From the NCBI GenBank assembly GCA_025454255.1, contig JALOOU010000010.1, positions 1 to 55,482 on the forward strand: a stretch of 55,482 nucleotides of DNA, given 5' to 3'. Position numbers and translations under genes: made by a program. The stretch is from Desulfobacterales bacterium (lineage in GTDB: Bacteria > Desulfobacterota > Desulfobacteria > Desulfobacterales > SpSt-501). Below are positions 1-55,482 of the stretch, in pieces. The notes under the pieces are model-generated. The model saw only the letters and a list, made by a program, of their open reading frames with translations, had not been told where the DNA came from and ran no database searches. Positions within the stretch are counted from its first letter, which is position 1, and every line of letters starts with the position of its first letter.

Positions 1-285
1 GAGGCGTGGCAGGGGAAGCTACCAGCAGGTCCCATCATGCACGACTTCCGCCGCACAGCAGTTAGAAACCTGATTCGCTCGGGTGTACCGGAAACGGTCG
101 CCATGAAGATCAGCGGCCACAAGACGCGCTCCGTCTTCGACCGCTACAACATCGTGAGCGAGGAGGACCTGAAACTGGCGGCGGCTCAACAGGAAAAATA
201 CCTGTCCGAAAAAAATTTGTCCAGAACCGTTACAAAAACCGTTACAATCATCGATTTTCCAAAAAAAAGGGGGTTAACCCGATGA
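1..285 (+). pseudogene. Tyrosine recombinase/phage integrase, C-terminal end (cut by window edge)
   Basis: The reading frame is open from base 1, so the upstream part lies outside the window and it cannot be told whether the gene is whole. The visible 94 residues hold the end of the tyrosine recombinase catalytic domain: the HDFRRT box (His and the second catalytic Arg), SGHKT (the late His) and FDRYN, whose Tyr would be the nucleophile. About 35 mostly polar residues follow before the TGA at 285. The gene points at the 3' end of tRNA-Leu about 25 bases on, the usual position of an integrase at the end of a tRNA-targeting island. Typed as pseudogene only because it is partial here; the active-site residues look intact. 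Confidence 0.8.
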
Positions 286-308
286 AGGTTAACCTCTTGA
301 TTTTATTC

Positions 309-395
309 TGGTGCCGGAGGCCGGACTCGAACCGGCATGTCCTTGCGGACGGAGGATTTTGAGTCCTCTGCGTCTACCAATTTCACCACTCCGGC
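309..395 (-). tRNA. tRNA-Leu (anticodon CAA)
   Basis: Read on the minus strand this is an 87-base cloverleaf. The acceptor is GCCGGAG pairing with CTCCGGC, discriminator A, and an encoded CCA at 309-311. The anticodon arm is GAGGA, loop CTCAAAA, TCCTC, giving anticodon CAA for UUG codons. A long variable arm, as in type II leucine tRNAs, and a GGTTCGAGTCC T-loop are visible. The 3' end faces the integrase fragment, so it is the likely attachment site of an element to the left. Confidence 0.95.
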
Positions 396-466
396 GCAGG
401 CATTTTTCGGTGTCGCCCAGGCGGGGGCGGCTGCCGCCCGGATGCGAACGGCTTGCCGGACAAGAC

Positions 467-1459
467 CTACTTCGCAGTGGCCCCGGAGTCCTTGACCACA
501 ACCGCCCATTTTTTATGCTCGCTGGCGATAAATTGTTTGAACTGCTCGGGGGACCCGCCCACGGGGTCGGCGCCCGCGAAAACCATCTGTTTGTCGATTT
601 CGGGGTCTTTGAGGATCTCGTTCACGGCCCCATTCAACTTGTCGATGATCGAACGCGGGGTGCCGCGCGGGGCAAAGAAGCCGAACCATGAGCCCGCCTC
701 GAAGCCGGGATAGCCGTTTTCGATCATGGTTGGAATATTCGGCAGGGACCGCGATCGCTTGGCACTGCTGACCGCAATCGGCACCAGCTTGCCCGAATTG
801 ATGTGCGCCATGACCGAAGGGATGGTGGCGAACATGAAATCGACGCGGCCGGCCAGCAGATCGTTCAGTGCATCGGCGCCCTTGTAGGGGATGTGCACCG
901 CCGCCACTTTCTCCGTCTGGGCGAACATGAAGCTGGAGAGGTGCGATGAGGTGCCGATGCCCGTTGATCCGTAGGAGAGCCCGCCCTGCTTTGTCTTGCC
1001 TTTGGCGATAAGCGTTTTCAGGTCGGGGGTGTTGGCCGCGGGGGGGACGACCAGCACATTCGGCACATCGGCCAGCTGAACGACCGGCTCGAGGTCCGTG
1101 ATCGGATTGTGGGGAAGATTCTGGTAGAGGGTCGGGTTGACCGCAATGGGGCCGACGGAATTCACCATGAGCGTGTACCCGTCAGGAGCGGCGCGCACCA
1201 CAAACTCCGTGCCGATATTCCCTCCGGCACCGGGCTTGTTTTCGACAACGAACGTCTGGCCCAATTTTTCGCTCAACCGCGTGCTGACCATGCGCGTCAG
1301 CATGTCGGTGGTGCCGCCGGGCGTGAAGGCCACTATCACCTTGACCGCCTGCGTCGGGTAGGCATCGGCCGCAGGCGAGGCGGCCGGAAGCAGAAAGCTG
1401 CAGACAAGCGCGAGGATCACTGCGAGGATCGGTGCGAAGTGCTTCGAAGCCATGTGCAT
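467..1459 (-). CDS. tctC: TctC-family solute-binding protein of a tripartite tricarboxylate transporter (set 1)
   Basis: Periplasmic solute-binding component of a TTT system; it delivers a carboxylate to the TctA/TctB membrane pair. The 330-residue product starts with a hydrophobic signal segment (residues about 8-30) and has the family landmarks: FTPGGTTDML after the signal, VENKPGAGGNIG at about 72-83, and PDGYTL. The ATG at 1459 follows AGGAG with a 5-base gap; a second ATG two codons later is also possible. It is the last gene of the set tctB-tctA-tctC and the distal gene of the whole minus-strand cluster. The ligand cannot be read from sequence: TctC relatives bind citrate, tricarballylate, terephthalate, nicotinate and other carboxylates. 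Citrate or tricarballylate is favoured here only by the neighbouring tcuAB and aconitase. Confidence 0.9.
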   Translation of the reverse strand: MHMASKHFAPILAVILALVCSFLLPAASPAADAYPTQAVKVIVAFTPGGTTDMLTRMVSTRLSEKLGQTFVVENKPGAGGNIGTEFVVRAAPDGYTLMVNSVGPIAVNPTLYQNLPHNPITDLEPVVQLADVPNVLVVPPAANTPDLKTLIAKGKTKQGGLSYGSTGIGTSSHLSSFMFAQTEKVAAVHIPYKGADALNDLLAGRVDFMFATIPSVMAHINSGKLVPIAVSSAKRSRSLPNIPTMIENGYPGFEAGSWFGFFAPRGTPRSIIDKLNGAVNEILKDPEIDKQMVFAGADPVGGSPEQFKQFIASEHKKWAVVVKDSGATAK

Positions 1460-1503
1460 GGTGTCTCCTTTCCTAACCGGGTGGGTGGGGGATGGACCAG
1501 GGA

Positions 1504-3000
1504 TCAATCCGTGATGGCCCCTCGCCGTTTGCGCAGAGCCGGCAGAAGCATCGTTACCGCAATCAGGACCGTGGCGATCAGAAACCCGAGGCTGATCGGC
1601 TGGGTGACGAACACCATGGGGTCGCCGCGCGACAGCAGCAGCGCCCGACGCAGATTTTCCTCCATCATCGGCCCCAGCACAAACCCGAGCAGCATGGGCG
1701 CGGGCGGACACCCGAACTTCATCCACACGAAGCCGACCAGGCCGAAAAGCGCCGCCAGGTAGAGTTCGAAGGGGCTGTTGTTGATGCTGAAAATACCGAT
1801 GCTCGAAAAGACGATAATGGCGGGAAAAAGCATGCGGTAGGGCACCTTGAGCAGACTGACCCACAGGCCGATCAGCGGCAAGTTGAGCAAAACGAGCATT
1901 AAATTGCCGACCCACATGCTCGCGATCAGCCCCCAGAAAAGATCGGGCTTCTGGGTCATCACGGTCGGGCCCGGTGCGATGCCGTGGATCATCAGGGCGC
2001 CGAGCATGAGGGCCATCGTCCCGCTGGCAGGAATGCCCAATGTGAGCATTGGGATGAACTTGCATTGCGCGTCGGCATTGTTGGCCGACTCCGGACCCGC
2101 CACCCCCTCGATGGCTCCGTGGCCGAACCGCGACGGATCCTTGGCGACCTTCTTCTCGACCATGTAGGACGAGAAGGAGGCGACCGAGGGTCCGGTTCCG
2201 GGCAGCACGCCGAAAAATGCGCCCAGCAAAGTGCCGCGCAGGATCGGGCCGCTGGACCGCCGAAGGTCGTCTTTCGAGGGGAAAAGCGCGCCCACCTTGG
2301 AAGTGAAGATGGTGCGCTTTTCGGCGGAGCCGAGATTGGCTACGATTTCACCCAGCGCGAAGACCCCCACCGCCAGGACCACGAAACCGATGCCGTCGCC
2401 CAGCTCGGCGATGTCGAAGCTGAAACGCCGCCAGCCGGAGTTGACATCGGTTCCCACCATACCGAGCAGCAGGCCGACAATGACCATCGCCAGCGACTTG
2501 GACATGTCTCCCTGGGCGAGCATGGCCGCCGTGACCAAACCCATCAGCATCAGCGAAAAATATTCCGCCGGGCCGAACTCCAACGCGAGCTCGGCGATCG
2601 ACGGGCCGAACAGCGCGATGATCAAGGTGCACAGGGTGCCGGCGAAAAAAGACCCGATGGCCGCAATCCCTAGCGCCGGCCCGGCGCGCCCCTGTCGGGC
2701 CATCTGATACCCGTCGATGCAGGTCACGACCGCCGAGGTCTCCCCGGGCAGGTTGACCAAAATGGCGGTCGTCGAGCCCCCGTATTGCGCGCCGTAATAG
2801 ATGCCGGCCAGCATGATGAGCGCGCCCACCGGAGGAAGGCTGAAGGTGATCGGTGTCAGCATCGCAATGGTGGCGAGCGGCCCGATGCCCGGCAGGACGC
2901 CGATGAGGGTGCCCAGCAGGCACCCGAGGAAACAGTAAAGCAGATTTTGAATCGACAAGGCCACGCTGAAGCCGAAGAGTATGTTTTGAAACATCTCCAT
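1504..3000 (-). CDS. tctA: TctA-family large membrane subunit of tripartite tricarboxylate transporter (set 1)
   Basis: Inner-membrane large subunit of a TTT secondary transporter, 498 residues with about a dozen hydrophobic segments, the normal family length. It carries the two internally repeated family signatures: GVLPGIGPLAT near residue 36 followed by YGGSTTAILVNLPGE, and in the second half GVLPGTGPSVASF followed by GIPASGTMALMLGAL. These glycine/proline-rich loops are thought to form the substrate path. The start at 3000 leaves 13 bases to the end of tctB, typical of one transcript. Its paralogue at 7711-9222 is clearly different, so the two transporters probably differ in substrate or timing and are not a recent duplicate. 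Confidence 0.93.
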   Translation of the reverse strand: MEMFQNILFGFSVALSIQNLLYCFLGCLLGTLIGVLPGIGPLATIAMLTPITFSLPPVGALIMLAGIYYGAQYGGSTTAILVNLPGETSAVVTCIDGYQMARQGRAGPALGIAAIGSFFAGTLCTLIIALFGPSIAELALEFGPAEYFSLMLMGLVTAAMLAQGDMSKSLAMVIVGLLLGMVGTDVNSGWRRFSFDIAELGDGIGFVVLAVGVFALGEIVANLGSAEKRTIFTSKVGALFPSKDDLRRSSGPILRGTLLGAFFGVLPGTGPSVASFSSYMVEKKVAKDPSRFGHGAIEGVAGPESANNADAQCKFIPMLTLGIPASGTMALMLGALMIHGIAPGPTVMTQKPDLFWGLIASMWVGNLMLVLLNLPLIGLWVSLLKVPYRMLFPAIIVFSSIGIFSINNSPFELYLAALFGLVGFVWMKFGCPPAPMLLGFVLGPMMEENLRRALLLSRGDPMVFVTQPISLGFLIATVLIAVTMLLPALRKRRGAITD

Positions 3001-3013
3001 GCCGGCGCTTTCC

Positions 3014-3466
3014 TCAGAACTTGTTGATCAGGGGATAGGGCAAGCCCAGCCCCCAAATGAACACGGCCACCGAGAGAACGCACAGATAGAAGGACAGCAG
3101 CAAGGCCTCCTTGAACTTGAACTCCCGGCCGGCCGCCGCCGATATCAGCACGAGTGCGACCAGTGCCGGCACGAACCCCGCATGCCGCATCAAAACGCCG
3201 AAACCAACGATGGAGAGAGGCAGCAGGATAAGAGCTCGTATCGACCATGAGCCTTCGATCGCCTCGCTCCGGCGCAGCCCCCGCAGCATGATATACAGGC
3301 CGACCAGGATCAGCAGCCCGCTCAAGAGCATCGGGAAGTAGCCGGGTCCCATGTTCAGGGCGGTGCCAAGCGGGTAGGCCCGGGCGATCCACATCGCTCC
3401 CGCTCCGGTCCCGAAGAACATCAGGCCGGCCCAAACGTCTTTGTTGCTCCTCAGCTCTGTTTTCAT
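3014..3466 (-). CDS. tctB: TctB-family small membrane subunit of tripartite tricarboxylate transporter (set 1)
   Basis: Small four-helix membrane subunit of a TTT system, 150 residues. After a short cytoplasmic start come DVWAGLMFFGTGAGAM, the Tyr-Pro-Leu-Gly-Thr turn (YPLGTALNMGPGYFP) typical of TctB, and three more hydrophobic stretches ending in GLGLPYPLINKF. The gene overlaps the end of the upstream aminotransferase by four bases (3463-3466), so the transporter is translationally coupled to a catabolic enzyme. It leads directly into tctA and tctC, the classic B-A-C order of a TTT operon. Confidence 0.88.
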   Translation of the reverse strand: MKTELRSNKDVWAGLMFFGTGAGAMWIARAYPLGTALNMGPGYFPMLLSGLLILVGLYIMLRGLRRSEAIEGSWSIRALILLPLSIVGFGVLMRHAGFVPALVALVLISAAAGREFKFKEALLLSFYLCVLSVAVFIWGLGLPYPLINKF

Positions 3467-4605
3467 CCCAGCGCATCCAGCGCACGTTTGAATCGGTCCA
3501 TCCCCTCTTCCAGGATCTCAAGGGATGCGGCAAAACAGATGCGGAGATGCTTCTGGCCGCGGGCGCCGAATTCCGTGCCGCTGCGGACCAAAATCCCCTT
3601 GTCGAAAAGGTACTCGGTCATCTGCTGGCTGGTCAACGGATGCTCAAAGCGGGGGAAAACGTAAAAGGCCCCCTCGCACGGCGGCGTGTGAAGCCCCTTG
3701 ATCTGCTTTAATTTTTGCTCGACAAGGTCTCTACGCTTCTCGTATTCCCGCCGCATGGTCTCGACACACTCCTGGGACCCGGCGGCCGCCGCCGCACACG
3801 CCATCTGGGCGGGCACATTGGGGCAGATCGTCAGCGCCTTGTGGAAGACGACCATCTCTTTGATGCGCTGCGCATCCGCCACCATGTAGCCCACCCTCCA
3901 TCCGGTCATGGCGTAGGTTTTCGAAAAGCTGTTCAGCAAGAGGGTGCGCTCTGCGAATGCCTCGAGCCGGCAAATCGAAAAAAATCGGACTCCGCTGAAA
4001 ATGAGCTTGTGATACGCTTCATCCAGGACCAGAAGGAAATCGTTTTTCTCGGCCAGCCGGGCCAAGCCCCGAATCTCCTCCTCCGCCAGAACACGGCCGG
4101 TCGGGTTGCCGGGGCTGGAGATAAACATCAGCTTGGTCCTTGGAGAAAGGCGTTCTGCGAGGGCGTCGAAATCGACATGAAAGTCCGCTTTGAGCGGAAA
4201 GGAAACCGGGGTCCCGCCGAAGAGCGCCACCGAGTCGGCGTAGGCGGAATACTCGGGGTCCGGGATCAAGGCCTCGTCTCCGGGATTGAGATAAGTGGCG
4301 GAAATGACGTGAATGGCCTCGATCCCGCCGGAGGTCACCAGGACATTCTCGGGCCTGGGGTCGACGCCGTAGTCCCGCTTCAGGCTCAGGCAGATGGCCT
4401 CCCTCAGGGCCGGCTCTCCGAAGGCGCTGCCGTAATGAGTGCGATTGTCCCGCACGGCGCGCTTAGCCGCTTCTTGAATATGGGTTGGCGTGGGGAAATC
4501 CGGCTCCCCCATATCCAGGCGGATGGCGCCTTTGGGGATGGCGATCGGCCGCTTGGATCTTTCCGATCCGGACAGGCGCTTGACTCGCTCCGATGTTTCG
4601 ATCAC
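3463..4605 (-). CDS. Class I/II PLP-dependent aminotransferase (aspartate aminotransferase fold)
   Basis: Fold-type I aminotransferase that would move an amino group between an amino acid and a 2-oxo acid in the cytoplasm. From the GTG at 4605 it has 380 residues, the family length. Visible motifs are GEPDFPTP at the substrate-binding N-terminus, SSPGNPTG, LDEAY (Asp for the pyridine nitrogen), NSFSKTYAMTGWR with the PLP lysine at about residue 229, and a C-terminal arginine in LRICFA. Start choice: GTG 4605 has AGGAG 7 bases upstream and gives a natural N-terminus. An ATG at 4671 overlaps the stop of the preceding tctB as TGATG and would add 22 charged residues, so coupling from there is possible. 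It sits between the two tctB genes. The substrate is unknown; the context suggests a 2-oxo or amino derivative of a di- or tricarboxylate. Confidence 0.88.
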   Translation of the reverse strand: MIETSERVKRLSGSERSKRPIAIPKGAIRLDMGEPDFPTPTHIQEAAKRAVRDNRTHYGSAFGEPALREAICLSLKRDYGVDPRPENVLVTSGGIEAIHVISATYLNPGDEALIPDPEYSAYADSVALFGGTPVSFPLKADFHVDFDALAERLSPRTKLMFISSPGNPTGRVLAEEEIRGLARLAEKNDFLLVLDEAYHKLIFSGVRFFSICRLEAFAERTLLLNSFSKTYAMTGWRVGYMVADAQRIKEMVVFHKALTICPNVPAQMACAAAAAGSQECVETMRREYEKRRDLVEQKLKQIKGLHTPPCEGAFYVFPRFEHPLTSQQMTEYLFDKGILVRSGTEFGARGQKHLRICFAASLEILEEGMDRFKRALDALG

Positions 4606-4670
4606 CTTTCTTCTCCTTTCGACGCCGATGGTGCCGGCCCGATTCGTCTCGATCGCATCCCGGCATGACA

Positions 4671-5132
4671 TCAGAATGCGATCATCGGTATCGGCATTGC
4701 AATTTTCAGGAGGACCTGGAAGAGGTAGTAGGCCAAAGCGCCGGTCGCCAGGGAGAAGAAGATGCTCTTCGGCCAGCTATGACCCTCAAGGAACCGGCTG
4801 AGAATGAAAATGAAGCATACCGTGGCGGGCGCAAAGCCGATGATCGGCATCAGGTACCGATACGCGGTCAACGCGGCAATACCGCAAAGAATCCTCTGGA
4901 GTGCTTTTTTATTGGGAAAGAAGGGAGCCGAGCCGAATTCTTGGCGCTTCGCGGCTGCGAAACCCTGGAGGGTGAAGATGGCCGACAGCCCCAGCAGAAG
5001 AATGGATGCGAGCAGAGGGAAAAACCCTCCCCCCGGCTTCTGCAATGTCCCGACGGGATAGGTGAGCGACGTCAGACACACTGCCACGCCGATCGCAAGA
5101 AAGATGACTCCGGTGACACGATCCGATTTCAT
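4671..5132 (-). CDS. tctB: TctB-family small membrane subunit of tripartite tricarboxylate transporter (set 2)
   Basis: Second TctB, 153 residues, four predicted membrane spans. It opens with MKSDRVTGVIFLAIGVAVCL, has the YPVGTLQKPGGGFFP turn that replaces YPLGTALNMGPGYFP of the first copy, and ends in KIAMPIPMIAF. It is divergent from set 1 and stands apart from its expected partners: tctC2 and tctA2 lie upstream, separated from it by a class III aminotransferase gene. Its TGA shares a base with a candidate ATG of the next aminotransferase, so it belongs to the same transcript. Confidence 0.85.
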   Translation of the reverse strand: MKSDRVTGVIFLAIGVAVCLTSLTYPVGTLQKPGGGFFPLLASILLLGLSAIFTLQGFAAAKRQEFGSAPFFPNKKALQRILCGIAALTAYRYLMPIIGFAPATVCFIFILSRFLEGHSWPKSIFFSLATGALAYYLFQVLLKIAMPIPMIAF

Positions 5133-5227
5133 GGCTCAGAACTCCACTCAGCGGCGCGCCTTTTTCCTTCGGCCCCCCGTTGCGGTTGAGGCGGCGGCAG
5201 GCCCGCTTCTCCGGAAACCGAAATCCT

Positions 5228-6601
5228 TCAGATGCCCTTCAGCAGCCGCTTCTCCCGTATGAGCCCATCCAGGGAGCGCCCATAAGCCGCCGCCGTCTTC
5301 TGTATGTCTTCTTCGGTGTGCGCTGCAGACAGGAGCGCATCGTAGCCCCGGGTCGGCGTCTTGACCCCGTTCAACGCCAGATTCATGAAAAGGGCCTGCC
5401 CGGTGGAGAGGTCCCTCGTTTTCGCCGCATTCAGGCAGACCCCGCGGTCGCAATTTTGTTTCAGGTCGCACGGCCCGAAATAAATATGGATGACCGAAAA
5501 ACCGCTGTCGTAGACACATCCCTGGATGTGGCGCTCGTCCATTTGCCGCTGCAGGGCGTCGCGCAACATCCGCGCCTTTTGGTTGGCCGAGCGGGTGGGC
5601 GTCCCGGTGGCGATGATGTTCAAATAGGCGATGCCCGCGGCCGCGCACAAGGGATTGGCGTTGAAGGTTCCGGAATGGGCGACCCGTCGATAGCGATTCC
5701 ACTCTTCATCTTTGAGCAGAAAGAGATCCATTATATCCTGGCGGCCGGCGATGGCTCCGGCGCCGGGCATCACGCCGGAGACCCCTTTCCCCAGGGCCGT
5801 CAAATCGGGGATGACGCCCACCGCTGCCTGCACCCCGCCGGGTGAATAGCGGAACCCGGTCACCACCTCGTCGAAGAGGAGCAGAGTCCCGTACTGGGTT
5901 GTCAATTTTCGCAAGGCTGAATAGAAGGAAGGCCGGATGCCGACCACCCCTGAGCTGGCACCGGCCGCCTCCACCATCACCACGGCGACATCTCTTTTCC
6001 GCAGTGCAGCCTCCAGGTCCTCTTCGCTGTTTATGGGAATGACCAGCGTGTCCTTTACGGCGCAGGGCAGAATGCCGGCGCTGACCGGCACATCAAACGG
6101 CTTCTTGTTGCCGACGGAAACGCCATCGTACGCCCCGGCAAAGTGATACTGGAACCGGACGATCTTCTCCCTTCGGGTGAACGCCCGTGCCAGGCGAATC
6201 CCGTACATGATCGCCTCGCTGCCGGAATTCATAAATTCGACCCGCTCGGCAGACGGGACAAGCCGTTGAACGAGTTCGGCCCACTCGACCGCCAGGTCGC
6301 AGGCGGCTCCGTACTGGGTACCTTTTTGGATCTGATGGTTCACCGCCGCGACCACGGCGGGAGGGGCATGGCCCAGCAGCTTGCCTCCATGCCCCCCGTA
6401 ATAATCGATGTACTCATTGCCGTCGACATCCCAGAGGCGGGCCCCTTCGGCGCGCTGCATGTAGATCGGAAAGGGGTCGGCATACCATTGGTCATGGGAC
6501 ACCCCCCGCGGCATGACGTTGCGCGCCCTTTCGAAGAGGGCTTTCGATTGGGCGAATTTCTCCTCGTAGCGTTGCCGGGCCGAAACTTCGAGCATCTGCA
6601 C
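5228..6601 (-). CDS. Class III aminotransferase, glutamate-1-semialdehyde aminotransferase-like
   Basis: PLP enzyme of the class III (omega-amino) group, 457 residues. GSAM-like features: MPRGVSHDQ and GNEYIDYYGGHGGKLLGH at the N-terminus, NSGSEAIMYGIRLARAFT, FDEVVTGFR with the PLP aspartate at 244, and DLTALGKGVSG with the PLP lysine at 272. It is probably not the tetrapyrrole enzyme HemL: it is inside a catabolic operon, and the region after the lysine reads GVMPGAGAIAGR rather than the usual GGGLPVGA. Such paralogues often act on beta-amino or bulky carboxylated amines. It is the second aminotransferase of the cluster and sits between tctC2 and tctB2, so it probably processes an imported amine or makes an amino product. 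Confidence 0.88.
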   Translation of the reverse strand: MQMLEVSARQRYEEKFAQSKALFERARNVMPRGVSHDQWYADPFPIYMQRAEGARLWDVDGNEYIDYYGGHGGKLLGHAPPAVVAAVNHQIQKGTQYGAACDLAVEWAELVQRLVPSAERVEFMNSGSEAIMYGIRLARAFTRREKIVRFQYHFAGAYDGVSVGNKKPFDVPVSAGILPCAVKDTLVIPINSEEDLEAALRKRDVAVVMVEAAGASSGVVGIRPSFYSALRKLTTQYGTLLLFDEVVTGFRYSPGGVQAAVGVIPDLTALGKGVSGVMPGAGAIAGRQDIMDLFLLKDEEWNRYRRVAHSGTFNANPLCAAAGIAYLNIIATGTPTRSANQKARMLRDALQRQMDERHIQGCVYDSGFSVIHIYFGPCDLKQNCDRGVCLNAAKTRDLSTGQALFMNLALNGVKTPTRGYDALLSAAHTEEDIQKTAAAYGRSLDGLIREKRLLKGI

Positions 6602-6676
6602 TGCCTCCCGCCTGCTGTCGGGTTTTCGTCTTTCGCCCTGCGCACACCTGGGGCGCCGTGCGGAGAGCGGCGATGG

Positions 6677-7645
6677 TCAGGGCATCAGCCCACCCTCCTT
6701 GATCAAACGACCCCATTTTACGTCTTCCTTTAAGTAGTAGGCCTTCAACTCTTCAGGGTTTTTCAAGGAAAGCGTGGCCCCCTGCATGTCGAAGAACTCC
6801 TTCACCTCCTTGGATTCCGCGCTCTTCTTGAACGCCTCGTACAGTGCGTTCACGCGCTCCTTGGGCACGCCTTTGGGGCCGAGATAGGACCAGTAGGTCG
6901 AAAACTCGATGTCATACCCCAGCTCTTTGAAGGTCTGGGCATCGGGAGCGAATTTATTCCTTTCGGGCGCTGCCAGCCCCAGAACCTTGATGCTCCCGCC
7001 CTTGACCATGTGGAGCGTATCGGCGATCGTGGAGACGATGATATCCACATGCCCGCCCATGACCGCCGGAACCGACGGGGCCGCCCCCTTGAATGGGATA
7101 TGGGTGAATTTTACCCCGGTGGCCTGTTCAATGCCGACTGCGCCCATGTGGAAGTTTCCCCCGTGCCCGGCATTGCCGCATTTGACCTTCCCCGGATTGG
7201 CCTTGGCGTAATCCAGCAGCTCTTTAAGGGTATTCCACGGGGCATCGGTGCGCGTGAAAACCCCCTGAGGGCTGTACCCCACGTAGGCAATCGGCTCGAA
7301 CTGGTCGAAGGTTACGCCCGAGTCCGGCAGGGTGTATTTGATGATGCTCATCGTCGGCGAGACCGTTACCAGGGTGTACCCATTCGGAGGAGTTGTCTTT
7401 ACATAGTTGCAGGCGATGGTCGAGCCGCCTCCGGGCTTGTTTTCAACGACCACGGGGACTCCCAGCACTTTTTCCATCTGCGGCGCCAGAGCCCGGGCCA
7501 TCAAGTCGTGGCTGCCCCCGGCGGCGTAGGGGACAACGATGGTGACAGGGTCTTTGGGAAACTTCTCCTGCGCCTCGGCCGGAGCGGCCAGCGCAACCCC
7601 CAAGAGGGCCGTGACGAAAAACAGGAATGCGGCTGCCTTCTTCAT
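6677..7645 (-). CDS. tctC: TctC-family solute-binding protein of a tripartite tricarboxylate transporter (set 2)
   Basis: Second periplasmic TTT binding protein, 322 residues. The ATG at 7645 follows AGGAGG with a 7-base spacer and opens a signal peptide (MKKAAAFLFFVTALLGVALA, cut near APAEAQ). Family motifs: VPYAAGGSHDLMARAL, VENKPGGGSTIACNYV, PPNGYTLVTVSPT, HIPFKGAAPSVPAVMGGHVD. The first loop has Ser-His-Asp where most relatives have Gly/Ser-Thr-Asp, so ligand contacts may differ from set 1. It lies 65 bases after tctA2, whereas tctB2 is displaced behind the class III aminotransferase. Confidence 0.9.
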   Translation of the reverse strand: MKKAAAFLFFVTALLGVALAAPAEAQEKFPKDPVTIVVPYAAGGSHDLMARALAPQMEKVLGVPVVVENKPGGGSTIACNYVKTTPPNGYTLVTVSPTMSIIKYTLPDSGVTFDQFEPIAYVGYSPQGVFTRTDAPWNTLKELLDYAKANPGKVKCGNAGHGGNFHMGAVGIEQATGVKFTHIPFKGAAPSVPAVMGGHVDIIVSTIADTLHMVKGGSIKVLGLAAPERNKFAPDAQTFKELGYDIEFSTYWSYLGPKGVPKERVNALYEAFKKSAESKEVKEFFDMQGATLSLKNPEELKAYYLKEDVKWGRLIKEGGLMP

Positions 7646-7710
7646 TGCAGTTCCTCCTTTGCTGTTGTGGTGGGTTAAGGTCTGCTCCATCCTGCTGATA
7701 CAGCAGGGGT

Positions 7711-9222
7711 TCAGGAATCGGCGCTTCCCAGCTGCTCGAGAAATCTCTTTCTTTTCCGGGAAAAAAAGACGGAGGAGCCGACAAAAAGCAGCGTCAACCC
7801 GATGAAGGTCGCCGGGAAGGGCCGCGTCAGAAAGATGCCCAGGTCCCCCTGAGACATCAGCAGCGACTGCCGGAAAGCCTCTTCCCAGATCGGTGAAAGA
7901 ATGTAGGCGAAGATCAGGGGTGCGCATTCAAAGCCGGTCTTGCGCGCGAGGTAGCCTATCACGCCGAAAAAAATCATCGACGTGACGTCCAGCAGACTGT
8001 TTTGATTCGAGTAGACGCCAATCACGCAGAAAACCAGAATCAACGGGAAAAGAATGCCGTAGGGGACTTTCAGCAGCCGCACCCAGATTCCGATCAGGGG
8101 CAGGTTCAGGACCAGGAGCATGATGTTGCCGATGTACATGCTCGCAATGACGCCCCAAAAAACGTCGGGGTGGTTTCGTATGAGCAGGGGGCCCGGGGTG
8201 ATTCCATGGATCAGGAGCGCCCCCAGGATGAGCGCCATGGTGGCGGTGGTGGGAATTCCGAACGTCAGAAGCGGCACGAACGTTCCTGAAGACGCCGAGT
8301 TGTTGGCGGCTTCCGGGCCCGCCACACCCTCGATCGCCCCCTTGCCGAAACGCTCCGGGTGCTTTGAAAACCGCTTTTCCATGATGTAGGAGACGAAGGT
8401 GCCGATCAGGGTTCCGGAAGCCGGGAGTATCCCTAAAAAAAAGCCCAGAAAGGTGCCGCGCAGGATCGGCTTGAAGGAGATTTTCCAGTCGTTCCAATCC
8501 GGGAGGAGCCCCTTGATCGAAACCTTGAAGACGTCGCGCTGGATGGTCGCCTCCAGGTTTATAAAAATTTCCCCCACACCGTAAATTCCCATGATGACCG
8601 GAAGAATGCCGACCCCTTCATAGAATTCGTTAACATTGAAGGTGAAACGCAACACTCCGGAAACCGTGTCGATGCCCTGAGTGCCGAGGATCATCCCTAA
8701 GGCCACCATGATGAAGGATTTGATCACGGGTCCGGACGACAAATAAGCGGACAGCGTCAGCCCGAAGAGAATGAGGGCGAACAACTCGGGGGGGCCGATC
8801 TGGACGGCGTAGCGCGCCACGACCGGCGCCACCAGCATCAGGAGGCACACGCTGACCGTGCCGGCGATGAAGGAGCCGATGGCCGAGATCCCCAGGGCCC
8901 TGCCCGCCCGGCCCTGTCGGGCCATTTGGTACCCATCGAGGCAGGTGACGACCGAAGAGGACTCCCCGGGAATATTCACCAAGATCGAGGTGGTGGACCC
9001 TCCATACATCGCACCGTACCAGATGCCCGCCAGCAGGATGATGGCCGTGGCCGGCGGGAGGCCGAAGGTAAACGGCAGAAGAACGGCGACGCTGCCGGCG
9101 GTTCCGATCCCCGGCAGGACCCCGACAAGGGTGCCGATCAGCACGCCGATGAAGCAATAAAAGAGGTTGGTCGGCGTGAAGGCGACGGCAAGACCGATCA
9201 TGAGGCTGTGAAGGGTATCCAT
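7711..9222 (-). CDS. tctA: TctA-family large membrane subunit of tripartite tricarboxylate transporter (set 2)
   Basis: Second TctA, 503 residues, with many membrane spans and both signature repeats: GVLPGIGTAGSVAVL and YGGSTTSILVNIPGE in the first half, GILPASGTLIGTF and FGIPTTATMALILGALLIHG in the second. It keeps Gly-Ile-Gly in the first motif but has Ala-Ser-Gly in place of Gly-Thr-Gly in the second, a difference from set 1 in the region thought to line the substrate path. It is preceded by the RraA-like aldolase gene with a 75-base gap. Confidence 0.92.
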   Translation of the reverse strand: MDTLHSLMIGLAVAFTPTNLFYCFIGVLIGTLVGVLPGIGTAGSVAVLLPFTFGLPPATAIILLAGIWYGAMYGGSTTSILVNIPGESSSVVTCLDGYQMARQGRAGRALGISAIGSFIAGTVSVCLLMLVAPVVARYAVQIGPPELFALILFGLTLSAYLSSGPVIKSFIMVALGMILGTQGIDTVSGVLRFTFNVNEFYEGVGILPVIMGIYGVGEIFINLEATIQRDVFKVSIKGLLPDWNDWKISFKPILRGTFLGFFLGILPASGTLIGTFVSYIMEKRFSKHPERFGKGAIEGVAGPEAANNSASSGTFVPLLTFGIPTTATMALILGALLIHGITPGPLLIRNHPDVFWGVIASMYIGNIMLLVLNLPLIGIWVRLLKVPYGILFPLILVFCVIGVYSNQNSLLDVTSMIFFGVIGYLARKTGFECAPLIFAYILSPIWEEAFRQSLLMSQGDLGIFLTRPFPATFIGLTLLFVGSSVFFSRKRKRFLEQLGSADS

Positions 9223-9297
9223 GGCTCAGGCCTGGCCAGCATCGGTTTATCTCAACCGGCGGCAACGTGGGTCTTTGCGGGATCGGGCGCGCACCTC

Positions 9298-10002
9298 CTA
9301 TTTGATCCCTTTCTGCGCGAGCATCTCGTCGATTCCCGGCCGGATGACCATGCCGGCGGCGATCTCCTGCAGCCGCTTGTCTTCGCGCTGAATGATCTTC
9401 TCGACATCCTCGATCACGCTCGGGGCCAATTCCTGCTTCAGGACCACGACGCCGTCATCGTCGGCGATGATGATGTCCCCCGGCCGGACGACTTGCCCGC
9501 CGCAGCAGATCGGGAAGTTGATTTCGCCGGGGCCCTCCTTGAAGGGTCCGTTGGGCGAAAGGCCGGCCGAAAACACGGGGAAGCCGGATTTGCGGATCTC
9601 TTGCGCATCGCGCACGCAGCCGTCGGCAACGATGCCGGCGACGCCGAGCTTTTGAGCCGTGCTCACCATCAGAAACCCCAACAGCGCCCACGAATGGTTG
9701 CCGCCGCCCTCGATCACCAGGACATCGCCCGGTTGGATCAAGGTCAATGCCTTGTGGATCATGAGATTGTCGGTCGGGGGCACCCGGACGGTGAGGGCCG
9801 GTCCGACGATCTTCATACCTTCCGCCAAATTCTTGATGCGGGCGTCCATGGCGGCCGCTCTGCCGATGCAATCGCCCACGTTGCCCGTGAGACACCCCGT
9901 TTTACGCATCAGGTCCCGATACGGATCCATCAGATGCGTTGCCGGCCGTTCGAAATCGACGCGATAGCGGAACCCCGGTTTTCCGATTTCCTGAGCGCTC
10001 AT
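9298..10002 (-). CDS. RraA/HMG-aldolase family protein (probable 4-hydroxy-2-oxoacid aldolase or oxaloacetate decarboxylase)
   Basis: 234 residues with the RraA fold. Proven class II members split 4-hydroxy-4-methyl-2-oxoglutarate or 4-carboxy-4-hydroxy-2-oxoadipate into pyruvate plus pyruvate or oxaloacetate using a divalent metal; many also decarboxylate oxaloacetate. The conserved core is seen: GDVLVIEGGG, then GIVADGCVRDAQEI with the Arg-Asp pair that binds substrate carboxylate and metal, and GDIIIADDDGVVVL. A 40-residue N-terminal extension relative to the RNase E inhibitor RraA and its place in a catabolic operon argue for an aldolase rather than an RNase regulator. Downstream of the GntR gene and upstream of tctA2. 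Confidence 0.8.
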   Translation of the reverse strand: MSAQEIGKPGFRYRVDFERPATHLMDPYRDLMRKTGCLTGNVGDCIGRAAAMDARIKNLAEGMKIVGPALTVRVPPTDNLMIHKALTLIQPGDVLVIEGGGNHSWALLGFLMVSTAQKLGVAGIVADGCVRDAQEIRKSGFPVFSAGLSPNGPFKEGPGEINFPICCGGQVVRPGDIIIADDDGVVVLKQELAPSVIEDVEKIIQREDKRLQEIAAGMVIRPGIDEMLAQKGIK

Positions 10003-10092
10003 GATTCAGGTCCTTTCTGGCGTTGACCAAATGGATGATAGCTGCGCCGTGGCGATCGTTCGCGGGCCGTGGCAAAAACCCTCCCGCCGTTT

Positions 10093-10863
10093 TCATTTGG
10101 TGATCTGGCAAATCCAGTCGAAGGATCGGCCGCGCTTGACCTTTTTCAAATGCAGGCAGCACTTGTAGAGGTTGGCATCATAGGTGGTGGTCACCAGCTC
10201 GACCGGCTTGCCCTTTTCGGCGTACATGATCCTCTCGGTCAACAGCGTGGGGGCTCCGGGAGCGACCTCCAAATGGGCCGCCGTCTCCTCGTCGGCGAAA
10301 GAGGCCTCTATGGTCTCGTAGGCTTCGATGAAATTGATTTTCAAGTCGTCTTCCATGATCTTCAGCAGCGGTCGCTTGAGAAGCTCCGCCTCAGGCAGCC
10401 GTCGGCCGATCTCGAGCGGAAGGAAATTGACGGTGTAGGCGCGAAACCCCTCCGGCACCAGGCGGTCTCTTCGGATCATCACCACGAGGCGCTCGTCGTC
10501 TTCCAACTCGAGCTTTTTCCGGATCAGGGGCGTCGGCTCCATTTCGGTTTTTTTTACGCTCAGCGTTTTGGATTTCATCAACGGCAAAAACAGCACATTG
10601 GTCATGTTGATGTGCTTGAGGCTCATCCCATGGATCAGTTCCTCGTTCGGGGTGACGAAGGTGCCCTTGCCCCGCTTGCGAATCAGCAACCCCTCGTCGA
10701 CCAGCGAAGACAAGGCCTGGCGTATGGTCATGCGGTTGACGTTGAACTGTTCGGCCAGATCATGCTCCGGGGGAATCTTGTCGTTCGCGCCGAAGCGTTG
10801 ATCGAGAATCCAATACTTGATGGTGCGGCGGATCTGATGGTAGACCGGGAGCACGGGTTCCAT
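10093..10863 (-). CDS. GntR-family transcriptional regulator, HutC subfamily (UTRA effector domain)
   Basis: 256-residue repressor-like protein. Residues about 5-75 are the GntR winged helix-turn-helix (IPPEHDLAEQFNVNRMTIRQALSSL, then the EGLLIRKRGKGTFV wing). Residues about 95-245 form a UTRA domain, which binds small carboxylates, sugars or histidine-pathway intermediates in the HutC group. It lies inside the cluster it probably controls, between aconitase and aldolase. A sequence matching the HutC-group operator consensus occurs at 17917-17928 in front of the first cluster gene, which supports local control. The inducer is unknown; a tricarboxylate taken up by the TTT systems is the simple guess. 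Confidence 0.9.
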   Translation of the reverse strand: MEPVLPVYHQIRRTIKYWILDQRFGANDKIPPEHDLAEQFNVNRMTIRQALSSLVDEGLLIRKRGKGTFVTPNEELIHGMSLKHINMTNVLFLPLMKSKTLSVKKTEMEPTPLIRKKLELEDDERLVVMIRRDRLVPEGFRAYTVNFLPLEIGRRLPEAELLKRPLLKIMEDDLKINFIEAYETIEASFADEETAAHLEVAPGAPTLLTERIMYAEKGKPVELVTTTYDANLYKCCLHLKKVKRGRSFDWICQITK

Positions 10864-10922
10864 TCCAACACCCTCATGGCGCAGGCAACGCGGGCGGATC
10901 CGTTGCCGGTCGGGTTCAGGCC

Positions 10923-12845
10923 TTACTTCCTGGCGGCATGATTCAGCAACCCGCCGCTCAGCACGATCTCGACCTGCCGCGGCGTCAGAGAATGGTACAC
11001 CCCGAAGGTCATTTGTTGGGTTCGGTTCGCCACGTGCAGCTTGGCTGCAGGCAGTTGATCGTGAACTGCGTCGATCTGAAGCTCATCCTCGGATCGAATG
11101 CGATCGTAATCCTCCGGATTTTCGAAGATCAGGGGCATGATTCCGAAATTGATCAGGTTGGCCATGTGGATGCGTTCGATGCTCTTGGCGATCACCGCGC
11201 GGACGCCAAGGAACATGGGGCAAATGGCCGCATGCTCCCGCGATGAGCCTTGCCCGTAGCTCACCCCCGCCACAATCACCGACGACCGCCCGCTCGCCTT
11301 CACCGCTTCGCAGGATTGGGCAAAACCCGGCGCGACGTCCTTGAAGACGAACGCGCTGGATTTCTCGATGTTGGATCGGTAGCGGCCCACCGAGCCGGCG
11401 GGAATGATGTGGTCGGTGGTGACCTGATCGCCCAATTTGACGGTCACCACGGCGCGCAACTGCTGCGGCATGGCGGTGTTGCAGGGAGGCTTTCCCATGT
11501 TCGGGCCGCGGAAGACCTCGCCGGAAAAGGTCGGGGGAATGAACAGGCTGCTGTCGGCAAAAAACTGCTTGGGCGGCTGAACGACCGGAACCTCCACTGC
11601 GAGGTCACGGGGGTCGGTGATTTTCCCGGTGAGTGCCGCCGCGACCGCGCTTTCGGGGCTGACCAGGTAGACCTTGGCGTCCCGGGTCCCGGACCTCCCC
11701 TCGAAATTCCGGTTGTTGGTGCGCACCGACACCGCACCGCTGTGCGGCGACTGCCCGTTGCCGACGCAAAAACCGCAGCCCGGCTCCAGGATGCGGGCGC
11801 CGGCATCCACGAAGTCGGTCAGCGCGCCGTTGGCGCTGATCATCCGCAGCACCTGACGGGTCCCGGGGGCGACGCCGAAACTGACGGCGGGATGGGCTTT
11901 TTTGCCTTTGAGCATGGCGGCCGCCGTCATCAGGTCCCTGTAGGAGGAGTTGGTGCAGCTGCCGATCAGCACCTGGTCGACCGGAATCCCTGCAACGTCT
12001 TTTATTCTTTTGACCTTGTCCGGGGAGTGCGGCAGCGCGATGTTGGGCTCGATCCGGCCCAGGTCCAGGTCCAGCTCGTGGTCGTAGCGGGCCTCGGGGT
12101 CGGGCAGGCATTCCACCCAATCCGCCTCCCGCCCCTGGGCGCGGAAGAAGGCCCGCGTGACCTGATCGCTCGGGAAAACCGAGGTCGTAACCCCCGCCTC
12201 GGCGCCCATGTTCGTCAAGGTGGCCCTTTCCGGGACCGAGAGGGTCCGGATCCCTTCGCCGCCGTATTCGAGCACCGTCCCGACGTTGCCCTTGGTGGTC
12301 ATTATTTTCAACAGCTCAAGGATGACATCCTTGGCCGTCGCCCAGGGGTTCAGCTTGCCGTGCAGATTCACCCGGACGATTTTGGGGTACGCCAGGTAGA
12401 AGGGCCCGCCGGCCATGGCCACGGCGACATCCAAGCCCCCGGCGCCGATGGCCAGCATCCCGACGGCCCCGGCCGTCGGGGTGTGGCTGTCGGTGCCGAG
12501 CAGCGTCCAGCCCGGGCGGGTCAAGCGCTCCAGATGCACCTGGTGGCAGATGCCGTTTCCCGGTCTCGAATAGAGGACCCCGTATTTGGCCGCAACCGTG
12601 CTCAGGTATTTGTGGTCGTCGGAGTTCTCGAAGCCTTCCTGAAGCATGAGGTGGTCGACGTACGAGACCGAGAGCTTCGTTTTCACCCTTTCGACGCCCA
12701 TGGCCTCAAACTCGAGATAGGTCATGGTCCCGAGCGCATCCTGGGTCAGGGTCTGGTCGATGCGGATGCTGATTTCACTGCCCGGGATCATCTCACCGGA
12801 GACCAGATGAGCGGCGATCAGTTTTTCAGTCAAATTGCGGCTCAT
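10923..12845 (-). CDS. Aconitase-family hydratase, single-chain 640-residue form
   Basis: 4Fe-4S hydro-lyase of the aconitase superfamily, with the LeuC-like catalytic part (about residues 1-410) joined to the LeuD-like swivel domain (about 450-620) in the order of AcnA, but much shorter than the 890-residue enzyme. The cluster ligands are present: Cys297 in GSCTNSS, and Cys357 and Cys360 in GCGFCVGNGQSP. Substrate-site motifs GTDSHTPTAG (117-126) and GSSREHAA in the swivel domain are intact. Compact aconitases of this type serve as the citrate/isocitrate enzyme in several anaerobes. Here the gene is next to tcuAB, so it could turn cis-aconitate from tricarballylate into citrate or isocitrate, or act on a related alkene tricarboxylate. 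Confidence 0.9.
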   Translation of the reverse strand: MSRNLTEKLIAAHLVSGEMIPGSEISIRIDQTLTQDALGTMTYLEFEAMGVERVKTKLSVSYVDHLMLQEGFENSDDHKYLSTVAAKYGVLYSRPGNGICHQVHLERLTRPGWTLLGTDSHTPTAGAVGMLAIGAGGLDVAVAMAGGPFYLAYPKIVRVNLHGKLNPWATAKDVILELLKIMTTKGNVGTVLEYGGEGIRTLSVPERATLTNMGAEAGVTTSVFPSDQVTRAFFRAQGREADWVECLPDPEARYDHELDLDLGRIEPNIALPHSPDKVKRIKDVAGIPVDQVLIGSCTNSSYRDLMTAAAMLKGKKAHPAVSFGVAPGTRQVLRMISANGALTDFVDAGARILEPGCGFCVGNGQSPHSGAVSVRTNNRNFEGRSGTRDAKVYLVSPESAVAAALTGKITDPRDLAVEVPVVQPPKQFFADSSLFIPPTFSGEVFRGPNMGKPPCNTAMPQQLRAVVTVKLGDQVTTDHIIPAGSVGRYRSNIEKSSAFVFKDVAPGFAQSCEAVKASGRSSVIVAGVSYGQGSSREHAAICPMFLGVRAVIAKSIERIHMANLINFGIMPLIFENPEDYDRIRSEDELQIDAVHDQLPAAKLHVANRTQQMTFGVYHSLTPRQVEIVLSGGLLNHAARK

Positions 12846-12866
12846 GGCAGGCGGCCTCGATAGCGT

Positions 12867-13745
12867 CTAGCGCTTTTCGTCGATGGCTTTGAAAATCTCG
12901 TGATAATCCTTCGGGGGCACCCCTTTGAAATGCGCTTTGAGCCCCAGTTGCGTGCACCATCTGAGCTTGGCCTGGGTGGCCTTGGACATGGTGCCGTCCA
13001 CGTCGAGCGCGGCGAGGGTTGCGATCACCTCCTCCATTTCGTGCTCACGCCGCTCGGAATGGATGACGCCGCGGCCGAGCAGGCCATTGACCACCTCGAG
13101 CAGCGGGCCGGCGGTCAGGGTTTCTTTCACGGACATAAGAACATCGTCCTCCACATGGTATTTGTGCGCGGCCGTGAGCATCTCCAGGAGCAGGACGACG
13201 AAGCCCTTCATGAAGATGCTGCGGAACATTTTGGAGGCCGAGGCGCTGCCCGCGGGGGCGTCCATATAGGTGATGTCCATTCCGTATGCCGACATGATCT
13301 CGGTGAAGGCCTTGGCGCCGCTGCCTGAGACCGAGACGGGGACTTTGTGCTTATAGGTGGGGACGGGCCCCATGACGGCACAATCCACGAACGAGGCCTG
13401 CGGGCGGATGATGGCGTCGATTTTTTCCTTCGTCATGGGAGAGGTGGCGTTGATGTCGACATAGATGTGGTTTTTTCGCAGAAACGGCCGGGAGTCCTCC
13501 GCCAGCGAAACCGCCATGTCGGCGCTCACGGCGGAGATCACCATTTCGCTTTCATCGAACAGCGCCGGATGGGCCGGTACCAGCCGGACATGGGCCTCTG
13601 AAGCGCGCGTCTTGATCAACTCGGAGCCGGGCGCGTCCTGCCAGAATTTGTCGTAGGCGATGATTCCGTCCAGGCCTTCGCTTTTGAGGCCCTTGGCGAT
13701 GTTGAAGGCCGCCTCGCCGAAACCGATAAACCCAAGCCGAATCAT
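12867..13745 (-). CDS. NAD(P)-dependent beta-hydroxyacid dehydrogenase-like protein with DUF1932-type C-terminal domain
   Basis: 292 residues. The Rossmann domain opens with IRLGFIGFGEAAFNIAKGL (Gly-x-Gly-x-x-Ala) and continues with ADMAVSLAEDSRPFL, YVDINATSP and VDCAVMGPVP, as in the 6-phosphogluconate/3-hydroxyisobutyrate dehydrogenase superfamily. The later part, ASKMFRSIFMKGFVVLLLEML, supplies the helical domain and the lysine expected for catalysis; it resembles DUF1932. Start: ATG 13745 follows GGGAGGA at good distance; an upstream start at 13778 adds 11 residues before the Rossmann strand and is unlikely. The likely job is reversible oxidation of a hydroxyacid made in the pathway. The family assignment is firm, the substrate open. 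Confidence 0.82.
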   Translation of the reverse strand: MIRLGFIGFGEAAFNIAKGLKSEGLDGIIAYDKFWQDAPGSELIKTRASEAHVRLVPAHPALFDESEMVISAVSADMAVSLAEDSRPFLRKNHIYVDINATSPMTKEKIDAIIRPQASFVDCAVMGPVPTYKHKVPVSVSGSGAKAFTEIMSAYGMDITYMDAPAGSASASKMFRSIFMKGFVVLLLEMLTAAHKYHVEDDVLMSVKETLTAGPLLEVVNGLLGRGVIHSERREHEMEEVIATLAALDVDGTMSKATQAKLRWCTQLGLKAHFKGVPPKDYHEIFKAIDEKR

Positions 13746-13849
13746 ACGTATCCTCCCTTTTCGGTCGCCCCATGACACGAACCCCTGTCAGTATCGCTTC
13801 TGCTGGCACGGGCACGGGATCTTTTTCTTCTGTTTTCAACCGGCGCCGG

Positions 13850-14956
13850 TTAGGCCCCCAGCACCTGCTTGCGTTTGCGCTCGAGCGCGAACTTCGCGAT
13901 CGCGGCGAAGCGGTAGATGCCGTGAACGAACTTTCCGTACGGAAAGGTGAGAAAAAGTCCCATAACGACCCCGAGGTGCACGACCAGAAGCGTCCCCATC
14001 GCATAGGTCTCCCGTGCGACCAGCAGGAGCAGTCCGGTCGCGCTGGCAAGCAGCAGGAGCGCCAGGAAGGCCGTGTCCATCCCGATCTGGCCCGCGTCGG
14101 TGATCTCCCGGTTGCGGCGCCGTTTGAGGATCAGCAGTCCGGCCGGACCCACCAGCAGGCCGATGCCCCCGAGGGTGCCGAGTACCACCGGCAGGCTCAG
14201 GTAGTCGTAGGGTGCCGGCCAGCCGAACACGTAGGCGTAGACCGCGGCGACGGAGGTGGCGGCGAAACAGAGCAGGAACCCGTAGAAGGTCAGGTGGTGC
14301 AGCCAGCGCCGCAGGGAAGAGCTCTCCTCGCCCGGATAGGAGCAGCCCCACCCGGCATTGTCCAGATAGTCGAGCCGCAGGGTCTCCGCGAGGGTCACTT
14401 TCAGGTTGGAGGGGCTGAAGAGGTCGAACGGCGTCTCGCCGATATCGCGGCAGAAGCGCACGAATCCGACCGCCAGCGCCGCAAGGCTGAAGAGCGCGGC
14501 CAGGCCGAAGACCGTCACGAGCGCGCCATGCGAGGCGACCTGATAGAAGTCGCCCCCCGGCACGGGGGTCGACAGCGCAGAGATCCCCTGAAAAATCACG
14601 ACCCCGAACTGGAACAGCACACAGGCCAGCGCCGTCACCAGCGCAGCCACCGCCCCGTTGGACCGGAAGGCGGCCGCCAGCGGAGCCGGCCACGCATACT
14701 GTTCGTAGGAGCGGGTCCGCATCCGCGCGAAGGTCAGCGGCGGGTTGATGTCCCACTCGTGCGGGGGGGCGTACTGGCAGGCGTAGTAGCACTCCTGGCA
14801 GTCATGGCAGAGGTTGGCGAGGTAATTCAGGTCGCCGGCGGGGAACTCCCGACGATATTCCATGGCACGCCACACGGCGCAGAACCCCTCGCAGTAGCGG
14901 CATGAATTGCAGATTCGCATCAGGTTTTCACCCTGGGCCAACAGTTCTTTATCCAT
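13850..14956 (-). CDS. tcuB: TcuB/CitB-type membrane Fe-S and cytochrome-like electron-transfer protein
   Basis: 368 residues. The N-terminal 70 residues hold two 4Fe-4S motifs: Cys16, Cys19, Cys22, Cys26 and Cys50, Cys53, Cys56, Cys60. Five or six membrane helices follow, with several histidines (for example HHLTFYGFLLCFAA and VVHLGVVMGLFLTFPYGKFVHGIYR) suited to haem b. This is the layout of TcuB (old name CitB), which in Salmonella reoxidises the FADH2 of TcuA and passes electrons to the quinone pool. It is 13 bases downstream of tcuA. In an anaerobe the electrons would go to menaquinone. Confidence 0.9.
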   Translation of the reverse strand: MDKELLAQGENLMRICNSCRYCEGFCAVWRAMEYRREFPAGDLNYLANLCHDCQECYYACQYAPPHEWDINPPLTFARMRTRSYEQYAWPAPLAAAFRSNGAVAALVTALACVLFQFGVVIFQGISALSTPVPGGDFYQVASHGALVTVFGLAALFSLAALAVGFVRFCRDIGETPFDLFSPSNLKVTLAETLRLDYLDNAGWGCSYPGEESSSLRRWLHHLTFYGFLLCFAATSVAAVYAYVFGWPAPYDYLSLPVVLGTLGGIGLLVGPAGLLILKRRRNREITDAGQIGMDTAFLALLLLASATGLLLLVARETYAMGTLLVVHLGVVMGLFLTFPYGKFVHGIYRFAAIAKFALERKRKQVLGA

Positions 14957-14969
14957 ACGTTCGTCTCTC

Positions 14970-16391
14970 CTAAACAGCGGCTTTGCGTTCGGCGCCGCGG
15001 GATAGCACCGCCGCCTGCTCGCCGGCGATCCGGCCGAAGACGTTGCCGATGACGAGCCCGATGCCGCCGATGTAGCCCTTGGGCAGGATGTTTCCGGCCA
15101 TGATCTCGCCGGCGGCGAAGATGTTGGCGGCCGGCCGGCCGTCCTTGAAGATCACCGCTGCGTTCCGATCGATCTTGACGCCGTAGTAGGTGAAGGTCAG
15201 TCCGGGCCGCAGGGGATAGCCGTAGAACGGCGGCTCATCGATGCGCAGCGCCCAGTGGCTCTTGGAGGGCGTCAGCCCTTCGGTCCGGCAGTCGTCCTGG
15301 ATCGTGTGGTCGAAGGTGCCGGGCCGGACCGCCCGGTTGAACTCCTCCACCGTGGCGACCACCTTGTCGACCGGCAGATTGAACTTCTCGGCCACCTCGG
15401 CGATCGTCCGCCCTTCGACCGGCGGGAAGACCGAGGGCATGAAGCGGTCGAGCGTCTTGGAGTCGATGAACACATAGGAGATCTGGTCCGGCTGCTGAGC
15501 CACCAGACGCCCCCAGATGGCGTAGCGCATCGGCCAGAAGTCCTCGCCCTCATCGTAGTAGCGCTCTCCGTTTTTGTTCACCACGATGCCGAGGGTGACG
15601 CAGTCGAGGCGGGTGACGATGCCGCCGTCGAACTTCGGCGAGCGCGCGTCGATCGGGACCATGTGCGCCTGGGTGGGATCGCCGACCGACTCCGCCCCGT
15701 GATCCAGCAGGAGTTTCAGCAGCGTGCCGGTGTCGAACGGGGCGCCGCGGATCAGGAAATTGTCCGCGGCCGGACCCCATGCCTGTCGCAGCCAGGCCAG
15801 ATTGGACTGGAACCCACCGGCCGCCACCACGACCGCCTGGGCGGGGACGCAGACCGTTTTCCCTTCGATCCGTACGGCGGCGCTGCGAAAACGCCCCGCG
15901 CGCACATCCAGACCGACCACTTCGGCATCATAGCGAACCTGCACGCCCAACCGTTCGGCGCTTCGGAAAAGCGCGTTGACCATCGCCTTGCCGCCGCCTA
16001 AAAACCAGGCGTTGGTGCGGCCCAAGTGCAGCGTTCCCGCCAAGGCCGGCTGGAACCGGACGCCGTGGGTCTGCATCCATGCGAGGATGGAGCTCGAGCC
16101 GCCGACGACCATTTTGGCCAATTCCAGGTCGCCCTCGCCGCCGGTCGCCTTCAGGTAGTTCTCCCACATTTCCGCTTCGGGGTAAGCGCCGGTGTAGGGT
16201 GCGAACTGCGTCTCGTGCGCCAGGCGCATGTTGCGCGTGTGCCGGCTGTTCCCGCCCCGGAAGTGTTTCGGGGAGCACTCGAGCAAAATCACGCGCGCAC
16301 CCTTTTCGCGCGCGGCGATCGCCGCGCTCAAGGCCGCCGCGCCGCCGCCGATCACCAACACATCCGTTCCTGCTGAAAGTTCCTGATCCAT
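14970..16391 (-). CDS. tcuA: TcuA-type FAD-dependent tricarballylate dehydrogenase
   Basis: 473-residue flavoprotein of the fumarate reductase/succinate dehydrogenase flavoprotein family. The FAD site is DVLVIGGGAAALSAAIAA followed by an acidic end of strand two (VILLE). HFRGGNSRHTRNMRLAH is the characteristic TcuA stretch, and the C-terminal part (AAGEIMAGNILPKGYIGG) closes the FAD site. TcuA oxidises tricarballylate to cis-aconitate and works only with TcuB, whose gene follows. The third Salmonella partner, the MFS transporter TcuC, is missing; the two TTT systems probably replace it. The substrate could also be another saturated tricarboxylate, so the name rests on family and on the tcuAB pairing. 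Confidence 0.9.
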   Translation of the reverse strand: MDQELSAGTDVLVIGGGAAALSAAIAAREKGARVILLECSPKHFRGGNSRHTRNMRLAHETQFAPYTGAYPEAEMWENYLKATGGEGDLELAKMVVGGSSSILAWMQTHGVRFQPALAGTLHLGRTNAWFLGGGKAMVNALFRSAERLGVQVRYDAEVVGLDVRAGRFRSAAVRIEGKTVCVPAQAVVVAAGGFQSNLAWLRQAWGPAADNFLIRGAPFDTGTLLKLLLDHGAESVGDPTQAHMVPIDARSPKFDGGIVTRLDCVTLGIVVNKNGERYYDEGEDFWPMRYAIWGRLVAQQPDQISYVFIDSKTLDRFMPSVFPPVEGRTIAEVAEKFNLPVDKVVATVEEFNRAVRPGTFDHTIQDDCRTEGLTPSKSHWALRIDEPPFYGYPLRPGLTFTYYGVKIDRNAAVIFKDGRPAANIFAAGEIMAGNILPKGYIGGIGLVIGNVFGRIAGEQAAVLSRGAERKAAV

Positions 16392-16445
16392 GACCCTCTC
16401 CCCACGCCGCTTTTATATCCCTGGTGTGTGCCGTCCCTTCTTGAC

Positions 16446-17834
16446 TTAGGGCCTGTCGGGCTTTCCCAGCAGCGCCGTCAGCTCGCGGACGTTCCTGTTT
16501 TCGATGTCGAAAATAATGTCCCGCATCCTCCCTATTCGATCGGCGGCGTATAGCGCGGAGGCGTTTTTCTCGAACTTTTCGGCCAACTCCTCGTCGCTGA
16601 TCGGATTTTCGGGCTCCCCCTTCGAGTAGGTCACCTCGCGGGTGTAGGCGTGCGTATCCGTTCGGATGGTAACCTGCGCCCCTCGCTTCTCCGGATAGAC
16701 CTCGTCGCGTTCGGGGCGAGCGTGCACGCTGACTCTCTTTGCGATGGATTGGACCCTTGGGTCCGACACGAATTGCGTGCGGTACACCGAGGCGTCGCTC
16801 CGGCCGAAGACCAGCAGCAGACCGACGGCGATCGGGGTGCTGAATTTGGCGCCGAGCTCGGATTCCGCGGTCGCCATATGTCCGGTGAGGCTTTTGGCGA
16901 TCGAGTAGGTTTCGATGTCGATCGAATCGATTTTTTCGAGGGACAAGGAGGGGTCGGCGGCCAATTCGGCCACCGCGTCCAGGGCCGAATGGATGTGCCG
17001 GCAGGCGGCATGCGCTTTGATGTAAACACCCGGCAGGTGGTAATGTTCCCCGAGGCCCCGGCAGATGGCGTAACGATCGCACGGCGTGGCCGCAAATGCC
17101 TTGAAGAACCCCTTCTCGCCTTCAAATACGCCTTCCGGCCCGTCGGCGCCTTGCTGCGCCAAGAGGGCTGCCAGGACCCCGCTTTGGGCGGCCTTGCCCA
17201 CCTGAAACGATTTTCCGCTCTCCCCGCTGTGCAGAACCTCCAGAAGTCCGGCGCTCTGGAGGCCTGACAGGGAAAGTGCATTTTCGATTTGCGGAAGACT
17301 CAAGTCGAGCAGCGTGGCTGCGACCGCACCGGAGGAGAAACAGCCGATGGTCGCGGTGGTGTGAAACCCGCGCAACAGCAGGTTTGGATTGACTGCGGAT
17401 CCGAGCCGGATGAAAAACTCGTACCCGGCCGCTATCGCCGAGATCAGCTCGCGGCCCGTCAGATCGGCTTTTTCGGCCAGCGCCACCGCAGCCGGGATGA
17501 CGACCACTCCGGGGTGGCCGTTGGCGTAGCGGTGGCCGTCGTCCATGTCGATGGCATGCCCCTGCACCGCGTTCATGAAAACCGCCGTCAGCACCGACAC
17601 CTTCGCGTCGGACCCCCAGAGGGTGGCCTCCTCGCCTCCGCCCATCGCCGGGAGGAGCCGGCGGACCATGACCGCTGCCCGCTGGCGGCTGCCGGCGATG
17701 CCGACCCCGATCAGATCGAGCAGGCAGCGCTTGGCGTGATGGATGACGGTGTCGGGAAGGCTGGCGAAAGAGAGGTCGTGGATGAAGTGGGCAAGTTCTC
17801 GCCGGAGGGGAACAGGGGTGATCGGCTGCTCCAT
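16446..17834 (-). CDS. MmgE/PrpD-family protein (2-methylcitrate dehydratase/cis-aconitate decarboxylase superfamily)
   Basis: 462 residues, the first gene of the catabolic cluster. Family landmarks: AIDMDDGHRYANGHPG with the Asp-Asp and His residues of the active-site loop, GFHTTATIGCFSS, FQVGKAAQSGVLAALL with the conserved lysine, and KAHAACRHIH before the second domain. Members include 2-methylcitrate dehydratase PrpD, which makes 2-methyl-cis-aconitate, and cis-aconitate decarboxylase, which makes itaconate; many are uncharacterised. No prpB, prpC or prpE lies nearby, so a methylcitrate cycle is not indicated. Position before tcuAB and aconitase suggests a tricarboxylate with a hydroxyl or a double bond. 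Start at ATG 17834, with GGGGAGG about 9 bases upstream. Confidence 0.85.
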   Translation of the reverse strand: MEQPITPVPLRRELAHFIHDLSFASLPDTVIHHAKRCLLDLIGVGIAGSRQRAAVMVRRLLPAMGGGEEATLWGSDAKVSVLTAVFMNAVQGHAIDMDDGHRYANGHPGVVVIPAAVALAEKADLTGRELISAIAAGYEFFIRLGSAVNPNLLLRGFHTTATIGCFSSGAVAATLLDLSLPQIENALSLSGLQSAGLLEVLHSGESGKSFQVGKAAQSGVLAALLAQQGADGPEGVFEGEKGFFKAFAATPCDRYAICRGLGEHYHLPGVYIKAHAACRHIHSALDAVAELAADPSLSLEKIDSIDIETYSIAKSLTGHMATAESELGAKFSTPIAVGLLLVFGRSDASVYRTQFVSDPRVQSIAKRVSVHARPERDEVYPEKRGAQVTIRTDTHAYTREVTYSKGEPENPISDEELAEKFEKNASALYAADRIGRMRDIIFDIENRNVRELTALLGKPDRP

Positions 17835-17900
17835 TTTGGTCAGGCCTCCCCGGAGTTGAGCGTTCTGGAGAAATCTGGGGGTGGAGTAGAGTAACGGGAG

Positions 17901-17936
17901 CTGTCTAATTGTTTAACTGTCTATACAAATGTTCAA
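17901..17936 (-). promoter_or_regulatory. Candidate GntR/HutC operator and promoter of the tcu/TTT cluster
   Basis: On the minus strand GTATAGAC (17919-17926) fits the GTMTAKAC consensus described for HutC-subfamily GntR proteins. Sixteen bases on, a second copy of the half TAGACAG occurs (TTAGACAG), so two sites in tandem are possible. A TTGAAC hexamer at 17931-17936 and AACAAT 17 bases later form a weak -35/-10 pair with the operator in the spacer, as for a repressor. The cluster itself encodes a HutC-type regulator at 10093-10863. Confidence 0.5.
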
Positions 17937-18236
17937 TCTCGGCTGTCAAGCGAAAAAACGCGGCAGCGGAGGGATCGGTTGACCCCTCGCCGCCGACCGC
18001 CGCAGGGGGGCCAGAAAAATCGAATATCGCCCCGCCGGATTCATACGCGGCAAGCAGGGTTGGCAGGTTGAGCGCGCGGGGGTCGTGCAGCTGGATCGAA
18101 ATCGGGGCCTGGCTCACGGCCTCGCGGATGCCGCCTGCGAAGCGCATGGCCTCAAACCGGGTGGGCCGTGTGCACGCCGACCCGGTTGGGTGCTCCTCCC
18201 CGCCCCGGCGGCTGTTTTGAGACCGCAGGCTTTACG
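17905..18236 (-). pseudogene. Remnant of an HMG-CoA lyase/pyruvate carboxyltransferase-like gene (C-terminal part)
   Basis: The minus-strand frame after a TAA near 18236 holds about 85 residues with recognisable blocks of the HMGL-like family: TGSACTRP (strand-end Asp-Thr-x-Gly-Ser-Ala region), AGGIREAVSQAPISIQLHDPR (metal-binding His-x-His region, here Gln-Leu-His) and LPTLLAAYESGGAIFDFSG (the aging Ala-x-Glu-Ala-Gly and Phe-Asp-x-Ser turn). The catalytic N-terminal two thirds and the final lid are missing, and one metal histidine is changed. The frame runs into the operator of the cluster. It is read as a decayed gene that once stood at the head of the cluster, where an aldol-type lyase would fit; that history is inference. 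Confidence 0.45.
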
Positions 18237-18253
18237 CACCGCTGCGCCGGGTT

Positions 18254-18742
18254 TTATGGACCTGGCCACGCCATGATCGGTACGCTGCTGATGCTGTTCT
18301 GCGGGCTGCCCGAGAGCAGGCGGTCGCTGTAGGCGACGTAGACCAGCACATTTCGCTCACGGTCCAAGAAGCGCACCACCTGAAGCTGCTTGAACACGAT
18401 GCTGCGGTGCTCGTCAAATACCCGCTCGCCGTCTCGAATCTCGCCGATGATCCGGATCGGCCCGACCTGGCGGCAGGCGATGCTGGCGTCGCTCGTGTCC
18501 TCGGCCATCCCGATGGCACCCTTTACCCCCCCGGTTTGCGCCCGAGAAATGTGGCAGGCGACGCCTTGAACCTTCGGGTCATCGAAGCCGTCGATCACGA
18601 TCTTGTCGTTGGGGCCTATCCACCGGAAATTCGTGCTGACCGAACCGGTCGTGCCGCGCTCGGGCCGGCTCAGGACCCACACCGCGAAGAGCGCAACGAC
18701 GAGCACAATGCCGCCACCGAGAATGATTCCCGCTTTTTTCAT
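18254..18742 (-). CDS. creA: CreA-family protein
   Basis: 162-residue secreted or membrane-anchored protein. It starts with a short basic end and one hydrophobic stretch (IILGGGIVLVVALFAVWVLS). The CreA core follows: VIDGFDDPKVQGVACHISRAQTGG, with one of the conserved cysteines, then DTSDASIACRQVGPI with the second, VFKQLQVVRFLD, and VLVYVAYSDRL. CreA proteins are periplasmic, of unknown function, and common in proteobacteria. Start ATG 18742 is preceded by GAAAGG at 8 bases. The gene ends 56 bases before the TsaC-like gene stop; each seems separately expressed. Confidence 0.85.
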   Translation of the reverse strand: MKKAGIILGGGIVLVVALFAVWVLSRPERGTTGSVSTNFRWIGPNDKIVIDGFDDPKVQGVACHISRAQTGGVKGAIGMAEDTSDASIACRQVGPIRIIGEIRDGERVFDEHRSIVFKQLQVVRFLDRERNVLVYVAYSDRLLSGSPQNSISSVPIMAWPGP

Positions 18743-18798
18743 CTGCGACGCCTTTCTGGGTATGAGGTGCCCGTCCGGGCAGGGCCACGCGCTGCGTT

Positions 18799-19425
18799 CT
18801 ATCCGCTCTTGAGGACCGCCAGTATTTCGAAACGGCTGACCTCCCCTTCCCGGATCATGACCGGATCCGCGCCGGTCACGTCCACAACCGTCGAGCCGAC
18901 GCCGCCCTTCAAATCCCCGGCATCCAGGATGAGCTGCACCTGGCGTGCAATCCCGGGCTCCAGCTCCGCGATGCGCCGGCAGCCCCCGGCCCCGGAGAGG
19001 TTGGCGCTGGTGCCGGTGATCGGCCGGCCGAACGCCTCGACCAGCGCGCGCGCCACCGGGTGGGCCGCCAAGCGCACCCCGATCTTGCCGGTGCCGGCGG
19101 TCAGCCGCGGCGGGACCCCCGCCCGCGCCTCCAGCACCAAGGTGAGGCGGCCGGGCCATAAACGCTCCATGAGCAGCCGCCCCGCAGCGGGGACCTCCGC
19201 CGCCAGCTCCGCAAGCTGGTCGGGCCGGCTGATGAGAACCAGCAGCGGCAGATCGGCCGGCCGCTGCTTGATCGCGAAGACCCGTTCCAGGGCGGCGGGG
19301 TCGAAGGCGTCGGCGCCGAGGCCGTACAGGCAGCGCGTCGGAAAACAGACCACCCCTCCGCCCCGGACGATCTCCGCCGCCCGTGCGATCAGCCTCGGCT
19401 GGGGCGCCCGCGGGTTTATCGCCAG
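18799..19425 (-). CDS. YrdC/YciO/Sua5 (TsaC-like) L-threonylcarbamoyladenylate synthase-family protein, start codon unclear
   Basis: About 209 residues with the YrdC fold. TsaC makes threonylcarbamoyl-AMP for t6A at position 37 of ANN-decoding tRNAs. Seen motifs: GGGVVCFPTRCLYGLGADA (KxR/SxN-type nucleotide site; the usual Glu-Thr after Pro-Thr is Arg-Cys), IKQRP, ERLWPGRLTLVL, GKIGVRLAAHP, PITGTSANLSG and VDVTG. No ATG, GTG or TTG exists between the end of purDE and the first conserved residue. The frame is open far back into purDE, where ATG 19638 is out of the question structurally. CTG at 19425, 3 bases after the purDE stop and next to GAGG, is my best guess; coupling to purDE is likely. 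Family firm, start uncertain. Confidence 0.75.
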   Translation of the reverse strand: MAINPRAPQPRLIARAAEIVRGGGVVCFPTRCLYGLGADAFDPAALERVFAIKQRPADLPLLVLISRPDQLAELAAEVPAAGRLLMERLWPGRLTLVLEARAGVPPRLTAGTGKIGVRLAAHPVARALVEAFGRPITGTSANLSGAGGCRRIAELEPGIARQVQLILDAGDLKGGVGSTVVDVTGADPVMIREGEVSRFEILAVLKSG

Positions 19426-19429
19426 GGCC

Positions 19430-21202
19430 TCAGCGGTAGTCCTTGAGCTTCTCCGCCTTGCGCTCAACCTCGGATGCCATGCCTTTCTTGAACGCGTCGA
19501 TCCGGCCGGCCATCTCCGGGTCCGCGGCACCGATGATCTGGGCCGCGAAGATGCCGGCGTTGCGGGCGCCGGGCTTGCCCAGGGCCATGGTGGCGACCGG
19601 GATGCCCGGCGGCATCTGGACCGTCGAGAGCAGCGCATCGAGCCCTTGGAGGCTCGAGGAGTCGATCGGCACGCCGATCACGGGCAGGCTCGTGTGGGCC
19701 GCCAGCACTCCGGCCAGGTGCGCCGCGTGCCCGGCAGCGGCGATGATGACCTTCACGCCCCGCTCCCGGGCCCCGGCCGCAAAGCGCATGGCGCGCTCGG
19801 GGCTGCGGTGCGCCGAGGCCACCGTCATCTCGAAGGGGATGCCGAACGACTTGAGCATGAGGGCGGCCTCCTCCATGACGGGCAAATCCGAATCGCTACC
19901 CATGACGATGCCGACCGCGGGGGCCCGCCCCAGACGCGCGAGGGCCTTGCGGCCGATGTCCTTGCGGAAGGCCGCCCCCTTCCAGCTGATCTTGGCCACG
20001 GCCTGGTAGGCCCGATCGATGGCCTCCGCCACCGTGTCCCCCAGTGCCGTCACCCCCAGCACCCGCCCGCCGTCGGTCACCGTGGCGCCGCCCTTGCGGG
20101 CCGTGCCGGCGTGGAAGACCGCCACGTCGCGAATGCGCCGGGCGGCGCTCAGCCCGGCGATCGGGTGCCCCTTGGCATAGGATCCGGGGTAGCCGGCCGA
20201 GGCCATCACGACGCACACCGCGGCGCGATCGTCGACATCGAGCGTGCACTGGTCTAGCCGGCCGTCGATCACGGCCTCCATGACCGGCACGATGTCGCTC
20301 TTGATGCGCATGAGCAGCGGCTGGGCCTCGGGGTCCCCGAAGCGCCCGTTGAACTCGAGCACCCGCACCCGGTCGCCGTCGATCATGAGCCCGGCGTAGA
20401 GCACCCCCTTGTAGGGCCGCCCCTCGGCCGCCATCGCCTTTACCATGGGCAGCATCACCTCGTTCATGATCTTGCGGTGGATCAGCCGGTCCACGACCGG
20501 CGCCGGCGAGTAGGCGCCCATGCCGCCCGTGTTGGGCCCCCGGTCCCCGTCAAGGATCGCCTTGTGGTCCTGCGAGGAGGGCAGCGGCAGAACGGTCCGG
20601 CCGTCGGTGAAGGCCAGAAACGACGCCTCTTCGCCCGCAAGGCACTCCTCGACGAGCGCCACGCGACCGGCGTCGCCGAACTCGCGCTTGACCATCACGC
20701 GCTCCAAGGCGTGATCGGCTTCGGCCAGGCTGCGGCAGACGATGACCCCCTTGCCGGCCGCCAGTCCGTCGGCCTTCACCACCACGGGGGCGCCCACGGT
20801 GCGAAGGTAGCGCCGCGCATCGGCGATGCGGGTGAAGCTTTCTCCCCGCGCGGTGGGGATCCCGTACTTGGTCATGACGGCCTTGGCGAAGGATTTGCTC
20901 GACTCGATCTCCGCCGCGCGGCGGGAGGCCCCGAAAATCCGGAGCCCCTCCTTTTCGAACGCCTCCACGATCCCCTCGGCGAGCGGCCCCTCCGGCCCGA
21001 CGACGGTCAGGTCGATCTTCTGGCGCCGGGCGAGGTCGAGCAGCCGCGGGATGTCGCCCGCGGCGACCGGCACGCACTCGGCCGCCGCGGCGATGCCCGC
21101 GTTGCCGGGAGCGCAGTAGATCTTGGACACCTTGGGACTTTGCGCGATCTTCCAGACCAGCGCATGTTCTCTTCCGCCGCCGCCGACAACCAGTACCTTC
21201 AT
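19430..21202 (-). CDS. purD: Bifunctional phosphoribosylamine-glycine ligase / N5-CAIR mutase (PurD-PurE fusion)
   Basis: 590 residues holding two purine enzymes. Residues 1 to about 420 are PurD, an ATP-grasp ligase: VLVVGGGGREHAL at the start, VVGPEGPLAEG, VVKADGLAAGKGV (ATP grasp), SQDHKAILDGDRGPNTGGMG, VLEFNGRFGDPEAQ. Residues about 427-590 are class I PurE: GIVMGSDSDLPVM, VASAHRSPERA with the catalytic His, GVPIDSSSLQGLDALLSTVQMP and GKPGARNAGIFA. The loop usually reading AGGAAHLPG is AAGHAAHLAG here. The join is short (KALARLGR). The two enzymes act at steps 2 and 6, so the fusion does not channel consecutive intermediates. No PurK gene is seen in the window. ATG 21202 starts at the first beta strand, as expected. 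Confidence 0.95.
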   Translation of the reverse strand: MKVLVVGGGGREHALVWKIAQSPKVSKIYCAPGNAGIAAAAECVPVAAGDIPRLLDLARRQKIDLTVVGPEGPLAEGIVEAFEKEGLRIFGASRRAAEIESSKSFAKAVMTKYGIPTARGESFTRIADARRYLRTVGAPVVVKADGLAAGKGVIVCRSLAEADHALERVMVKREFGDAGRVALVEECLAGEEASFLAFTDGRTVLPLPSSQDHKAILDGDRGPNTGGMGAYSPAPVVDRLIHRKIMNEVMLPMVKAMAAEGRPYKGVLYAGLMIDGDRVRVLEFNGRFGDPEAQPLLMRIKSDIVPVMEAVIDGRLDQCTLDVDDRAAVCVVMASAGYPGSYAKGHPIAGLSAARRIRDVAVFHAGTARKGGATVTDGGRVLGVTALGDTVAEAIDRAYQAVAKISWKGAAFRKDIGRKALARLGRAPAVGIVMGSDSDLPVMEEAALMLKSFGIPFEMTVASAHRSPERAMRFAAGARERGVKVIIAAAGHAAHLAGVLAAHTSLPVIGVPIDSSSLQGLDALLSTVQMPPGIPVATMALGKPGARNAGIFAAQIIGAADPEMAGRIDAFKKGMASEVERKAEKLKDYR

Positions 21203-21265
21203 TCCCGCCTCCCGCTGTTGAAGTTCAGTGGTTGAAATTCAGTCGCATCCGCGAACGTTGCGCAC

Positions 21266-22015
21266 TCAAGGGGTTTGCCCGATTTCCGCTTCCAACGCTG
21301 CCGCCTTCCGGCGGTTCAGCTCCGCGCGGTCGATCCGCGCCGCGGCAATGCCGCCCTCGAGGGCGATTTCGGAAAGATAGCAATCGCCCGCCTCGGTCAG
21401 GTGCACATCGAGGTGGGCGTAGGGAAACCGGCCCCTGGCCATTACCTCGCGGCAGAGCTTCTCCGCGGCCGCATCCATGGCCAGCGGCCGGCCGGTCCCG
21501 CCGGCGGCGAGGTTCGACCTGAAGTTATAGAGGTTCTCGCGCAGATAGGCTTCGACATAATCGCCGACGACGATCACGCGCACATCGCTCACGCCGGGCA
21601 GAAAAGGCTGGACCACGAAGGGAAATAGCTCCGGCGCAAAGGCCACCGCGTTGTACAGCGCCTCCACATGGTCCCAGCGGCGGACGCCGTGCCCGCAGTG
21701 CATGCCCTCCTGCTTGCTCACCACCGCACCGATGCCGTGGCGCGAGCAATACGTGAGCACCTCGATGAGATCCGCCCGGCGGTGGACGACCCGCGTGTGC
21801 GGGGCCATCCAGCGCCGGAAGAAAAGCGCCTGAGCGCACTTGGAGCGGCTGAGCAGCTGACAGAGCACGGAGGGCACGCAGCGCACCCCGCGCTCCAGAA
21901 GATCGGCGGCGAGCGCCCCCCGCAGATATCGGTCCGGAAGCGGCCCGAGGACCGCGTCCCCGCGGCCCAGCTGCTCGAAGCGCGCTTCCAGTTCGCGGCG
22001 GCCCCGAACGATCAT
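21266..22015 (-). CDS. ATP-grasp (RimK-like) ligase of unknown substrate, coupled to ddl
   Basis: 249 residues resembling the central and C-terminal parts of RimK-type ATP-grasp enzymes, which join a carboxylate to an amine with ATP. Visible: SKCAQALFFRRWMAPHTRVV at the domain start, VVSKQEGMHCGHGVRRW where the ATP-binding lysine and glycine loop are expected, FVVQPFLPGVSDVRVIVVGDYVEAYLRE (Gln/Asp/Arg typical of the B-loop), GRFPYAHLDVHLTEAGDCYLSEIALEGG with the Asp and Glu that hold Mg2+, and a final helix. The start overlaps the ddl stop by four bases (ATGA), so it is translated with D-Ala-D-Ala ligase. A role in modifying the cell wall or a peptide precursor is plausible but only inferred. 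Confidence 0.75.
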   Translation of the reverse strand: MIVRGRRELEARFEQLGRGDAVLGPLPDRYLRGALAADLLERGVRCVPSVLCQLLSRSKCAQALFFRRWMAPHTRVVHRRADLIEVLTYCSRHGIGAVVSKQEGMHCGHGVRRWDHVEALYNAVAFAPELFPFVVQPFLPGVSDVRVIVVGDYVEAYLRENLYNFRSNLAAGGTGRPLAMDAAAEKLCREVMARGRFPYAHLDVHLTEAGDCYLSEIALEGGIAAARIDRAELNRRKAAALEAEIGQTP

Positions 22016-22971
22016 CGCCTCACCTGCCGCCCGCGCGCGCGGCCCTCGAGGCTGAGCGCGATCAGCCGGTCGAGCAGGCGGCCGAAGCCGATCCCGGCGG
22101 CCTGCGCCGCGCGCGGCAGCAGGCTCGTTGCGGTCATGCCGGGAATGGTGTTGGTCTCCAGGATGAACATCTCACGGCCTTTGAGAATCAGGTCGGTGCG
22201 GCTGTAGCCCCGGCAGAAAAGCGCCCGATGGGCCGCCAGGCAAAGCGCCTGGGCCTTGGCGGTCAGCTCGGCATCGATGCGCGCCGGGCAGATCTCCTCG
22301 CAGGCGCCGGGGGTGTATTTGGCATGGTAGTCGAAGAAGGCGTGGCCGGGAGCGGGAAGGATCTCGATGATCGGCAGCGCTTCAAGCTCCGCGTTGCCGA
22401 CCACGGCGCCGGTGATCTCGAGGCCGTCGATGTAGGCTTCCACCAGCACCTGGGCGTCGTGCGCGAGCGCGACGCCCACCGCCGCCTCGAGCTCCGCGAG
22501 GCTGGCGACGATGCCGATGCCCACGCTGGAGCCGCCCACCACCGGCTTGACCACCAGGGGCAGGCCCAGCCGCCCGGCAAGGGCCTGCGGGTCGATGGCC
22601 TCGCCGCGGCACACCACGGCATAGTCCGGGATGGGCAAACCGGCATGCTCGTAAAGGCGCTTGGCCGCCAGTTTGTTCATGGCGACCGCGCTGCCTAAGA
22701 CTCCGGCGCCCTGGTAGGGGATGTTCAGAAGGTCCAACAGCCCCTGGACCGTTCCGTCTTCGCCGCCGGCCCCGTGCAGGATGACCAGCGCCGCGTCGAT
22801 CCGGTCGGCCTCGGCCACCAGCCGGGCGAGGTCGGTCTTGGGATCGAAGCAGACCACCTCGTAGCGGCTCTTGTCCAGGGCTTCGAGCACCTGGCGGCCG
22901 CTGTTCAGGGAGACTTCGCGCTCCGAGGAGGTTCCACCGGAGAGCAGGGCGATCGTCAGTTTATCCGCCAT
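22012..22971 (-). CDS. ddl: D-alanine-D-alanine ligase
   Basis: About 319 residues; makes the D-Ala-D-Ala dipeptide of peptidoglycan in the cytoplasm. Motifs: LSGGTSSEREVSLNSG, HGAGGEDGTVQGLLDLLNIPYQGAG, VVKPVVGGSSVGIGIV (ATP-grasp lysine and loop), VEAYIDGLEITGAVVG, FFDYHAKY, SRTDLILKG and LETNTIPGMTATSLLP. In the Gly-rich motif the usual HGxxGEDG reads HGAGGEDG, which is normal. ATG 22971 gives a natural N-terminus; a TTG at 22980 would add three residues, and neither has a clear ribosome site. There are no mur or fts genes around it, so it lies outside the division and cell-wall cluster. Confidence 0.93.
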   Translation of the reverse strand: MADKLTIALLSGGTSSEREVSLNSGRQVLEALDKSRYEVVCFDPKTDLARLVAEADRIDAALVILHGAGGEDGTVQGLLDLLNIPYQGAGVLGSAVAMNKLAAKRLYEHAGLPIPDYAVVCRGEAIDPQALAGRLGLPLVVKPVVGGSSVGIGIVASLAELEAAVGVALAHDAQVLVEAYIDGLEITGAVVGNAELEALPIIEILPAPGHAFFDYHAKYTPGACEEICPARIDAELTAKAQALCLAAHRALFCRGYSRTDLILKGREMFILETNTIPGMTATSLLPRAAQAAGIGFGRLLDRLIALSLEGRARGRQVRR

Positions 22972-23111
22972 AAGGTTCAAACGGGTTCACGCGCGCAGCG
23001 CCGGGTAGGGGGGTGTAGGTGCTCCAGCGCGCCGAAACCGCCTCGGGTCCGCCGCGCCGCCGACGGGTGGGGCCGCAAAAAAATGGTGGTTCCCCGGCGG
23101 CCGGCCAGTTG

Positions 23112-23498
23112 TCATTTACGGCTTTTCCCCTCTTCGACGCGGGCCACCAGCCGCAGGGCGTAGTGCTGGGGGAGGTCGTGCGCAGCCGAAGCGCGGCGCA
23201 TGGCGTTCACCTTCAAAACCAGGAAGTTCAACTTTTTGAGGACCCGATATTTTTCCGCCGTGTCCGGCATCGCCGCCAGGAGATCCTCCGTCTTTTCGAT
23301 CTCTTTGCGCAGCTCGATTTCAGGCGGCAGGCACTCGGCGTTCTTCAGGATCTTGAACGCCAGGCGCAGATCCTCGGGGATGTGGCTGTCATCGGAAATT
23401 TCAAGGGGCTTGCCGCTGCCGTCGAGATCCTGGAACTCACCCCGCTCCTGGGCCCTGCGGATGCGCTCTTCGACTATTTTTTCAAACCCGTTGATCAT
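23112..23498 (-). CDS. DUF1992 (DnaJC28-like) protein
   Basis: 128 residues, all alpha and charged. The DUF1992 signature is clear: EKIVEERIRRAQERGEFQDL followed by DGSGKPLEISDDSHIPEDLRLAFKILKNA and PPEIELRKEI. The family is widespread in bacteria and as DNAJC28 in animals; its function is unknown. Chosen start ATG 23498 (MINGFEK) matches the usual start of the family; the frame extends upstream past the tRNA-Met terminator to 23687, which cannot be coding. It lies between ddl and tRNA-Met and reads away from the tRNA on the same strand. Confidence 0.88.
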   Translation of the reverse strand: MINGFEKIVEERIRRAQERGEFQDLDGSGKPLEISDDSHIPEDLRLAFKILKNAECLPPEIELRKEIEKTEDLLAAMPDTAEKYRVLKKLNFLVLKVNAMRRASAAHDLPQHYALRLVARVEEGKSRK

Positions 23499-23644
23499 GC
23501 GCCGACTCGCAGACCCGGTCCCCCGCCAGCGGATATCGCGAACCGTGATGGGGCAGATATATCGCCTGGGCGCCTGTTTTGCAAGCCCGCCGCGCAGCTG
23601 CGGCGGCGGGCTTGCATGCGTCCGGTCGGCCCGGATCGACAATG

Positions 23645-23675
23645 AAAAACCCGTAACTTTTTTGAAAGTTACGGG
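23645..23675 (-). terminator. Rho-independent terminator of tRNA-Met
   Basis: CCCGTAACTTT (23650-23660) and AAAGTTACGGG (23665-23675) form an 11-bp perfect stem with a short loop. On the minus strand the stem is followed by TTTTTC. It begins 14 bases after the CCA end of tRNA-Met, so it ends that transcript and separates it from the DUF1992 gene. Confidence 0.85.
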
Positions 23676-23689
23676 CGGATTGGGCATGC

Positions 23690-23766
23690 TGGTGGCGATG
23701 CAGGGATTTGAACCCCGGACACTGCGGATATGAGCCGCATGCTCTGACCAACTGAGCTACATCGCC
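23690..23766 (-). tRNA. tRNA-Met (anticodon CAT, elongator-like)
   Basis: 77 bases on the minus strand. Acceptor GGCGATG pairs with CATCGCC, discriminator A, encoded CCA. Anticodon arm GCGGC, loop, GCCGC-type pairing with CTCATAT loop gives CAT. The 5' half (GTAGCTCAGTTGGTCAGAGC) matches elongator tRNA-Met; the first pair is a normal G-C, unlike the mismatched C1-A72 of initiator tRNA. tRNA-Ile2, whose CAT is modified to lysidine, is the alternative. Confidence 0.9.
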
Positions 23767-23870
23767 AGCATCGGCTCTTATGCTCGAACAGGGCTCACTT
23801 GTCAACAGAAAAGGCGGCGCCGCCGGGACTTCCGCACGGCGGCGCCGCTAGCGGGCGAGAACTTCCGGCG

Positions 23871-26012
23871 CTACGGCTTGGAGTCGGCGGCCTCCACGCT
23901 GTATTCATCGATCTCGGCCGGCAGCTTGTCGAACACCGCCATGAACGACAGGCTGGCGCCGGGTTTGACGCCGACGTTGCTGTTGGCGGTGCCGGTGCTG
24001 ATCTGCAGCCGGGACAGAATGGTGTTGGTGTCCAGCGTGGCGAGCTGCTGGCCCGAGAGCAGGTTGCCGGCATAGACGGTGGCGGTCCGGATCGGGCTGC
24101 CGCCCTTGGCGAAAAGCGTGGCGGTCACCCGAATGCCGCTGCGGGGATGGTCGTAGGCGTTTCGGACCTTGCCCGTGACGACCAGCAGGCGGCCGGCCGC
24201 GGTGTTTTCGACGAACTCCGCCGTGACGCTGGCCGCATCCGGCAGAATCTTGAGACGGCCGGCGGGGTCCGCGGCCTCCGCCTTGAAAAATTTCCCGACA
24301 TTGCCGATCAGCGGAACGTCCAGGTCGATCTCGCTCAGGATCGGGATCGCGGTGTCGGTCAGGTAGGGGATGTTGATGCCCAGGCTGCGGGGCACCACCA
24401 GGGCGGCCAGCGCCAGCACCAGCACCAGTGCAGCGCCCGCCAGCGCCTTCAGCAGCCCGCCGGAGCTGCGCGCTGCGGCGGGTTGAGGCTTCTTGAAAAC
24501 GGCGGTCGACTCCTCGGGTTCGGCCTCCATCACGTCGGTGGCGCTGTCCACCCCGGCCGCGGCTCCCGCTGCGGCCGAAACGGCGCCGGGGAGCGCGCCG
24601 ACGGCGGTGGTGGCCGGCGCCGCAGCCGCCTCGGCCTCCGCCGGACTCGCGGGCTCGAATTCGATCTCCAAGTCGGTCGAGGCCCCGGGGCGCGTCTCCT
24701 CCGCCGCCTGCAGGCCGGCGTCGGCCGCGGCGCTCTCCTCTGAAGAGTCGATGAGAAACTGCTCGAGATCCGACTCCTGCGCAGGGTCCCCGGCGGCAAG
24801 CGCTGCGGCCAGGGGCTGGTCGAGAACCAGCTCGACATCGTCGATTTGCCGGACCTCCTCCGCCGGGGGACGATCGTTTTCAAGCAGGCCGGAGAGGTCG
24901 GAAAAGTCCAGCTCGTCGGTCGTGGCCAGCGCGTTGGGCGCCTCGGCGGCGGTCGGCTCTGTCGTTTGGGGCTCAGCCTCCACGGTCAAAGGCTGATCCG
25001 CTGTTTCGGCCAAAAACGACAGATCCAACTCCTCTGAGGCATCGGCGGGTTCGACCGCGGGCGGCTCTCCAAAAAGAGGGTTCTCTGCGGCCGGGGCAAC
25101 GGCGGTCGGCGGCGCCGCGTCGTCGAGAATGGTTTCAAGATCCGAAAGGTCGATTTCGTCGGTTTCGGCGAGCAGGTTTTTCTTTTCGGCATCCTTGGCC
25201 AGGGTGGTCGTCGTGGCCTCCGGCAGCGCTGCGAGGTCGAGGTTCAGTTCGTTGAGCAGGTCCAGCGAGGGGACGGCGGCAGGCGCCTCTTCCGCGGCGG
25301 TCGAAATGCCCGCCTCCGCAGCCTCCTTTTGATTTTCGAGCGGCAGGTCAAAATCAAGGTCCAGCTCCAGCTCCGGTGCGGTGCTTTCGGCAACCTCGGC
25401 TTTCGCCTCAGGCGGCGGCGCATCCCCATCAGCGGCTTCCAGCTCGGCCAGATCGAGCTCGAGCTCTTCCAGCTCCGGCAGACCGCCGGCCGTATCGGCT
25501 GCCGCGGCGGAGGGCTCCAGCCCCAGGTCGAAGCCGAGCTCCGGCTCCGCCGCCGGCGCCACCGCAGCGGGGTGCGGCTCAGAGCCGGCCTCCCCGTTCA
25601 GGCCGGGCGCATCCGCGTCAAGGTCGAGATCAAGATCGAGATTCAGGTCGAGCTCGCCCGTTTCCGCCGCCGCTCCGTCCGCCGGCGAGCGCTCGTCCAG
25701 GAGCAGATCGTCGACATCGAGCATCTCGGGCACCGGGGCGGCCAGCCCCGGGTCCGCGGCCTCCGCAGAGTCGTCGAAGAGCTCGTCGAGCTTGGCATCG
25801 ATTGCTGCCGTGCCCGCAAGTCCAGCGGGGTGCGCCTCCGGCGCCATCTCCTCGCTCAGCACCAGGGGCTCCTCCAAGTCCTCGGAGGGCGCCGGTGGAT
25901 GGGCGACGAACACATGCCGGCACTTCGAGCATCTCACCTTCGAGCCTGCGGGCTTCAGCAGGCGCTCATCGACGTGAAACCCCGTTTCACAGCCTTCACA
26001 GGTCACAATCAT
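23871..26012 (-). CDS. Zinc-ribbon / DUF3426 single-span membrane protein with a long acidic linker
   Basis: 713 residues. The N-terminus is an MJ0042-type zinc ribbon (Cys5, Cys8, Cys28, Cys31, in TCEGCETGF and RCSKCRHVF). Then come about 480 residues rich in Asp, Glu, Leu, Ala and Pro with many loose repeats of the kind ELDLDLDLD, EELDLS, DLSDLE. One membrane span follows (LLKALAGAALVLVLALAALVVP), then about 165 residues of DUF3426 (AAGRLLVVTGKVRNAYDHPRSG, LFAKGGSPI, the usual beta sandwich). Such proteins are common in Desulfobacterota and other proteobacteria with shorter linkers; function unknown. Topology would put the ribbon in the cytoplasm and the sandwich in the periplasm. Start ATG 26012 follows GGAG at 7 bases. 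Confidence 0.85.
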   Translation of the reverse strand: MIVTCEGCETGFHVDERLLKPAGSKVRCSKCRHVFVAHPPAPSEDLEEPLVLSEEMAPEAHPAGLAGTAAIDAKLDELFDDSAEAADPGLAAPVPEMLDVDDLLLDERSPADGAAAETGELDLNLDLDLDLDADAPGLNGEAGSEPHPAAVAPAAEPELGFDLGLEPSAAAADTAGGLPELEELELDLAELEAADGDAPPPEAKAEVAESTAPELELDLDFDLPLENQKEAAEAGISTAAEEAPAAVPSLDLLNELNLDLAALPEATTTTLAKDAEKKNLLAETDEIDLSDLETILDDAAPPTAVAPAAENPLFGEPPAVEPADASEELDLSFLAETADQPLTVEAEPQTTEPTAAEAPNALATTDELDFSDLSGLLENDRPPAEEVRQIDDVELVLDQPLAAALAAGDPAQESDLEQFLIDSSEESAAADAGLQAAEETRPGASTDLEIEFEPASPAEAEAAAAPATTAVGALPGAVSAAAGAAAGVDSATDVMEAEPEESTAVFKKPQPAAARSSGGLLKALAGAALVLVLALAALVVPRSLGINIPYLTDTAIPILSEIDLDVPLIGNVGKFFKAEAADPAGRLKILPDAASVTAEFVENTAAGRLLVVTGKVRNAYDHPRSGIRVTATLFAKGGSPIRTATVYAGNLLSGQQLATLDTNTILSRLQISTGTANSNVGVKPGASLSFMAVFDKLPAEIDEYSVEAADSKP

Positions 26013-26056
26013 GTTCAAACTCCGTTGACAGGTGGCGACGACGGCGGCGGCCGCCC

Positions 26057-26575
26057 TCACCGGTTGAGGTCATAAATGCCGGGCAGGTTCCGATACGCCT
26101 CGGCATAATCCAGTCCGTATCCCACCAGAAAGCCCGCCGCCACCACCCGGCCGACATAGGCCGGCTGGATCTGCCGCTGCCTGCGCTCACGCTTGTCGAT
26201 CAGCGCGCACACCGCCAGGCTGCGCGGATGGAAGCTGCGAAGATAGTCCAGCAGGAAGTCGATGGTGAGCCCCGTGTCGATGATGTCCTCGACCAGCAGC
26301 ACGTCGCGGTCGCGGATGTCGATCCCGAGCTCCTTGGTCAGCCGGATCCGGCCGCTGGAGGCGGAGCCGCTGCCGTAGCTCGCCGCCTGGACGAAATCGA
26401 TCGCGACCGGAATCGCAAGCTTGCGGGCCAGGTCGGAAAGGAAGATGAACGCCCCTTTTAGGGCGGCCACGAGAACGAGGTCCCGGCCGCTGTAATCGGA
26501 GGATATCTGTCGCGCCAGTCCGCTCACCAGCCGGTCGATCTCCTCCGCCGGCAGGACCGGTTTCAGTTCAGCCAT
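26057..26575 (-). CDS. hpt: Hypoxanthine phosphoribosyltransferase
   Basis: 172 residues, normal length. Purine salvage enzyme that joins hypoxanthine (and guanine) to PRPP to give IMP (GMP). The PRPP loop VLLVEDIIDTGLT, the ALKGAFIFLSDLAR loop, and the base-binding DKRERR and VGYGLDYAEAYRNLPGIY are present. It is separated from the next gene by 44 bases. A good promoter lies upstream at 26631-26659. Confidence 0.93.
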   Translation of the reverse strand: MAELKPVLPAEEIDRLVSGLARQISSDYSGRDLVLVAALKGAFIFLSDLARKLAIPVAIDFVQAASYGSGSASSGRIRLTKELGIDIRDRDVLLVEDIIDTGLTIDFLLDYLRSFHPRSLAVCALIDKRERRQRQIQPAYVGRVVAAGFLVGYGLDYAEAYRNLPGIYDLNR

Positions 26576-26630
26576 GTCTTGGAACCCTGAAGGCCGATCG
26601 CTCGGGCCTCAAGTGGATTTTATATAGATA

Positions 26631-26659
26631 ACTTTATCCCGAATCGGTATCAAAGTCAA
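26631..26659 (-). promoter_or_regulatory. Sigma-70 promoter of hpt
   Basis: On the minus strand TTGACT (26654-26659) and TAAAGT (26631-26636) are separated by exactly 17 bases. The AT-rich stretch TATCTATATAAAAT follows. The start codon of hpt is about 55 bases downstream. Confidence 0.6.
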
Positions 26660-26730
26660 ATTCAAGGGGGGCGGTGAAAATAGAAAAAGACTTAGAAAAT
26701 AGAAGGTTGGGGTCAGATCAGTGCGGCCGG

Positions 26731-27642
26731 TCACAGCCCTGTCTCAGCGAGTTTTTCGACCAGACGCCGCTGTTCGGTGTTCAGCTGCCTGGGGATATCC
26801 ACGTGGATGCGGACGAAAAGATCCCCTCGCTTGCCGCCTTTCATCGCCGGCAAGCCGTGCCCGGGCAGGCGCAGGCGCGTGCCGCTCTTGGTTCCGGGGG
26901 GCACTTTCAGAGTGTACTGTTTGCTGTCAAGGGTCGGCACCGAAACGCTGGTGCCCAGCAGCGCTTCGCTCAGCTTGATCTCGCGATTCGTGGTGAGATC
27001 CTGCCCCTCGACGCTGAAGACCGGGTCCTCGAGCAAGACCGCCTGAATGTAAAGGTCGCCCCGCGGCCCGCCGAACTGGCCCGGGCTGCCCTTGCCCGCG
27101 AGCCGCAGTTTCTGCCCGCTGACCATGCCCTTGGGGATCTTGACGGTCACCCGCTCGGGCGCCCCCTGCGACTGGATGGATATCTCCTTCGTCGCCCCGA
27201 AGGCGGCCTCGTGCAGCGACAGCGGCATTTCGTAGACCAAGTCATCGCCGCGCATCTGCTGCTGGCGCACGCGGCCGCCGAAAGGCGAGCCCGTGGAGTA
27301 GGTATAGCGTGCGCCGGAGCCGCCGCCCGAGCTGTAGAAGTCGCCGCCGCCGAAGCCGAACTCGCGCAGGATGTCGTTGATGTTGAACCCTCTGAAAATA
27401 TCCTCCTGGCTGAAGCGCTGCTGGAACCCCTCGGAGCCGAAGGTGTCGTATTCCTGCCGCTTCTGCTTGTCGCTCAGCACGGCATAGGCTTCGCTCAGCT
27501 TCTTGAACTTCTCCTCGGCGCCCTTGTCGCCTTTGGCGTGGTCGGGGTGGTACTTCATGGCCAGTTTGCGATAGGCCTTCTTGATTTCCGCCTCGGAGGC
27601 ATTGCGGGCCACGCCCAGTAGTTTGTAGTAGTCCTCCGCCAT
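26731..27642 (-). CDS. DnaJ/CbpA-type co-chaperone without cysteine-rich domain
   Basis: 303 residues. J-domain at 1-70 with the HPD tripeptide at 32-34 that stimulates DnaK, then a Gly/Phe-rich part ([21 protein letters not shown]), then two DnaJ C-terminal substrate-binding domains ([16 protein letters not shown] and [28 protein letters not shown] and [10 protein letters not shown]). The CxxCxGxG zinc domain is absent, so this is a type II protein like CbpA. No dnaK or grpE is next to it. A sigma-70 promoter lies 40 bases upstream, and I see no heat-shock sigma-32 signature. Confidence 0.9.
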
Positions 27643-27679
27643 ACGCTAAGGATCTCCCGTTATTTAATTATGAATTTAT

Positions 27680-27708
27680 ACAATAAGTTGAAACGTTACA
27701 GCTGTCAA
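27680..27708 (-). promoter_or_regulatory. Sigma-70 promoter of the DnaJ-like gene
   Basis: On the minus strand TTGACA (27703-27708) and TATTGT (27680-27685) have a 17-base spacer, followed by an AT-rich start region. It lies in the 119-base gap between mnmG and the DnaJ-like gene. The start codon is about 40 bases downstream and AGGATCTCC-type bases before it give no strong ribosome site. Confidence 0.6.
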
Positions 27709-27761
27709 GCGCGCCGCCCCCGGCCCGCCGGTGCGCGAAACCGCTTCAGGCTCAATGAACG

Positions 27762-29633
27762 CTAGCGGCTCCGGGCTTTCAACGCCACCATCAAGACCGA
27801 CAACGCGGCGGGGGTCATGCCGTCGATGCGCGCCGCCTGCCCGAGCGAGGCCGGGCGCACGGCGGCAAGCTTCTGCCGCAGCTCGTTGGAGAGCCCATGC
27901 ACGGCGGCGAAGTCGAAATCCTCCGGCAGCCGCGTCTTCTCGAGGTGCTTGAAGCGCTCGATTTCGCGCAGCTGGATCTGGATGTAGCCCTCGTATTTGA
28001 CTTCGATCTCGACCTGCTGGGCCACCAGGGGATCGATCGGCGCCGGGGCGGGCGACAACGCGGCGACCGCCGGGTAGCCGAGTTCGGTCCGCTTGAGCAG
28101 CTGGTCGAGGGGCACCCCTTGGCTTAACGGGGCCGAGCCGCAAGCGGAAAGGAAACGGTTCACTTCGGGGCCCGGGCGGATGACGGCGGCTCGGATCCGC
28201 CCGATCTCCCGGCGGATCGCCGCCCGGCGTTCGCGCATCTCGCGCACCGCCTCCGCGCCGACCAGCCCGAGCGCGTGGCCTTTCTCCATCAGGCGCAGGT
28301 CCGCGTTGTCCTCGCGCAGCAGCAGACGGTACTCGGCGCGGGAGGTGAACATGCGATAGGGCTCGCGGGTGCCGCGGGTCACCAGGTCGTCGACCATGAC
28401 GGCCATGTAGGCCTCGGATCGATCCAGCACGAACGCCGGCCGCTGCTGGACCCGGCAGGCCGCGTTGATGCCGGCCCACAGCCCCTGGGCCGCCGCCTCC
28501 TCGTAGCCGGAGGTCCCGTTGATCTGCCCGGCCAGAAACAGCCCCTCGACCCGTTTGGCCTCGAGGGTTTTCTTGAGCTCAACCGGGTTGACGTAGTCGT
28601 ACTCGATGGCATAGGCCGGCCGCATGATCTGCGCACGCTCCAGACCGTCCACCGAACGCACCAGCTCGACCTGGACCTCCAGCGGCAGGCTGTTTCCCAG
28701 GCCGCTCGCGTAGATCTCCTCCGTGTCGAGGCCCTCGGGTTCCAGGATGACCTGATGGCGCTCCTTTTCAGGGAACTTGACGACCTTGTCCTCGAAGGAG
28801 GGGCAGTAGCGGGCCGAGGTGCCCGTGATCACCCCCCCGTAAAGGGCCGAACGGTGCAGGTTGCGGCGCAGGATCTCATGGGTGGCCGGGCCGGTGTGGC
28901 CGATGAAGCTCGACTGCTGCGGCAGCCGGGGGCCGACCGTAAAGCGCGAGAAGCGGGTCGGCGACGGGTCGCCCGCCTGTTCGCTGAAGCGCGAAAAATC
29001 GATGCTGGCGCGGCGCAGGCGCGGCGGGGTGCCGGTCTTCAAGCGGCCCAGTTCGAAGCCCAGCGCCTGCAGGTGCGCCGCCAAGCCATAGGCGGCGAAC
29101 TCGCCCGCCCGTCCGGCCGGGATCGAGGTGAACCCGATGTGCACCAGGCCGCTCAGAAACGTGCCGGTGGCCAGCACGACGGCCCGCGCGGCATAGCCGT
29201 AGCCGGTGTGGTCTTCGACCCCGACCACGCGCCCGCCCTCCACCACCAGCCGCTCCACCAGCGCCTGCTTGAGGTCGAGCCCCGGCTGGGCCTCGACCAC
29301 GGCCTTCATGGCCATGTGGTAGCGTTTCTTGTCGTTCTGGGTCCGGCTGGACTGGACCGCGGGCCCTTTGCGGGTGTTGAGCGTGCGGTATTGGATGGCG
29401 GTGCGGTCGGCCGCCTTGGCCATCTCCCCGCCCAGGGCGTCGATCTCCTTGACGAGCTGCCCCTTGGCCATCCCGCCGATGGAGGGGCTGCAGGGCATGG
29501 CGGCCAGCTTGTCGAGGTCGATGGCCAAAAGCAGCACCCGGCAGCCCATGCGAGCGGCCGCCAGGGCGGCCTCGCAGCCGGCGTGGCCGGCGCCGACGAC
29601 CAGCACATCGTAGGTCGGAGAAAAAAGCGTCAT
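27762..29633 (-). CDS. mnmG: tRNA uridine-5-carboxymethylaminomethyl modification enzyme MnmG (GidA)
   Basis: 623 residues, full length. FAD and NADH-dependent partner of MnmE that installs cmnm5 at U34 of several tRNAs. Motifs: [20 protein letters not shown] (FAD), [69 protein letters not shown] with catalytic Cys-free FAD contact region, [50 protein letters not shown]. The C-terminal MnmE-binding helices end in [11 protein letters not shown]. No mnmE is nearby. The start ATG 29633 and the divergent gene at 29797 share a 163-base control region. Confidence 0.95.
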
Positions 29634-29796
29634 GGGAGTCGAGCGCCCGGTCGATTGCGCGGAATTGCCCGCATGTGATACACACGGGGTGCGCGCTGCG
29701 CACCGGCCGTTGAGGCAGCCGGCGCGGATGGCCCGGCTGAGCGCACCGGCGCAGCGGGCGCATTATAGGGAGGCCGGCCGAAACGGTCAAGCCGCC

Positions 29797-30732
29797 ATGC
29801 ACAAGCGCTACAACGACCTTGCCACCCACCTGCGCGCGATGTTCGGCTGCCGGGTCCAGAAAATCTCCGTCGACGCGGGGCTGAGCTGCCCCAACCGCGA
29901 CGGGCGCCTGGCCACCGGCGGCTGCATCTATTGCAACGCCCGCGGATCGGGCACCGGCGCCCACCGCGCCGGCCGCTCCATCGCCCTCCAGCTCGCCGCC
30001 GGCAAGCAGGCGCTGGCGCGCCGCTACGGGGCCGAAAAATTCATCGCCTATTTCCAGTCCTTCTCCAACACCTATGCCCCGGTGCCGGTCCTGAAGACCC
30101 TTTACGACGAGGCTCTCGGCGTGCCGGGCATCGTGGGGCTTTCGATCGGCACGCGCCCGGACTGCGTGTCGCCCCCGGTGCTGGAGCTGCTCGCCGACTA
30201 TGCCCGCGAACGGCTGGTCTGGGTCGAGTACGGGCTCCAGTCCGCCCGCGACGAGACCCTGGCGCGGATCCGCCGGGGCCACGACGCCGAATGTTTTTTC
30301 CGAGCGGCGGCGCTCACCCGCCGGCGCGGCATCCGCATCTGTGCCCATGTGATATTAGGCCTGCCGGGCGAAACGCGCGCGGACATGCTCTACACGGCCG
30401 GCCGCCTGGCCGATACCGGCATCGATGGGCTCAAGCTGCACCTGCTCTACGTGATCAAAGGCACGCCCATGGAGGCGCTCTGGCGCAGCGGAGAGTACCG
30501 CTGCCTCGAGCAGCAGGAGTACGTCGACCTCGTATGCGATGTCCTCGAGCGCATTCCCGCCGCGGTCGTGATTCAGCGGCTCACCGGCGACCCCCACCCG
30601 GAGGAGCTCGCGGCCCCGGCCTGGTGCCGCAACAAAGCCGCGACCCTGGCGTCGATCGAGGCCGAACTGGAGCGCCGCGACTCGCACCAGGGGGTGCGGG
30701 CCGGCGCCTCCGCGAGGGGCCCGGTTTCTTGA
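29797..30732 (+). CDS. Radical SAM protein, YhcC/TIGR01212 family
   Basis: 311 residues. The cluster site is of the long form, CPNRDGRLATGGCIYC, in which the first Cys is well separated from the Cys-x-x-Cys pair. Other motifs: YFQSFSNTYAPVPVLK, GLSIGTRPDCV, VWVEYGLQSARDETLARIRRGHD, GLPGETRADM, LKLHLLYVIKGTPME and VIQRLTGDPHPEEL. YhcC relatives are common; the function is not settled although some are linked to arginine/nitrogen or anaerobic metabolism. Start ATG 29797 matches the usual family N-terminus (HKRYNDLATHLR); the open frame further upstream lies in the mnmG leader. Confidence 0.88.
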   Translation: MHKRYNDLATHLRAMFGCRVQKISVDAGLSCPNRDGRLATGGCIYCNARGSGTGAHRAGRSIALQLAAGKQALARRYGAEKFIAYFQSFSNTYAPVPVLKTLYDEALGVPGIVGLSIGTRPDCVSPPVLELLADYARERLVWVEYGLQSARDETLARIRRGHDAECFFRAAALTRRRGIRICAHVILGLPGETRADMLYTAGRLADTGIDGLKLHLLYVIKGTPMEALWRSGEYRCLEQQEYVDLVCDVLERIPAAVVIQRLTGDPHPEELAAPAWCRNKAATLASIEAELERRDSHQGVRAGASARGPVS

Positions 30733-30781
30733 ATTCGGCGCCTCACCGGCCTATAAGGGCCAAAGCCACGCGAGAAAGGGC

Positions 30782-33754
30782 GTGAAGCCTCCTATGACCC
30801 ATGCCACCCCACCCACCGCCGGACGAGACGAATTCGACCTCTCCTTCAAAGTCTTCCACGAGCTCATGGCGCGCAAGGTGACCGACATCCTGTTGGTCAG
30901 CAGCCCCTACGACGCTTTCATCATGGAGGAGGAGGGGCGGCTGGCCGAACGGATCATCCACGAGTACCGCGGCCTGAACCTCTCCCGGCCGCCGATGCTC
31001 ACCTGGGTGTCGACCTCCGCCGAGGCCCTCGACGCCTTGCGCCGCAAGAAGTTCGACCTGGTGATCACCATGCCGCTGGTGGACGACACGGACGCCGACG
31101 CGCTGGGCCGCACGATCAAGGCGAGCTTTCCGGAGCTGCCGGTGTTCCTGCTGGTGCACAAGACGGACCAGAGCGTGTTGGATCAGACGAGCGCCGATCG
31201 CAGCGCCATCGACCGCGTCTACGTCTGGCGGGGCAACTCCGACCTGATCCTGGCCGTGATCAAAAACTTAGAGGACCGCCTGAACGTCGCCTACGACACC
31301 GAGCGCGCCAAGGTGCGGGTCATCATCGTGGTCGAGGACACCCCGGCCCACTACTCGGCCCTGCTGCCCATTCTATACAAGCAGATCGTCACCCAGACCC
31401 AAGCGGCCATGGAGGAGTCCGTCAACGACGAGCACCGCATCTTCCGCATGCGGGCCCGGCCGAAGATCCTGGTGGCCGAGACCTACGAAGAGGCCATGGC
31501 GCTTTACCGCCGCTACCAGCCCTACCTGCTCGGGGTGATCTCCGACGTGCGCTTCCCGCGCGGCGGCGCCCTGGACGACAGCGCCGGGTTTTCGCTGCTG
31601 GAGGCCATCCGCGCCGATAACCCCGACCTGCCGCTGTTGAACCTGAGCTCCGAGGAGGCCAACCGCGAGCGGGCCCGGAGCATCCCGGCCGTGTTCATCA
31701 ACAAGAACTCCCCGACCCTGAACGCCGAGATCCACGACTTTTTCATGACCTATCTCGGCTTTGGGGACTTCGTCTTCCACCTGCCGGACGGCCGCGAAAT
31801 CGCCCGCGCCTCCGACCTGAGGACGATGGAAAAGCTGCTGCCCGACATCCCGGAAGCCTCCGTGGACTACCACGCGCAGCGCAACCATTTCTCCAGCTGG
31901 CTGATGGCCCGCTCGGAGGTCATGCTGGCCTCCAAGCTCAAGCCGGTCAAGGCGAGCGATTTTGCGAACACCCAGGCCTTGAAGGAGTACCTGGTGCGCT
32001 GCATCGCCGAACGCCGCCGGGGGCGCCAGAAGGGCATCATCACCGAATGGACCGCCGACCGCTTCGACCCGGATGCGGATTTCATCAAAATCGGCCGCGG
32101 CTCGCTCGGCGGTAAGGCCCGCGGGCTGGCCTTCATCTCCACCCTGCTGCGCCAGCATCCGGAGCTGCAGGCCCGGCACACGGAGATGGAGATTCGCATC
32201 CCCAAGACGGTGGCCATTTCAACGGAGGGCTTTGACGCCTTCATCGGCGAGAACCGCCTGGCGGAGCTCGCCACCCGCGAGGTCGACGACCGGGAGGTCG
32301 CTGCGGCCTTCATGGCCGCGCCACTGCCGGAGTGGCTCACCCGGCGCCTGGCCCTGCTGCTGGAGCAGACGCCCTGCCCGCTCGCCGTGCGCTCCTCGAG
32401 CCTGCTGGAGGACGCCCAGTTCCAGCCGTTTGCCGGAATATACCGCACCGTGATGCTGCCCAACCTTCACCCCGACCCCGCGGTGCGGCTCCACCGGCTG
32501 GAGAGCGCCGTCAAGCTGGTCTATGCGTCCACCTATTTCGAAAGCCCCAAGGCCTTCGCCCGCAGCACCTCCCATCGCATCGAGGAGGAAAAAATGGCGG
32601 TGGTCATCCAACACGTGACCGGCCAGGCGTGCGGCGACTATTTCTTCCCCGCGCTCGCGGGGGTCGTGCAGTCCTACAACTTCTACCCGATCGCCCACAT
32701 GAAGCCCGAGGACGGCATCGCCCACATCGCCCTCGGATTGGGCAAAACCGTGGTGGAGGGGGGGACCTCGCTGCGCTTTTCGCCCAAGTACCCCCAGTTC
32801 ATGCCCCAGTTCTCGACCGTGGAGGACATTCTGAAAAACGCCCAGCGCACGTTCTACGCGTTGAATCTGACCGAGTTCCCGGCGGATCTGAGCGTCGGCG
32901 AAGACCCGACCCTGGCGCGCCTGGCCGTGGATGATTTCAGCGGCTCGGCCTGCGTGCAGGCGGTCTCGAGCACCTATTTCCCGCAGGAGCATCGCATCCG
33001 CGACGGTTTTCAGAACGGCGGTTTCCCCGTGGTGACCTTCGCCGGGGTGCTCAAGCACCGATCCTACCCTTTGGCGGAGGTCCTGGCGGACATCCTGGAC
33101 CTCGGGCGCAAGGGGGTCGGCTGCGCCGTGGAGATCGAGTTCGCCGTGAACCCGTTTGCCGCGCCCAGGCCGATCTTCGACCTGCTGCAGATCCGCCCGA
33201 TGGCCGTGGCCCGCCAGCGGCGCAATGTGCAGATCACCGCCGAGGAGGTCGCCCGGGCCTTCTGCTACTCCACCATGGCGCTGGGCAACGGCCTGGTCAG
33301 CGGCATCACCGATGTGGTTTTTGTCGACCCGGATGCCTTCGAGGTGGCGCGCACGATTGAAATCGCCGCCGAGGTCGGCCGCCTGAACAAGCAGCTGGCC
33401 GCCCAGAACCGCAGATATCTGCTGATCGGCCCCGGCCGCTGGGGTTCCGCCGACCGCTGGCTCGGCATCCCCGTGAAGTGGAGCGACATCTCCGCGGTGC
33501 GCGCCATGGTGGAGACGACCGCTGAGACCCTGCGGGCCGATCCCTCCCAGGGATCGCACTTCTTCCACAACATCACCTCCCTGGACATCAGCTATCTTAC
33601 GACGGGAAGCAGCGGGGAGGGATTCATCGACTGGCAATGGCTCAAGGCGCAGCCGCCCCAGACGCAGACGGCGCATCTGCGCCACCTTAGGCTTGCAACG
33701 CCGCTGACGATCAAGATCGACGGCCGGAGCTCACGCGCGGTGATCATGGCCTGA
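30782..33754 (+). CDS. Receiver-like domains fused to a PEP synthase/PPDK ATP-grasp domain
   Basis: 990 residues. About 36-165 and 190-335 are two receiver-like (CheY-fold) modules. The second has VVED at the first strand, VISDVRF with the phospho-acceptor Asp position, LLNLSSE and AVFINKNSP with the late lysine; the first (LLVSSPYD, FDLVITMPL) lacks the acidic pocket. From about 437 to 805 comes the PPDK_N/PEP-synthase ATP-binding part: GRGSLGGKARGLAFIS, PLAVRSSSLLEDAQFQPFAGIY, VVIQHVTGQ, GLGKTVVEGG, DLLQIRPM. The swivelling His domain and the PEP-binding barrel are absent; instead a 180-residue tail (LLIGPGRWGSADRWLGIPVKWSDIS) follows. It cannot make PEP as PpsA does. It may phosphorylate another partner. 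Start GTG 30782 or ATG 30794. Confidence 0.85.
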   Translation: MKPPMTHATPPTAGRDEFDLSFKVFHELMARKVTDILLVSSPYDAFIMEEEGRLAERIIHEYRGLNLSRPPMLTWVSTSAEALDALRRKKFDLVITMPLVDDTDADALGRTIKASFPELPVFLLVHKTDQSVLDQTSADRSAIDRVYVWRGNSDLILAVIKNLEDRLNVAYDTERAKVRVIIVVEDTPAHYSALLPILYKQIVTQTQAAMEESVNDEHRIFRMRARPKILVAETYEEAMALYRRYQPYLLGVISDVRFPRGGALDDSAGFSLLEAIRADNPDLPLLNLSSEEANRERARSIPAVFINKNSPTLNAEIHDFFMTYLGFGDFVFHLPDGREIARASDLRTMEKLLPDIPEASVDYHAQRNHFSSWLMARSEVMLASKLKPVKASDFANTQALKEYLVRCIAERRRGRQKGIITEWTADRFDPDADFIKIGRGSLGGKARGLAFISTLLRQHPELQARHTEMEIRIPKTVAISTEGFDAFIGENRLAELATREVDDREVAAAFMAAPLPEWLTRRLALLLEQTPCPLAVRSSSLLEDAQFQPFAGIYRTVMLPNLHPDPAVRLHRLESAVKLVYASTYFESPKAFARSTSHRIEEEKMAVVIQHVTGQACGDYFFPALAGVVQSYNFYPIAHMKPEDGIAHIALGLGKTVVEGGTSLRFSPKYPQFMPQFSTVEDILKNAQRTFYALNLTEFPADLSVGEDPTLARLAVDDFSGSACVQAVSSTYFPQEHRIRDGFQNGGFPVVTFAGVLKHRSYPLAEVLADILDLGRKGVGCAVEIEFAVNPFAAPRPIFDLLQIRPMAVARQRRNVQITAEEVARAFCYSTMALGNGLVSGITDVVFVDPDAFEVARTIEIAAEVGRLNKQLAAQNRRYLLIGPGRWGSADRWLGIPVKWSDISAVRAMVETTAETLRADPSQGSHFFHNITSLDISYLTTGSSGEGFIDWQWLKAQPPQTQTAHLRHLRLATPLTIKIDGRSSRAVIMA

Positions 33755-34078
33755 AAACGGGGGCGGGCAGCGCCGGCATTGCGCACTTCGATAAGCAGGC
33801 GGGGCTTGTTGCCGGCGGGGGGCCCGCCGGTGCGGCACTGCGATCGAATCGCGGCTGGAAGCCGCTCCCACAAAAACGAACCCTGCTCGCTGGCGAAGCG
33901 CTGCCGCCGGCGGCATGCAATGCGCTCAAGCAAGATCGACTTTTTCTCCGGCGGGAGGCCGCGACCGGGTCGCGGCCGGAGCCTGCCGCGCCGGAGTACG
34001 CGCGAGAGATGCCGGGAGCCCCTCCCCCGCGAGGCACCTGAACTGGCGTGCGAAAAGCCCGCCGCTGCAGCCGGAACG
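33755..34078. other. 324-base convergent gap with several palindromes
   Basis: The two flanking genes read toward each other. No gene is seen. The stretch contains a REP-like palindrome (33842-33880), a GGCCGCGA...TCGCGGCC inverted repeat near 33956-33980, and a Gly-Ala-poor GC-rich palindrome near 33810-33832. None is followed by a clear T-run. It probably works as a transcription barrier or hosts small repeats. Confidence 0.5.
33842..33880. repeat. REP-like palindrome
   Basis: GCGGCTGGAAGCCGC is a 6-bp stem with a three-base loop, in the context TCGCGGCTGGAAGCCGCTCCCAC. Read on the minus strand, GTGGGAGCGGCTTCCAGCCGCGAT is the kind of head seen in REP elements mobilised by RAYT transposases in proteobacteria. 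Only one copy is visible here and no RAYT gene lies in the window. Confidence 0.55.
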
Positions 34079-34552
34079 CTACTGCGGGTTCCTTTTCAGG
34101 TACGCCAGGGCATCCTCGTCGCCGAGGTCGGCCGCCCGCTTGAAATCCTGGACGGCGGCGTTCCGGTCCCCGGCCAGAAGGTGCACCCGGCCCCGGCCGT
34201 AGAAGAAGAGTCCGTTGGCCGGCTCGAGGCGCATGGCGCGCTGGATGCTTTCCAACGCCTGGGCATAGCGGCCCATCTGGCCGTAGGCCACCCCTTGCGA
34301 AAACCAGGCGCCGCTGTGGCCGGGATCGAGCGCGATGGCGTTGGCGAAATAGCCGACCGCCGCGGGGTAGTTGCCGTAGGTGGATACCAGGGCCCCTTTC
34401 CGGAACCACTCCTCGGCGCTGCGGCTCTGGGCCGGGCCGCCGGACGCCGCCGCGGATTTGCCGGCGGCCGGCGCACCCGGGGGCATTACCAGCCCCATCA
34501 GCAGCGCAAGGCCGATCGCGAACCACCTGAAATCGTATGCCCGTGTCATCAT
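34079..34552 (-). CDS. Exported TPR-repeat protein
   Basis: 157 residues. A signal peptide (MMTRAYDF then FAIGLALLMGLVMPPGAPAAG) precedes three tetratricopeptide units: EEWFRKGALVSTYGNYPAAVGYFANAIALDP, GAWFSQGVAYGQMGRYAQALESIQRAMRLEP and GLFFYGRGRVHLLAGDRNAAVQDFKRAADLG, with a short final EDALAYL. TPRs bind partner proteins; nothing says which. Start: ATG 34552 lies 8 bases after GAGG; ATGs at 34549, 34558 and 34597 are possible. The gene ends in the convergent gap and is divergent from the hydrolase gene to its right. Confidence 0.78.
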   Translation of the reverse strand: MMTRAYDFRWFAIGLALLMGLVMPPGAPAAGKSAAASGGPAQSRSAEEWFRKGALVSTYGNYPAAVGYFANAIALDPGHSGAWFSQGVAYGQMGRYAQALESIQRAMRLEPANGLFFYGRGRVHLLAGDRNAAVQDFKRAADLGDEDALAYLKRNPQ

Positions 34553-34603
34553 GCACATCACCTCGAGATGAGCGTTATCATTTTGCGTATGCTCCAATTT
34601 TAG

Positions 34604-34609
34604 TATACT
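34604..34609. promoter_or_regulatory. Palindromic -10 element between divergent genes
   Basis: TAGTATACTA (34601-34610) is a perfect 10-base palindrome containing TATACT on both strands. It lies in the only AT-rich part of the divergent gap between the TPR gene and the metallo-hydrolase gene. A matching -35 is weak in both directions, so a shared, oppositely read promoter or operator is a guess. Confidence 0.35.
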
Positions 34610-34681
34610 ATCGGCAGGAAATCAAAAAACTGAAGCGGCCGCCCGAGGGCTCGGAGCGGCGGGCATCCGTGGGAGCTACCC

Positions 34682-35404
34682 GTGACCGAATACGCCATTT
34701 TCCCGCTGGCGGTGGGGATCAACGAAACCGACCAGGGGGTGATGACCTACCTGCGCGACTACGGCAAACGCATCTTCCTGCCGATCTATGCCTTCTACCT
34801 CAAGGGCGGCGGGCGGAACATCCTGGTCGACACCGGCCTGGACCAGTTCGTCATCCCCCCGGGGGCCGAAGAGGCCTGCGGCTTCCCGCTGCTGGAATTC
34901 GAAGCGGCGTTGGACCGGGTGGGCCTTGCGCCCGAGGCGGTGGACCTCATCATCCACACGCACCTGCACAACGACCACTGTGAAAACGACGCCAAATGCC
35001 CGAACGCCGAAATCATCGTCCAGCGCAAGGAGCTGGAGTTCCTGCAGCACCCGCACCCGGTGGACCACCGCTACTACCCCGACATCCTGGACGGGCTGAA
35101 CGTCGTCCCGGTTGATGGGGACACCGCGATCGCAGACGGCATCGAGGTGATATTCTCCCCGGGGCACACCGTGGGCGGGCAATCGGTCGCCGTACGGACC
35201 GCCGCCGGGCGGGCGGTCATCACCGGCTTCTGCTGCAACGCGAAGAACTTCCCGTCCGCCGGGCCGGCCGTGGCGCCCGGGGTCCACATCAACCTGGCCG
35301 AGGCGTATGACTCGATTCAGAAAATCAAGGCCATCGCCGACATCCTGCTACCCCTGCACGAACTTTCGATCGGCCGGATGCGGCAGATCCCACCGGCACC
35401 CTGA
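34682..35404 (+). CDS. Metallo-beta-lactamase-fold hydrolase, AHL-lactonase-like
   Basis: 240 residues. The metal motif HTHLHNDHC places His94, His96, Asp98 and His99 as ligands. LVDTGLDQF precedes it, PHPVDHRYY and SPGHTVGGQSVAV with another His follow, and LPLHELSI comes at the end. The overall build is that of the N-acyl-homoserine-lactonase branch (AiiA-like, two-metal), but many relatives have other ester or lactone substrates, so quorum quenching is not shown. Start GTG 34682 has GGGAG 6 bases upstream. The 110-residue gene 9 bases after the stop and DUF1848 beyond it probably share its transcript. Confidence 0.85.
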   Translation: MTEYAIFPLAVGINETDQGVMTYLRDYGKRIFLPIYAFYLKGGGRNILVDTGLDQFVIPPGAEEACGFPLLEFEAALDRVGLAPEAVDLIIHTHLHNDHCENDAKCPNAEIIVQRKELEFLQHPHPVDHRYYPDILDGLNVVPVDGDTAIADGIEVIFSPGHTVGGQSVAVRTAAGRAVITGFCCNAKNFPSAGPAVAPGVHINLAEAYDSIQKIKAIADILLPLHELSIGRMRQIPPAP

Positions 35405-35413
35405 GGAAGCGAA

Positions 35414-35746
35414 ATGGCGGCTGAAAACGACATCGTCCTGATCCATTTCGAGGACAAACCTCTCACCTTCGCGCGCATCGAGGCCATCTCCCCCGACCAC
35501 AAGCCCGGTTGGTACCACGTCAAGCTCCTGATGCTCCAGGTGCCGCTTCAAACCGTCACCTGGATCCTGCGGGACGCCTACATCGACGGGGGCGAGTTCA
35601 CCATGAACGGAAAACGGATGCGCCTCGAGCGGGTGCAGGCGCCCGAGGAGACGCCGGCCCCCGGGCAATCCCCGCCGCCGACTCCCGCGGGCCGCGACGC
35701 GGCCGGGGGCAAGGTGATCTCGCTGGCCGACCTCAAGAAGAAATAA
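35414..35746 (+). CDS. Conserved-looking small protein of unknown function
   Basis: 110 residues. The first 80 look like a compact beta-rich fold (IVLIHFEDKPLTFARIEAISPDHKPGWYHVKLLML and VTWILRDAYIDGGEF); the rest is a Pro/Ala linker ending in KVISLADLKKK. The linker plus basic end resembles the C-terminus of small RNA- or protein-binding proteins seen in Desulfobacterota, but I do not recognise the family. It is 9 bases after the hydrolase gene, with AGGAAG just before ATG 35414. Confidence 0.7.
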   Translation: MAAENDIVLIHFEDKPLTFARIEAISPDHKPGWYHVKLLMLQVPLQTVTWILRDAYIDGGEFTMNGKRMRLERVQAPEETPAPGQSPPPTPAGRDAAGGKVISLADLKKK

Positions 35747-35765
35747 CAGGGAAACGGCGAGCAGC

Positions 35766-36623
35766 GTGCACGACATCGTCTTGTCCGCCTCCCGGCGCAC
35801 CGACATTCCGGCCTTCCACATGCCCTGGTTCATGCGCGCAATTGCCCGGGGGGAGTTCGAAGTGGCCAATCCGGTCACCCGAGCGGTCCGTCGGGTGCCG
35901 GCCACCTGCCCGCCGGTGCAGGTGGTGGTGTTCTGGTCGAAAGACTTCGGCCCCTTCATCGCCGGCGGCTACGGCCCGCGCCTGGAGCGGATGGGCTACC
36001 GGCTGTTTTTCCAGTTCACGGTCAACTCCGCAATCCTTGCGCTCGAGCCGAACGTCCCGAAACTGGAGGACCGGCTGGAGCAGCTCCGCCGCCTGTGCGC
36101 CGCCCACGGGCCGGAGGCGGTGAACTGGCGCTTCGATCCCATCTGCCTTTTTCGGGATGGCCGCGGGCCGATCCGCGACAACCTCAAGGATCTGCCGCGC
36201 ATCGCCGCGGCCGCCGCGGCCAGCGGCATTCGGCGCTGCACCGTGAGCTTCATGGACCTCTACGCCAAGGTCACCCGCCGCACGGCGCGGCAGCCGGGTG
36301 TCGCCTTCGCGGCGCCCACGCGCGCGCAGCAGGTCGAGATCCTGCTCGGCATCGAGGCGCTTCTCGGCGCGCGGGGCATCGCGCTTTTCACCTGTTGCGA
36401 GGACGAGGCCGTTGCCGCCCTGCCCGCCCATTCCAGCGTAGCGAGCGGGGCCTGCATACCGAGCCGACGTTTAAGGGAACTCTACGGCGGGCGCCTCTCC
36501 CTCAAGCGCGACCGCAGCCAACGGGTGCGCGCCGGCTGCGGCTGCCGCGTCTCCGTGGACATCGGCTCCTACGACCGGCACCCGTGCGGCCACGGCTGCC
36601 TTTACTGCTACGCGGGGGCGTGA
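35766..36623 (+). CDS. DUF1848 protein with a C-terminal cysteine cluster
   Basis: 285 residues. It starts with the DUF1848 hallmark SASRRTDIPAFHMPWFMRAI and continues with VVFWSKDFGPF, FQFTVNS, VNWRFDPI and RCTVSFMDLYAKV. The end holds RAGCGCRVSVDIGSYDRHPCGHGCLYCYA, with five cysteines of which the last CGHGCLYC may bind a metal or Fe-S cluster in the manner of a radical SAM site, here at the wrong end of the chain. The family is widespread and uncharacterised. GTG 35766 is the start; no strong ribosome site. It follows the previous gene by 19 bases. Confidence 0.85.
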   Translation: MHDIVLSASRRTDIPAFHMPWFMRAIARGEFEVANPVTRAVRRVPATCPPVQVVVFWSKDFGPFIAGGYGPRLERMGYRLFFQFTVNSAILALEPNVPKLEDRLEQLRRLCAAHGPEAVNWRFDPICLFRDGRGPIRDNLKDLPRIAAAAAASGIRRCTVSFMDLYAKVTRRTARQPGVAFAAPTRAQQVEILLGIEALLGARGIALFTCCEDEAVAALPAHSSVASGACIPSRRLRELYGGRLSLKRDRSQRVRAGCGCRVSVDIGSYDRHPCGHGCLYCYAGA

Positions 36624-36695
36624 CGGCGCCCGCGCCGAGAACGTCCGGCTCAGCGGCTGCTGGCCGCCCGCCCCGACGACTGAGACCGTGCCCCC

Positions 36696-37661
36696 ATGCA
36701 GATCGGCTCGCTGACGCTCGAAGCCCCCACGGTCCTCGCCCCGCTGGCCGGCATCACCAACCTTCCCTTTCGCCTGCTGGCGCGGGAGGCCGGCTGCGCT
36801 TTAGTCTATTCGGAGATGGTGAGCGCCGAGGCGCTGGTGCGCGGGCAGCCGAACACCTTTGCGCTTCTGCGCAGCCTGCCCGCGGAAAAACCCCTTGCGG
36901 TTCAGCTTTTCGGCTCCGACCCGGGGCGGATGGCCGAGGCCGCCGCCATGGTGGCGGCCTCGGGCGCCGACGTGCTGGACATCAACTTCGGCTGCGCCGT
37001 GAAAAAAGTGGTGAAAACCGGCTCCGGGGCGGCGTTGATGCGCACCCCCAAACTGGCGCAAGCGCTGCTGGCAGCCGTGCGCAAAGCGGTGCGGATCCCG
37101 CTGACGATCAAGCTGCGCAGCGGCTGGGAACGCTCGGCCGCCCAGGCCTTCGAACTCGGTGCGATCGCGCAGGAGTGCGGGGTGGATGCCGTCGCGATCC
37201 ATCCGCGCACGGCCGTGCAGAAATTCAGCGGCCGGGCCGACTGGAGCGTCATCGCCGCGCTGAAAGCGCGGCTGAAGATCCCGGTCATCGGCAACGGCGA
37301 CGTGTTCTGCGCCGAGGACGCCGCGCGCATGCTGTCGGAGACCGGCTGCGATGCGGTCATGGTCGGCCGCGGAGCCATCGGCTATCCGCGCATCTTCGCC
37401 GAGATCGCCTCGCGGCTGCGCGAGGAGCCCGCCCCGCCGGAGGCGGCCGGCGAGCGGGCGGCCGTCATGCGCCGATATGCGGAGCTTTCCGCCGCCTGCT
37501 ATGGGCCGCAGATCGGAAGCCAACTGATGCGCCACCGCCTGGGGTGGTTCACCAAGGGGATCCGGGGCGGGGCGACGTTTCGGAAAGCAGCGTCCGCCAT
37601 CGCCTCCATGGAGGAGGCTTACGAGTTGATCGCAGGCCTTGAACGCGCCATGCGGGCGTAG
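36696..37661 (+). CDS. dusB: tRNA-dihydrouridine synthase (DusB-like)
   Basis: 321 residues. FMN TIM-barrel enzyme that reduces uridine in the D-loop of tRNA. Motifs: LAPLAGITNLPFRLLAREAGCALVYSEMVSAEAL, VQLFGSDPG, DINFGCAVKKVVKTGSGAALM (the usual catalytic NxGCP is FGCAV here, keeping the Cys), IKLRSGW, AIHPRTAVQKFSG, GNGDVF, GCDAVMVGRGAIGYPRIFAEI. The loop reads CAVKK where most have CPxxK. It is 72 bases downstream of the DUF1848 gene. Assignment to DusB rather than DusA or DusC is by overall pattern. Confidence 0.9.
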   Translation: MQIGSLTLEAPTVLAPLAGITNLPFRLLAREAGCALVYSEMVSAEALVRGQPNTFALLRSLPAEKPLAVQLFGSDPGRMAEAAAMVAASGADVLDINFGCAVKKVVKTGSGAALMRTPKLAQALLAAVRKAVRIPLTIKLRSGWERSAAQAFELGAIAQECGVDAVAIHPRTAVQKFSGRADWSVIAALKARLKIPVIGNGDVFCAEDAARMLSETGCDAVMVGRGAIGYPRIFAEIASRLREEPAPPEAAGERAAVMRRYAELSAACYGPQIGSQLMRHRLGWFTKGIRGGATFRKAASAIASMEEAYELIAGLERAMRA

Positions 37662-37705
37662 GCTGCGAGGCGGCGGGGGGCCGGCGGCGCGCCCTGGCGC
37701 TCGCG

Positions 37706-38662
37706 TCACCGCTTCATTCTCACCGTGCCGCCGTTTTTCACCAGCTCCCAGCGCTCGAACGCGGCGTGGGCGCCGTCCCGGGAGACGGCCGAGACGACCG
37801 CCTCGCCGAGCTTTTCGCCGACGGGGATGAAACGCTGGCCGTCCTTGCCCACCATGGCGGCACCGAGCCCGAACACTTCGAGCACCCGGCCGGGCGCCAG
37901 GCCCGCATCGCTTCCGGCCGACAGCACGATCGCGCCGCCTTCGGCGGCGACCACAAACGCCTGCCAGGGGCGCTCGCGCAGCGCCTTGCATACCAGGCGC
38001 GCGCTCTTGCGAAGCACACGGTCCAGCGCCGGTTGGACATCCGGCAGGCGCATGGCCTGCGTTCGCTGCAACTCTTCGTATTTGAGCCCGTCGATCTCGG
38101 TTTGGTCCGCCTGGCGATCGTCCACTATCTTGGCACCGGTGGCCGAATCGACGACCTCAACGCGCACCACCGCCCGGATCCAGTAGCGCATATCTTTCCA
38201 GAGCCAGAAGCCCGTGCGCTCCTGTTCCAGCCGGACGTCCATCAGGGAGCCGACCAGGAAGAAATCCACCCCCTGCCGCCGGCCGAGCAGCGCCATGGCG
38301 TAGCCGTCGAGCAGCCCGGCCGCGATCCGCGGCGGCGCCTTCAGGTCGGCCGCCAACGCGGCGTCGAACCTCAGGCCGGCGCACTCTTTCTGGAGCAGAC
38401 CCTGGAACTGCTGCCGGTAGTAGGTCGAAAACCCGAGCGGATCGCCCGACACGCCGGCATCGACCCCGATGAGGGCCGCTTTTTTTCCGGCAGCGGCACC
38501 CGTTCCCGGCGCGGCCTTGCCCAGCGCCTCGCGGGAGGCCTCGACCACCTCTGCGGCGGAGTTTTTGAATGCCGTGCAGGCCGTCGGCCCCCCGGCCCAT
38601 GCCAGCAACGGCAGCAACAGCAACGTGAGCCATCGACTTCTGGGACTGGATGCGGACTGCAT
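37706..38662 (-). CDS. Exported protein with a CsgG/FlgT-like fold, function unknown
   Basis: 318 residues. Signal peptide MQSASSPRSRWLTLLLLPLLAWA, then a possible lipobox-like Cys in GGPTACTAF. After a low-complexity stretch of Ala and Gly comes LIGVDAGVSGDPLGFSTYYRQQF and FFLVGSLMDVRLE, IRAVVRVEVVDSATGAKIVDDRQAD, RLVCKAL, and finally AGSDAGLAPGRVLEVFG, which resembles the beta-rich C-terminal part of FlgT/CsgG-type surface proteins. Start ATG 38662 with GAGG 10 bases upstream; GTG 38671 also possible. No curli or flagellar genes lie nearby. Confidence 0.7.
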   Translation of the reverse strand: MQSASSPRSRWLTLLLLPLLAWAGGPTACTAFKNSAAEVVEASREALGKAAPGTGAAAGKKAALIGVDAGVSGDPLGFSTYYRQQFQGLLQKECAGLRFDAALAADLKAPPRIAAGLLDGYAMALLGRRQGVDFFLVGSLMDVRLEQERTGFWLWKDMRYWIRAVVRVEVVDSATGAKIVDDRQADQTEIDGLKYEELQRTQAMRLPDVQPALDRVLRKSARLVCKALRERPWQAFVVAAEGGAIVLSAGSDAGLAPGRVLEVFGLGAAMVGKDGQRFIPVGEKLGEAVVSAVSRDGAHAAFERWELVKNGGTVRMKR

Positions 38663-38887
38663 GGAGATCACACCTCGATCCGGAGTATACGGACACCATC
38701 AGCGGGCGATGCGTCCTTTTCCAACCGATGCCCGCGGGCCCTTGCCGCCTGCGACCATAACAAGAACCGATTTTGAAAGTCAAACCCTCCGCGCCGCCGC
38801 CTCGCTGCGGTTGACAGGCCCGCCGCTATCTGTTAGCGCATCGCCTAGCTGAGCAGCACCGCCGCAGACGGACAAGGAGAGACGCGG

Positions 38888-39103
38888 ATGGGATCCATCG
38901 ACGAGCAGGTCCTCAAAACCGCCAAGGAAGTCGTCATCAAATTCATCGAATGCGGCCGGCTTTCACCCAGCGGCTTTGCGGAGACCTTCCAGGGCATTTA
39001 CAAAGCCGTCGACGAGACGGTCAAAACCCATCTGAAGCCGCCCGAAAAACCGCCCGAAGCGAAGCCCGCCGCCGGCTCCAAACAAACGGGCGGCAAGCGC
39101 TGA
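38888..39103 (+). CDS. Small conserved-looking cytoplasmic protein, 71 residues
   Basis: MGSIDEQVLKTAKEVVIKFI then ECGRLSPSGFAETFQGIYKAVDETVK, followed by a Pro/Lys tail. ATG 38888 follows AAGGAGAGACGCGG, a strong ribosome site at good distance. I know similar short proteins from many Desulfobacterota under uninformative names, but the function is unknown. The helical core could bind RNA or a protein partner. It is divergent from the exported protein gene and reads toward polA. Confidence 0.7.
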   Translation: MGSIDEQVLKTAKEVVIKFIECGRLSPSGFAETFQGIYKAVDETVKTHLKPPEKPPEAKPAAGSKQTGGKR

Positions 39104-39104
39104 G

Positions 39105-39186
39105 GCCGCCGGTTAGCCGGCGGCAGAATGGATTCACATGGGGGCCCGCCCGTCCCGGCCGCGGCCGGCGGGAGGCAGGCCCCCAT
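39105..39186. repeat. Two strong hairpins at the convergent end of polA
   Basis: GCCGCCGG, loop TTAG, CCGGCGGC (39105-39124) is a perfect 8-bp stem. Directly after it, ATGGGGGCC (39138-39146) pairs with GGCCCCCAT (39178-39186), and inside it CCCGCC pairs with GGCGGG and GGCCGCGGCC is self-complementary. There are no T-runs, so these are not classic terminators. They lie between the 71-residue gene and the polA end. Confidence 0.55.
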
Positions 39187-39200
39187 CGACGGCTCCCATC

Positions 39201-41879
39201 TCAGTGCGCCTCGGCCCAGTTGCCGCCGACGGCCACATTGACCTTGAGCGGCACCTTCAGCTCCCAAACCCCCTCCATGATCCCGGCCACCAGCGCCGAC
39301 ACGCGCTCCAGTTCGTCGGGCGGGGCTTCGAACACCAGCTCATCGTGCACCGTCATCAGCATGGCGGCCTGGAGCCCCTCGCGGGCGAGCGCCGCGTCGA
39401 TCCGGATCATGGCGATTTTGATCAGGTCGGCCGCGGTGCCCTGGATGGGGGTGTTGACGGCGATGCGCTCGGCCGCCTGGCGCACCATCGGGTTGGCGCT
39501 GCCGATGTCCGGCAGCAGCCGCAGACGGCCGAGCAGGGTGCTCGTCTTTCCGGTGCGCCGGGCCTCCGCGATGGTGCGCTCCAGAAAGCGCTTCACGCCG
39601 GGGTAGCGCCCGAAGTAGTGATCGATGTAGATCTTGGCCATCTTCTGGCTGATGTCCAGCTGGCGCGCCAGCCCAAAGGGGCTCATGCCGTATAGGATCC
39701 CGAAGTTGATCGCCTTGGCCTGGCGCCGGAGCTCGGGGCTCACCTGGGAGGGGGCCACCTCGAAGACCTCGGCGGCGGTGCGGGTGTGGATGTCCTCCTC
39801 GTCGCGGAAGGCCTGAATCAGGGTGTCGTCCTCGGCATAGTGCGCCAGGATGCGCAGCTCGACCTGGGAATAGTCCACCGACAAGAGCCGCCATCCCTCG
39901 CGCGGCACGAACGTGCGGCGGATCTCCAACCCTTCCGGCGTGCGGATGGGGATGTTCTGCAGGTTGGGCTCCGAGCTGGAGAGCCTCCCCGTGGCCGTCG
40001 CCGTCTGGTGGTAGCAGGTGTGGATCCGCCCGGTCCCGGGATGGATCAGGTCGATCAGGGCGTCGGCGTAGGTGGACTTGAGCTTGGCGAGCGTGCGGTG
40101 CTTGAGCACCAGGGCCGGCAGCTCGTGGAGCTTCGCCAGCGACATGAGCACATCCACGTCGGTGGAGAAGGCGGTCTTCTTCTTGGTTTTCTTCTGAACC
40201 GGCAGCTTGAGCTTCTCGAACAGGATGGCGCCCAGCTGCTGGCTGGAGTGGATGTTGAAGCGCTCGCCGGCCAGGTGGGTGATAGCCTCCTCGAGGCGCG
40301 CCAGCTCCTGCTCGAAGTGCACGGACAAGCGGCGCAGCTGCCCGGTGTCCACGGCGACGCCGCGCATCTCCATGCGCTTGAGAACGGGGATGAGCGGAAT
40401 TTCCACCGCGTGCATGAGCTCGGCCAGCCCGACCTCCTCCAGCCGACACGCGAGCACAGTGTGCGCCAATCGGGTGATGTCGGCATCCTCGCAGGCGTAG
40501 GGGACGGCCTCGTCGAGGGGGACCTGGGCGAAGGTGGGGCGCTCTTTCTTGCGGCCCACCACCTCGGCGAAGGTAATGGTCTTGTGGTTGAGAAAGTCCA
40601 GTGCGATCTGGTCCAGGTTGTGGGCGCGCTTGGAGGGGTCCAGCAGGTAGGAGGCCAGCATGGTGTCGAAGACCACCCCTGCCAGCTCGATGCCGTGGCG
40701 GGCCAGCACGATCCCGTCGTATTTGATGTTCTGCCCCACTTTTTTGAAGCGCGGGTCCTGCAGATAGGCCGCGAGTTTTTCCAGGACAAACGCGCGCTCG
40801 AGCTGCTGCGGGGCGCCGAGATAATGGTGGCCGCAGGGGATGTAGAAGGCCTGGTCCGGCTGGATGGCCACGGAAATACCGACCAGCTCGGCGCGCATCG
40901 GGTCGGCGGCGGTGGTCTCGGTGTCGATGGCGGCCAGGTCCGCTGCGCGCAGCCGGTCGACGAGCTCGGCGAGCGCCGCGGGGTCGAGCACGGCGCGATA
41001 GTCCTTGCCGCTCAGGTCCGCTGCCTGCGGCACGGCGTGCTGCAGCTGGCGGAATTCGAGCTCCTTGAACAGGGCGGCCAGGGCCTGGGGGTCCGGGCCG
41101 GTCACCTTGAGCGCTGCGAGCTCCAGGGCCACGGGCGCCCCGGTGTCGATGGCCGCCAGCCGGCGGCTCAGGAAGGCCTGCTCGCGGTGGGCCGCGAGCG
41201 TTTCGCGCAGCTTGGGGCGCGCGACGGAGGCGAGGTTCGCGTAGAGGGTTTCCAGACTGCCGTGGGACCGGATGAGCTCAAGCGCCGTCTTCGGGCCGAT
41301 CCCCGGCACGCCGGGGATGTTGTCCGCGGCATCCCCCGCGAGGCCCATCACATCCACCAGCTGCGCCGGCTCAACCCCCATCCGGGCCCGGACGGAGGCC
41401 GCGTCCGTGACCGCATCCTTCATCGGATCCCAGATGCTCGTGCGCTCGCCGAGCAGCTGGACGAAATCCTTGTCGCCGGTCACCATCACCACGGCACATC
41501 CCTCGGCCGCCAGTTGGCGGGCCAGGGTCCCGATGATGTCGTCGGCCTCGTAGCCGGCAAGCTCGACCACCGGCAACCGGTAGGCGGCGGTGACCTGCTT
41601 GATCAGCGGGATCTGCACCGCCAACTCCTCGGGCATGGGCGGGCGGTTGGCCTTGTACTGCGCGTAGAGGTCGTGCCGGAACGTGGGCCCGCGGGCATCG
41701 AACACCATGGCGGCATACTCCGGCTGCCGATCCTCCATGAGTTTGATCAGCATCCGGGTAAAACCGAAGACGGCATTGGTGGGCATGCCGCGGGAATTGC
41801 TCAACCCGGCGATGGCATGGAAGGCCCGGTGGATGTAGGCGGACCCGTCGATCAGGTAGGCGATGCGGGAAGAACTCAT
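39201..41879 (-). CDS. polA: DNA polymerase I
   Basis: 892 residues with three domains. 5'-3' exonuclease at 1-290 (AYLIDGSAYIHRAFHAI, YEADDIIGTLARQ, GDAADNIPGVPGIGPKTALEL). 3'-5' exonuclease at about 320-500: AIDTETTAADPMRAELVGIS, NIKYD, and YACEDADIT keep the Asp/Glu/Tyr metal residues, so proofreading looks intact. Polymerase to the end: TATGRLSSSEPNLQNIPIRT, SVDYSQVELRILAH, INFGILYGMSPFGLARQL, MLMTVHDELVFEAP. ATG 41879 is the natural start; the frame upstream to 42047 is spurious. The gene converges with the 71-residue gene and its start is divergent from the CoA-binding gene. Confidence 0.95.
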   Translation of the reverse strand: MSSSRIAYLIDGSAYIHRAFHAIAGLSNSRGMPTNAVFGFTRMLIKLMEDRQPEYAAMVFDARGPTFRHDLYAQYKANRPPMPEELAVQIPLIKQVTAAYRLPVVELAGYEADDIIGTLARQLAAEGCAVVMVTGDKDFVQLLGERTSIWDPMKDAVTDAASVRARMGVEPAQLVDVMGLAGDAADNIPGVPGIGPKTALELIRSHGSLETLYANLASVARPKLRETLAAHREQAFLSRRLAAIDTGAPVALELAALKVTGPDPQALAALFKELEFRQLQHAVPQAADLSGKDYRAVLDPAALAELVDRLRAADLAAIDTETTAADPMRAELVGISVAIQPDQAFYIPCGHHYLGAPQQLERAFVLEKLAAYLQDPRFKKVGQNIKYDGIVLARHGIELAGVVFDTMLASYLLDPSKRAHNLDQIALDFLNHKTITFAEVVGRKKERPTFAQVPLDEAVPYACEDADITRLAHTVLACRLEEVGLAELMHAVEIPLIPVLKRMEMRGVAVDTGQLRRLSVHFEQELARLEEAITHLAGERFNIHSSQQLGAILFEKLKLPVQKKTKKKTAFSTDVDVLMSLAKLHELPALVLKHRTLAKLKSTYADALIDLIHPGTGRIHTCYHQTATATGRLSSSEPNLQNIPIRTPEGLEIRRTFVPREGWRLLSVDYSQVELRILAHYAEDDTLIQAFRDEEDIHTRTAAEVFEVAPSQVSPELRRQAKAINFGILYGMSPFGLARQLDISQKMAKIYIDHYFGRYPGVKRFLERTIAEARRTGKTSTLLGRLRLLPDIGSANPMVRQAAERIAVNTPIQGTAADLIKIAMIRIDAALAREGLQAAMLMTVHDELVFEAPPDELERVSALVAGIMEGVWELKVPLKVNVAVGGNWAEAH

Positions 41880-41936
41880 GCGTCCTTGTATGCTCTCAAA
41901 TCGGCAGCCGGCGCGGCCCGGCGGCCAGGAGTCGAA

Positions 41937-41965
41937 TTGACACCCGGTCGTGCTTGCATTACTAT
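41937..41965 (+). promoter_or_regulatory. Sigma-70 promoter of the CoA-binding protein operon
   Basis: TTGACA (41937-41942), a 17-base spacer and TACTAT (41960-41965) give a near-consensus promoter in the polA/CoA-binding divergent gap. Transcription would start about 90 bases before ATG 42062. Confidence 0.65.
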
Positions 41966-42061
41966 TTCGCGTGTTGCAGAAGCGCCGGATCGTCCGCCCG
42001 TTACCGACGGGCGCTCGATTTCTATACCACCCTATCGCTCGCACCACAAGCAGAGGTCCGC

Positions 42062-42493
42062 ATGCCCCAGGGAGAGATCATCACCGACGATGCCCGCATC
42101 CGGCGCCTGCTCAGCGACGCCAAAACAGTGGCGGTGTTGGGGTTGAGCCCCAAACCGGGGCGGGACTCCTACCGCGTCGCGGAATACCTCAAGTCCAAGG
42201 GGTTCCGCATCATCCCCGTGCGTCCCGCCCAAACTGAAATCTTGGGCGAAAAGGTGGTTGCCTCGCTCGCGGAGGTGGCCGGCCCGGTCGACATCGTGGA
42301 TGTGTTCCGCAGCCCGGAGCAGGTGCTGCCGCATGCGCGCGAGGCGATTGCGTTGAGGCCGAAGGTCTTCTGGATGCAGGAGGGCATCGCCCACCAGGAG
42401 GCTGCGGAGTTGCTCATGGCGGCGGGGATCGATGTGGTCATGGACCGCTGCATCAAGAAGGATCATGAACGACTCTTCGGCCTATCGGCGTAA
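42062..42493 (+). CDS. CoA-binding domain protein (YccU-like)
   Basis: 143 residues, one Rossmann-like CoA-binding domain. VAVLGLSPKPGRDSYRVAEYLKSKGFRIIPVRPAQTEILGEKVVASLAEV, PVDIVDVFRSPEQVLPHAREAIALRPKVFWMQEGIAHQEAAELLMAAGI and MDRCIKKDHERL match the YccU group. These bind CoA or acyl-CoA; some relatives are fused to acetyltransferases. It overlaps the next gene by 29 bases, so expression of the Cys-rich mini-protein is coupled to it. ATG 42062 is preceded by AGAGG. Confidence 0.85.
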   Translation: MPQGEIITDDARIRRLLSDAKTVAVLGLSPKPGRDSYRVAEYLKSKGFRIIPVRPAQTEILGEKVVASLAEVAGPVDIVDVFRSPEQVLPHAREAIALRPKVFWMQEGIAHQEAAELLMAAGIDVVMDRCIKKDHERLFGLSA

Positions 42494-42680
42494 GCACCGC
42501 GTCGGACGAGAGCTCGCCTGCGACTGCTGCCGCAAGATCTTCCCCTTCTGCTGGCGCTGCCGCTGCGGGTTCAAGATCTGCCAGGCGTGCATGTATGAAA
42601 ACGTCTGGGGGATGTCCTGCAACGGCATCACCTGGGAGTGCCCCGACTGCGGCGGACAAAACGGCTTCGGCAACCAGTGA
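42465..42680 (+). CDS. Cysteine-rich mini-protein (zinc- or metal-binding)
   Basis: 71 residues with 12 cysteines in a tight series: CDCC, CWRCRCGFKICQAC, MSCNG, CPDCGG. It is too short for an enzyme and probably binds two or three zinc ions or an Fe-S centre; aromatic residues follow the metal pairs. ATG 42465 has GAAGGATC directly before it. It overlaps the upstream CoA-binding gene and is followed 67 bases later by a small helical gene and a radical SAM gene. Family not recognised. Confidence 0.75.
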   Translation: MNDSSAYRRKHRVGRELACDCCRKIFPFCWRCRCGFKICQACMYENVWGMSCNGITWECPDCGGQNGFGNQ

Positions 42681-42747
42681 AAGCGCGACGGCGGCAGCCG
42701 CCGAGGCGTTGCCGGCAAGATGCGCCTCCAAGGGAGCGATTCCAGCG

Positions 42748-43047
42748 ATGACGGCCAAAATCATTGCCATCGAGGAGATGTTGGGCCCGCTGCGCGGCCC
42801 GCTCGGCAACATCATGCGCATGGTGCCCGATCGCGACCAGCACGATGTCAACCTGCTGCGGCTGCTGGCGTTTCGACTGCGGATCGACGGCGAGGCGGCG
42901 CTCAAGGACTACCTCCTCTCCCGGATCCGGGATGCCATCCAGTGCGGGTACTCCGGCAGCCTGTACGATTTTTTGAAGCGCGACCCCAGCAACGCGGAAT
43001 GCCCGACCGCAACGGAAGAGGAGCCCGCCGATCCCGGCGCGGCATAG
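42748..43047 (+). CDS. Small helical protein, function unknown
   Basis: 99 residues: EEMLGPLRGPLGNIMRMVPDRDQHDVNLLRLLAFRLRI, EAALKDYLLSRIRDAI and GYSGSLYDFLKRDP. It looks like a compact helical domain with a disordered tail. The TAG stop is 7 bases before the next ATG, so it is co-translated with the radical SAM gene. ATG 42748 is chosen because the frame upstream is Ala/Ser-rich and shadows the mini-protein; its AAGGGAG is 12 bases away. Confidence 0.65.
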   Translation: MTAKIIAIEEMLGPLRGPLGNIMRMVPDRDQHDVNLLRLLAFRLRIDGEAALKDYLLSRIRDAIQCGYSGSLYDFLKRDPSNAECPTATEEEPADPGAA

Positions 43048-43053
43048 GGAGCC

Positions 43054-43923
43054 ATGCACTACGAAGGCACCATCATCCGCCCGCCCAGCGAGGCCAACAG
43101 CATCCTGCTCCAGGTCACTGTCGGCTGTTCGCGCAACAAATGCACGTTTTGCGGCACCTACCGGGGCGAGCGCTTCCGGATCAAATCCGACGATGTCGTC
43201 ATGGAGGACATCCGCTTTGCCGCCACCCACTGCCGCCGCCAGCGGCGGGTGTTCCTGTGCGACGGGGACGCCCTGATCGTCCCGCAGAGACGGCTGGTGT
43301 CGATCCTGCAGGCGATCCGCGCGCAGCTGCCCTGGGTGACGCGCGTCGGCGCCTACGCGAATGCGAAGAGCCTTCAGCTCAAACGCCCAGAAGAGCTGGA
43401 GCAGCTGCGCGAACTGGGACTTGGCATCGTTTACATGGGCGTGGAGTCCGGGGACGACGAGACGCTCACGGCCATCAACAAGGGGGCCGACGCCGGCCGG
43501 TTGAGCGCGATGGGGCGCAAAGCCAAGCAGGCCGGTCTCAAACTCTCGATCACGGTGATCCTGGGGATCGCCGGCCGGGAGCGCTCCGCGGTCCACGCCC
43601 GGGAGACCGGCCGCGTGCTCTCCGAGATCGACCCGGACTATGTGGGCGCACTCAGCCTGATGCTGATCCCGGGAACCCCGCTTCACAACGAGTGGCAGGC
43701 GGGGCGCTTCCCGCTGCTGGAGCCGCAGGAGATGCTCTGCGAGCTGCGCACCATGATCGCCGAAACCCATCTCTCGCTGGGGCTGTTCCATGCCAACCAC
43801 GCCTCCAACTACCTGCCGATCAAGGCGCGCATGCCCAAAGACAAACCCGCGGTTCTGGAGCTGATCGACCGGGCGCTGGCGGGCAGGGTCTCTCTCAAGC
43901 CGGAATACCTGCGCGCCTTGTGA
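43054..43923 (+). CDS. Radical SAM protein, function unknown
   Basis: 289 residues. Cluster motif CSRNKCTFC at about 25-33, VFLCDGDALIVPQRRL, GAYANAKSLQLKRPEELEQLRELGLGIVYMGVESGDDETL, LSITVILGIAGRE and LMLIPGTPLHNEW. No cobalamin domain is seen. Similar single-domain radical SAM proteins occur widely in Desulfobacterota and methanogens as ones of unknown function. It is the last gene of a four-gene unit (CoA-binding, Cys-rich, helical, radical SAM), so it may help a shared pathway. Start ATG 43054 follows TAGGGAGCC. Confidence 0.85.
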   Translation: MHYEGTIIRPPSEANSILLQVTVGCSRNKCTFCGTYRGERFRIKSDDVVMEDIRFAATHCRRQRRVFLCDGDALIVPQRRLVSILQAIRAQLPWVTRVGAYANAKSLQLKRPEELEQLRELGLGIVYMGVESGDDETLTAINKGADAGRLSAMGRKAKQAGLKLSITVILGIAGRERSAVHARETGRVLSEIDPDYVGALSLMLIPGTPLHNEWQAGRFPLLEPQEMLCELRTMIAETHLSLGLFHANHASNYLPIKARMPKDKPAVLELIDRALAGRVSLKPEYLRAL

Positions 43924-43973
43924 CCATCGCGGACAGATAGGCTCCTGCCGGACCGGGATGCGAAAGGGACAAG

Positions 43974-44255
43974 ATGGACCTCAAACTTCTGTTGACGACC
44001 TTCGGAATGGTATTCCTCGCGGAGCTGGGCGACAAAACCCAATTGGCGACGTTTTGCTTCTCCGCCGACTGTGAAGACTCCCGGCTTTCGGTCTTTTTGG
44101 GCTCGGCCGGCGCCCTCGTGCTCAGCTCCCTGATTGCGGTGCTGCTCGGAGCCGGCATCAGCCGCTTCGTCTCACCGACCGCCATCAAGCTGGGGGCCGG
44201 GATTTTTTTCCTGGTGGTCGGCAGCTGGACCATCTACAGCGCCATGCGGACCTGA
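43974..44255 (+). CDS. Half-size TMEM165/GDT1 (UPF0016) membrane protein
   Basis: 93 residues with three hydrophobic helices and one copy of the family motif ELGDKTQLA, in a family whose full-length members carry two. It is complete at both ends with a good ribosome site (AAGGGACAAG before ATG 43974). Single-motif members act as homo- or heterodimers; full-length relatives move Mn2+ or Ca2+. No second half is found nearby. Confidence 0.85.
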   Translation: MDLKLLLTTFGMVFLAELGDKTQLATFCFSADCEDSRLSVFLGSAGALVLSSLIAVLLGAGISRFVSPTAIKLGAGIFFLVVGSWTIYSAMRT

Positions 44256-44275
44256 CCCGCGCAAGGGCCGCCCCG

Positions 44276-45400
44276 ATGCGCTCGTTTCTCAAAACCCTGC
44301 TCCTCTGCCCGACGGCCCTGCTGGCCGTGACGGGCGCCGTTTTTGCCCAGCCGCCCCCGCGCGGGGCCGTCCTGGATTTCACGCCCCTGATCGAGGCCGC
44401 CCGCGTGCCGGGCCCGCTGGACTTCTGCGGGGAGCCCGTGCCTCTAGCGCACCCGGAGGTGCGCGAGCGCATGGAGCGTGAGATGCTGCTGGTGCTGTGG
44501 GATGCCCCCATGGTGATCCTGTGGGCCAAGCGGGCCGGCCAGCACCTGGAGGCCATCGAGTCCGCCCTGAAGGCCCACAAGCTGCCGCTCGACCTCAAGT
44601 ACGTGCCCATCGCGGAGAGCAACCTCCGGCCGCATGCCGGCTCGCCCAAGGGAGCCATGGGATTTTGGCAGTTCATGGGGCCCACTGCCCAAAAATACGG
44701 TCTCCAGGTCGACTCGGAAAAGGACCAGCGACGCAATCTGGCCGACTCGACCGCAGCCGCCATCGCCTACCTGAAAGAGCTCCATGGCATGTTCGGGTCC
44801 TGGACGCTCGCGGCGGCGGCCTACAACATGGGGGAAAACGGGCTGCGGCGGGAGATCGCCGCCCAGGATGTGCGCGACTACTACCGCCTCTACCTGCCCT
44901 TGGAAACCCAGCGCTATGTTTTCCGCATCCTGGCCGCCAAGCTGATTCTCTCCGATCCCGGCCGCTACGGGTTCCACCTCACTCCGGAGGAGCTCTACCG
45001 GCCTGCGGCGGTGGATATCGCCACCGTGGAGGTTGCCGCGGAAACCCCTGTGCTCGCCCTCGCCCGTGCGGCCGGCACCGACTTCAAGACGATCAAAGAT
45101 CTCAACCCCGAGATCCGGGGCTACCGGCTCGCGCCCGGCCGGCACCAGCTGCGGCTGCCTGCGAACTCCGCCAAGAACTTCCAGGCACGGCTGGCCGAGG
45201 AGGTCCAGCGTATCAAGGGGGATGAGGAGACCATCGTCTACGTCGTCAAAGAGGGGGACTCCCTGGGGGCGATCGCCGAGCGGTTCAGGGTGCCGTTGTC
45301 GGAAATCAACCGGCGCAATCAGCTGGACCCGAAGAAGCCGATCCACCCGGGCCAGCGCCTGTCGATCGCCATAAAGCGCGGGGAGGAGCCGCCGCCGTGA
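44276..45400 (+). CDS. MltD-like membrane-bound lytic transglycosylase with LysM
   Basis: 374 residues. Signal peptide MRSFLKTLLLCPTALLAVTGAVFA. The SLT domain carries AESNLRPHAGSPKGAMGFWQFM with the catalytic Glu114, then YNMGENGLRREI. A LysM domain (TIVYVVKEGDSLGAIAERFRVPLSEINRRN) at about 320-366 binds peptidoglycan. It cuts glycan strands and is periplasmic, anchored to the envelope. It is 20 bases after the TMEM165-like gene. Ends 15 bases before the stop of the convergent YhbY gene. Confidence 0.9.
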   Translation: MRSFLKTLLLCPTALLAVTGAVFAQPPPRGAVLDFTPLIEAARVPGPLDFCGEPVPLAHPEVRERMEREMLLVLWDAPMVILWAKRAGQHLEAIESALKAHKLPLDLKYVPIAESNLRPHAGSPKGAMGFWQFMGPTAQKYGLQVDSEKDQRRNLADSTAAAIAYLKELHGMFGSWTLAAAAYNMGENGLRREIAAQDVRDYYRLYLPLETQRYVFRILAAKLILSDPGRYGFHLTPEELYRPAAVDIATVEVAAETPVLALARAAGTDFKTIKDLNPEIRGYRLAPGRHQLRLPANSAKNFQARLAEEVQRIKGDEETIVYVVKEGDSLGAIAERFRVPLSEINRRNQLDPKKPIHPGQRLSIAIKRGEEPPP

Positions 45401-45415
45401 GGCCGCGGATCGGCC

Positions 45416-45754
45416 TCAGCCGTTTTGAGGCAACGGGCGGTCCGCACGGGGCGGGAGTTTGATTTTGCGTTTTTCGCGGTCGGGATGCGGGCGGTAGAAA
45501 ATGGCCACATTCCCGATGAGCCCGGCCAGAGCGCTGTCGGTGTTCTGCGCGATGGCGGCGGCGATGGAGGATCTCTGGCCACGCTCCTTGAGTTCGGCGA
45601 GCTTGACCTTGATCAGCTCATGAACGCCCAACGCCTCGGAGAGGGATGCGAGCACGGCGGCCGTCACGCCCTTTTGGCCGACGAACACCACCGGCTTGAG
45701 GCCGTGGGCCAGGCCGCGCAGATATTTTGCCTGGGAACTGGTGAGCGGTTGCAT
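45416..45754 (-). CDS. yhbY: YhbY-family RNA-binding protein
   Basis: 112 residues with the CRM/YhbY fold: LTSSQAKYLRGLAHGLKPVVFVGQKGVT, LGVHELIKVKLAE and LIGNVAIFYRPHPDREKRKI. It is linked to late large-subunit ribosome assembly. The chosen start ATG 45754 (MQPLTSSQ) follows AAGG at 10 bases; 13 further residues upstream are unlikely. The mostly GC-rich gap to the next gene (45755-45992, 238 bases) shows nothing clear. Confidence 0.9.
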   Translation of the reverse strand: MQPLTSSQAKYLRGLAHGLKPVVFVGQKGVTAAVLASLSEALGVHELIKVKLAELKERGQRSSIAAAIAQNTDSALAGLIGNVAIFYRPHPDREKRKIKLPPRADRPLPQNG

Positions 45755-45992
45755 CGCAAAAAAACCTTCGTTATAGATAGAAAGGGTTGACACCCCTGTC
45801 CAACGGCCGGGGGCCCCGCCATGGCGGGATTGCGGGCCTCTCGAACGTGCTCACGCCCTGTTGAGGCTGCGGCGCTTTCGAATCGGCCTCCCGCCTTGCC
45901 CGCAACCGTGATCCAAGGTTCTGAAACCTTTTATGGAACATGGGCAGGTGAACCTGAAAACGCTCTCCCCCGCCATTCCACAGAGGTGCGCC

Positions 45993-46340
45993 ATGCAGAA
46001 GCCAAACTACCCCCAGGAGGCCGTCTCGTTTCAGATCCAGACCTATCGGCAGCCGAAAGACATCCGCACGCTGCGGGCCCGGAATGTATCATTTTCCGGC
46101 AGCCCGCGCAAACACCCCTACGCCCCGGATAAGATCATCCTGGTGGCCGACCCATACAGCACCAACACGATCTTCTTCGAATTCAGCAAGCAGGACATCG
46201 CCTTCGTGGAGGAGCTGCCGAGCATCGTGGACATGGACGGGAGCACGGTCACCATGATGCGCCTGTGGGTCAAGAAGGGCAGCCTCGCCGTGCGCAGCAC
46301 GCCGTTCATCGCCGGCGACACCCGGGCGGACTCCGATTAA
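45993..46340 (+). CDS. Conserved-looking protein of unknown function
   Basis: 115 residues. It contains EAVSFQIQTYRQPKDIRTLRARNVSFSGSPRKHPYAPDKIILVADPYSTNTIFFEFSKQDIAFVEELPSIVDMDGSTVTMMRLWVKKGSLAVRS, a coherent alpha/beta domain without obvious catalytic residues. I have seen close patterns in Desulfobacterota but cannot name the function. ATG 45993 follows GAGGTGCGCC. A hairpin plus T-run ends its transcript. Confidence 0.7.
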   Translation: MQKPNYPQEAVSFQIQTYRQPKDIRTLRARNVSFSGSPRKHPYAPDKIILVADPYSTNTIFFEFSKQDIAFVEELPSIVDMDGSTVTMMRLWVKKGSLAVRSTPFIAGDTRADSD

Positions 46341-46365
46341 CGCAGGGCCGGGGGAATCGTCAGCC

Positions 46366-46453
46366 TTACACGGGCAGCACGTGGATCGCCTTGATGATTA
46401 GATCCACGGCGTCGCCCTTTTTTCAAGTTCAAGCTCCGCGACCGGTTCCGAGG
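46366..46453 (-). pseudogene. TOBE-domain (molybdate/tungstate-binding) relic
   Basis: After the yedF stop the minus strand reads, across one frame change at an A-run, EPVAELELEK then KGDAVDLIIKAIHVLPV and TAA. This fits the end of a TOBE domain (Gly-Asp-x-Val-x-x-x-Ile-Lys-Ala-x-x-Val). No start and no N-terminal half remain. It is a decayed or truncated molybdopterin/oxyanion-binding relic; the evidence is a short stretch only. Confidence 0.35.
46372..46423 (+). terminator. Candidate Rho-independent terminator
   Basis: CGTGGATC (46380-46387) pairs with GATCCACG (46401-46408), flanked by GGGC and GCCC, and is followed by TTTTTT (46418-46423). It is 32 bases after the stop at 46340. The same bases also hold a TOBE-like peptide on the minus strand, so the hairpin may partly reflect that relic. 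Confidence 0.5.
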
Positions 46454-47050
46454 TCAGAGGTTGACCACCTTGTCCGCCAGCTGCATCGCCGTGACGATGT
46501 CCAGCATGTTGGTCGTCTCCCCCACCTGCTTGCGCTCCAGCAGGTTGAAGTGGGTCAAACAGGTCCCGCACACGAGGATCTTGAGCCCGGCCCGTTCATA
46601 GGCCTTGAGCTCTTCCAGCACCTCCGAGCCGTCGACGGCGAGCTTGACGCCATTGTTCACGAAGACCAGGCGCCACAACTCCGGGCCCATTTCCTTCAAG
46701 GTGCGCAGGAAGTTGACCATCAGCTTGACTCCGAGGTGATCGTCGCCAAAGCCGATGCGGTCGGTGGCGCACATCACCATGATCTTGTTCGACTCGGCCG
46801 CAGGCCGGGCCGCCGGCTGCCCGGCAGGAGCGGGAGCAGCCCCGCAGCGGCCGACAACGACGAAATCCCCGGCCGAGCGCTCCAGCACGGTCGCGAAGCC
46901 CTGGGACTCCAGAAAGCGTTTGACGTTTTCCTGGGAGGCCGCATTGTCCACCAGCACGCGGACCCCGGCGGGCTTCTCCTGGTCCAGCGTGGCCTTGGTG
47001 TGCAGCACGGGCGCGGGGCATGCCAGGCCGCGGGCATCTATCTCTTTCAT
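46454..47050 (-). CDS. yedF: Selenium-metabolism protein YedF (TusA-like/DsrE-like)
   Basis: 198 residues. A TusA-like domain at about 1-70 with ARGLACPAPVL carries the Cys-Pro-x-Pro motif, then a Pro/Ala linker and a DsrE-like domain from about 85 (VMCATDRIGFGDDHLGVKLMVNFLRTL, GLKILVCGTCLTHFNLLE). The family is linked to selenium use and regularly sits by selD. ATG 47050 follows GAGG at 7 bases and lies 89 bases after selD, so the two are read together. Confidence 0.92.
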   Translation of the reverse strand: MKEIDARGLACPAPVLHTKATLDQEKPAGVRVLVDNAASQENVKRFLESQGFATVLERSAGDFVVVGRCGAAPAPAGQPAARPAAESNKIMVMCATDRIGFGDDHLGVKLMVNFLRTLKEMGPELWRLVFVNNGVKLAVDGSEVLEELKAYERAGLKILVCGTCLTHFNLLERKQVGETTNMLDIVTAMQLADKVVNL

Positions 47051-47139
47051 CTCGGCACCTCGCTTCGAAACCGGGTCGGGTGGTTGGGGTATAGGATTCG
47101 GTGTTTGGTGAACCGTGTTCGGTGCACCACGGGCGCTTG

Positions 47140-48189
47140 TCACTCCACCCGGATCTTCTCTTCCGGCCCTGGCAGCACTTCGCCGATCTCGGCGGATGGA
47201 GCGACCCCGGCATCGCCCAGGGCCTTCAGGAGCTCGCCGGCCTGGGCGGCACCCACGCTGATCAGAAGTCCGCCCGAGGTCTGGGGATCGAAGAGCACAT
47301 CCCGCAGCGGCCGATCGACGGCGTCGTGAAAGGCGACCATCGCCTCGCGGAACTCCCTGTTTTTGTGCGCGCCGGCCGGGATCAGCCCCATCGCGGCATA
47401 CCCCAGCGCTTCCGGGAACACCGGCACCTGTTTCGCAAAGAGCCGCACCCCGGCGCCGGAGCCGCTCACCATTTCAGCCAGGTGCCCCAGCAGGCCGAAG
47501 CCGGTCACATCGGTGCAGGCGTGCACGTCGAAACGGGCCATGGCCTCGCAGGCCTTGCGGTTGAGCGCCGCCATGAGGCGCATGACCTTTTCGGCCAGCT
47601 CCGGCGGGGCCATGCCGGCCTTGACGGCGGTGTTGATAATGCCGGTGCCGAGGGGTTTGGTCAGGACCAGTCGATCCCCGGGGACAAGATTCTTCTTGGT
47701 GAGAACCCGGTCGGGGTGGACGAACCCGGTGACCGCGAGGCCGTACTTGAGCTCCTTGTCCTCGATGCTGTGCCCGCCCACCAGGACCACGCCGGCCTCC
47801 GACATCTTGTCCAGGCCGCCCTGGATGATCCGCCGCAGGATGGAGAGGTCCATCTCCTTGACGGGGAAGGCCACGAGATTCATGGCGGTCTTGGGCACCC
47901 CGCCCATGGCGTAGACGTCGCTCAGCGCGTTGGCGGCGGCGATCTGCCCGAACCAGTAGGGGTCGTCCACGACCGGGGTGAAGAAGTCCACCGTCTGGAT
48001 CAGGGCCAGGGTGGCGGAGACCCGGTAGACCCCGGCGTCGTCGGCCCGCTCGAGCCCCACGAGCACATTCTCATCCGTCGGGATGTGGATCCCGCACAAA
48101 GCCCGGTCCAGGTCCCCTGGCGCCAGCTTGGAGGCTCAGCCGGCGCCGGCGACCGTTGCGGTCAGGCGGATATGTCTGGTCTCTTTCAT
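47140..48189 (-). CDS. selD: Selenide, water dikinase SelD with in-frame UGA (selenocysteine)
   Basis: Makes monoselenophosphate from ATP and selenide. From ATG 48189 the frame runs MKETRHIRLTATVAGAG, a TGA at 48136-48138 (codon 18) and ASKLAPGDLDRALCGIHI; without the recoding the frame begins only at 48099 and lacks the catalytic loop. In SelD the residue at this place is Cys or Sec, followed by a Lys nearby, here three residues on. Total 349 residues with Sec. The rest is standard: NVLVGLERADDAGVYR, FFTPVVDDPYWFGQIAAANALSDVYAMGG, GGHSIED and CTDVTGFGLLGHLAEM. A hairpin that fits a bacterial SECIS begins 15 bases after the TGA. Upstream is a small zinc-binding gene, downstream yedF. Confidence 0.93.
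48093..48138 (-). promoter_or_regulatory. Bacterial SECIS element in selD
   Basis: After the UGA and 15 bases, CCAGG, loop GGA, CCTGG form a perfect 5-bp stem with a 3-base loop; lower down AAGC pairs with GCTT around an internal loop. The loop starts about 20 bases from the UGA, inside the 16-37 range of bacterial SECIS elements, and has a G first, as SelB needs. Confidence 0.8.
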
Positions 48190-48223
48190 ACGGCAGCTCA
48201 TTTTTCGCGCAACCTATCACACT

Positions 48224-48451
48224 TTACCCATCGCTGTCATCCACGACGCCGGTCAATGGGCATGCCAGTTCATCGGCCGAGTATGCGTGCATCCTCCCGC
48301 AAAACGGACACGGGGTGGACAAACGCAACTTCATTTCAAGGCGCTTCCGGCCGTTTGAATCCAAAGAGACTCCCCAATTCTCGACAATTTTATAGCCGTC
48401 GCTTCGGAACACCCGCTGCGTCAACCGACAGATAAAAACCAGCTTCATCAT
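48224..48451 (-). CDS. Small zinc-ribbon-like protein beside selD
   Basis: About 75 residues: MKLVFICRLTQRVFRSDGYKIVENWGVSLDSNG, then PCPFCGRMHAYSADELACPL with three or four metal-ligand cysteines and a His. It lies on the same strand, 34 bases upstream of selD. Small proteins of this kind occur in Desulfobacterota but I cannot name a function. ATG ATG at the start leaves either as possible; no strong ribosome site. Confidence 0.6.
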   Translation of the reverse strand: MMKLVFICRLTQRVFRSDGYKIVENWGVSLDSNGRKRLEMKLRLSTPCPFCGRMHAYSADELACPLTGVVDDSDG

Positions 48452-48565
48452 CCATACCGCTCAGGACATCACCCTTCGGGTTTCACGCCGGATCGCTTTC
48501 ACCCTTGATCTCTCCGGACAAGCTTCATTCCAAACTCCTCTTTCGCACGTAGGCTGGATTGACCT

Positions 48566-49105
48566 TCATGAGCGCGGGCTCGGTTGATAATTGCCGGCCA
48601 GAACTGCCGCGCCGACCGGCCCCACGATTTGGGGGTCATCCGCCGCCAGAACGGGCTGCTGCAGCGCCTCCTCCAGCAGGCGGCGCATGCAGTGGTTCTT
48701 GGCGACCCCACCGGAGAAAACCAACGGCCCGTCGGTGGAGACCCGCCGCAGCATGCCCGCTGCTCGGCGGAGCGCAGACGTATGCAGACTGAAGGCGATG
48801 GCCTTGCTGTCCTGGCCGCCGATGTCGAGCACGGTCGCAGCCTCCGGAAAGAAGCACCTCGCCCGGGCCGCATGGGCCTTGATCTCGGTCACGGTGGGTG
48901 CCTCGAAATCCACTTCGAACTGCCCGCGGCCGCAGCCGGTAGCGAGGATGCGGTCGCAGGTCACGCCGTCGAGCAGGCTGCGGGCGGCCGCCATGCCGTC
49001 ATAGCCGGTGTCCGCCTGCCGGCACTCCACGATCGCATGGTTTGCGACGACGACCAGCTTGACCGATCGGGAACCGATATCGATGCCGGCGCAGCGCATG
49101 TCCAT
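48566..49105 (-). pseudogene. 2-hydroxyacyl-CoA dehydratase activase (BcrA/HgdC family) with an internal deletion
   Basis: 179 residues in one frame, where the family has about 255-270. The ASKHA-type ATPase halves are recognisable: MRCAGIDIGSRSVKLVVV, ILATGCGRG, VLDIGGQDSKAI and VFSGGVAKNHCMRRLL, plus ADDPQIVGPVGAAVL at the end. Between DSKAI and the last third about 80 residues are missing, including the NDKCAAGTG loop and the second cysteine that hold the bridging 4Fe-4S cluster of the dimer. Without it, activation of the dehydratase by electron transfer cannot work. The deletion is in frame. The partner dehydratase is also broken (51019-51239). Confidence 0.75.
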
Positions 49106-49144
49106 GTTCTCATCGCGGCTGGAGGCCGCCCCCACCGATATGAT

Positions 49145-51022
49145 TCAAGCCGATGACCGCGATCCGGCCCTATCCAGGCGCCGGACCCGGCTGGCCTTCG
49201 GGCCCAGCTCCTGTCTCAAGCGTCTTTTGAGCATCCATCGATTCCAATAGGTGAGAGGCGCCCGGGCCACCCTCAGCTTTCCGTTCAGGGCCGCCTCGGG
49301 CCGATACAAGAGGTCGGCGAGGTGAATCGTCGGCGACAGCCTGTTCAGGAACCCGGTGCAGCCGGCGCAGTAGGCAACCATCGGGCGGCCGCCGGCCTCC
49401 TGCTGCCGGATGGCCCCCCATGCCTTGGCGAAGTCGGGCTTGACGAACCCCACCATACCGCCCTCCCCGCAGCAGACCGTGCGTCGGCCGCGGCGCTTCA
49501 ATTCCGTTATCTTCAGCCCCATCTCGGCGAGCAGGCCGCGAACGGCCTGGTGCACTGGGGCTTCGTTGCGCAGCGCACAGGGGTCGTGGACGCCGACCTC
49601 CCGACCCCCGTTTTTGGACCCGGCGTTGAATCCGTTTGCGTGGATGAATTCGTAGACGGTCTTAACGGCAATTCCCTTGCCGTGGTGCTGGAAAATCTTG
49701 AAGCAGTTCGGGCAGGCCACCAGCACCCGCTTCACCCCTTGGCGGGACAGATATCCGGTCAGCTCTCCGAACACGAATTCAAAATGCGCCTGACGCCCAA
49801 GATCGTGCGACGGTTTCGTGCAGCAGTCGAGCACGATCCCCAGTGCAGGTAGGGTCTTTTGCAGATCCCGAAACATGCGCAGAGTCACCCCCGGCCGGGT
49901 CCCCGGCAGGCTGCATCCGGGAAAGAACACCGTATCGCAGCCATCGGGCAGCCCATACCAGGAAAATAATGGCGAGGTGCCGCGCTTCTCGAATCCCAAG
50001 ATGGCCCTGTAGACGGACTCTTCGAAATGCCCCCCTTCGACATACTGGCGGCGGATCTCCAGAAACAGCCTGAAAGGGTCGAGTTTCTCGGGACAGACCG
50101 CATGGCAGAGGCTGCACAGGCTGCATTCGTAAGCGATCGCCTGGTGCCGAGGTGATGAAAAATCGAACGCGTTCGCAATCGCCTTGGGTGTACCGTAATG
50201 CGATAGGAAGGCACAACCCTTGACGCACGCGCCGCACTCAGTGCAGCGCTCTCGAATGTTTTTAAGATAAGGCTCCAAAGCCGGCGGCGTTTTTCCGCCC
50301 ATCATCAAAGCCGGTTTAATAATATCCGATCCTTTACGGAACCGTTCTTTGTAAAACCGCAGCGCCCGACGCACCACCAACGGGAGCACCCCGATCAGGG
50401 CCAGGGAAATGGCTATCCCCGGCGAGAGGATGCCCGCTACCGACTCGATCCGGCCGAGCTGGCTTCCGGCATTGACGAAAACCGCCGTACCCGGCAGCAT
50501 CCCCAGCTGCGAGACCCAGTAGAAGGTGGTCAGACGGATGGGGGTGAGCCCCATGACCATGTTGATGATGCAGAAAGGAATCACCGGAATCAGCCGCAGA
50601 GAAAAAAGGTAGAAGGCGCCCTCCTCCTGGATGCCGGCATTCACCCGCTTCAATTTGTCCCCGAACCGGCGCTGCACCCAATCGCGCAGGAGATAGCGCG
50701 AAAGGGCGCAGGCCAGAGTGGCGCCGATGGCGCTGGCGAAGGAGATCAGGATGGTCCCTGCGAGCGCACCGAACAAGGCCCCCGCCGCCAATCCCAGAAC
50801 CGTGGCGCCCGGAAGATTGAGCGCCACCACCGGAATGTAGAGCGCGGCGAATGCGGCGGCCACGGCAGCCGGCCGTTGGTCGTAAAGCGCCTGCAGGCGC
50901 GATTGGTGCGCCTTGACGCTCTCCAGGATCAATTCCCGATGCAGTCCAGTGCTGAAGAACAGCGCCACCAGAACCAAAACCGCGCCCACCAGGAGCCATC
51001 GGCTATGCCTCATTAAATTCAT
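49145..51022 (-). CDS. VTT/TVP38 membrane domain fused to an HdrD-like Fe-S protein
   Basis: 625 residues. Residues 1-225 are a VTT (DedA/TVP38) integral membrane domain ([64 protein letters not shown]). Then two 4Fe-4S motifs, Cys260/263/266/270 and Cys300/303/306/310, and two CCG-type (HdrD) domains: Cys370 in FFPGC, CC at 400-401, [20 protein letters not shown] and CAGCTGF. Combined membrane and heterodisulfide-reductase-like parts point to a membrane redox complex with a quinone or thiol/disulfide partner. It sits between the broken dehydratase and activase genes yet is intact. Start ATG 51022 overlaps the relic stop as ATGA. Confidence 0.88.
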
Positions 51023-51239
51023 CTCAGCATCTCGATAAACGCCTCGACGCGGGTCTTGAGCTGGCCGACGTCCTCCATGCTGTAGTCGGTCTCGATGCGA
51101 AACGCAGGAATCTTTTTCTCCTCGAGCGCCTAGGCGAGCGGGATCGCCTCCATCAGGTAGGGCTGGCAGAGCGTCTGGCCGCAGTGGGTTACGCCATCGG
51201 CGTTGTTAAGGGCCTCGAAATTGTCAGGATACTGCCTAA
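51019..51239 (-). pseudogene. 2-hydroxyacyl-CoA dehydratase subunit D (HgdB/BcrC-like), C-terminal relic
   Basis: Minus-strand frame: YPDNFEALNNADGVTHCGQT, then LCQPYLMEAIPLA, a TAG at 51130-51132, [31 protein letters not shown] and IEMLR, ending in TGA. It is the last 70 or so residues of a dehydratase subunit, with one nonsense codon in what should be Gln or similar, and without the N-terminal 300 residues. The break at the upstream end coincides with the double-hairpin repeat. The TGA overlaps the start of the VTT gene, showing that the genes were once coupled. Confidence 0.75.
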
Positions 51240-51312
51240 AAATCCCTCCTGAGCTCCCTTTGCCAAAGGGAGGGATCACCCCTCTTCGACAAAGAGGGGC
51301 CCGGGGGCCGTT
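51240..51312. repeat. Double-hairpin interspersed repeat (MITE/REP-like)
   Basis: CTCCCTTT, loop GCC, AAAGGGAG (51254-51272) and CCCCTCTT, loop, AAGAGGGG (51279-51299), each 8-bp perfect stems, spaced 6 bases. This is the kind of CCCTTTG-CAAAGGG element found in many copies in Desulfobacterota and cyanobacteria. It separates the dehydratase relic from the rhodanese gene and probably marks the rearrangement that truncated the relic. Confidence 0.7.
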
Positions 51313-51347
51313 GTTTCCGCTGCCGGAGGACCGGCCAGCCGCCTGGG

Positions 51348-51872
51348 CTACTTGATCGACCCGACAGGGTGCTTTGCTCCCTTCCAGGCGAAAATTCCTC
51401 CGGGGTAGCGATACACATTCGTATAGCCGTTTTTGACGGCCCAGGCCGCGCCGTTGTGGCTGCGGGTGCATTTGACGAACCCGCAGTAGATGACGACCTG
51501 CTTGCTCTTGTCGGGCCCGAGCATGTTGATCAAATCCTGCTCGCTCTTGCCTGCGGTCTCCTTGGCGTCCCAGACCTTCATGTCGGGAATCGGGAAGAGG
51601 AACTGTTTGGCGCCCGGGACGTGCTCTTTCTTGTAGCTCTCCTCATAGGGCATCGTATCGATGAGGACCATCTCCTTCTTGGCGTCGATCCATCCCTTCA
51701 GCTCTTCGGTTCCGACCAGTTTGTAGCCGCCGGAGACTGCCTGGTTGTGAAGACCGATGGCAATCTTTTCCCAGGCGAACTCCTCTTCGAATTTGTCCGC
51801 GGCAACGGCGGCGCCGAAACCGAACAGCAACAGGACCGCAATCATGCCTCCGATCTGAAGCCATTTGCCCAT
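51348..51872 (-). CDS. Exported rhodanese-like protein
   Basis: 174 residues. Signal peptide MGKWLQIGGMIAVLLLFGFGAAVAA, then a rhodanese domain: VGTEELKGWIDAKKEMVLIDTMPYEESYKKEHVPGAKQ and VIYCGFVKCTRSHNGAAWAVKNGYTNVYRYPGGIFAWKG. The active Cys is at the start of the CGFVKC loop, and a second Cys may form a redox pair. It would act in the periplasm on sulfane sulfur or as a thiol carrier. ATG 51872 follows AGGAGAGG at 5 bases. Overlaps the MauE-like gene by 31 bases, so the two are coupled. Confidence 0.87.
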   Translation of the reverse strand: MGKWLQIGGMIAVLLLFGFGAAVAADKFEEEFAWEKIAIGLHNQAVSGGYKLVGTEELKGWIDAKKEMVLIDTMPYEESYKKEHVPGAKQFLFPIPDMKVWDAKETAGKSEQDLINMLGPDKSKQVVIYCGFVKCTRSHNGAAWAVKNGYTNVYRYPGGIFAWKGAKHPVGSIK

Positions 51873-52375
51873 CTTGACCTCTCCTTTATGAATGAGTTGA
51901 CCGCCGCGCGCACAGCAATCGGGCGGATGGACCGAAACCGCCTCCACGCGTAGAGATAAGCAATCCCGACGCCCATGATCAAATCCCGTTTGAGGGCATC
52001 CCGCAGGCCGTGATAGGCCCGCGACTCGATCTCCTCCGGACCGAAGCAGCCGCAGTCCACGTCGAGCCCCATGCGGATTCCGTAAATCAGAATGGCGATG
52101 AAAACGCCTAGCAGCCCCGAAATCACCGCCAGCGAGCCGCGAATGTCTAAGATCAGGCCGATCGCCGCGACCACTTCGAGCAGCGGCAGCCCGATGGCGA
52201 CTGGCATCAGCAAGCTGCCGGGCAGGATCCCGTAGGCCTTGATGAGAACGGCAAACGCCTTGGGATCGAGCAGTTTCGTAACACCGGCATAGAGGAAGAT
52301 AAACGCCAAGACCCATCGAACAAGCCGATAGACAAAATTCAATGACAAACGCTCGTGTAGTTTGGCGTTGCGCAT
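51842..52375 (-). CDS. MauE/DoxX-family membrane protein
   Basis: 177 residues with four membrane helices. VRWVLAFIFLYAGVTKLLDPKAFAVLI and the LDVDCGCFGPEEI motif match MauE/DoxX-type redox proteins, whose Cys pair (DCGC) helps disulfide chemistry in the periplasm or methylamine dehydrogenase maturation. With the rhodanese it looks like a small sulfur-redox unit. ATG 52375 (MRNAKLHE) is my choice; ATG 52417 would add 14 residues. Confidence 0.85.
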   Translation of the reverse strand: MRNAKLHERLSLNFVYRLVRWVLAFIFLYAGVTKLLDPKAFAVLIKAYGILPGSLLMPVAIGLPLLEVVAAIGLILDIRGSLAVISGLLGVFIAILIYGIRMGLDVDCGCFGPEEIESRAYHGLRDALKRDLIMGVGIAYLYAWRRFRSIRPIAVRAAVNSFIKERSRWANGFRSEA

Positions 52376-52431
52376 CCGCACGGTACGAGAACATGATGTT
52401 TTGAGCAGACAGCACAAGTACAGACTCGGAC

Positions 52432-52470
52432 AACCTATTGAAAACGAAAGTTGAAATCAAATCGTTTGAT
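52432..52470 (-). promoter_or_regulatory. Candidate promoter and palindromic site upstream of MauE/rhodanese
   Basis: TTGATT (52455-52460) and TAGGTT (52432-52437) have a 17-base spacer on the minus strand. ATCAAATCGTTTGAT (52456-52470) is a perfect 6-bp inverted repeat that overlaps the -35, as for an activator or repressor site. The -10 is weak. Confidence 0.35.
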
Positions 52471-52553
52471 CTGATAATCGCCGGATCGAGAATAGATAAT
52501 TTCTATATATCAGGATAGGCGTGTGCGCTCGCGACACGGTGTGGCAGGAGCGC

Positions 52554-53282
52554 TCACTCGGCGGGGTTGCGATCGGCGCTGTTCTTCAGCCGCCGGATGG
52601 TGGAGCTGATTTCATCGGCCCGGGCGGTGAGGCGGTTGAGCTCGACGAGGTGCGGGGCATATCTGCCGGCAACCGCAGTGTGCGAATATCGCACGAAGTG
52701 GTCGATTTCGCTCCAGGCCTCCTCGAGCAGGGTGCGCACTTGGATCTCGACCGGCAGGGTCTTGTCCTTGGAGCGCTCGAAGGCGATCAGGTAGTGGACC
52801 GAGCGGTAGCCCCAGGGATGCCGGTGAACCTCGCAGCGGCGGTCGCGGAAGGCCTGGATGAGAGCCGGCGGGTCCTCGGCATGGATGTTGGCCACCGGCG
52901 CTTCTTTAAGCTCCCAGGTGCGCAGGATGAAATCATGGATCGACGCCCAATCCTCCTTGAACAGGTGCAGGGCGCGCACCCCCACCAGGTCGGTGACGAG
53001 TTGGTCGTAGTTGCCCGTGCCGATGTCGATCGCCGGGTTCTCGAGCTTGATGCGGACGATTTTCTCCAGCAGGTGGTCCGGGGATTTGATCCGCGTCTTG
53101 ACGGTGTGGACGGCTTCGACCGGCCGCAGCCGCTCGGCCACATAATTGGCATCCAGCCCCAACTCGGGGGTGCTCTTCTCAAAATCCCGTCGGATGGCGA
53201 TCAGCAGGTCCCAGTCGAGGCTTGTCCGCCGGAACTGGGATTCCGGTATGGAGAACCGTTTTAGAAATTCAGACTGCTGCAA
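52554..53282 (-). CDS. RelA/SpoT-domain (p)ppGpp synthetase-like protein, small form
   Basis: 242 residues, only the synthetase domain: VKTRIKSPDHLLEKIVRI, DLVGVRALHLFKEDW, YRSVHYLIAF and PVEIQVRTLLEEAWSEIDH. The core residues of small alarmone synthetases are present (Arg, Lys, Asp of the GTP/ATP site, and Glu and Gln of the EIQVRT motif). There is no HD hydrolase, TGS or ACT domain, so it can make but not break (p)ppGpp. Stand-alone enzymes of this kind are set off by transcription, and some are toxins; no antitoxin-like gene adjoins it. A 231-base gap to the next gene shows nothing clear. Confidence 0.85.
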   Translation of the reverse strand: MQQSEFLKRFSIPESQFRRTSLDWDLLIAIRRDFEKSTPELGLDANYVAERLRPVEAVHTVKTRIKSPDHLLEKIVRIKLENPAIDIGTGNYDQLVTDLVGVRALHLFKEDWASIHDFILRTWELKEAPVANIHAEDPPALIQAFRDRRCEVHRHPWGYRSVHYLIAFERSKDKTLPVEIQVRTLLEEAWSEIDHFVRYSHTAVAGRYAPHLVELNRLTARADEISSTIRRLKNSADRNPAE

Positions 53283-53513
53283 GCGCCCCCCCTTTTACCC
53301 GGCTTCCCCTGCAGGGTTGTCGCACGGTCTGATGGACTTCCGTATAACGAGATGAGAAAAGGGTCAACCGGTTTCAGACGCAGCTGTCGGATTGCAGGGT
53401 TGCGGATGCCGTTTGCAAGGCCGGTTCGGCCTGAAGACGGAAGGGGCCGGGCAGCTGAGGTGCCAGCACATCGCCGGCGGAGGCCGCCTTTGGGTACGCG
53501 CTGAAACCCTCGC

Positions 53514-54896
53514 TTAGAACCTGATGTTCAACCGAATTCCGACGTCCTCAAGGGTCAACTTGGAGCGGCCGGCTTCATCGGAGGAGAGCCTCGAATCCTG
53601 GCTATAGGCGTGGGTGCTGTAAAGCGAGAAACGCAGCGAATCTGAGAGCTTGTAGTGAAGCCCCAACGCCACATCCAGGGACTGCCAGTCCGGAGAGATC
53701 CGGGCGGGATTGTCCAGCAGGTTTTCCTGGTTGTTGACATGGGCCGCCATGAACATGGCCACTCTCGAGGAGGGCAGGACCATCCAGGTTTCCAGGCCGA
53801 TCTTCTGGTAGTTTTCCTCGTCAAGGGCGCTTTTCTCTTTGGACCTCGACCCCTCGGCCTGGGATATCGAGGGAAGGATCCCTACCCACTCCAGGGGCGA
53901 GAGCAACGCCGAGAGCTTAAGCCCGCTTTCTGTCGGCGGGTGGGCATACCGCGGCATGTGATCGGCAAATAGGGACCCTGGTTCCGGAGGCGGAGGGTCG
54001 GAGAGGGCGTTGAGAAAAAAACCGCTCAGAATCAGCTCAAACGAATCATCCAGCCTGATCCCCGCGTCCATTGAACTGAGCAGGCCGCCGGATTCAAGAC
54101 CGGAAAAAGCAAAGGCCGCTGAGTTTCGCGCCAGCTCCTCCATCTCAGAGTTCTGCGACGAATCCTCAATCTCCAGGCCGCGAATGCGTTTGGAAAACAT
54201 GAACCGTGCTTTCCAGTGCTGATGGTCGAGGCGGGAGATAGTGACCCCCTCGGAACGGGCGGCATGCAGAAAATAGCCGCCCGACAAGTACATGCCCACA
54301 TGGTCGATCCGCTTGCGTTGCGGGCCGAAAAACAAGAGGTCGCCTGTCTTCAGCTCGTCGCCGGCTACGGTTTCAAGGTCGCCCAGCTGGCTCTGCTCGC
54401 GTGAGCTGCGGGGAAGTTCGACGCCAAAGGCATCGGCATAAACTTTTTGAACCAGACCGGAGCAGTCGATCCCACCCTGGCCGTTGCCGCCGAACCGGTA
54501 GCGCAGGCCGAAGAACTTGCTGATCTCCTGTTCGATGTTTTCAGGCAGGGTCGGCGATATTTTCTGGGTGATGGACTCCGCTTTGGTCTTGGTCTTGGCT
54601 ATGACCACCGGCGGCGGGGCAGGCTTGTCCCTTTTGACGTTGGAGGGGGCGACAGGCGCCTTCTTTAAGGGTTTTTTAGCCTTAGTGTTTGGCTTGGATT
54701 TGGCTGGTGCGGAATCGGATGCAGCCTTTTTTGAGGATCTGGGGTTGGCCGAGGGTGTCTGGGCGTCAGCCAGGTCGCCCACCCCAAACGCAAAAACAAA
54801 TAGGCAGAAAGCCGTCAAAAGGCCTCTGCCGCTGAAGCGCCCTCGTGTCCGGGGAAAATCTTGATTATTCGGCGATGCGTGATGCGAGTGTTGCAA
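53514..54896 (-). CDS. NlpC/P60 endopeptidase with a C-terminal beta-strand-rich, barrel-like domain
   Basis: 460 residues from a TTG at 54896, 9 bases after GAGG; a GTG at 54971 would give 485 but an odd 50-residue start before the signal segment. A signal peptide (GLLTAFCLFVFAFGVGDLADA) leads to a Lys/Pro/Ala linker, then NlpC/P60: GGIDCSGLVQKV with Cys145, DHVGMYLSGGYFLHAARS with His199 and His211. The last 215 residues alternate polar and hydrophobic stretches and end in IRLNIRF with a C-terminal Phe, as in outer-membrane beta barrels. It would cut peptide cross-links near the outer membrane. The fusion is unusual. Confidence 0.85.
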   Translation of the reverse strand: MQHSHHASPNNQDFPRTRGRFSGRGLLTAFCLFVFAFGVGDLADAQTPSANPRSSKKAASDSAPAKSKPNTKAKKPLKKAPVAPSNVKRDKPAPPPVVIAKTKTKAESITQKISPTLPENIEQEISKFFGLRYRFGGNGQGGIDCSGLVQKVYADAFGVELPRSSREQSQLGDLETVAGDELKTGDLLFFGPQRKRIDHVGMYLSGGYFLHAARSEGVTISRLDHQHWKARFMFSKRIRGLEIEDSSQNSEMEELARNSAAFAFSGLESGGLLSSMDAGIRLDDSFELILSGFFLNALSDPPPPEPGSLFADHMPRYAHPPTESGLKLSALLSPLEWVGILPSISQAEGSRSKEKSALDEENYQKIGLETWMVLPSSRVAMFMAAHVNNQENLLDNPARISPDWQSLDVALGLHYKLSDSLRFSLYSTHAYSQDSRLSSDEAGRSKLTLEDVGIRLNIRF

Positions 54897-54978
54897 TGCT
54901 CTCAACCTCAGCGCGGACAACGTATCGTCCAGAATTGGCGCACTTGCTTCGCTGCGCCGCAAAACCTCCACAGGGACT

Positions 54979-55079
54979 CGGCGGCATTCCGCCGTCAGGT
55001 GGTTTCAGCAGCCCGACTCAAGCACTCATTGTGCTCGATCCTTGCGGCTGCACTTCGAGGGCTGCTTTTAGCCTGACGG
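54979..55079. repeat. Nested palindromic element upstream of the NlpC/P60 gene
   Basis: CGGCGG, loop CATT, CCGCCG (54979-54994); CCGTCAGG (54992-54999) with CCTGACGG (55072-55079); AGCAGCCC (55007-55014) with GGGCTGCT (55059-55066); inner AGCAC (55021-55025) with GTGCT (55031-55035). All stems are perfect. The fold covers about 100 bases and might be a structured RNA leader of the minus-strand gene or a DNA repeat; it does not match a riboswitch I know. Confidence 0.6.
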
Positions 55080-55350
55080 TCGTAATTCTGTCAACCTTTT
55101 TTTAATTTTGCCGCCCAAACCGAATGCAAAAAAGATACCAAAAATCGACGAAACGCCTCAACCTGTCCACAAGATGTGTTTATGTCCCGAATTTTAGGCT
55201 TATGCGTTTCAGCTCCAATTACGCCAGCGAATCAACTGTAACGAGATCGTCAGGCTCCGCGCGGCCTCACGCCGCAGTTCCCCCGCCCCCCTCCCCGATC
55301 ACGCACCGGCCGCTTGCGGGGTTGATAAGATGATCGGCCCCTTTTATTTT
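55080..55350. other. Gene-free stretch before tRNA-Asn
   Basis: About 270 bases without a gene on either strand. The first part is AT-rich (TTTTTTTAATTTT near 55098-55111) and could hold the promoter of the NlpC/P60 gene: TTGACA with 17 bases to CTAAAA on the minus strand at about 55060-55090, which however overlaps the palindrome. Nothing else is clear. Confidence 0.4.
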
Positions 55351-55353
55351 TCC

Positions 55354-55382
55354 TTGACTTGCGTTGCGAAAGCATTTAATTG
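55354..55382 (+). promoter_or_regulatory. Promoter of tRNA-Asn
   Basis: TTGACT (55354-55359), a 17-base spacer and TAATTG (55377-55382), in an AT-rich run 18 bases before the tRNA. Confidence 0.6.
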
Positions 55383-55399
55383 ATTCAATTCAAAATTAT

Positions 55400-55475
55400 T
55401 CCCCGATAGCTCAATCGGCAGAGCGGGTGGCTGTTAACCACTAGGTTGTAGGTTCAAGTCCTACTCGGGGAGCCA
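55400..55475 (+). tRNA. tRNA-Asn (anticodon GTT)
   Basis: 76 bases. Acceptor TCCCCGA pairs with TCGGGGA, discriminator G and encoded CCA. The anticodon loop CTGTTAA gives GTT for AAC/AAU codons. D-arm AGCTCAATCGGCAGAGC and T-arm GTAGGTTCAAGTCCTAC are standard. Confidence 0.95.
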
Positions 55476-55482
55476 ATTAAAT

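What the first reader, a model, noticed from the sequence alone, without database searches (positions are those of the whole stretch)
467..17926. Tricarballylate-type catabolic island with TcuAB, aconitase, RraA aldolase, two aminotransferases and two TTT transporters
All genes lie on one strand with short gaps or overlaps. Seen: TcuA and TcuB families, a compact aconitase, a MmgE/PrpD protein, an RraA-type aldolase, a beta-hydroxyacid dehydrogenase, two different PLP aminotransferases, a HutC-type regulator and six transporter genes forming two distinct TTT sets. Known: TcuAB in Salmonella turns tricarballylate into cis-aconitate with the MFS carrier TcuC; RraA-type aldolases split 4-hydroxy-4-carboxy-2-oxo acids. 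Inference: TTT replaces TcuC. The aldolase and aminotransferases are not needed for tricarballylate, so the real substrate may be an amino or oxo derivative: oxidation, hydration, transamination and aldol cleavage would then give pyruvate plus oxaloacetate. I know of no described pathway with this set.
Basis: partly seen in the sequence, partly recalled or inferred. Interest (0 to 1): 0.8.

Follow-up and report, generated by a model that had tools for sequence, protein, structure and literature searches.

The report
Operon for eating unusual carboxylic acids
An uncultured relative of sulfate-reducing bacteria carries a 15-gene unit that looks built to import and break down a branched, probably nitrogen- or hydroxyl-bearing carboxylic acid, using a tricarballylate-type enzyme whose normally fixed residues have changed; its substrate is not known.

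Summary
One other species of the genus (G001) has the same 15 genes in the same order, in a different place; all 15 are under purifying selection, and RraA (91% identical) is among the best kept. The block was not found in the other five genus genomes.

Elsewhere the set was not seen together. In 80 named TcuA loci, none has RraA, the DUF1932 dehydrogenase, either aminotransferase or the regulator within 6 kb (44 loci have 6 kb on both sides); TctC is near 26 and TctA near 14, so TTT beside tcuAB is ordinary.

Two results point away from plain tricarballylate. The island TcuA is the most deviant of 87 compared (13 of 153 conserved columns, median 1), with K288M beside the arginine aligned to fumarate reductase's conserved arginine. 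And some extra genes recur elsewhere as modules.

Best reading: a composite, GntR-controlled operon for a branched di- or tricarboxylate with an amino, hydroxy or oxo group.

The parts
17900..17960 (-). possible promoter and regulator site: TTGACA, 18 bp, TATAGA, with TGTATAGACA (17918-17927) over the second hexamer
   Evidence: read from the sequence; 14-mer ACATTTGTATAGAC shared with the region upstream of the same operon in G001, whose flank is otherwise unlike; only TGTNTANACA in the window, 4 of 100 shuffles have one. Against: the consensus promoter scan did not list it; G001 lacks an exact TGTNTANACA
16446..17834 (-). MmgE/PrpD-family protein (PrpD)
   Evidence: PF03972+PF19305; nearest solved IDS-epimerase and bacterial IRG1; most dicarboxylate-binding residues kept, second-base Tyr is Leu, His of the KPxH motif is Gln
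14970..16391 (-). TcuA-family FAD dehydrogenase
   Evidence: NF006130 666 bits, cut-off 369; 13 of 153 conserved columns changed
13850..14956 (-). TcuB-family 4Fe-4S membrane protein
   Evidence: TIGR02484 370 bits, cut-off 247; NF011607 435, cut-off 524
12867..13745 (-). DUF1932 NAD(P)-dependent hydroxyacid dehydrogenase-like (HADH)
   Evidence: PF09130; nearest solved 3qsg, 4ezb
10923..12845 (-). compact (single-chain) aconitase
   Evidence: NF005558 888 bits, cut-off 612; TIGR01342 835, cut-off 719
10093..10863 (-). GntR/UTRA (HutC-type) regulator
   Evidence: PF00392+PF07702
9298..10002 (-). RraA-like aldolase/decarboxylase
   Evidence: PF03737; aligned to CHA aldolase 3noj with Arg123 and Asp124 kept
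7711..9222 (-). TctA1
   Evidence: PF01970
6677..7645 (-). TctC1 binding protein
   Evidence: PF03401; nearest solved 4x9t and BugD
5228..6601 (-). class III aminotransferase (AT3)
   Evidence: PF00202; nearest solved D-phenylglycine aminotransferase and GSAM
4671..5132 (-). TctB1
   Evidence: PF07331
3463..4605 (-). class I/II aminotransferase (AT1); the open frame begins at 4671
   Evidence: PF00155; nearest solved 1gd9
3014..3466 (-). TctB2
   Evidence: PF07331
1504..3000 (-). TctA2
   Evidence: PF01970
467..1459 (-). TctC2 binding protein
   Evidence: PF03401; nearest solved 2dvz, recalled to be the glutamate-binding BugE

Best explanation
A single GntR/UTRA-controlled catabolic operon put together from modules. 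Two TTT systems import carboxylates. AT1, AT3 and the DUF1932 dehydrogenase turn an amino or hydroxy group of the imported acid(s) into an oxo group. The TcuAB-type dehydrogenase oxidises a succinate-like part of the molecule and passes electrons through TcuB to quinone; the MmgE/PrpD protein and the aconitase isomerise, dehydrate or hydrate the product. The RraA-type enzyme, through a pyruvate enolate, cleaves the resulting 4-hydroxy-4-carboxy-2-oxo acid or decarboxylates oxaloacetate, giving pyruvate and TCA-cycle acids. The natural substrate is probably not tricarballylate itself but a branched di- or tricarboxylate with an amino, hydroxy or oxo group. Shown: the genes, the conserved block, selection on every gene, the changed TcuA, and recurrent sub-modules. 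Inferred: one transcript, every reaction step and the substrate class.
For: Same 15 genes in the same order in G001; pN/pS 0.08-0.34 in all 15 genes; shared promoter-region 14-mer. TcuA deviates at 13 of 153 conserved columns (median of 87 rows 1, next highest 7) and at 7 of 113 near-invariant ones (next highest 4); with two duplicate rows removed, 14 and 15 of 157 for the two island copies against at most 7. K288M lies beside R289, aligned to the conserved Arg of flavocytochrome c. RraA keeps Arg123/Asp124 of CHA aldolase (roles from passages of PMC5065237). RraA lies beside HADH in 5 of 25 other HADH loci, 3 of 23 without the two plasmids already known to have it; RraA occurs in 2 of 80 TcuA loci, 1,326,055 bases, at E 1e-8. 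AT3 relatives (64-67%) lie beside TTT, Liv-type ABC or TRAP genes and, in 4 of 5, an ornithine-cyclodeaminase-family gene.
Against: No substrate, product or expression data. Outside the two genomes the set is not seen together (0 of 80 TcuA loci for RraA, HADH, AT1, AT3, GntR within 6 kb). The HADH relatives read in the phylum had no RraA neighbour. TcuA and aconitase pass the curated cut-offs by a wide margin, which also suits plain tricarballylate use. The PrpD protein lacks the second-base Tyr of the epimerases, the Tyr318 of mammalian IRG1 and the His of the KPxH motif, so its reaction is unassigned.
Confidence: 0.42

Rival explanations
1. Ordinary tricarballylate/aconitate operon with accessory genes: TTT imports tricarballylate, TcuAB makes cis-aconitate, aconitase makes isocitrate; RraA only decarboxylates oxaloacetate and AT1 is an aspartate/glutamate transaminase balancing carbon.
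For: TcuA, TcuB (TIGR02484) and aconitase pass curated cut-offs; TctC and TctA stand near tcuAB in 26 and 14 of 80 loci; the same genome has another TTT+PrpF+PrpD+aconitase cluster (L196); CHA aldolase-type enzymes decarboxylate oxaloacetate (passages of PMC5065237).
Against: TcuA is the most deviant of 87 at conserved columns; two aminotransferases, a DUF1932 dehydrogenase and an aldolase under selection are not needed for that route; five other tcuAB loci of the genus and order lack the extras in the stretches read, apart from a 32% class I aminotransferase about 6.8 kb from tcuA in G005.
Confidence: 0.25
2. Several small pathways under one promoter: TTT1+AT3 for an amino acid, HADH+RraA for a hydroxy acid, TcuAB+PrpD+aconitase for a tricarboxylate, AT1+TTT2 for another amino acid.
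For: Sub-modules recur alone: HADH-RraA, TctA-TctC-AT3 (L166), PrpD+aconitase+TTT (L196); the three AT1 relatives read are not clustered with the other parts.
Against: One regulator, one conserved promoter-region segment, interleaved order (AT3 inside TTT1; HADH and RraA separated by aconitase and GntR) and the identical order in two species.
Confidence: 0.23
3. The block degrades amino acids in the main; the TcuA homologue oxidises an amino-dicarboxylate-derived acid and the aconitase is housekeeping.
For: AT3 kin lie with Liv-type ABC, ornithine-cyclodeaminase-family and 5-oxoprolinase-type genes; both TctC are near Bug proteins, recalled to bind aspartate and glutamate.
Against: Bug homology does not fix ligands: the terephthalate-binding protein scores nearly as well for TctC2 (223 vs 233 bits); the genome has other aconitase-family genes, one full-length at 57%, so this copy need not be the housekeeping one.
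Confidence: 0.1

Closest known systems
Salmonella tcuABC tricarballylate operon
   Same: TcuA and TcuB homologues adjacent and in the same order
   Different: no MFS TcuC in the block; TTT instead; adds PrpD, aconitase, HADH, RraA, two aminotransferases, GntR; TcuA changed at otherwise fixed positions
[quoted passage not shown]
   Same: RraA family, catalytic Arg123 and Asp124 kept, pyruvate-enolate chemistry expected
   Different: scores under the curated cut-offs for that enzyme; no ring-cleavage genes among the 15
Itaconate/methylsuccinate cluster with an MmgE/PrpD isomerase (PMC12290011, passages)
   Same: MmgE/PrpD protein next to a dehydrogenase of a branched dicarboxylate; a TTT binding-protein gene near the C. 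necator cluster
   Different: that dehydrogenase is an acyl-CoA enzyme and the lyase CoA-dependent; here no CoA genes, and the second-base Tyr position is Leu
TTT+PrpF+PrpD+aconitase cluster of the same genome (L196)
   Same: TTT, MmgE/PrpD (35%) and compact aconitase (56-57%) together
   Different: has PrpF and a regulator that looks PrpR-like; no tcuAB, aldolase or aminotransferase found in the 20 kb read

Membership tests
TcuA tricarballylate dehydrogenase | passes the curated NCBIfam cut-offs | tested here: met
   NF006130 666 vs 369; TIGR02485 583 vs 373
TcuA tricarballylate dehydrogenase | residues fixed across the relatives compared (K288, D78 and F278 in 85 of 85 other rows, 83 distinct) | tested here: not met
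   M, N, Y in both island copies. 80 of the 85 rows were found with peptide patterns covering 278 and 288 that allow F/Y and K/M
TcuA tricarballylate dehydrogenase | oxidises tricarballylate to cis-aconitate | not testable with these tools
   needs enzyme assay
TcuB | passes curated cut-offs | tested here: inconclusive
   TIGR02484 370 vs 247 met; NF011607 435 vs 524 not met
tcuABC operon | MFS carrier TcuC in the operon | tested here: not met
   14 of 15 genes have a Pfam match and TcuB an NCBIfam match; none is MFS
HMG/CHA aldolase | catalytic Arg123 and Asp124 | tested here: met
   alignment to 3noj; roles in passages of PMC5065237
HMG/CHA aldolase | curated cut-off | tested here: not met
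   NF006731 155 vs 179; TIGR02798 132 vs 305
IDS epimerase / methylsuccinate isomerase | second-base Tyr (Y145 of IDS epimerase) | tested here: not met
   Leu153 in window, Leu in G001; role in passages of PMC7347537 and PMC12290011
MmgE/PrpD superfamily | residues holding the 1,4-dicarboxylate | tested here: met
   H93, D96, H107, H158, K208, K273 kept. Matching them to the residues listed in PMC12290011 is by motif and spacing; its isomerase sequence was not aligned. A nearby His shared by the three solved proteins is Gln211 here
cis-aconitate decarboxylase (IRG1) | Tyr318 and His277 of the mammalian enzyme | tested here: inconclusive
   Y318 position is not Tyr (Lys); the H277 position is His in the MAFFT alignment but not in HMMER's
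aconitase | curated cut-off | tested here: met
   NF005558 888 vs 612
glutamate-1-semialdehyde aminomutase | curated cut-off | tested here: not met
   hemL 300 vs 527, NF000818 318 vs 398
guanitoxin enzymes GntC/GntE | curated cut-off | tested here: not met
   AT1 303 vs 415, AT3 245 vs 525
TTT transporter | TctA, TctB and TctC all present | tested here: met
   two full sets

The most novel reading that the evidence does not exclude
An undescribed pathway in which a 4-carboxy-2-amino- or 2-hydroxy-adipate-like C7 acid is taken up by TTT, converted to the 2-oxo acid by AT1/AT3 or the DUF1932 dehydrogenase, dehydrogenated at its succinyl part by a re-tooled TcuAB, hydrated by an aconitase-type enzyme to a 4-carboxy-4-hydroxy-2-oxo acid, and split by the RraA aldolase to pyruvate plus oxaloacetate, all without coenzyme A. 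The TcuA changes (K288M and others) would be the adaptation to the longer side chain.
Probability: 0.12. Interest if true: 0.65.

Novelty: new variant of a known kind. Interest (0 to 1): 0.42.

Why it matters
This genome has 15 TctA genes, and for most transporters of this kind the substrate is, to my knowledge, not known. A conserved block that ties two of them to a fixed enzyme set, with a changed TcuA, gives a concrete, assayable way to find what one such cluster eats, and to learn what the uncharacterised DUF1932-RraA pair does.

Tried and rejected
Rejected: (1) cluster as part of the tRNA-Leu integrative element. The integrase end (about 1-285) lies on the 3' side of tRNA-Leu and the catabolic block on the 5' side; the longest repeats shared by the two flanks of the block were 8 bp direct and 9 bp inverted in the window and 9 bp direct in G001, which I take for chance. 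(2) Recent exchange between the two genomes: the one core gene compared, MnmG, is 84% identical with dS 0.74, and island genes run 65-91% with dS 0.73-1.67, so the block is about as old as the split or older. (3) IDS epimerase or methylsuccinate isomerase as the PrpD-like protein: second-base Tyr absent; IRG1 is left inconclusive. (4) GntC/GntE and GSAM: under cut-offs.

Led nowhere: viral-contig scan (no relatives); HADH in 247 genomes of one family (none at E 1e-60); RraA relatives in the phylum (5 of 395 genomes including the window's at 1e-42; of the three loci fetched, one has TctC and TctA homologues within a few kb, none another block gene); AT1 relatives not clustered with the rest; papers naming DUF1932 (2 unrelated), RraA, aldolase and TTT, the HMG aldolase with aminotransferase and gene cluster (listing only), tricarballylate with aminotransferase, aldolase and operon. 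Structure prediction, fold search and Rfam tools were not used.

Checked on re-reading: L024-L026, fetched and at first left unread, were annotated (only a 36% AT3 relative in G002, some 20 kb from its tcuA). The 87-row TcuA comparison holds two duplicate pairs; it was redone without the duplicates, with the same outcome.
Full report
WHAT IS THERE. The window is the whole of contig C49 of a 4.11-Mb draft genome (194 contigs, 87% complete). From 17834 down to 467 lie 15 intact genes on the minus strand: PrpD-like, TcuA, TcuB, DUF1932 dehydrogenase (HADH), compact aconitase, GntR/UTRA, RraA, TctA1, TctC1, class III aminotransferase (AT3), TctB1, class I aminotransferase (AT1), TctB2, TctA2, TctC2. 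The largest gap is about 104 bp.

IT IS A UNIT. G001, of the same genus, has the same 15 genes in the same order (65-91% amino-acid identity). DNA similarity stops at the ends of the block. On the upstream side the flanks differ over many kilobases. On the downstream side the window has only 466 bp left before the contig ends (tRNA-Leu and an integrase end), and no tRNA was found in the G001 stretches, so that side is tested over a short span only. Upstream of the first gene the two genomes share a 14-mer, ACATTTGTATAGAC, just below a TTGACA box. In the window it forms part of TGTATAGACA, the only TGTNTANACA in 55,482 bp (4 of 100 shuffles have one), a sequence of the sort I recall for HutC/GntR operators. 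Against this: the consensus promoter scan did not list the site, and G001 has no exact TGTNTANACA. All 15 genes show pN/pS of 0.08-0.34.

DISTRIBUTION. In 58 relatives, 7 genomes including the window's have a TcuA at 1e-60: six of the genus and one elsewhere in the order. Of the 7 genus genomes, only the window's and G001 have a close AT3 (81%); G002-G004 have at most 39%, G005 and G006 (85% and 80% complete) none at 1e-60. The five other tcuAB loci (G002, G003, G004, G005, G031) lack the extra genes in the stretches read, apart from a 32% class I aminotransferase about 6.8 kb from tcuA in G005; three have TctA and TctC homologues.

HISTORY. MnmG, the one core gene compared, differs between the two genomes about as much as the block does (84%, dS 0.74; block dS 0.73-1.67). 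GC3 of every block gene is lower than MnmG's in both genomes. So the block was probably gained before the two species parted and later moved, or gained twice from like sources. The island TcuA does not group with the other TcuAs of its genus; it sits on a stem of 0.8 changes per site elsewhere in the family (its pairing with L069 has support of 96/78 only).

THE CHANGED TCUA. Compared with 85 other TcuA rows (83 distinct), the island copies differ at 13 of 153 columns conserved at 95%. As a control I counted the same for each of the 87 rows, leaving out kin over 80% identical: median 1, next highest 7; at near-invariant columns the island has 7 of 113, next highest 4. Without the two duplicate rows the island copies have 14 and 15 of 157, the next highest 7. 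K288 is Lys in 85 of 85 other rows and Met in both island copies. It precedes R289, which HMMER aligns with an Arg of flavocytochrome c fumarate reductase; K288 itself falls in a four-residue insertion there (that this Arg is the catalytic acid is recalled). H243 and R289 are kept. Caveat: 80 of the 85 rows are the best 80 of 577 loci found with two peptide patterns that cover positions 278 and 288, allowing F/Y and K/M.

THE PRPD-LIKE PROTEIN. Its nearest solved relatives are IDS epimerase and B. subtilis IRG1, with 2-methylcitrate dehydratase much weaker. Residues that match those said to hold the 1,4-dicarboxylate part (passages of PMC12290011; matched by motif and spacing) are kept: H93, D96, H107, H158, K208, K273. 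The second-base Tyr of the epimerases is Leu, the Tyr318 position of the mammalian decarboxylase is Lys, and the His of the KPxH motif, present in all three solved proteins, is Gln in both island copies (roles of the Tyr residues from passages of PMC7347537). PMC12290011 also says that the B. subtilis protein has no shown activity. I leave its reaction open.

RRAA AND THE DUF1932 DEHYDROGENASE. RraA aligns to CHA aldolase 3noj with Arg123 and Asp124 kept, said to stabilise the enolate and bind the metal (passages of PMC5065237); it scores under the curated cut-offs of that enzyme. In 25 other DUF1932 loci, with up to 1.5 kb each side, 5 have an RraA gene beside the dehydrogenase (E 1e-26 or better). 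Two of these are plasmids that I put into the search after seeing their RraA neighbour, so the fair count is 3 of 23. As a yardstick, RraA occurs in 2 of 80 TcuA loci (1,326,055 bases) at E 1e-8. In the two plasmids, SLC13/TRAP or citrate-symporter genes lie nearby. Against: in the phylum, where 7 of 395 genomes including the window's have the dehydrogenase at 1e-15, none of the seven other loci read had RraA.

THE AMINOTRANSFERASES. AT3 is closest to D-phenylglycine aminotransferase and GSAM among solved structures. Relatives at 64-67% occur in 5 of 8 genomes of one family in the phylum; these five genomes are listed with 6-9% contamination. Of the 5 loci, an ornithine-cyclodeaminase-family gene is next to AT3 in 4 (Pfam-checked in 2; the other 2 by likeness of their N-termini). 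TctA (64%) and TctC (42%) precede AT3 in 1, a Liv-type ABC system in 1 (binding protein Pfam-checked), 5-oxoprolinase-type genes in 2 (1 Pfam-checked), a TRAP binding protein in 1, and 1 has a class I aminotransferase and, on the other strand, a PrpD-like gene. AT1 relatives (59-66%) in 3 genomes of the same family are not clustered with the other parts.

CONTEXT OF TCUAB ELSEWHERE. In 80 named loci (44 with at least 6 kb on both sides), within 6 kb of TcuA at E 1e-15: TcuB 79, TctC 26, TctA 14, PrpD-like 5, aconitase 1, TctB 1; RraA, HADH, AT1, AT3 and GntR 0. At E 1e-8 these five are still 0 within 6 kb; farther off there are RraA in 2, AT3 in 2 and GntR in 3 loci. The same genome has a separate PrpF/TctCBA/PrpD/aconitase cluster with a regulator that I read as PrpR-like (L196; PrpF Pfam-checked). 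G004 has TctA, aconitase and a gene that reads as isocitrate dehydrogenase in a row (L209; not HMM-checked).

HOW IT MOST LIKELY WORKS. Inducer relieves the GntR repressor; TTT systems import the acid; aminotransferases and the DUF1932 dehydrogenase make an oxo acid; TcuAB oxidises a succinyl part; PrpD-like protein and aconitase move or add water; RraA cleaves or decarboxylates to pyruvate. All reaction steps are inference from families. Plain tricarballylate use with accessory genes, and several pathways under one promoter, remain live.

LITERATURE. In the open-access library I found no paper holding tricarballylate with aminotransferase, aldolase and operon or RraA and aldolase with TTT, and none on DUF1932 proteins (two unrelated papers). 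Tricarballylate with 'tripartite tricarboxylate' gave two papers seen only in listing. The Salmonella operon facts come from passages of PMC10468695. Most subscription papers are not held, so this is no proof of absence.

VERDICT. Real, conserved, selected; parts known, combination seen in two genomes only in what I searched; substrate unknown. New variant of a known kind.

Noticed in passing
window 1-285 (+) and 309-395 (-): What reads as the C-terminal end of a tyrosine integrase (by its motif, recalled; not HMM-checked) runs up to the 3' side of tRNA-Leu(caa), so an integrative element probably lies beyond the contig end. The tRNA is 71 bp downstream of tctC2 on the same strand; a terminator-like stem (294-272) follows the tRNA.
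   Followed up: partly
L196 6301-16110 (G000:C124): Second TTT cluster in the same genome with PrpF, PrpD-like (35%), compact aconitase (56-57%) and a regulator that looks PrpR-like: perhaps an aconitate- or citrate-type operon.
   Followed up: partly
L132, L133, L143, L144, L149: DUF1932 dehydrogenase and RraA aldolase adjacent in five loci: an uncharacterised enzyme pair.
   Followed up: partly
L163, L164, L166, L167: Class III aminotransferase next to an ornithine-cyclodeaminase-family gene with varying transporters, two with 5-oxoprolinase-type genes.
   Followed up: partly
L161 10670-15048 (G276:C99): AT3 relative (67%) beside a class I aminotransferase and, on the opposite strand, a PrpD-like gene (39%).
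   Followed up: no
L209 8652-12424 (G004:C130): TctA-like, aconitase (58%) and a gene that reads as isocitrate dehydrogenase in a row.
   Followed up: no
G000, 15 places: Fifteen TctA genes in a 4.1-Mb draft genome; the stretches read around them are.
   Followed up: partly
window 30782-33754 (+): A 990-aa protein with a pyruvate phosphate dikinase ATP-binding domain, not examined further.
   Followed up: no
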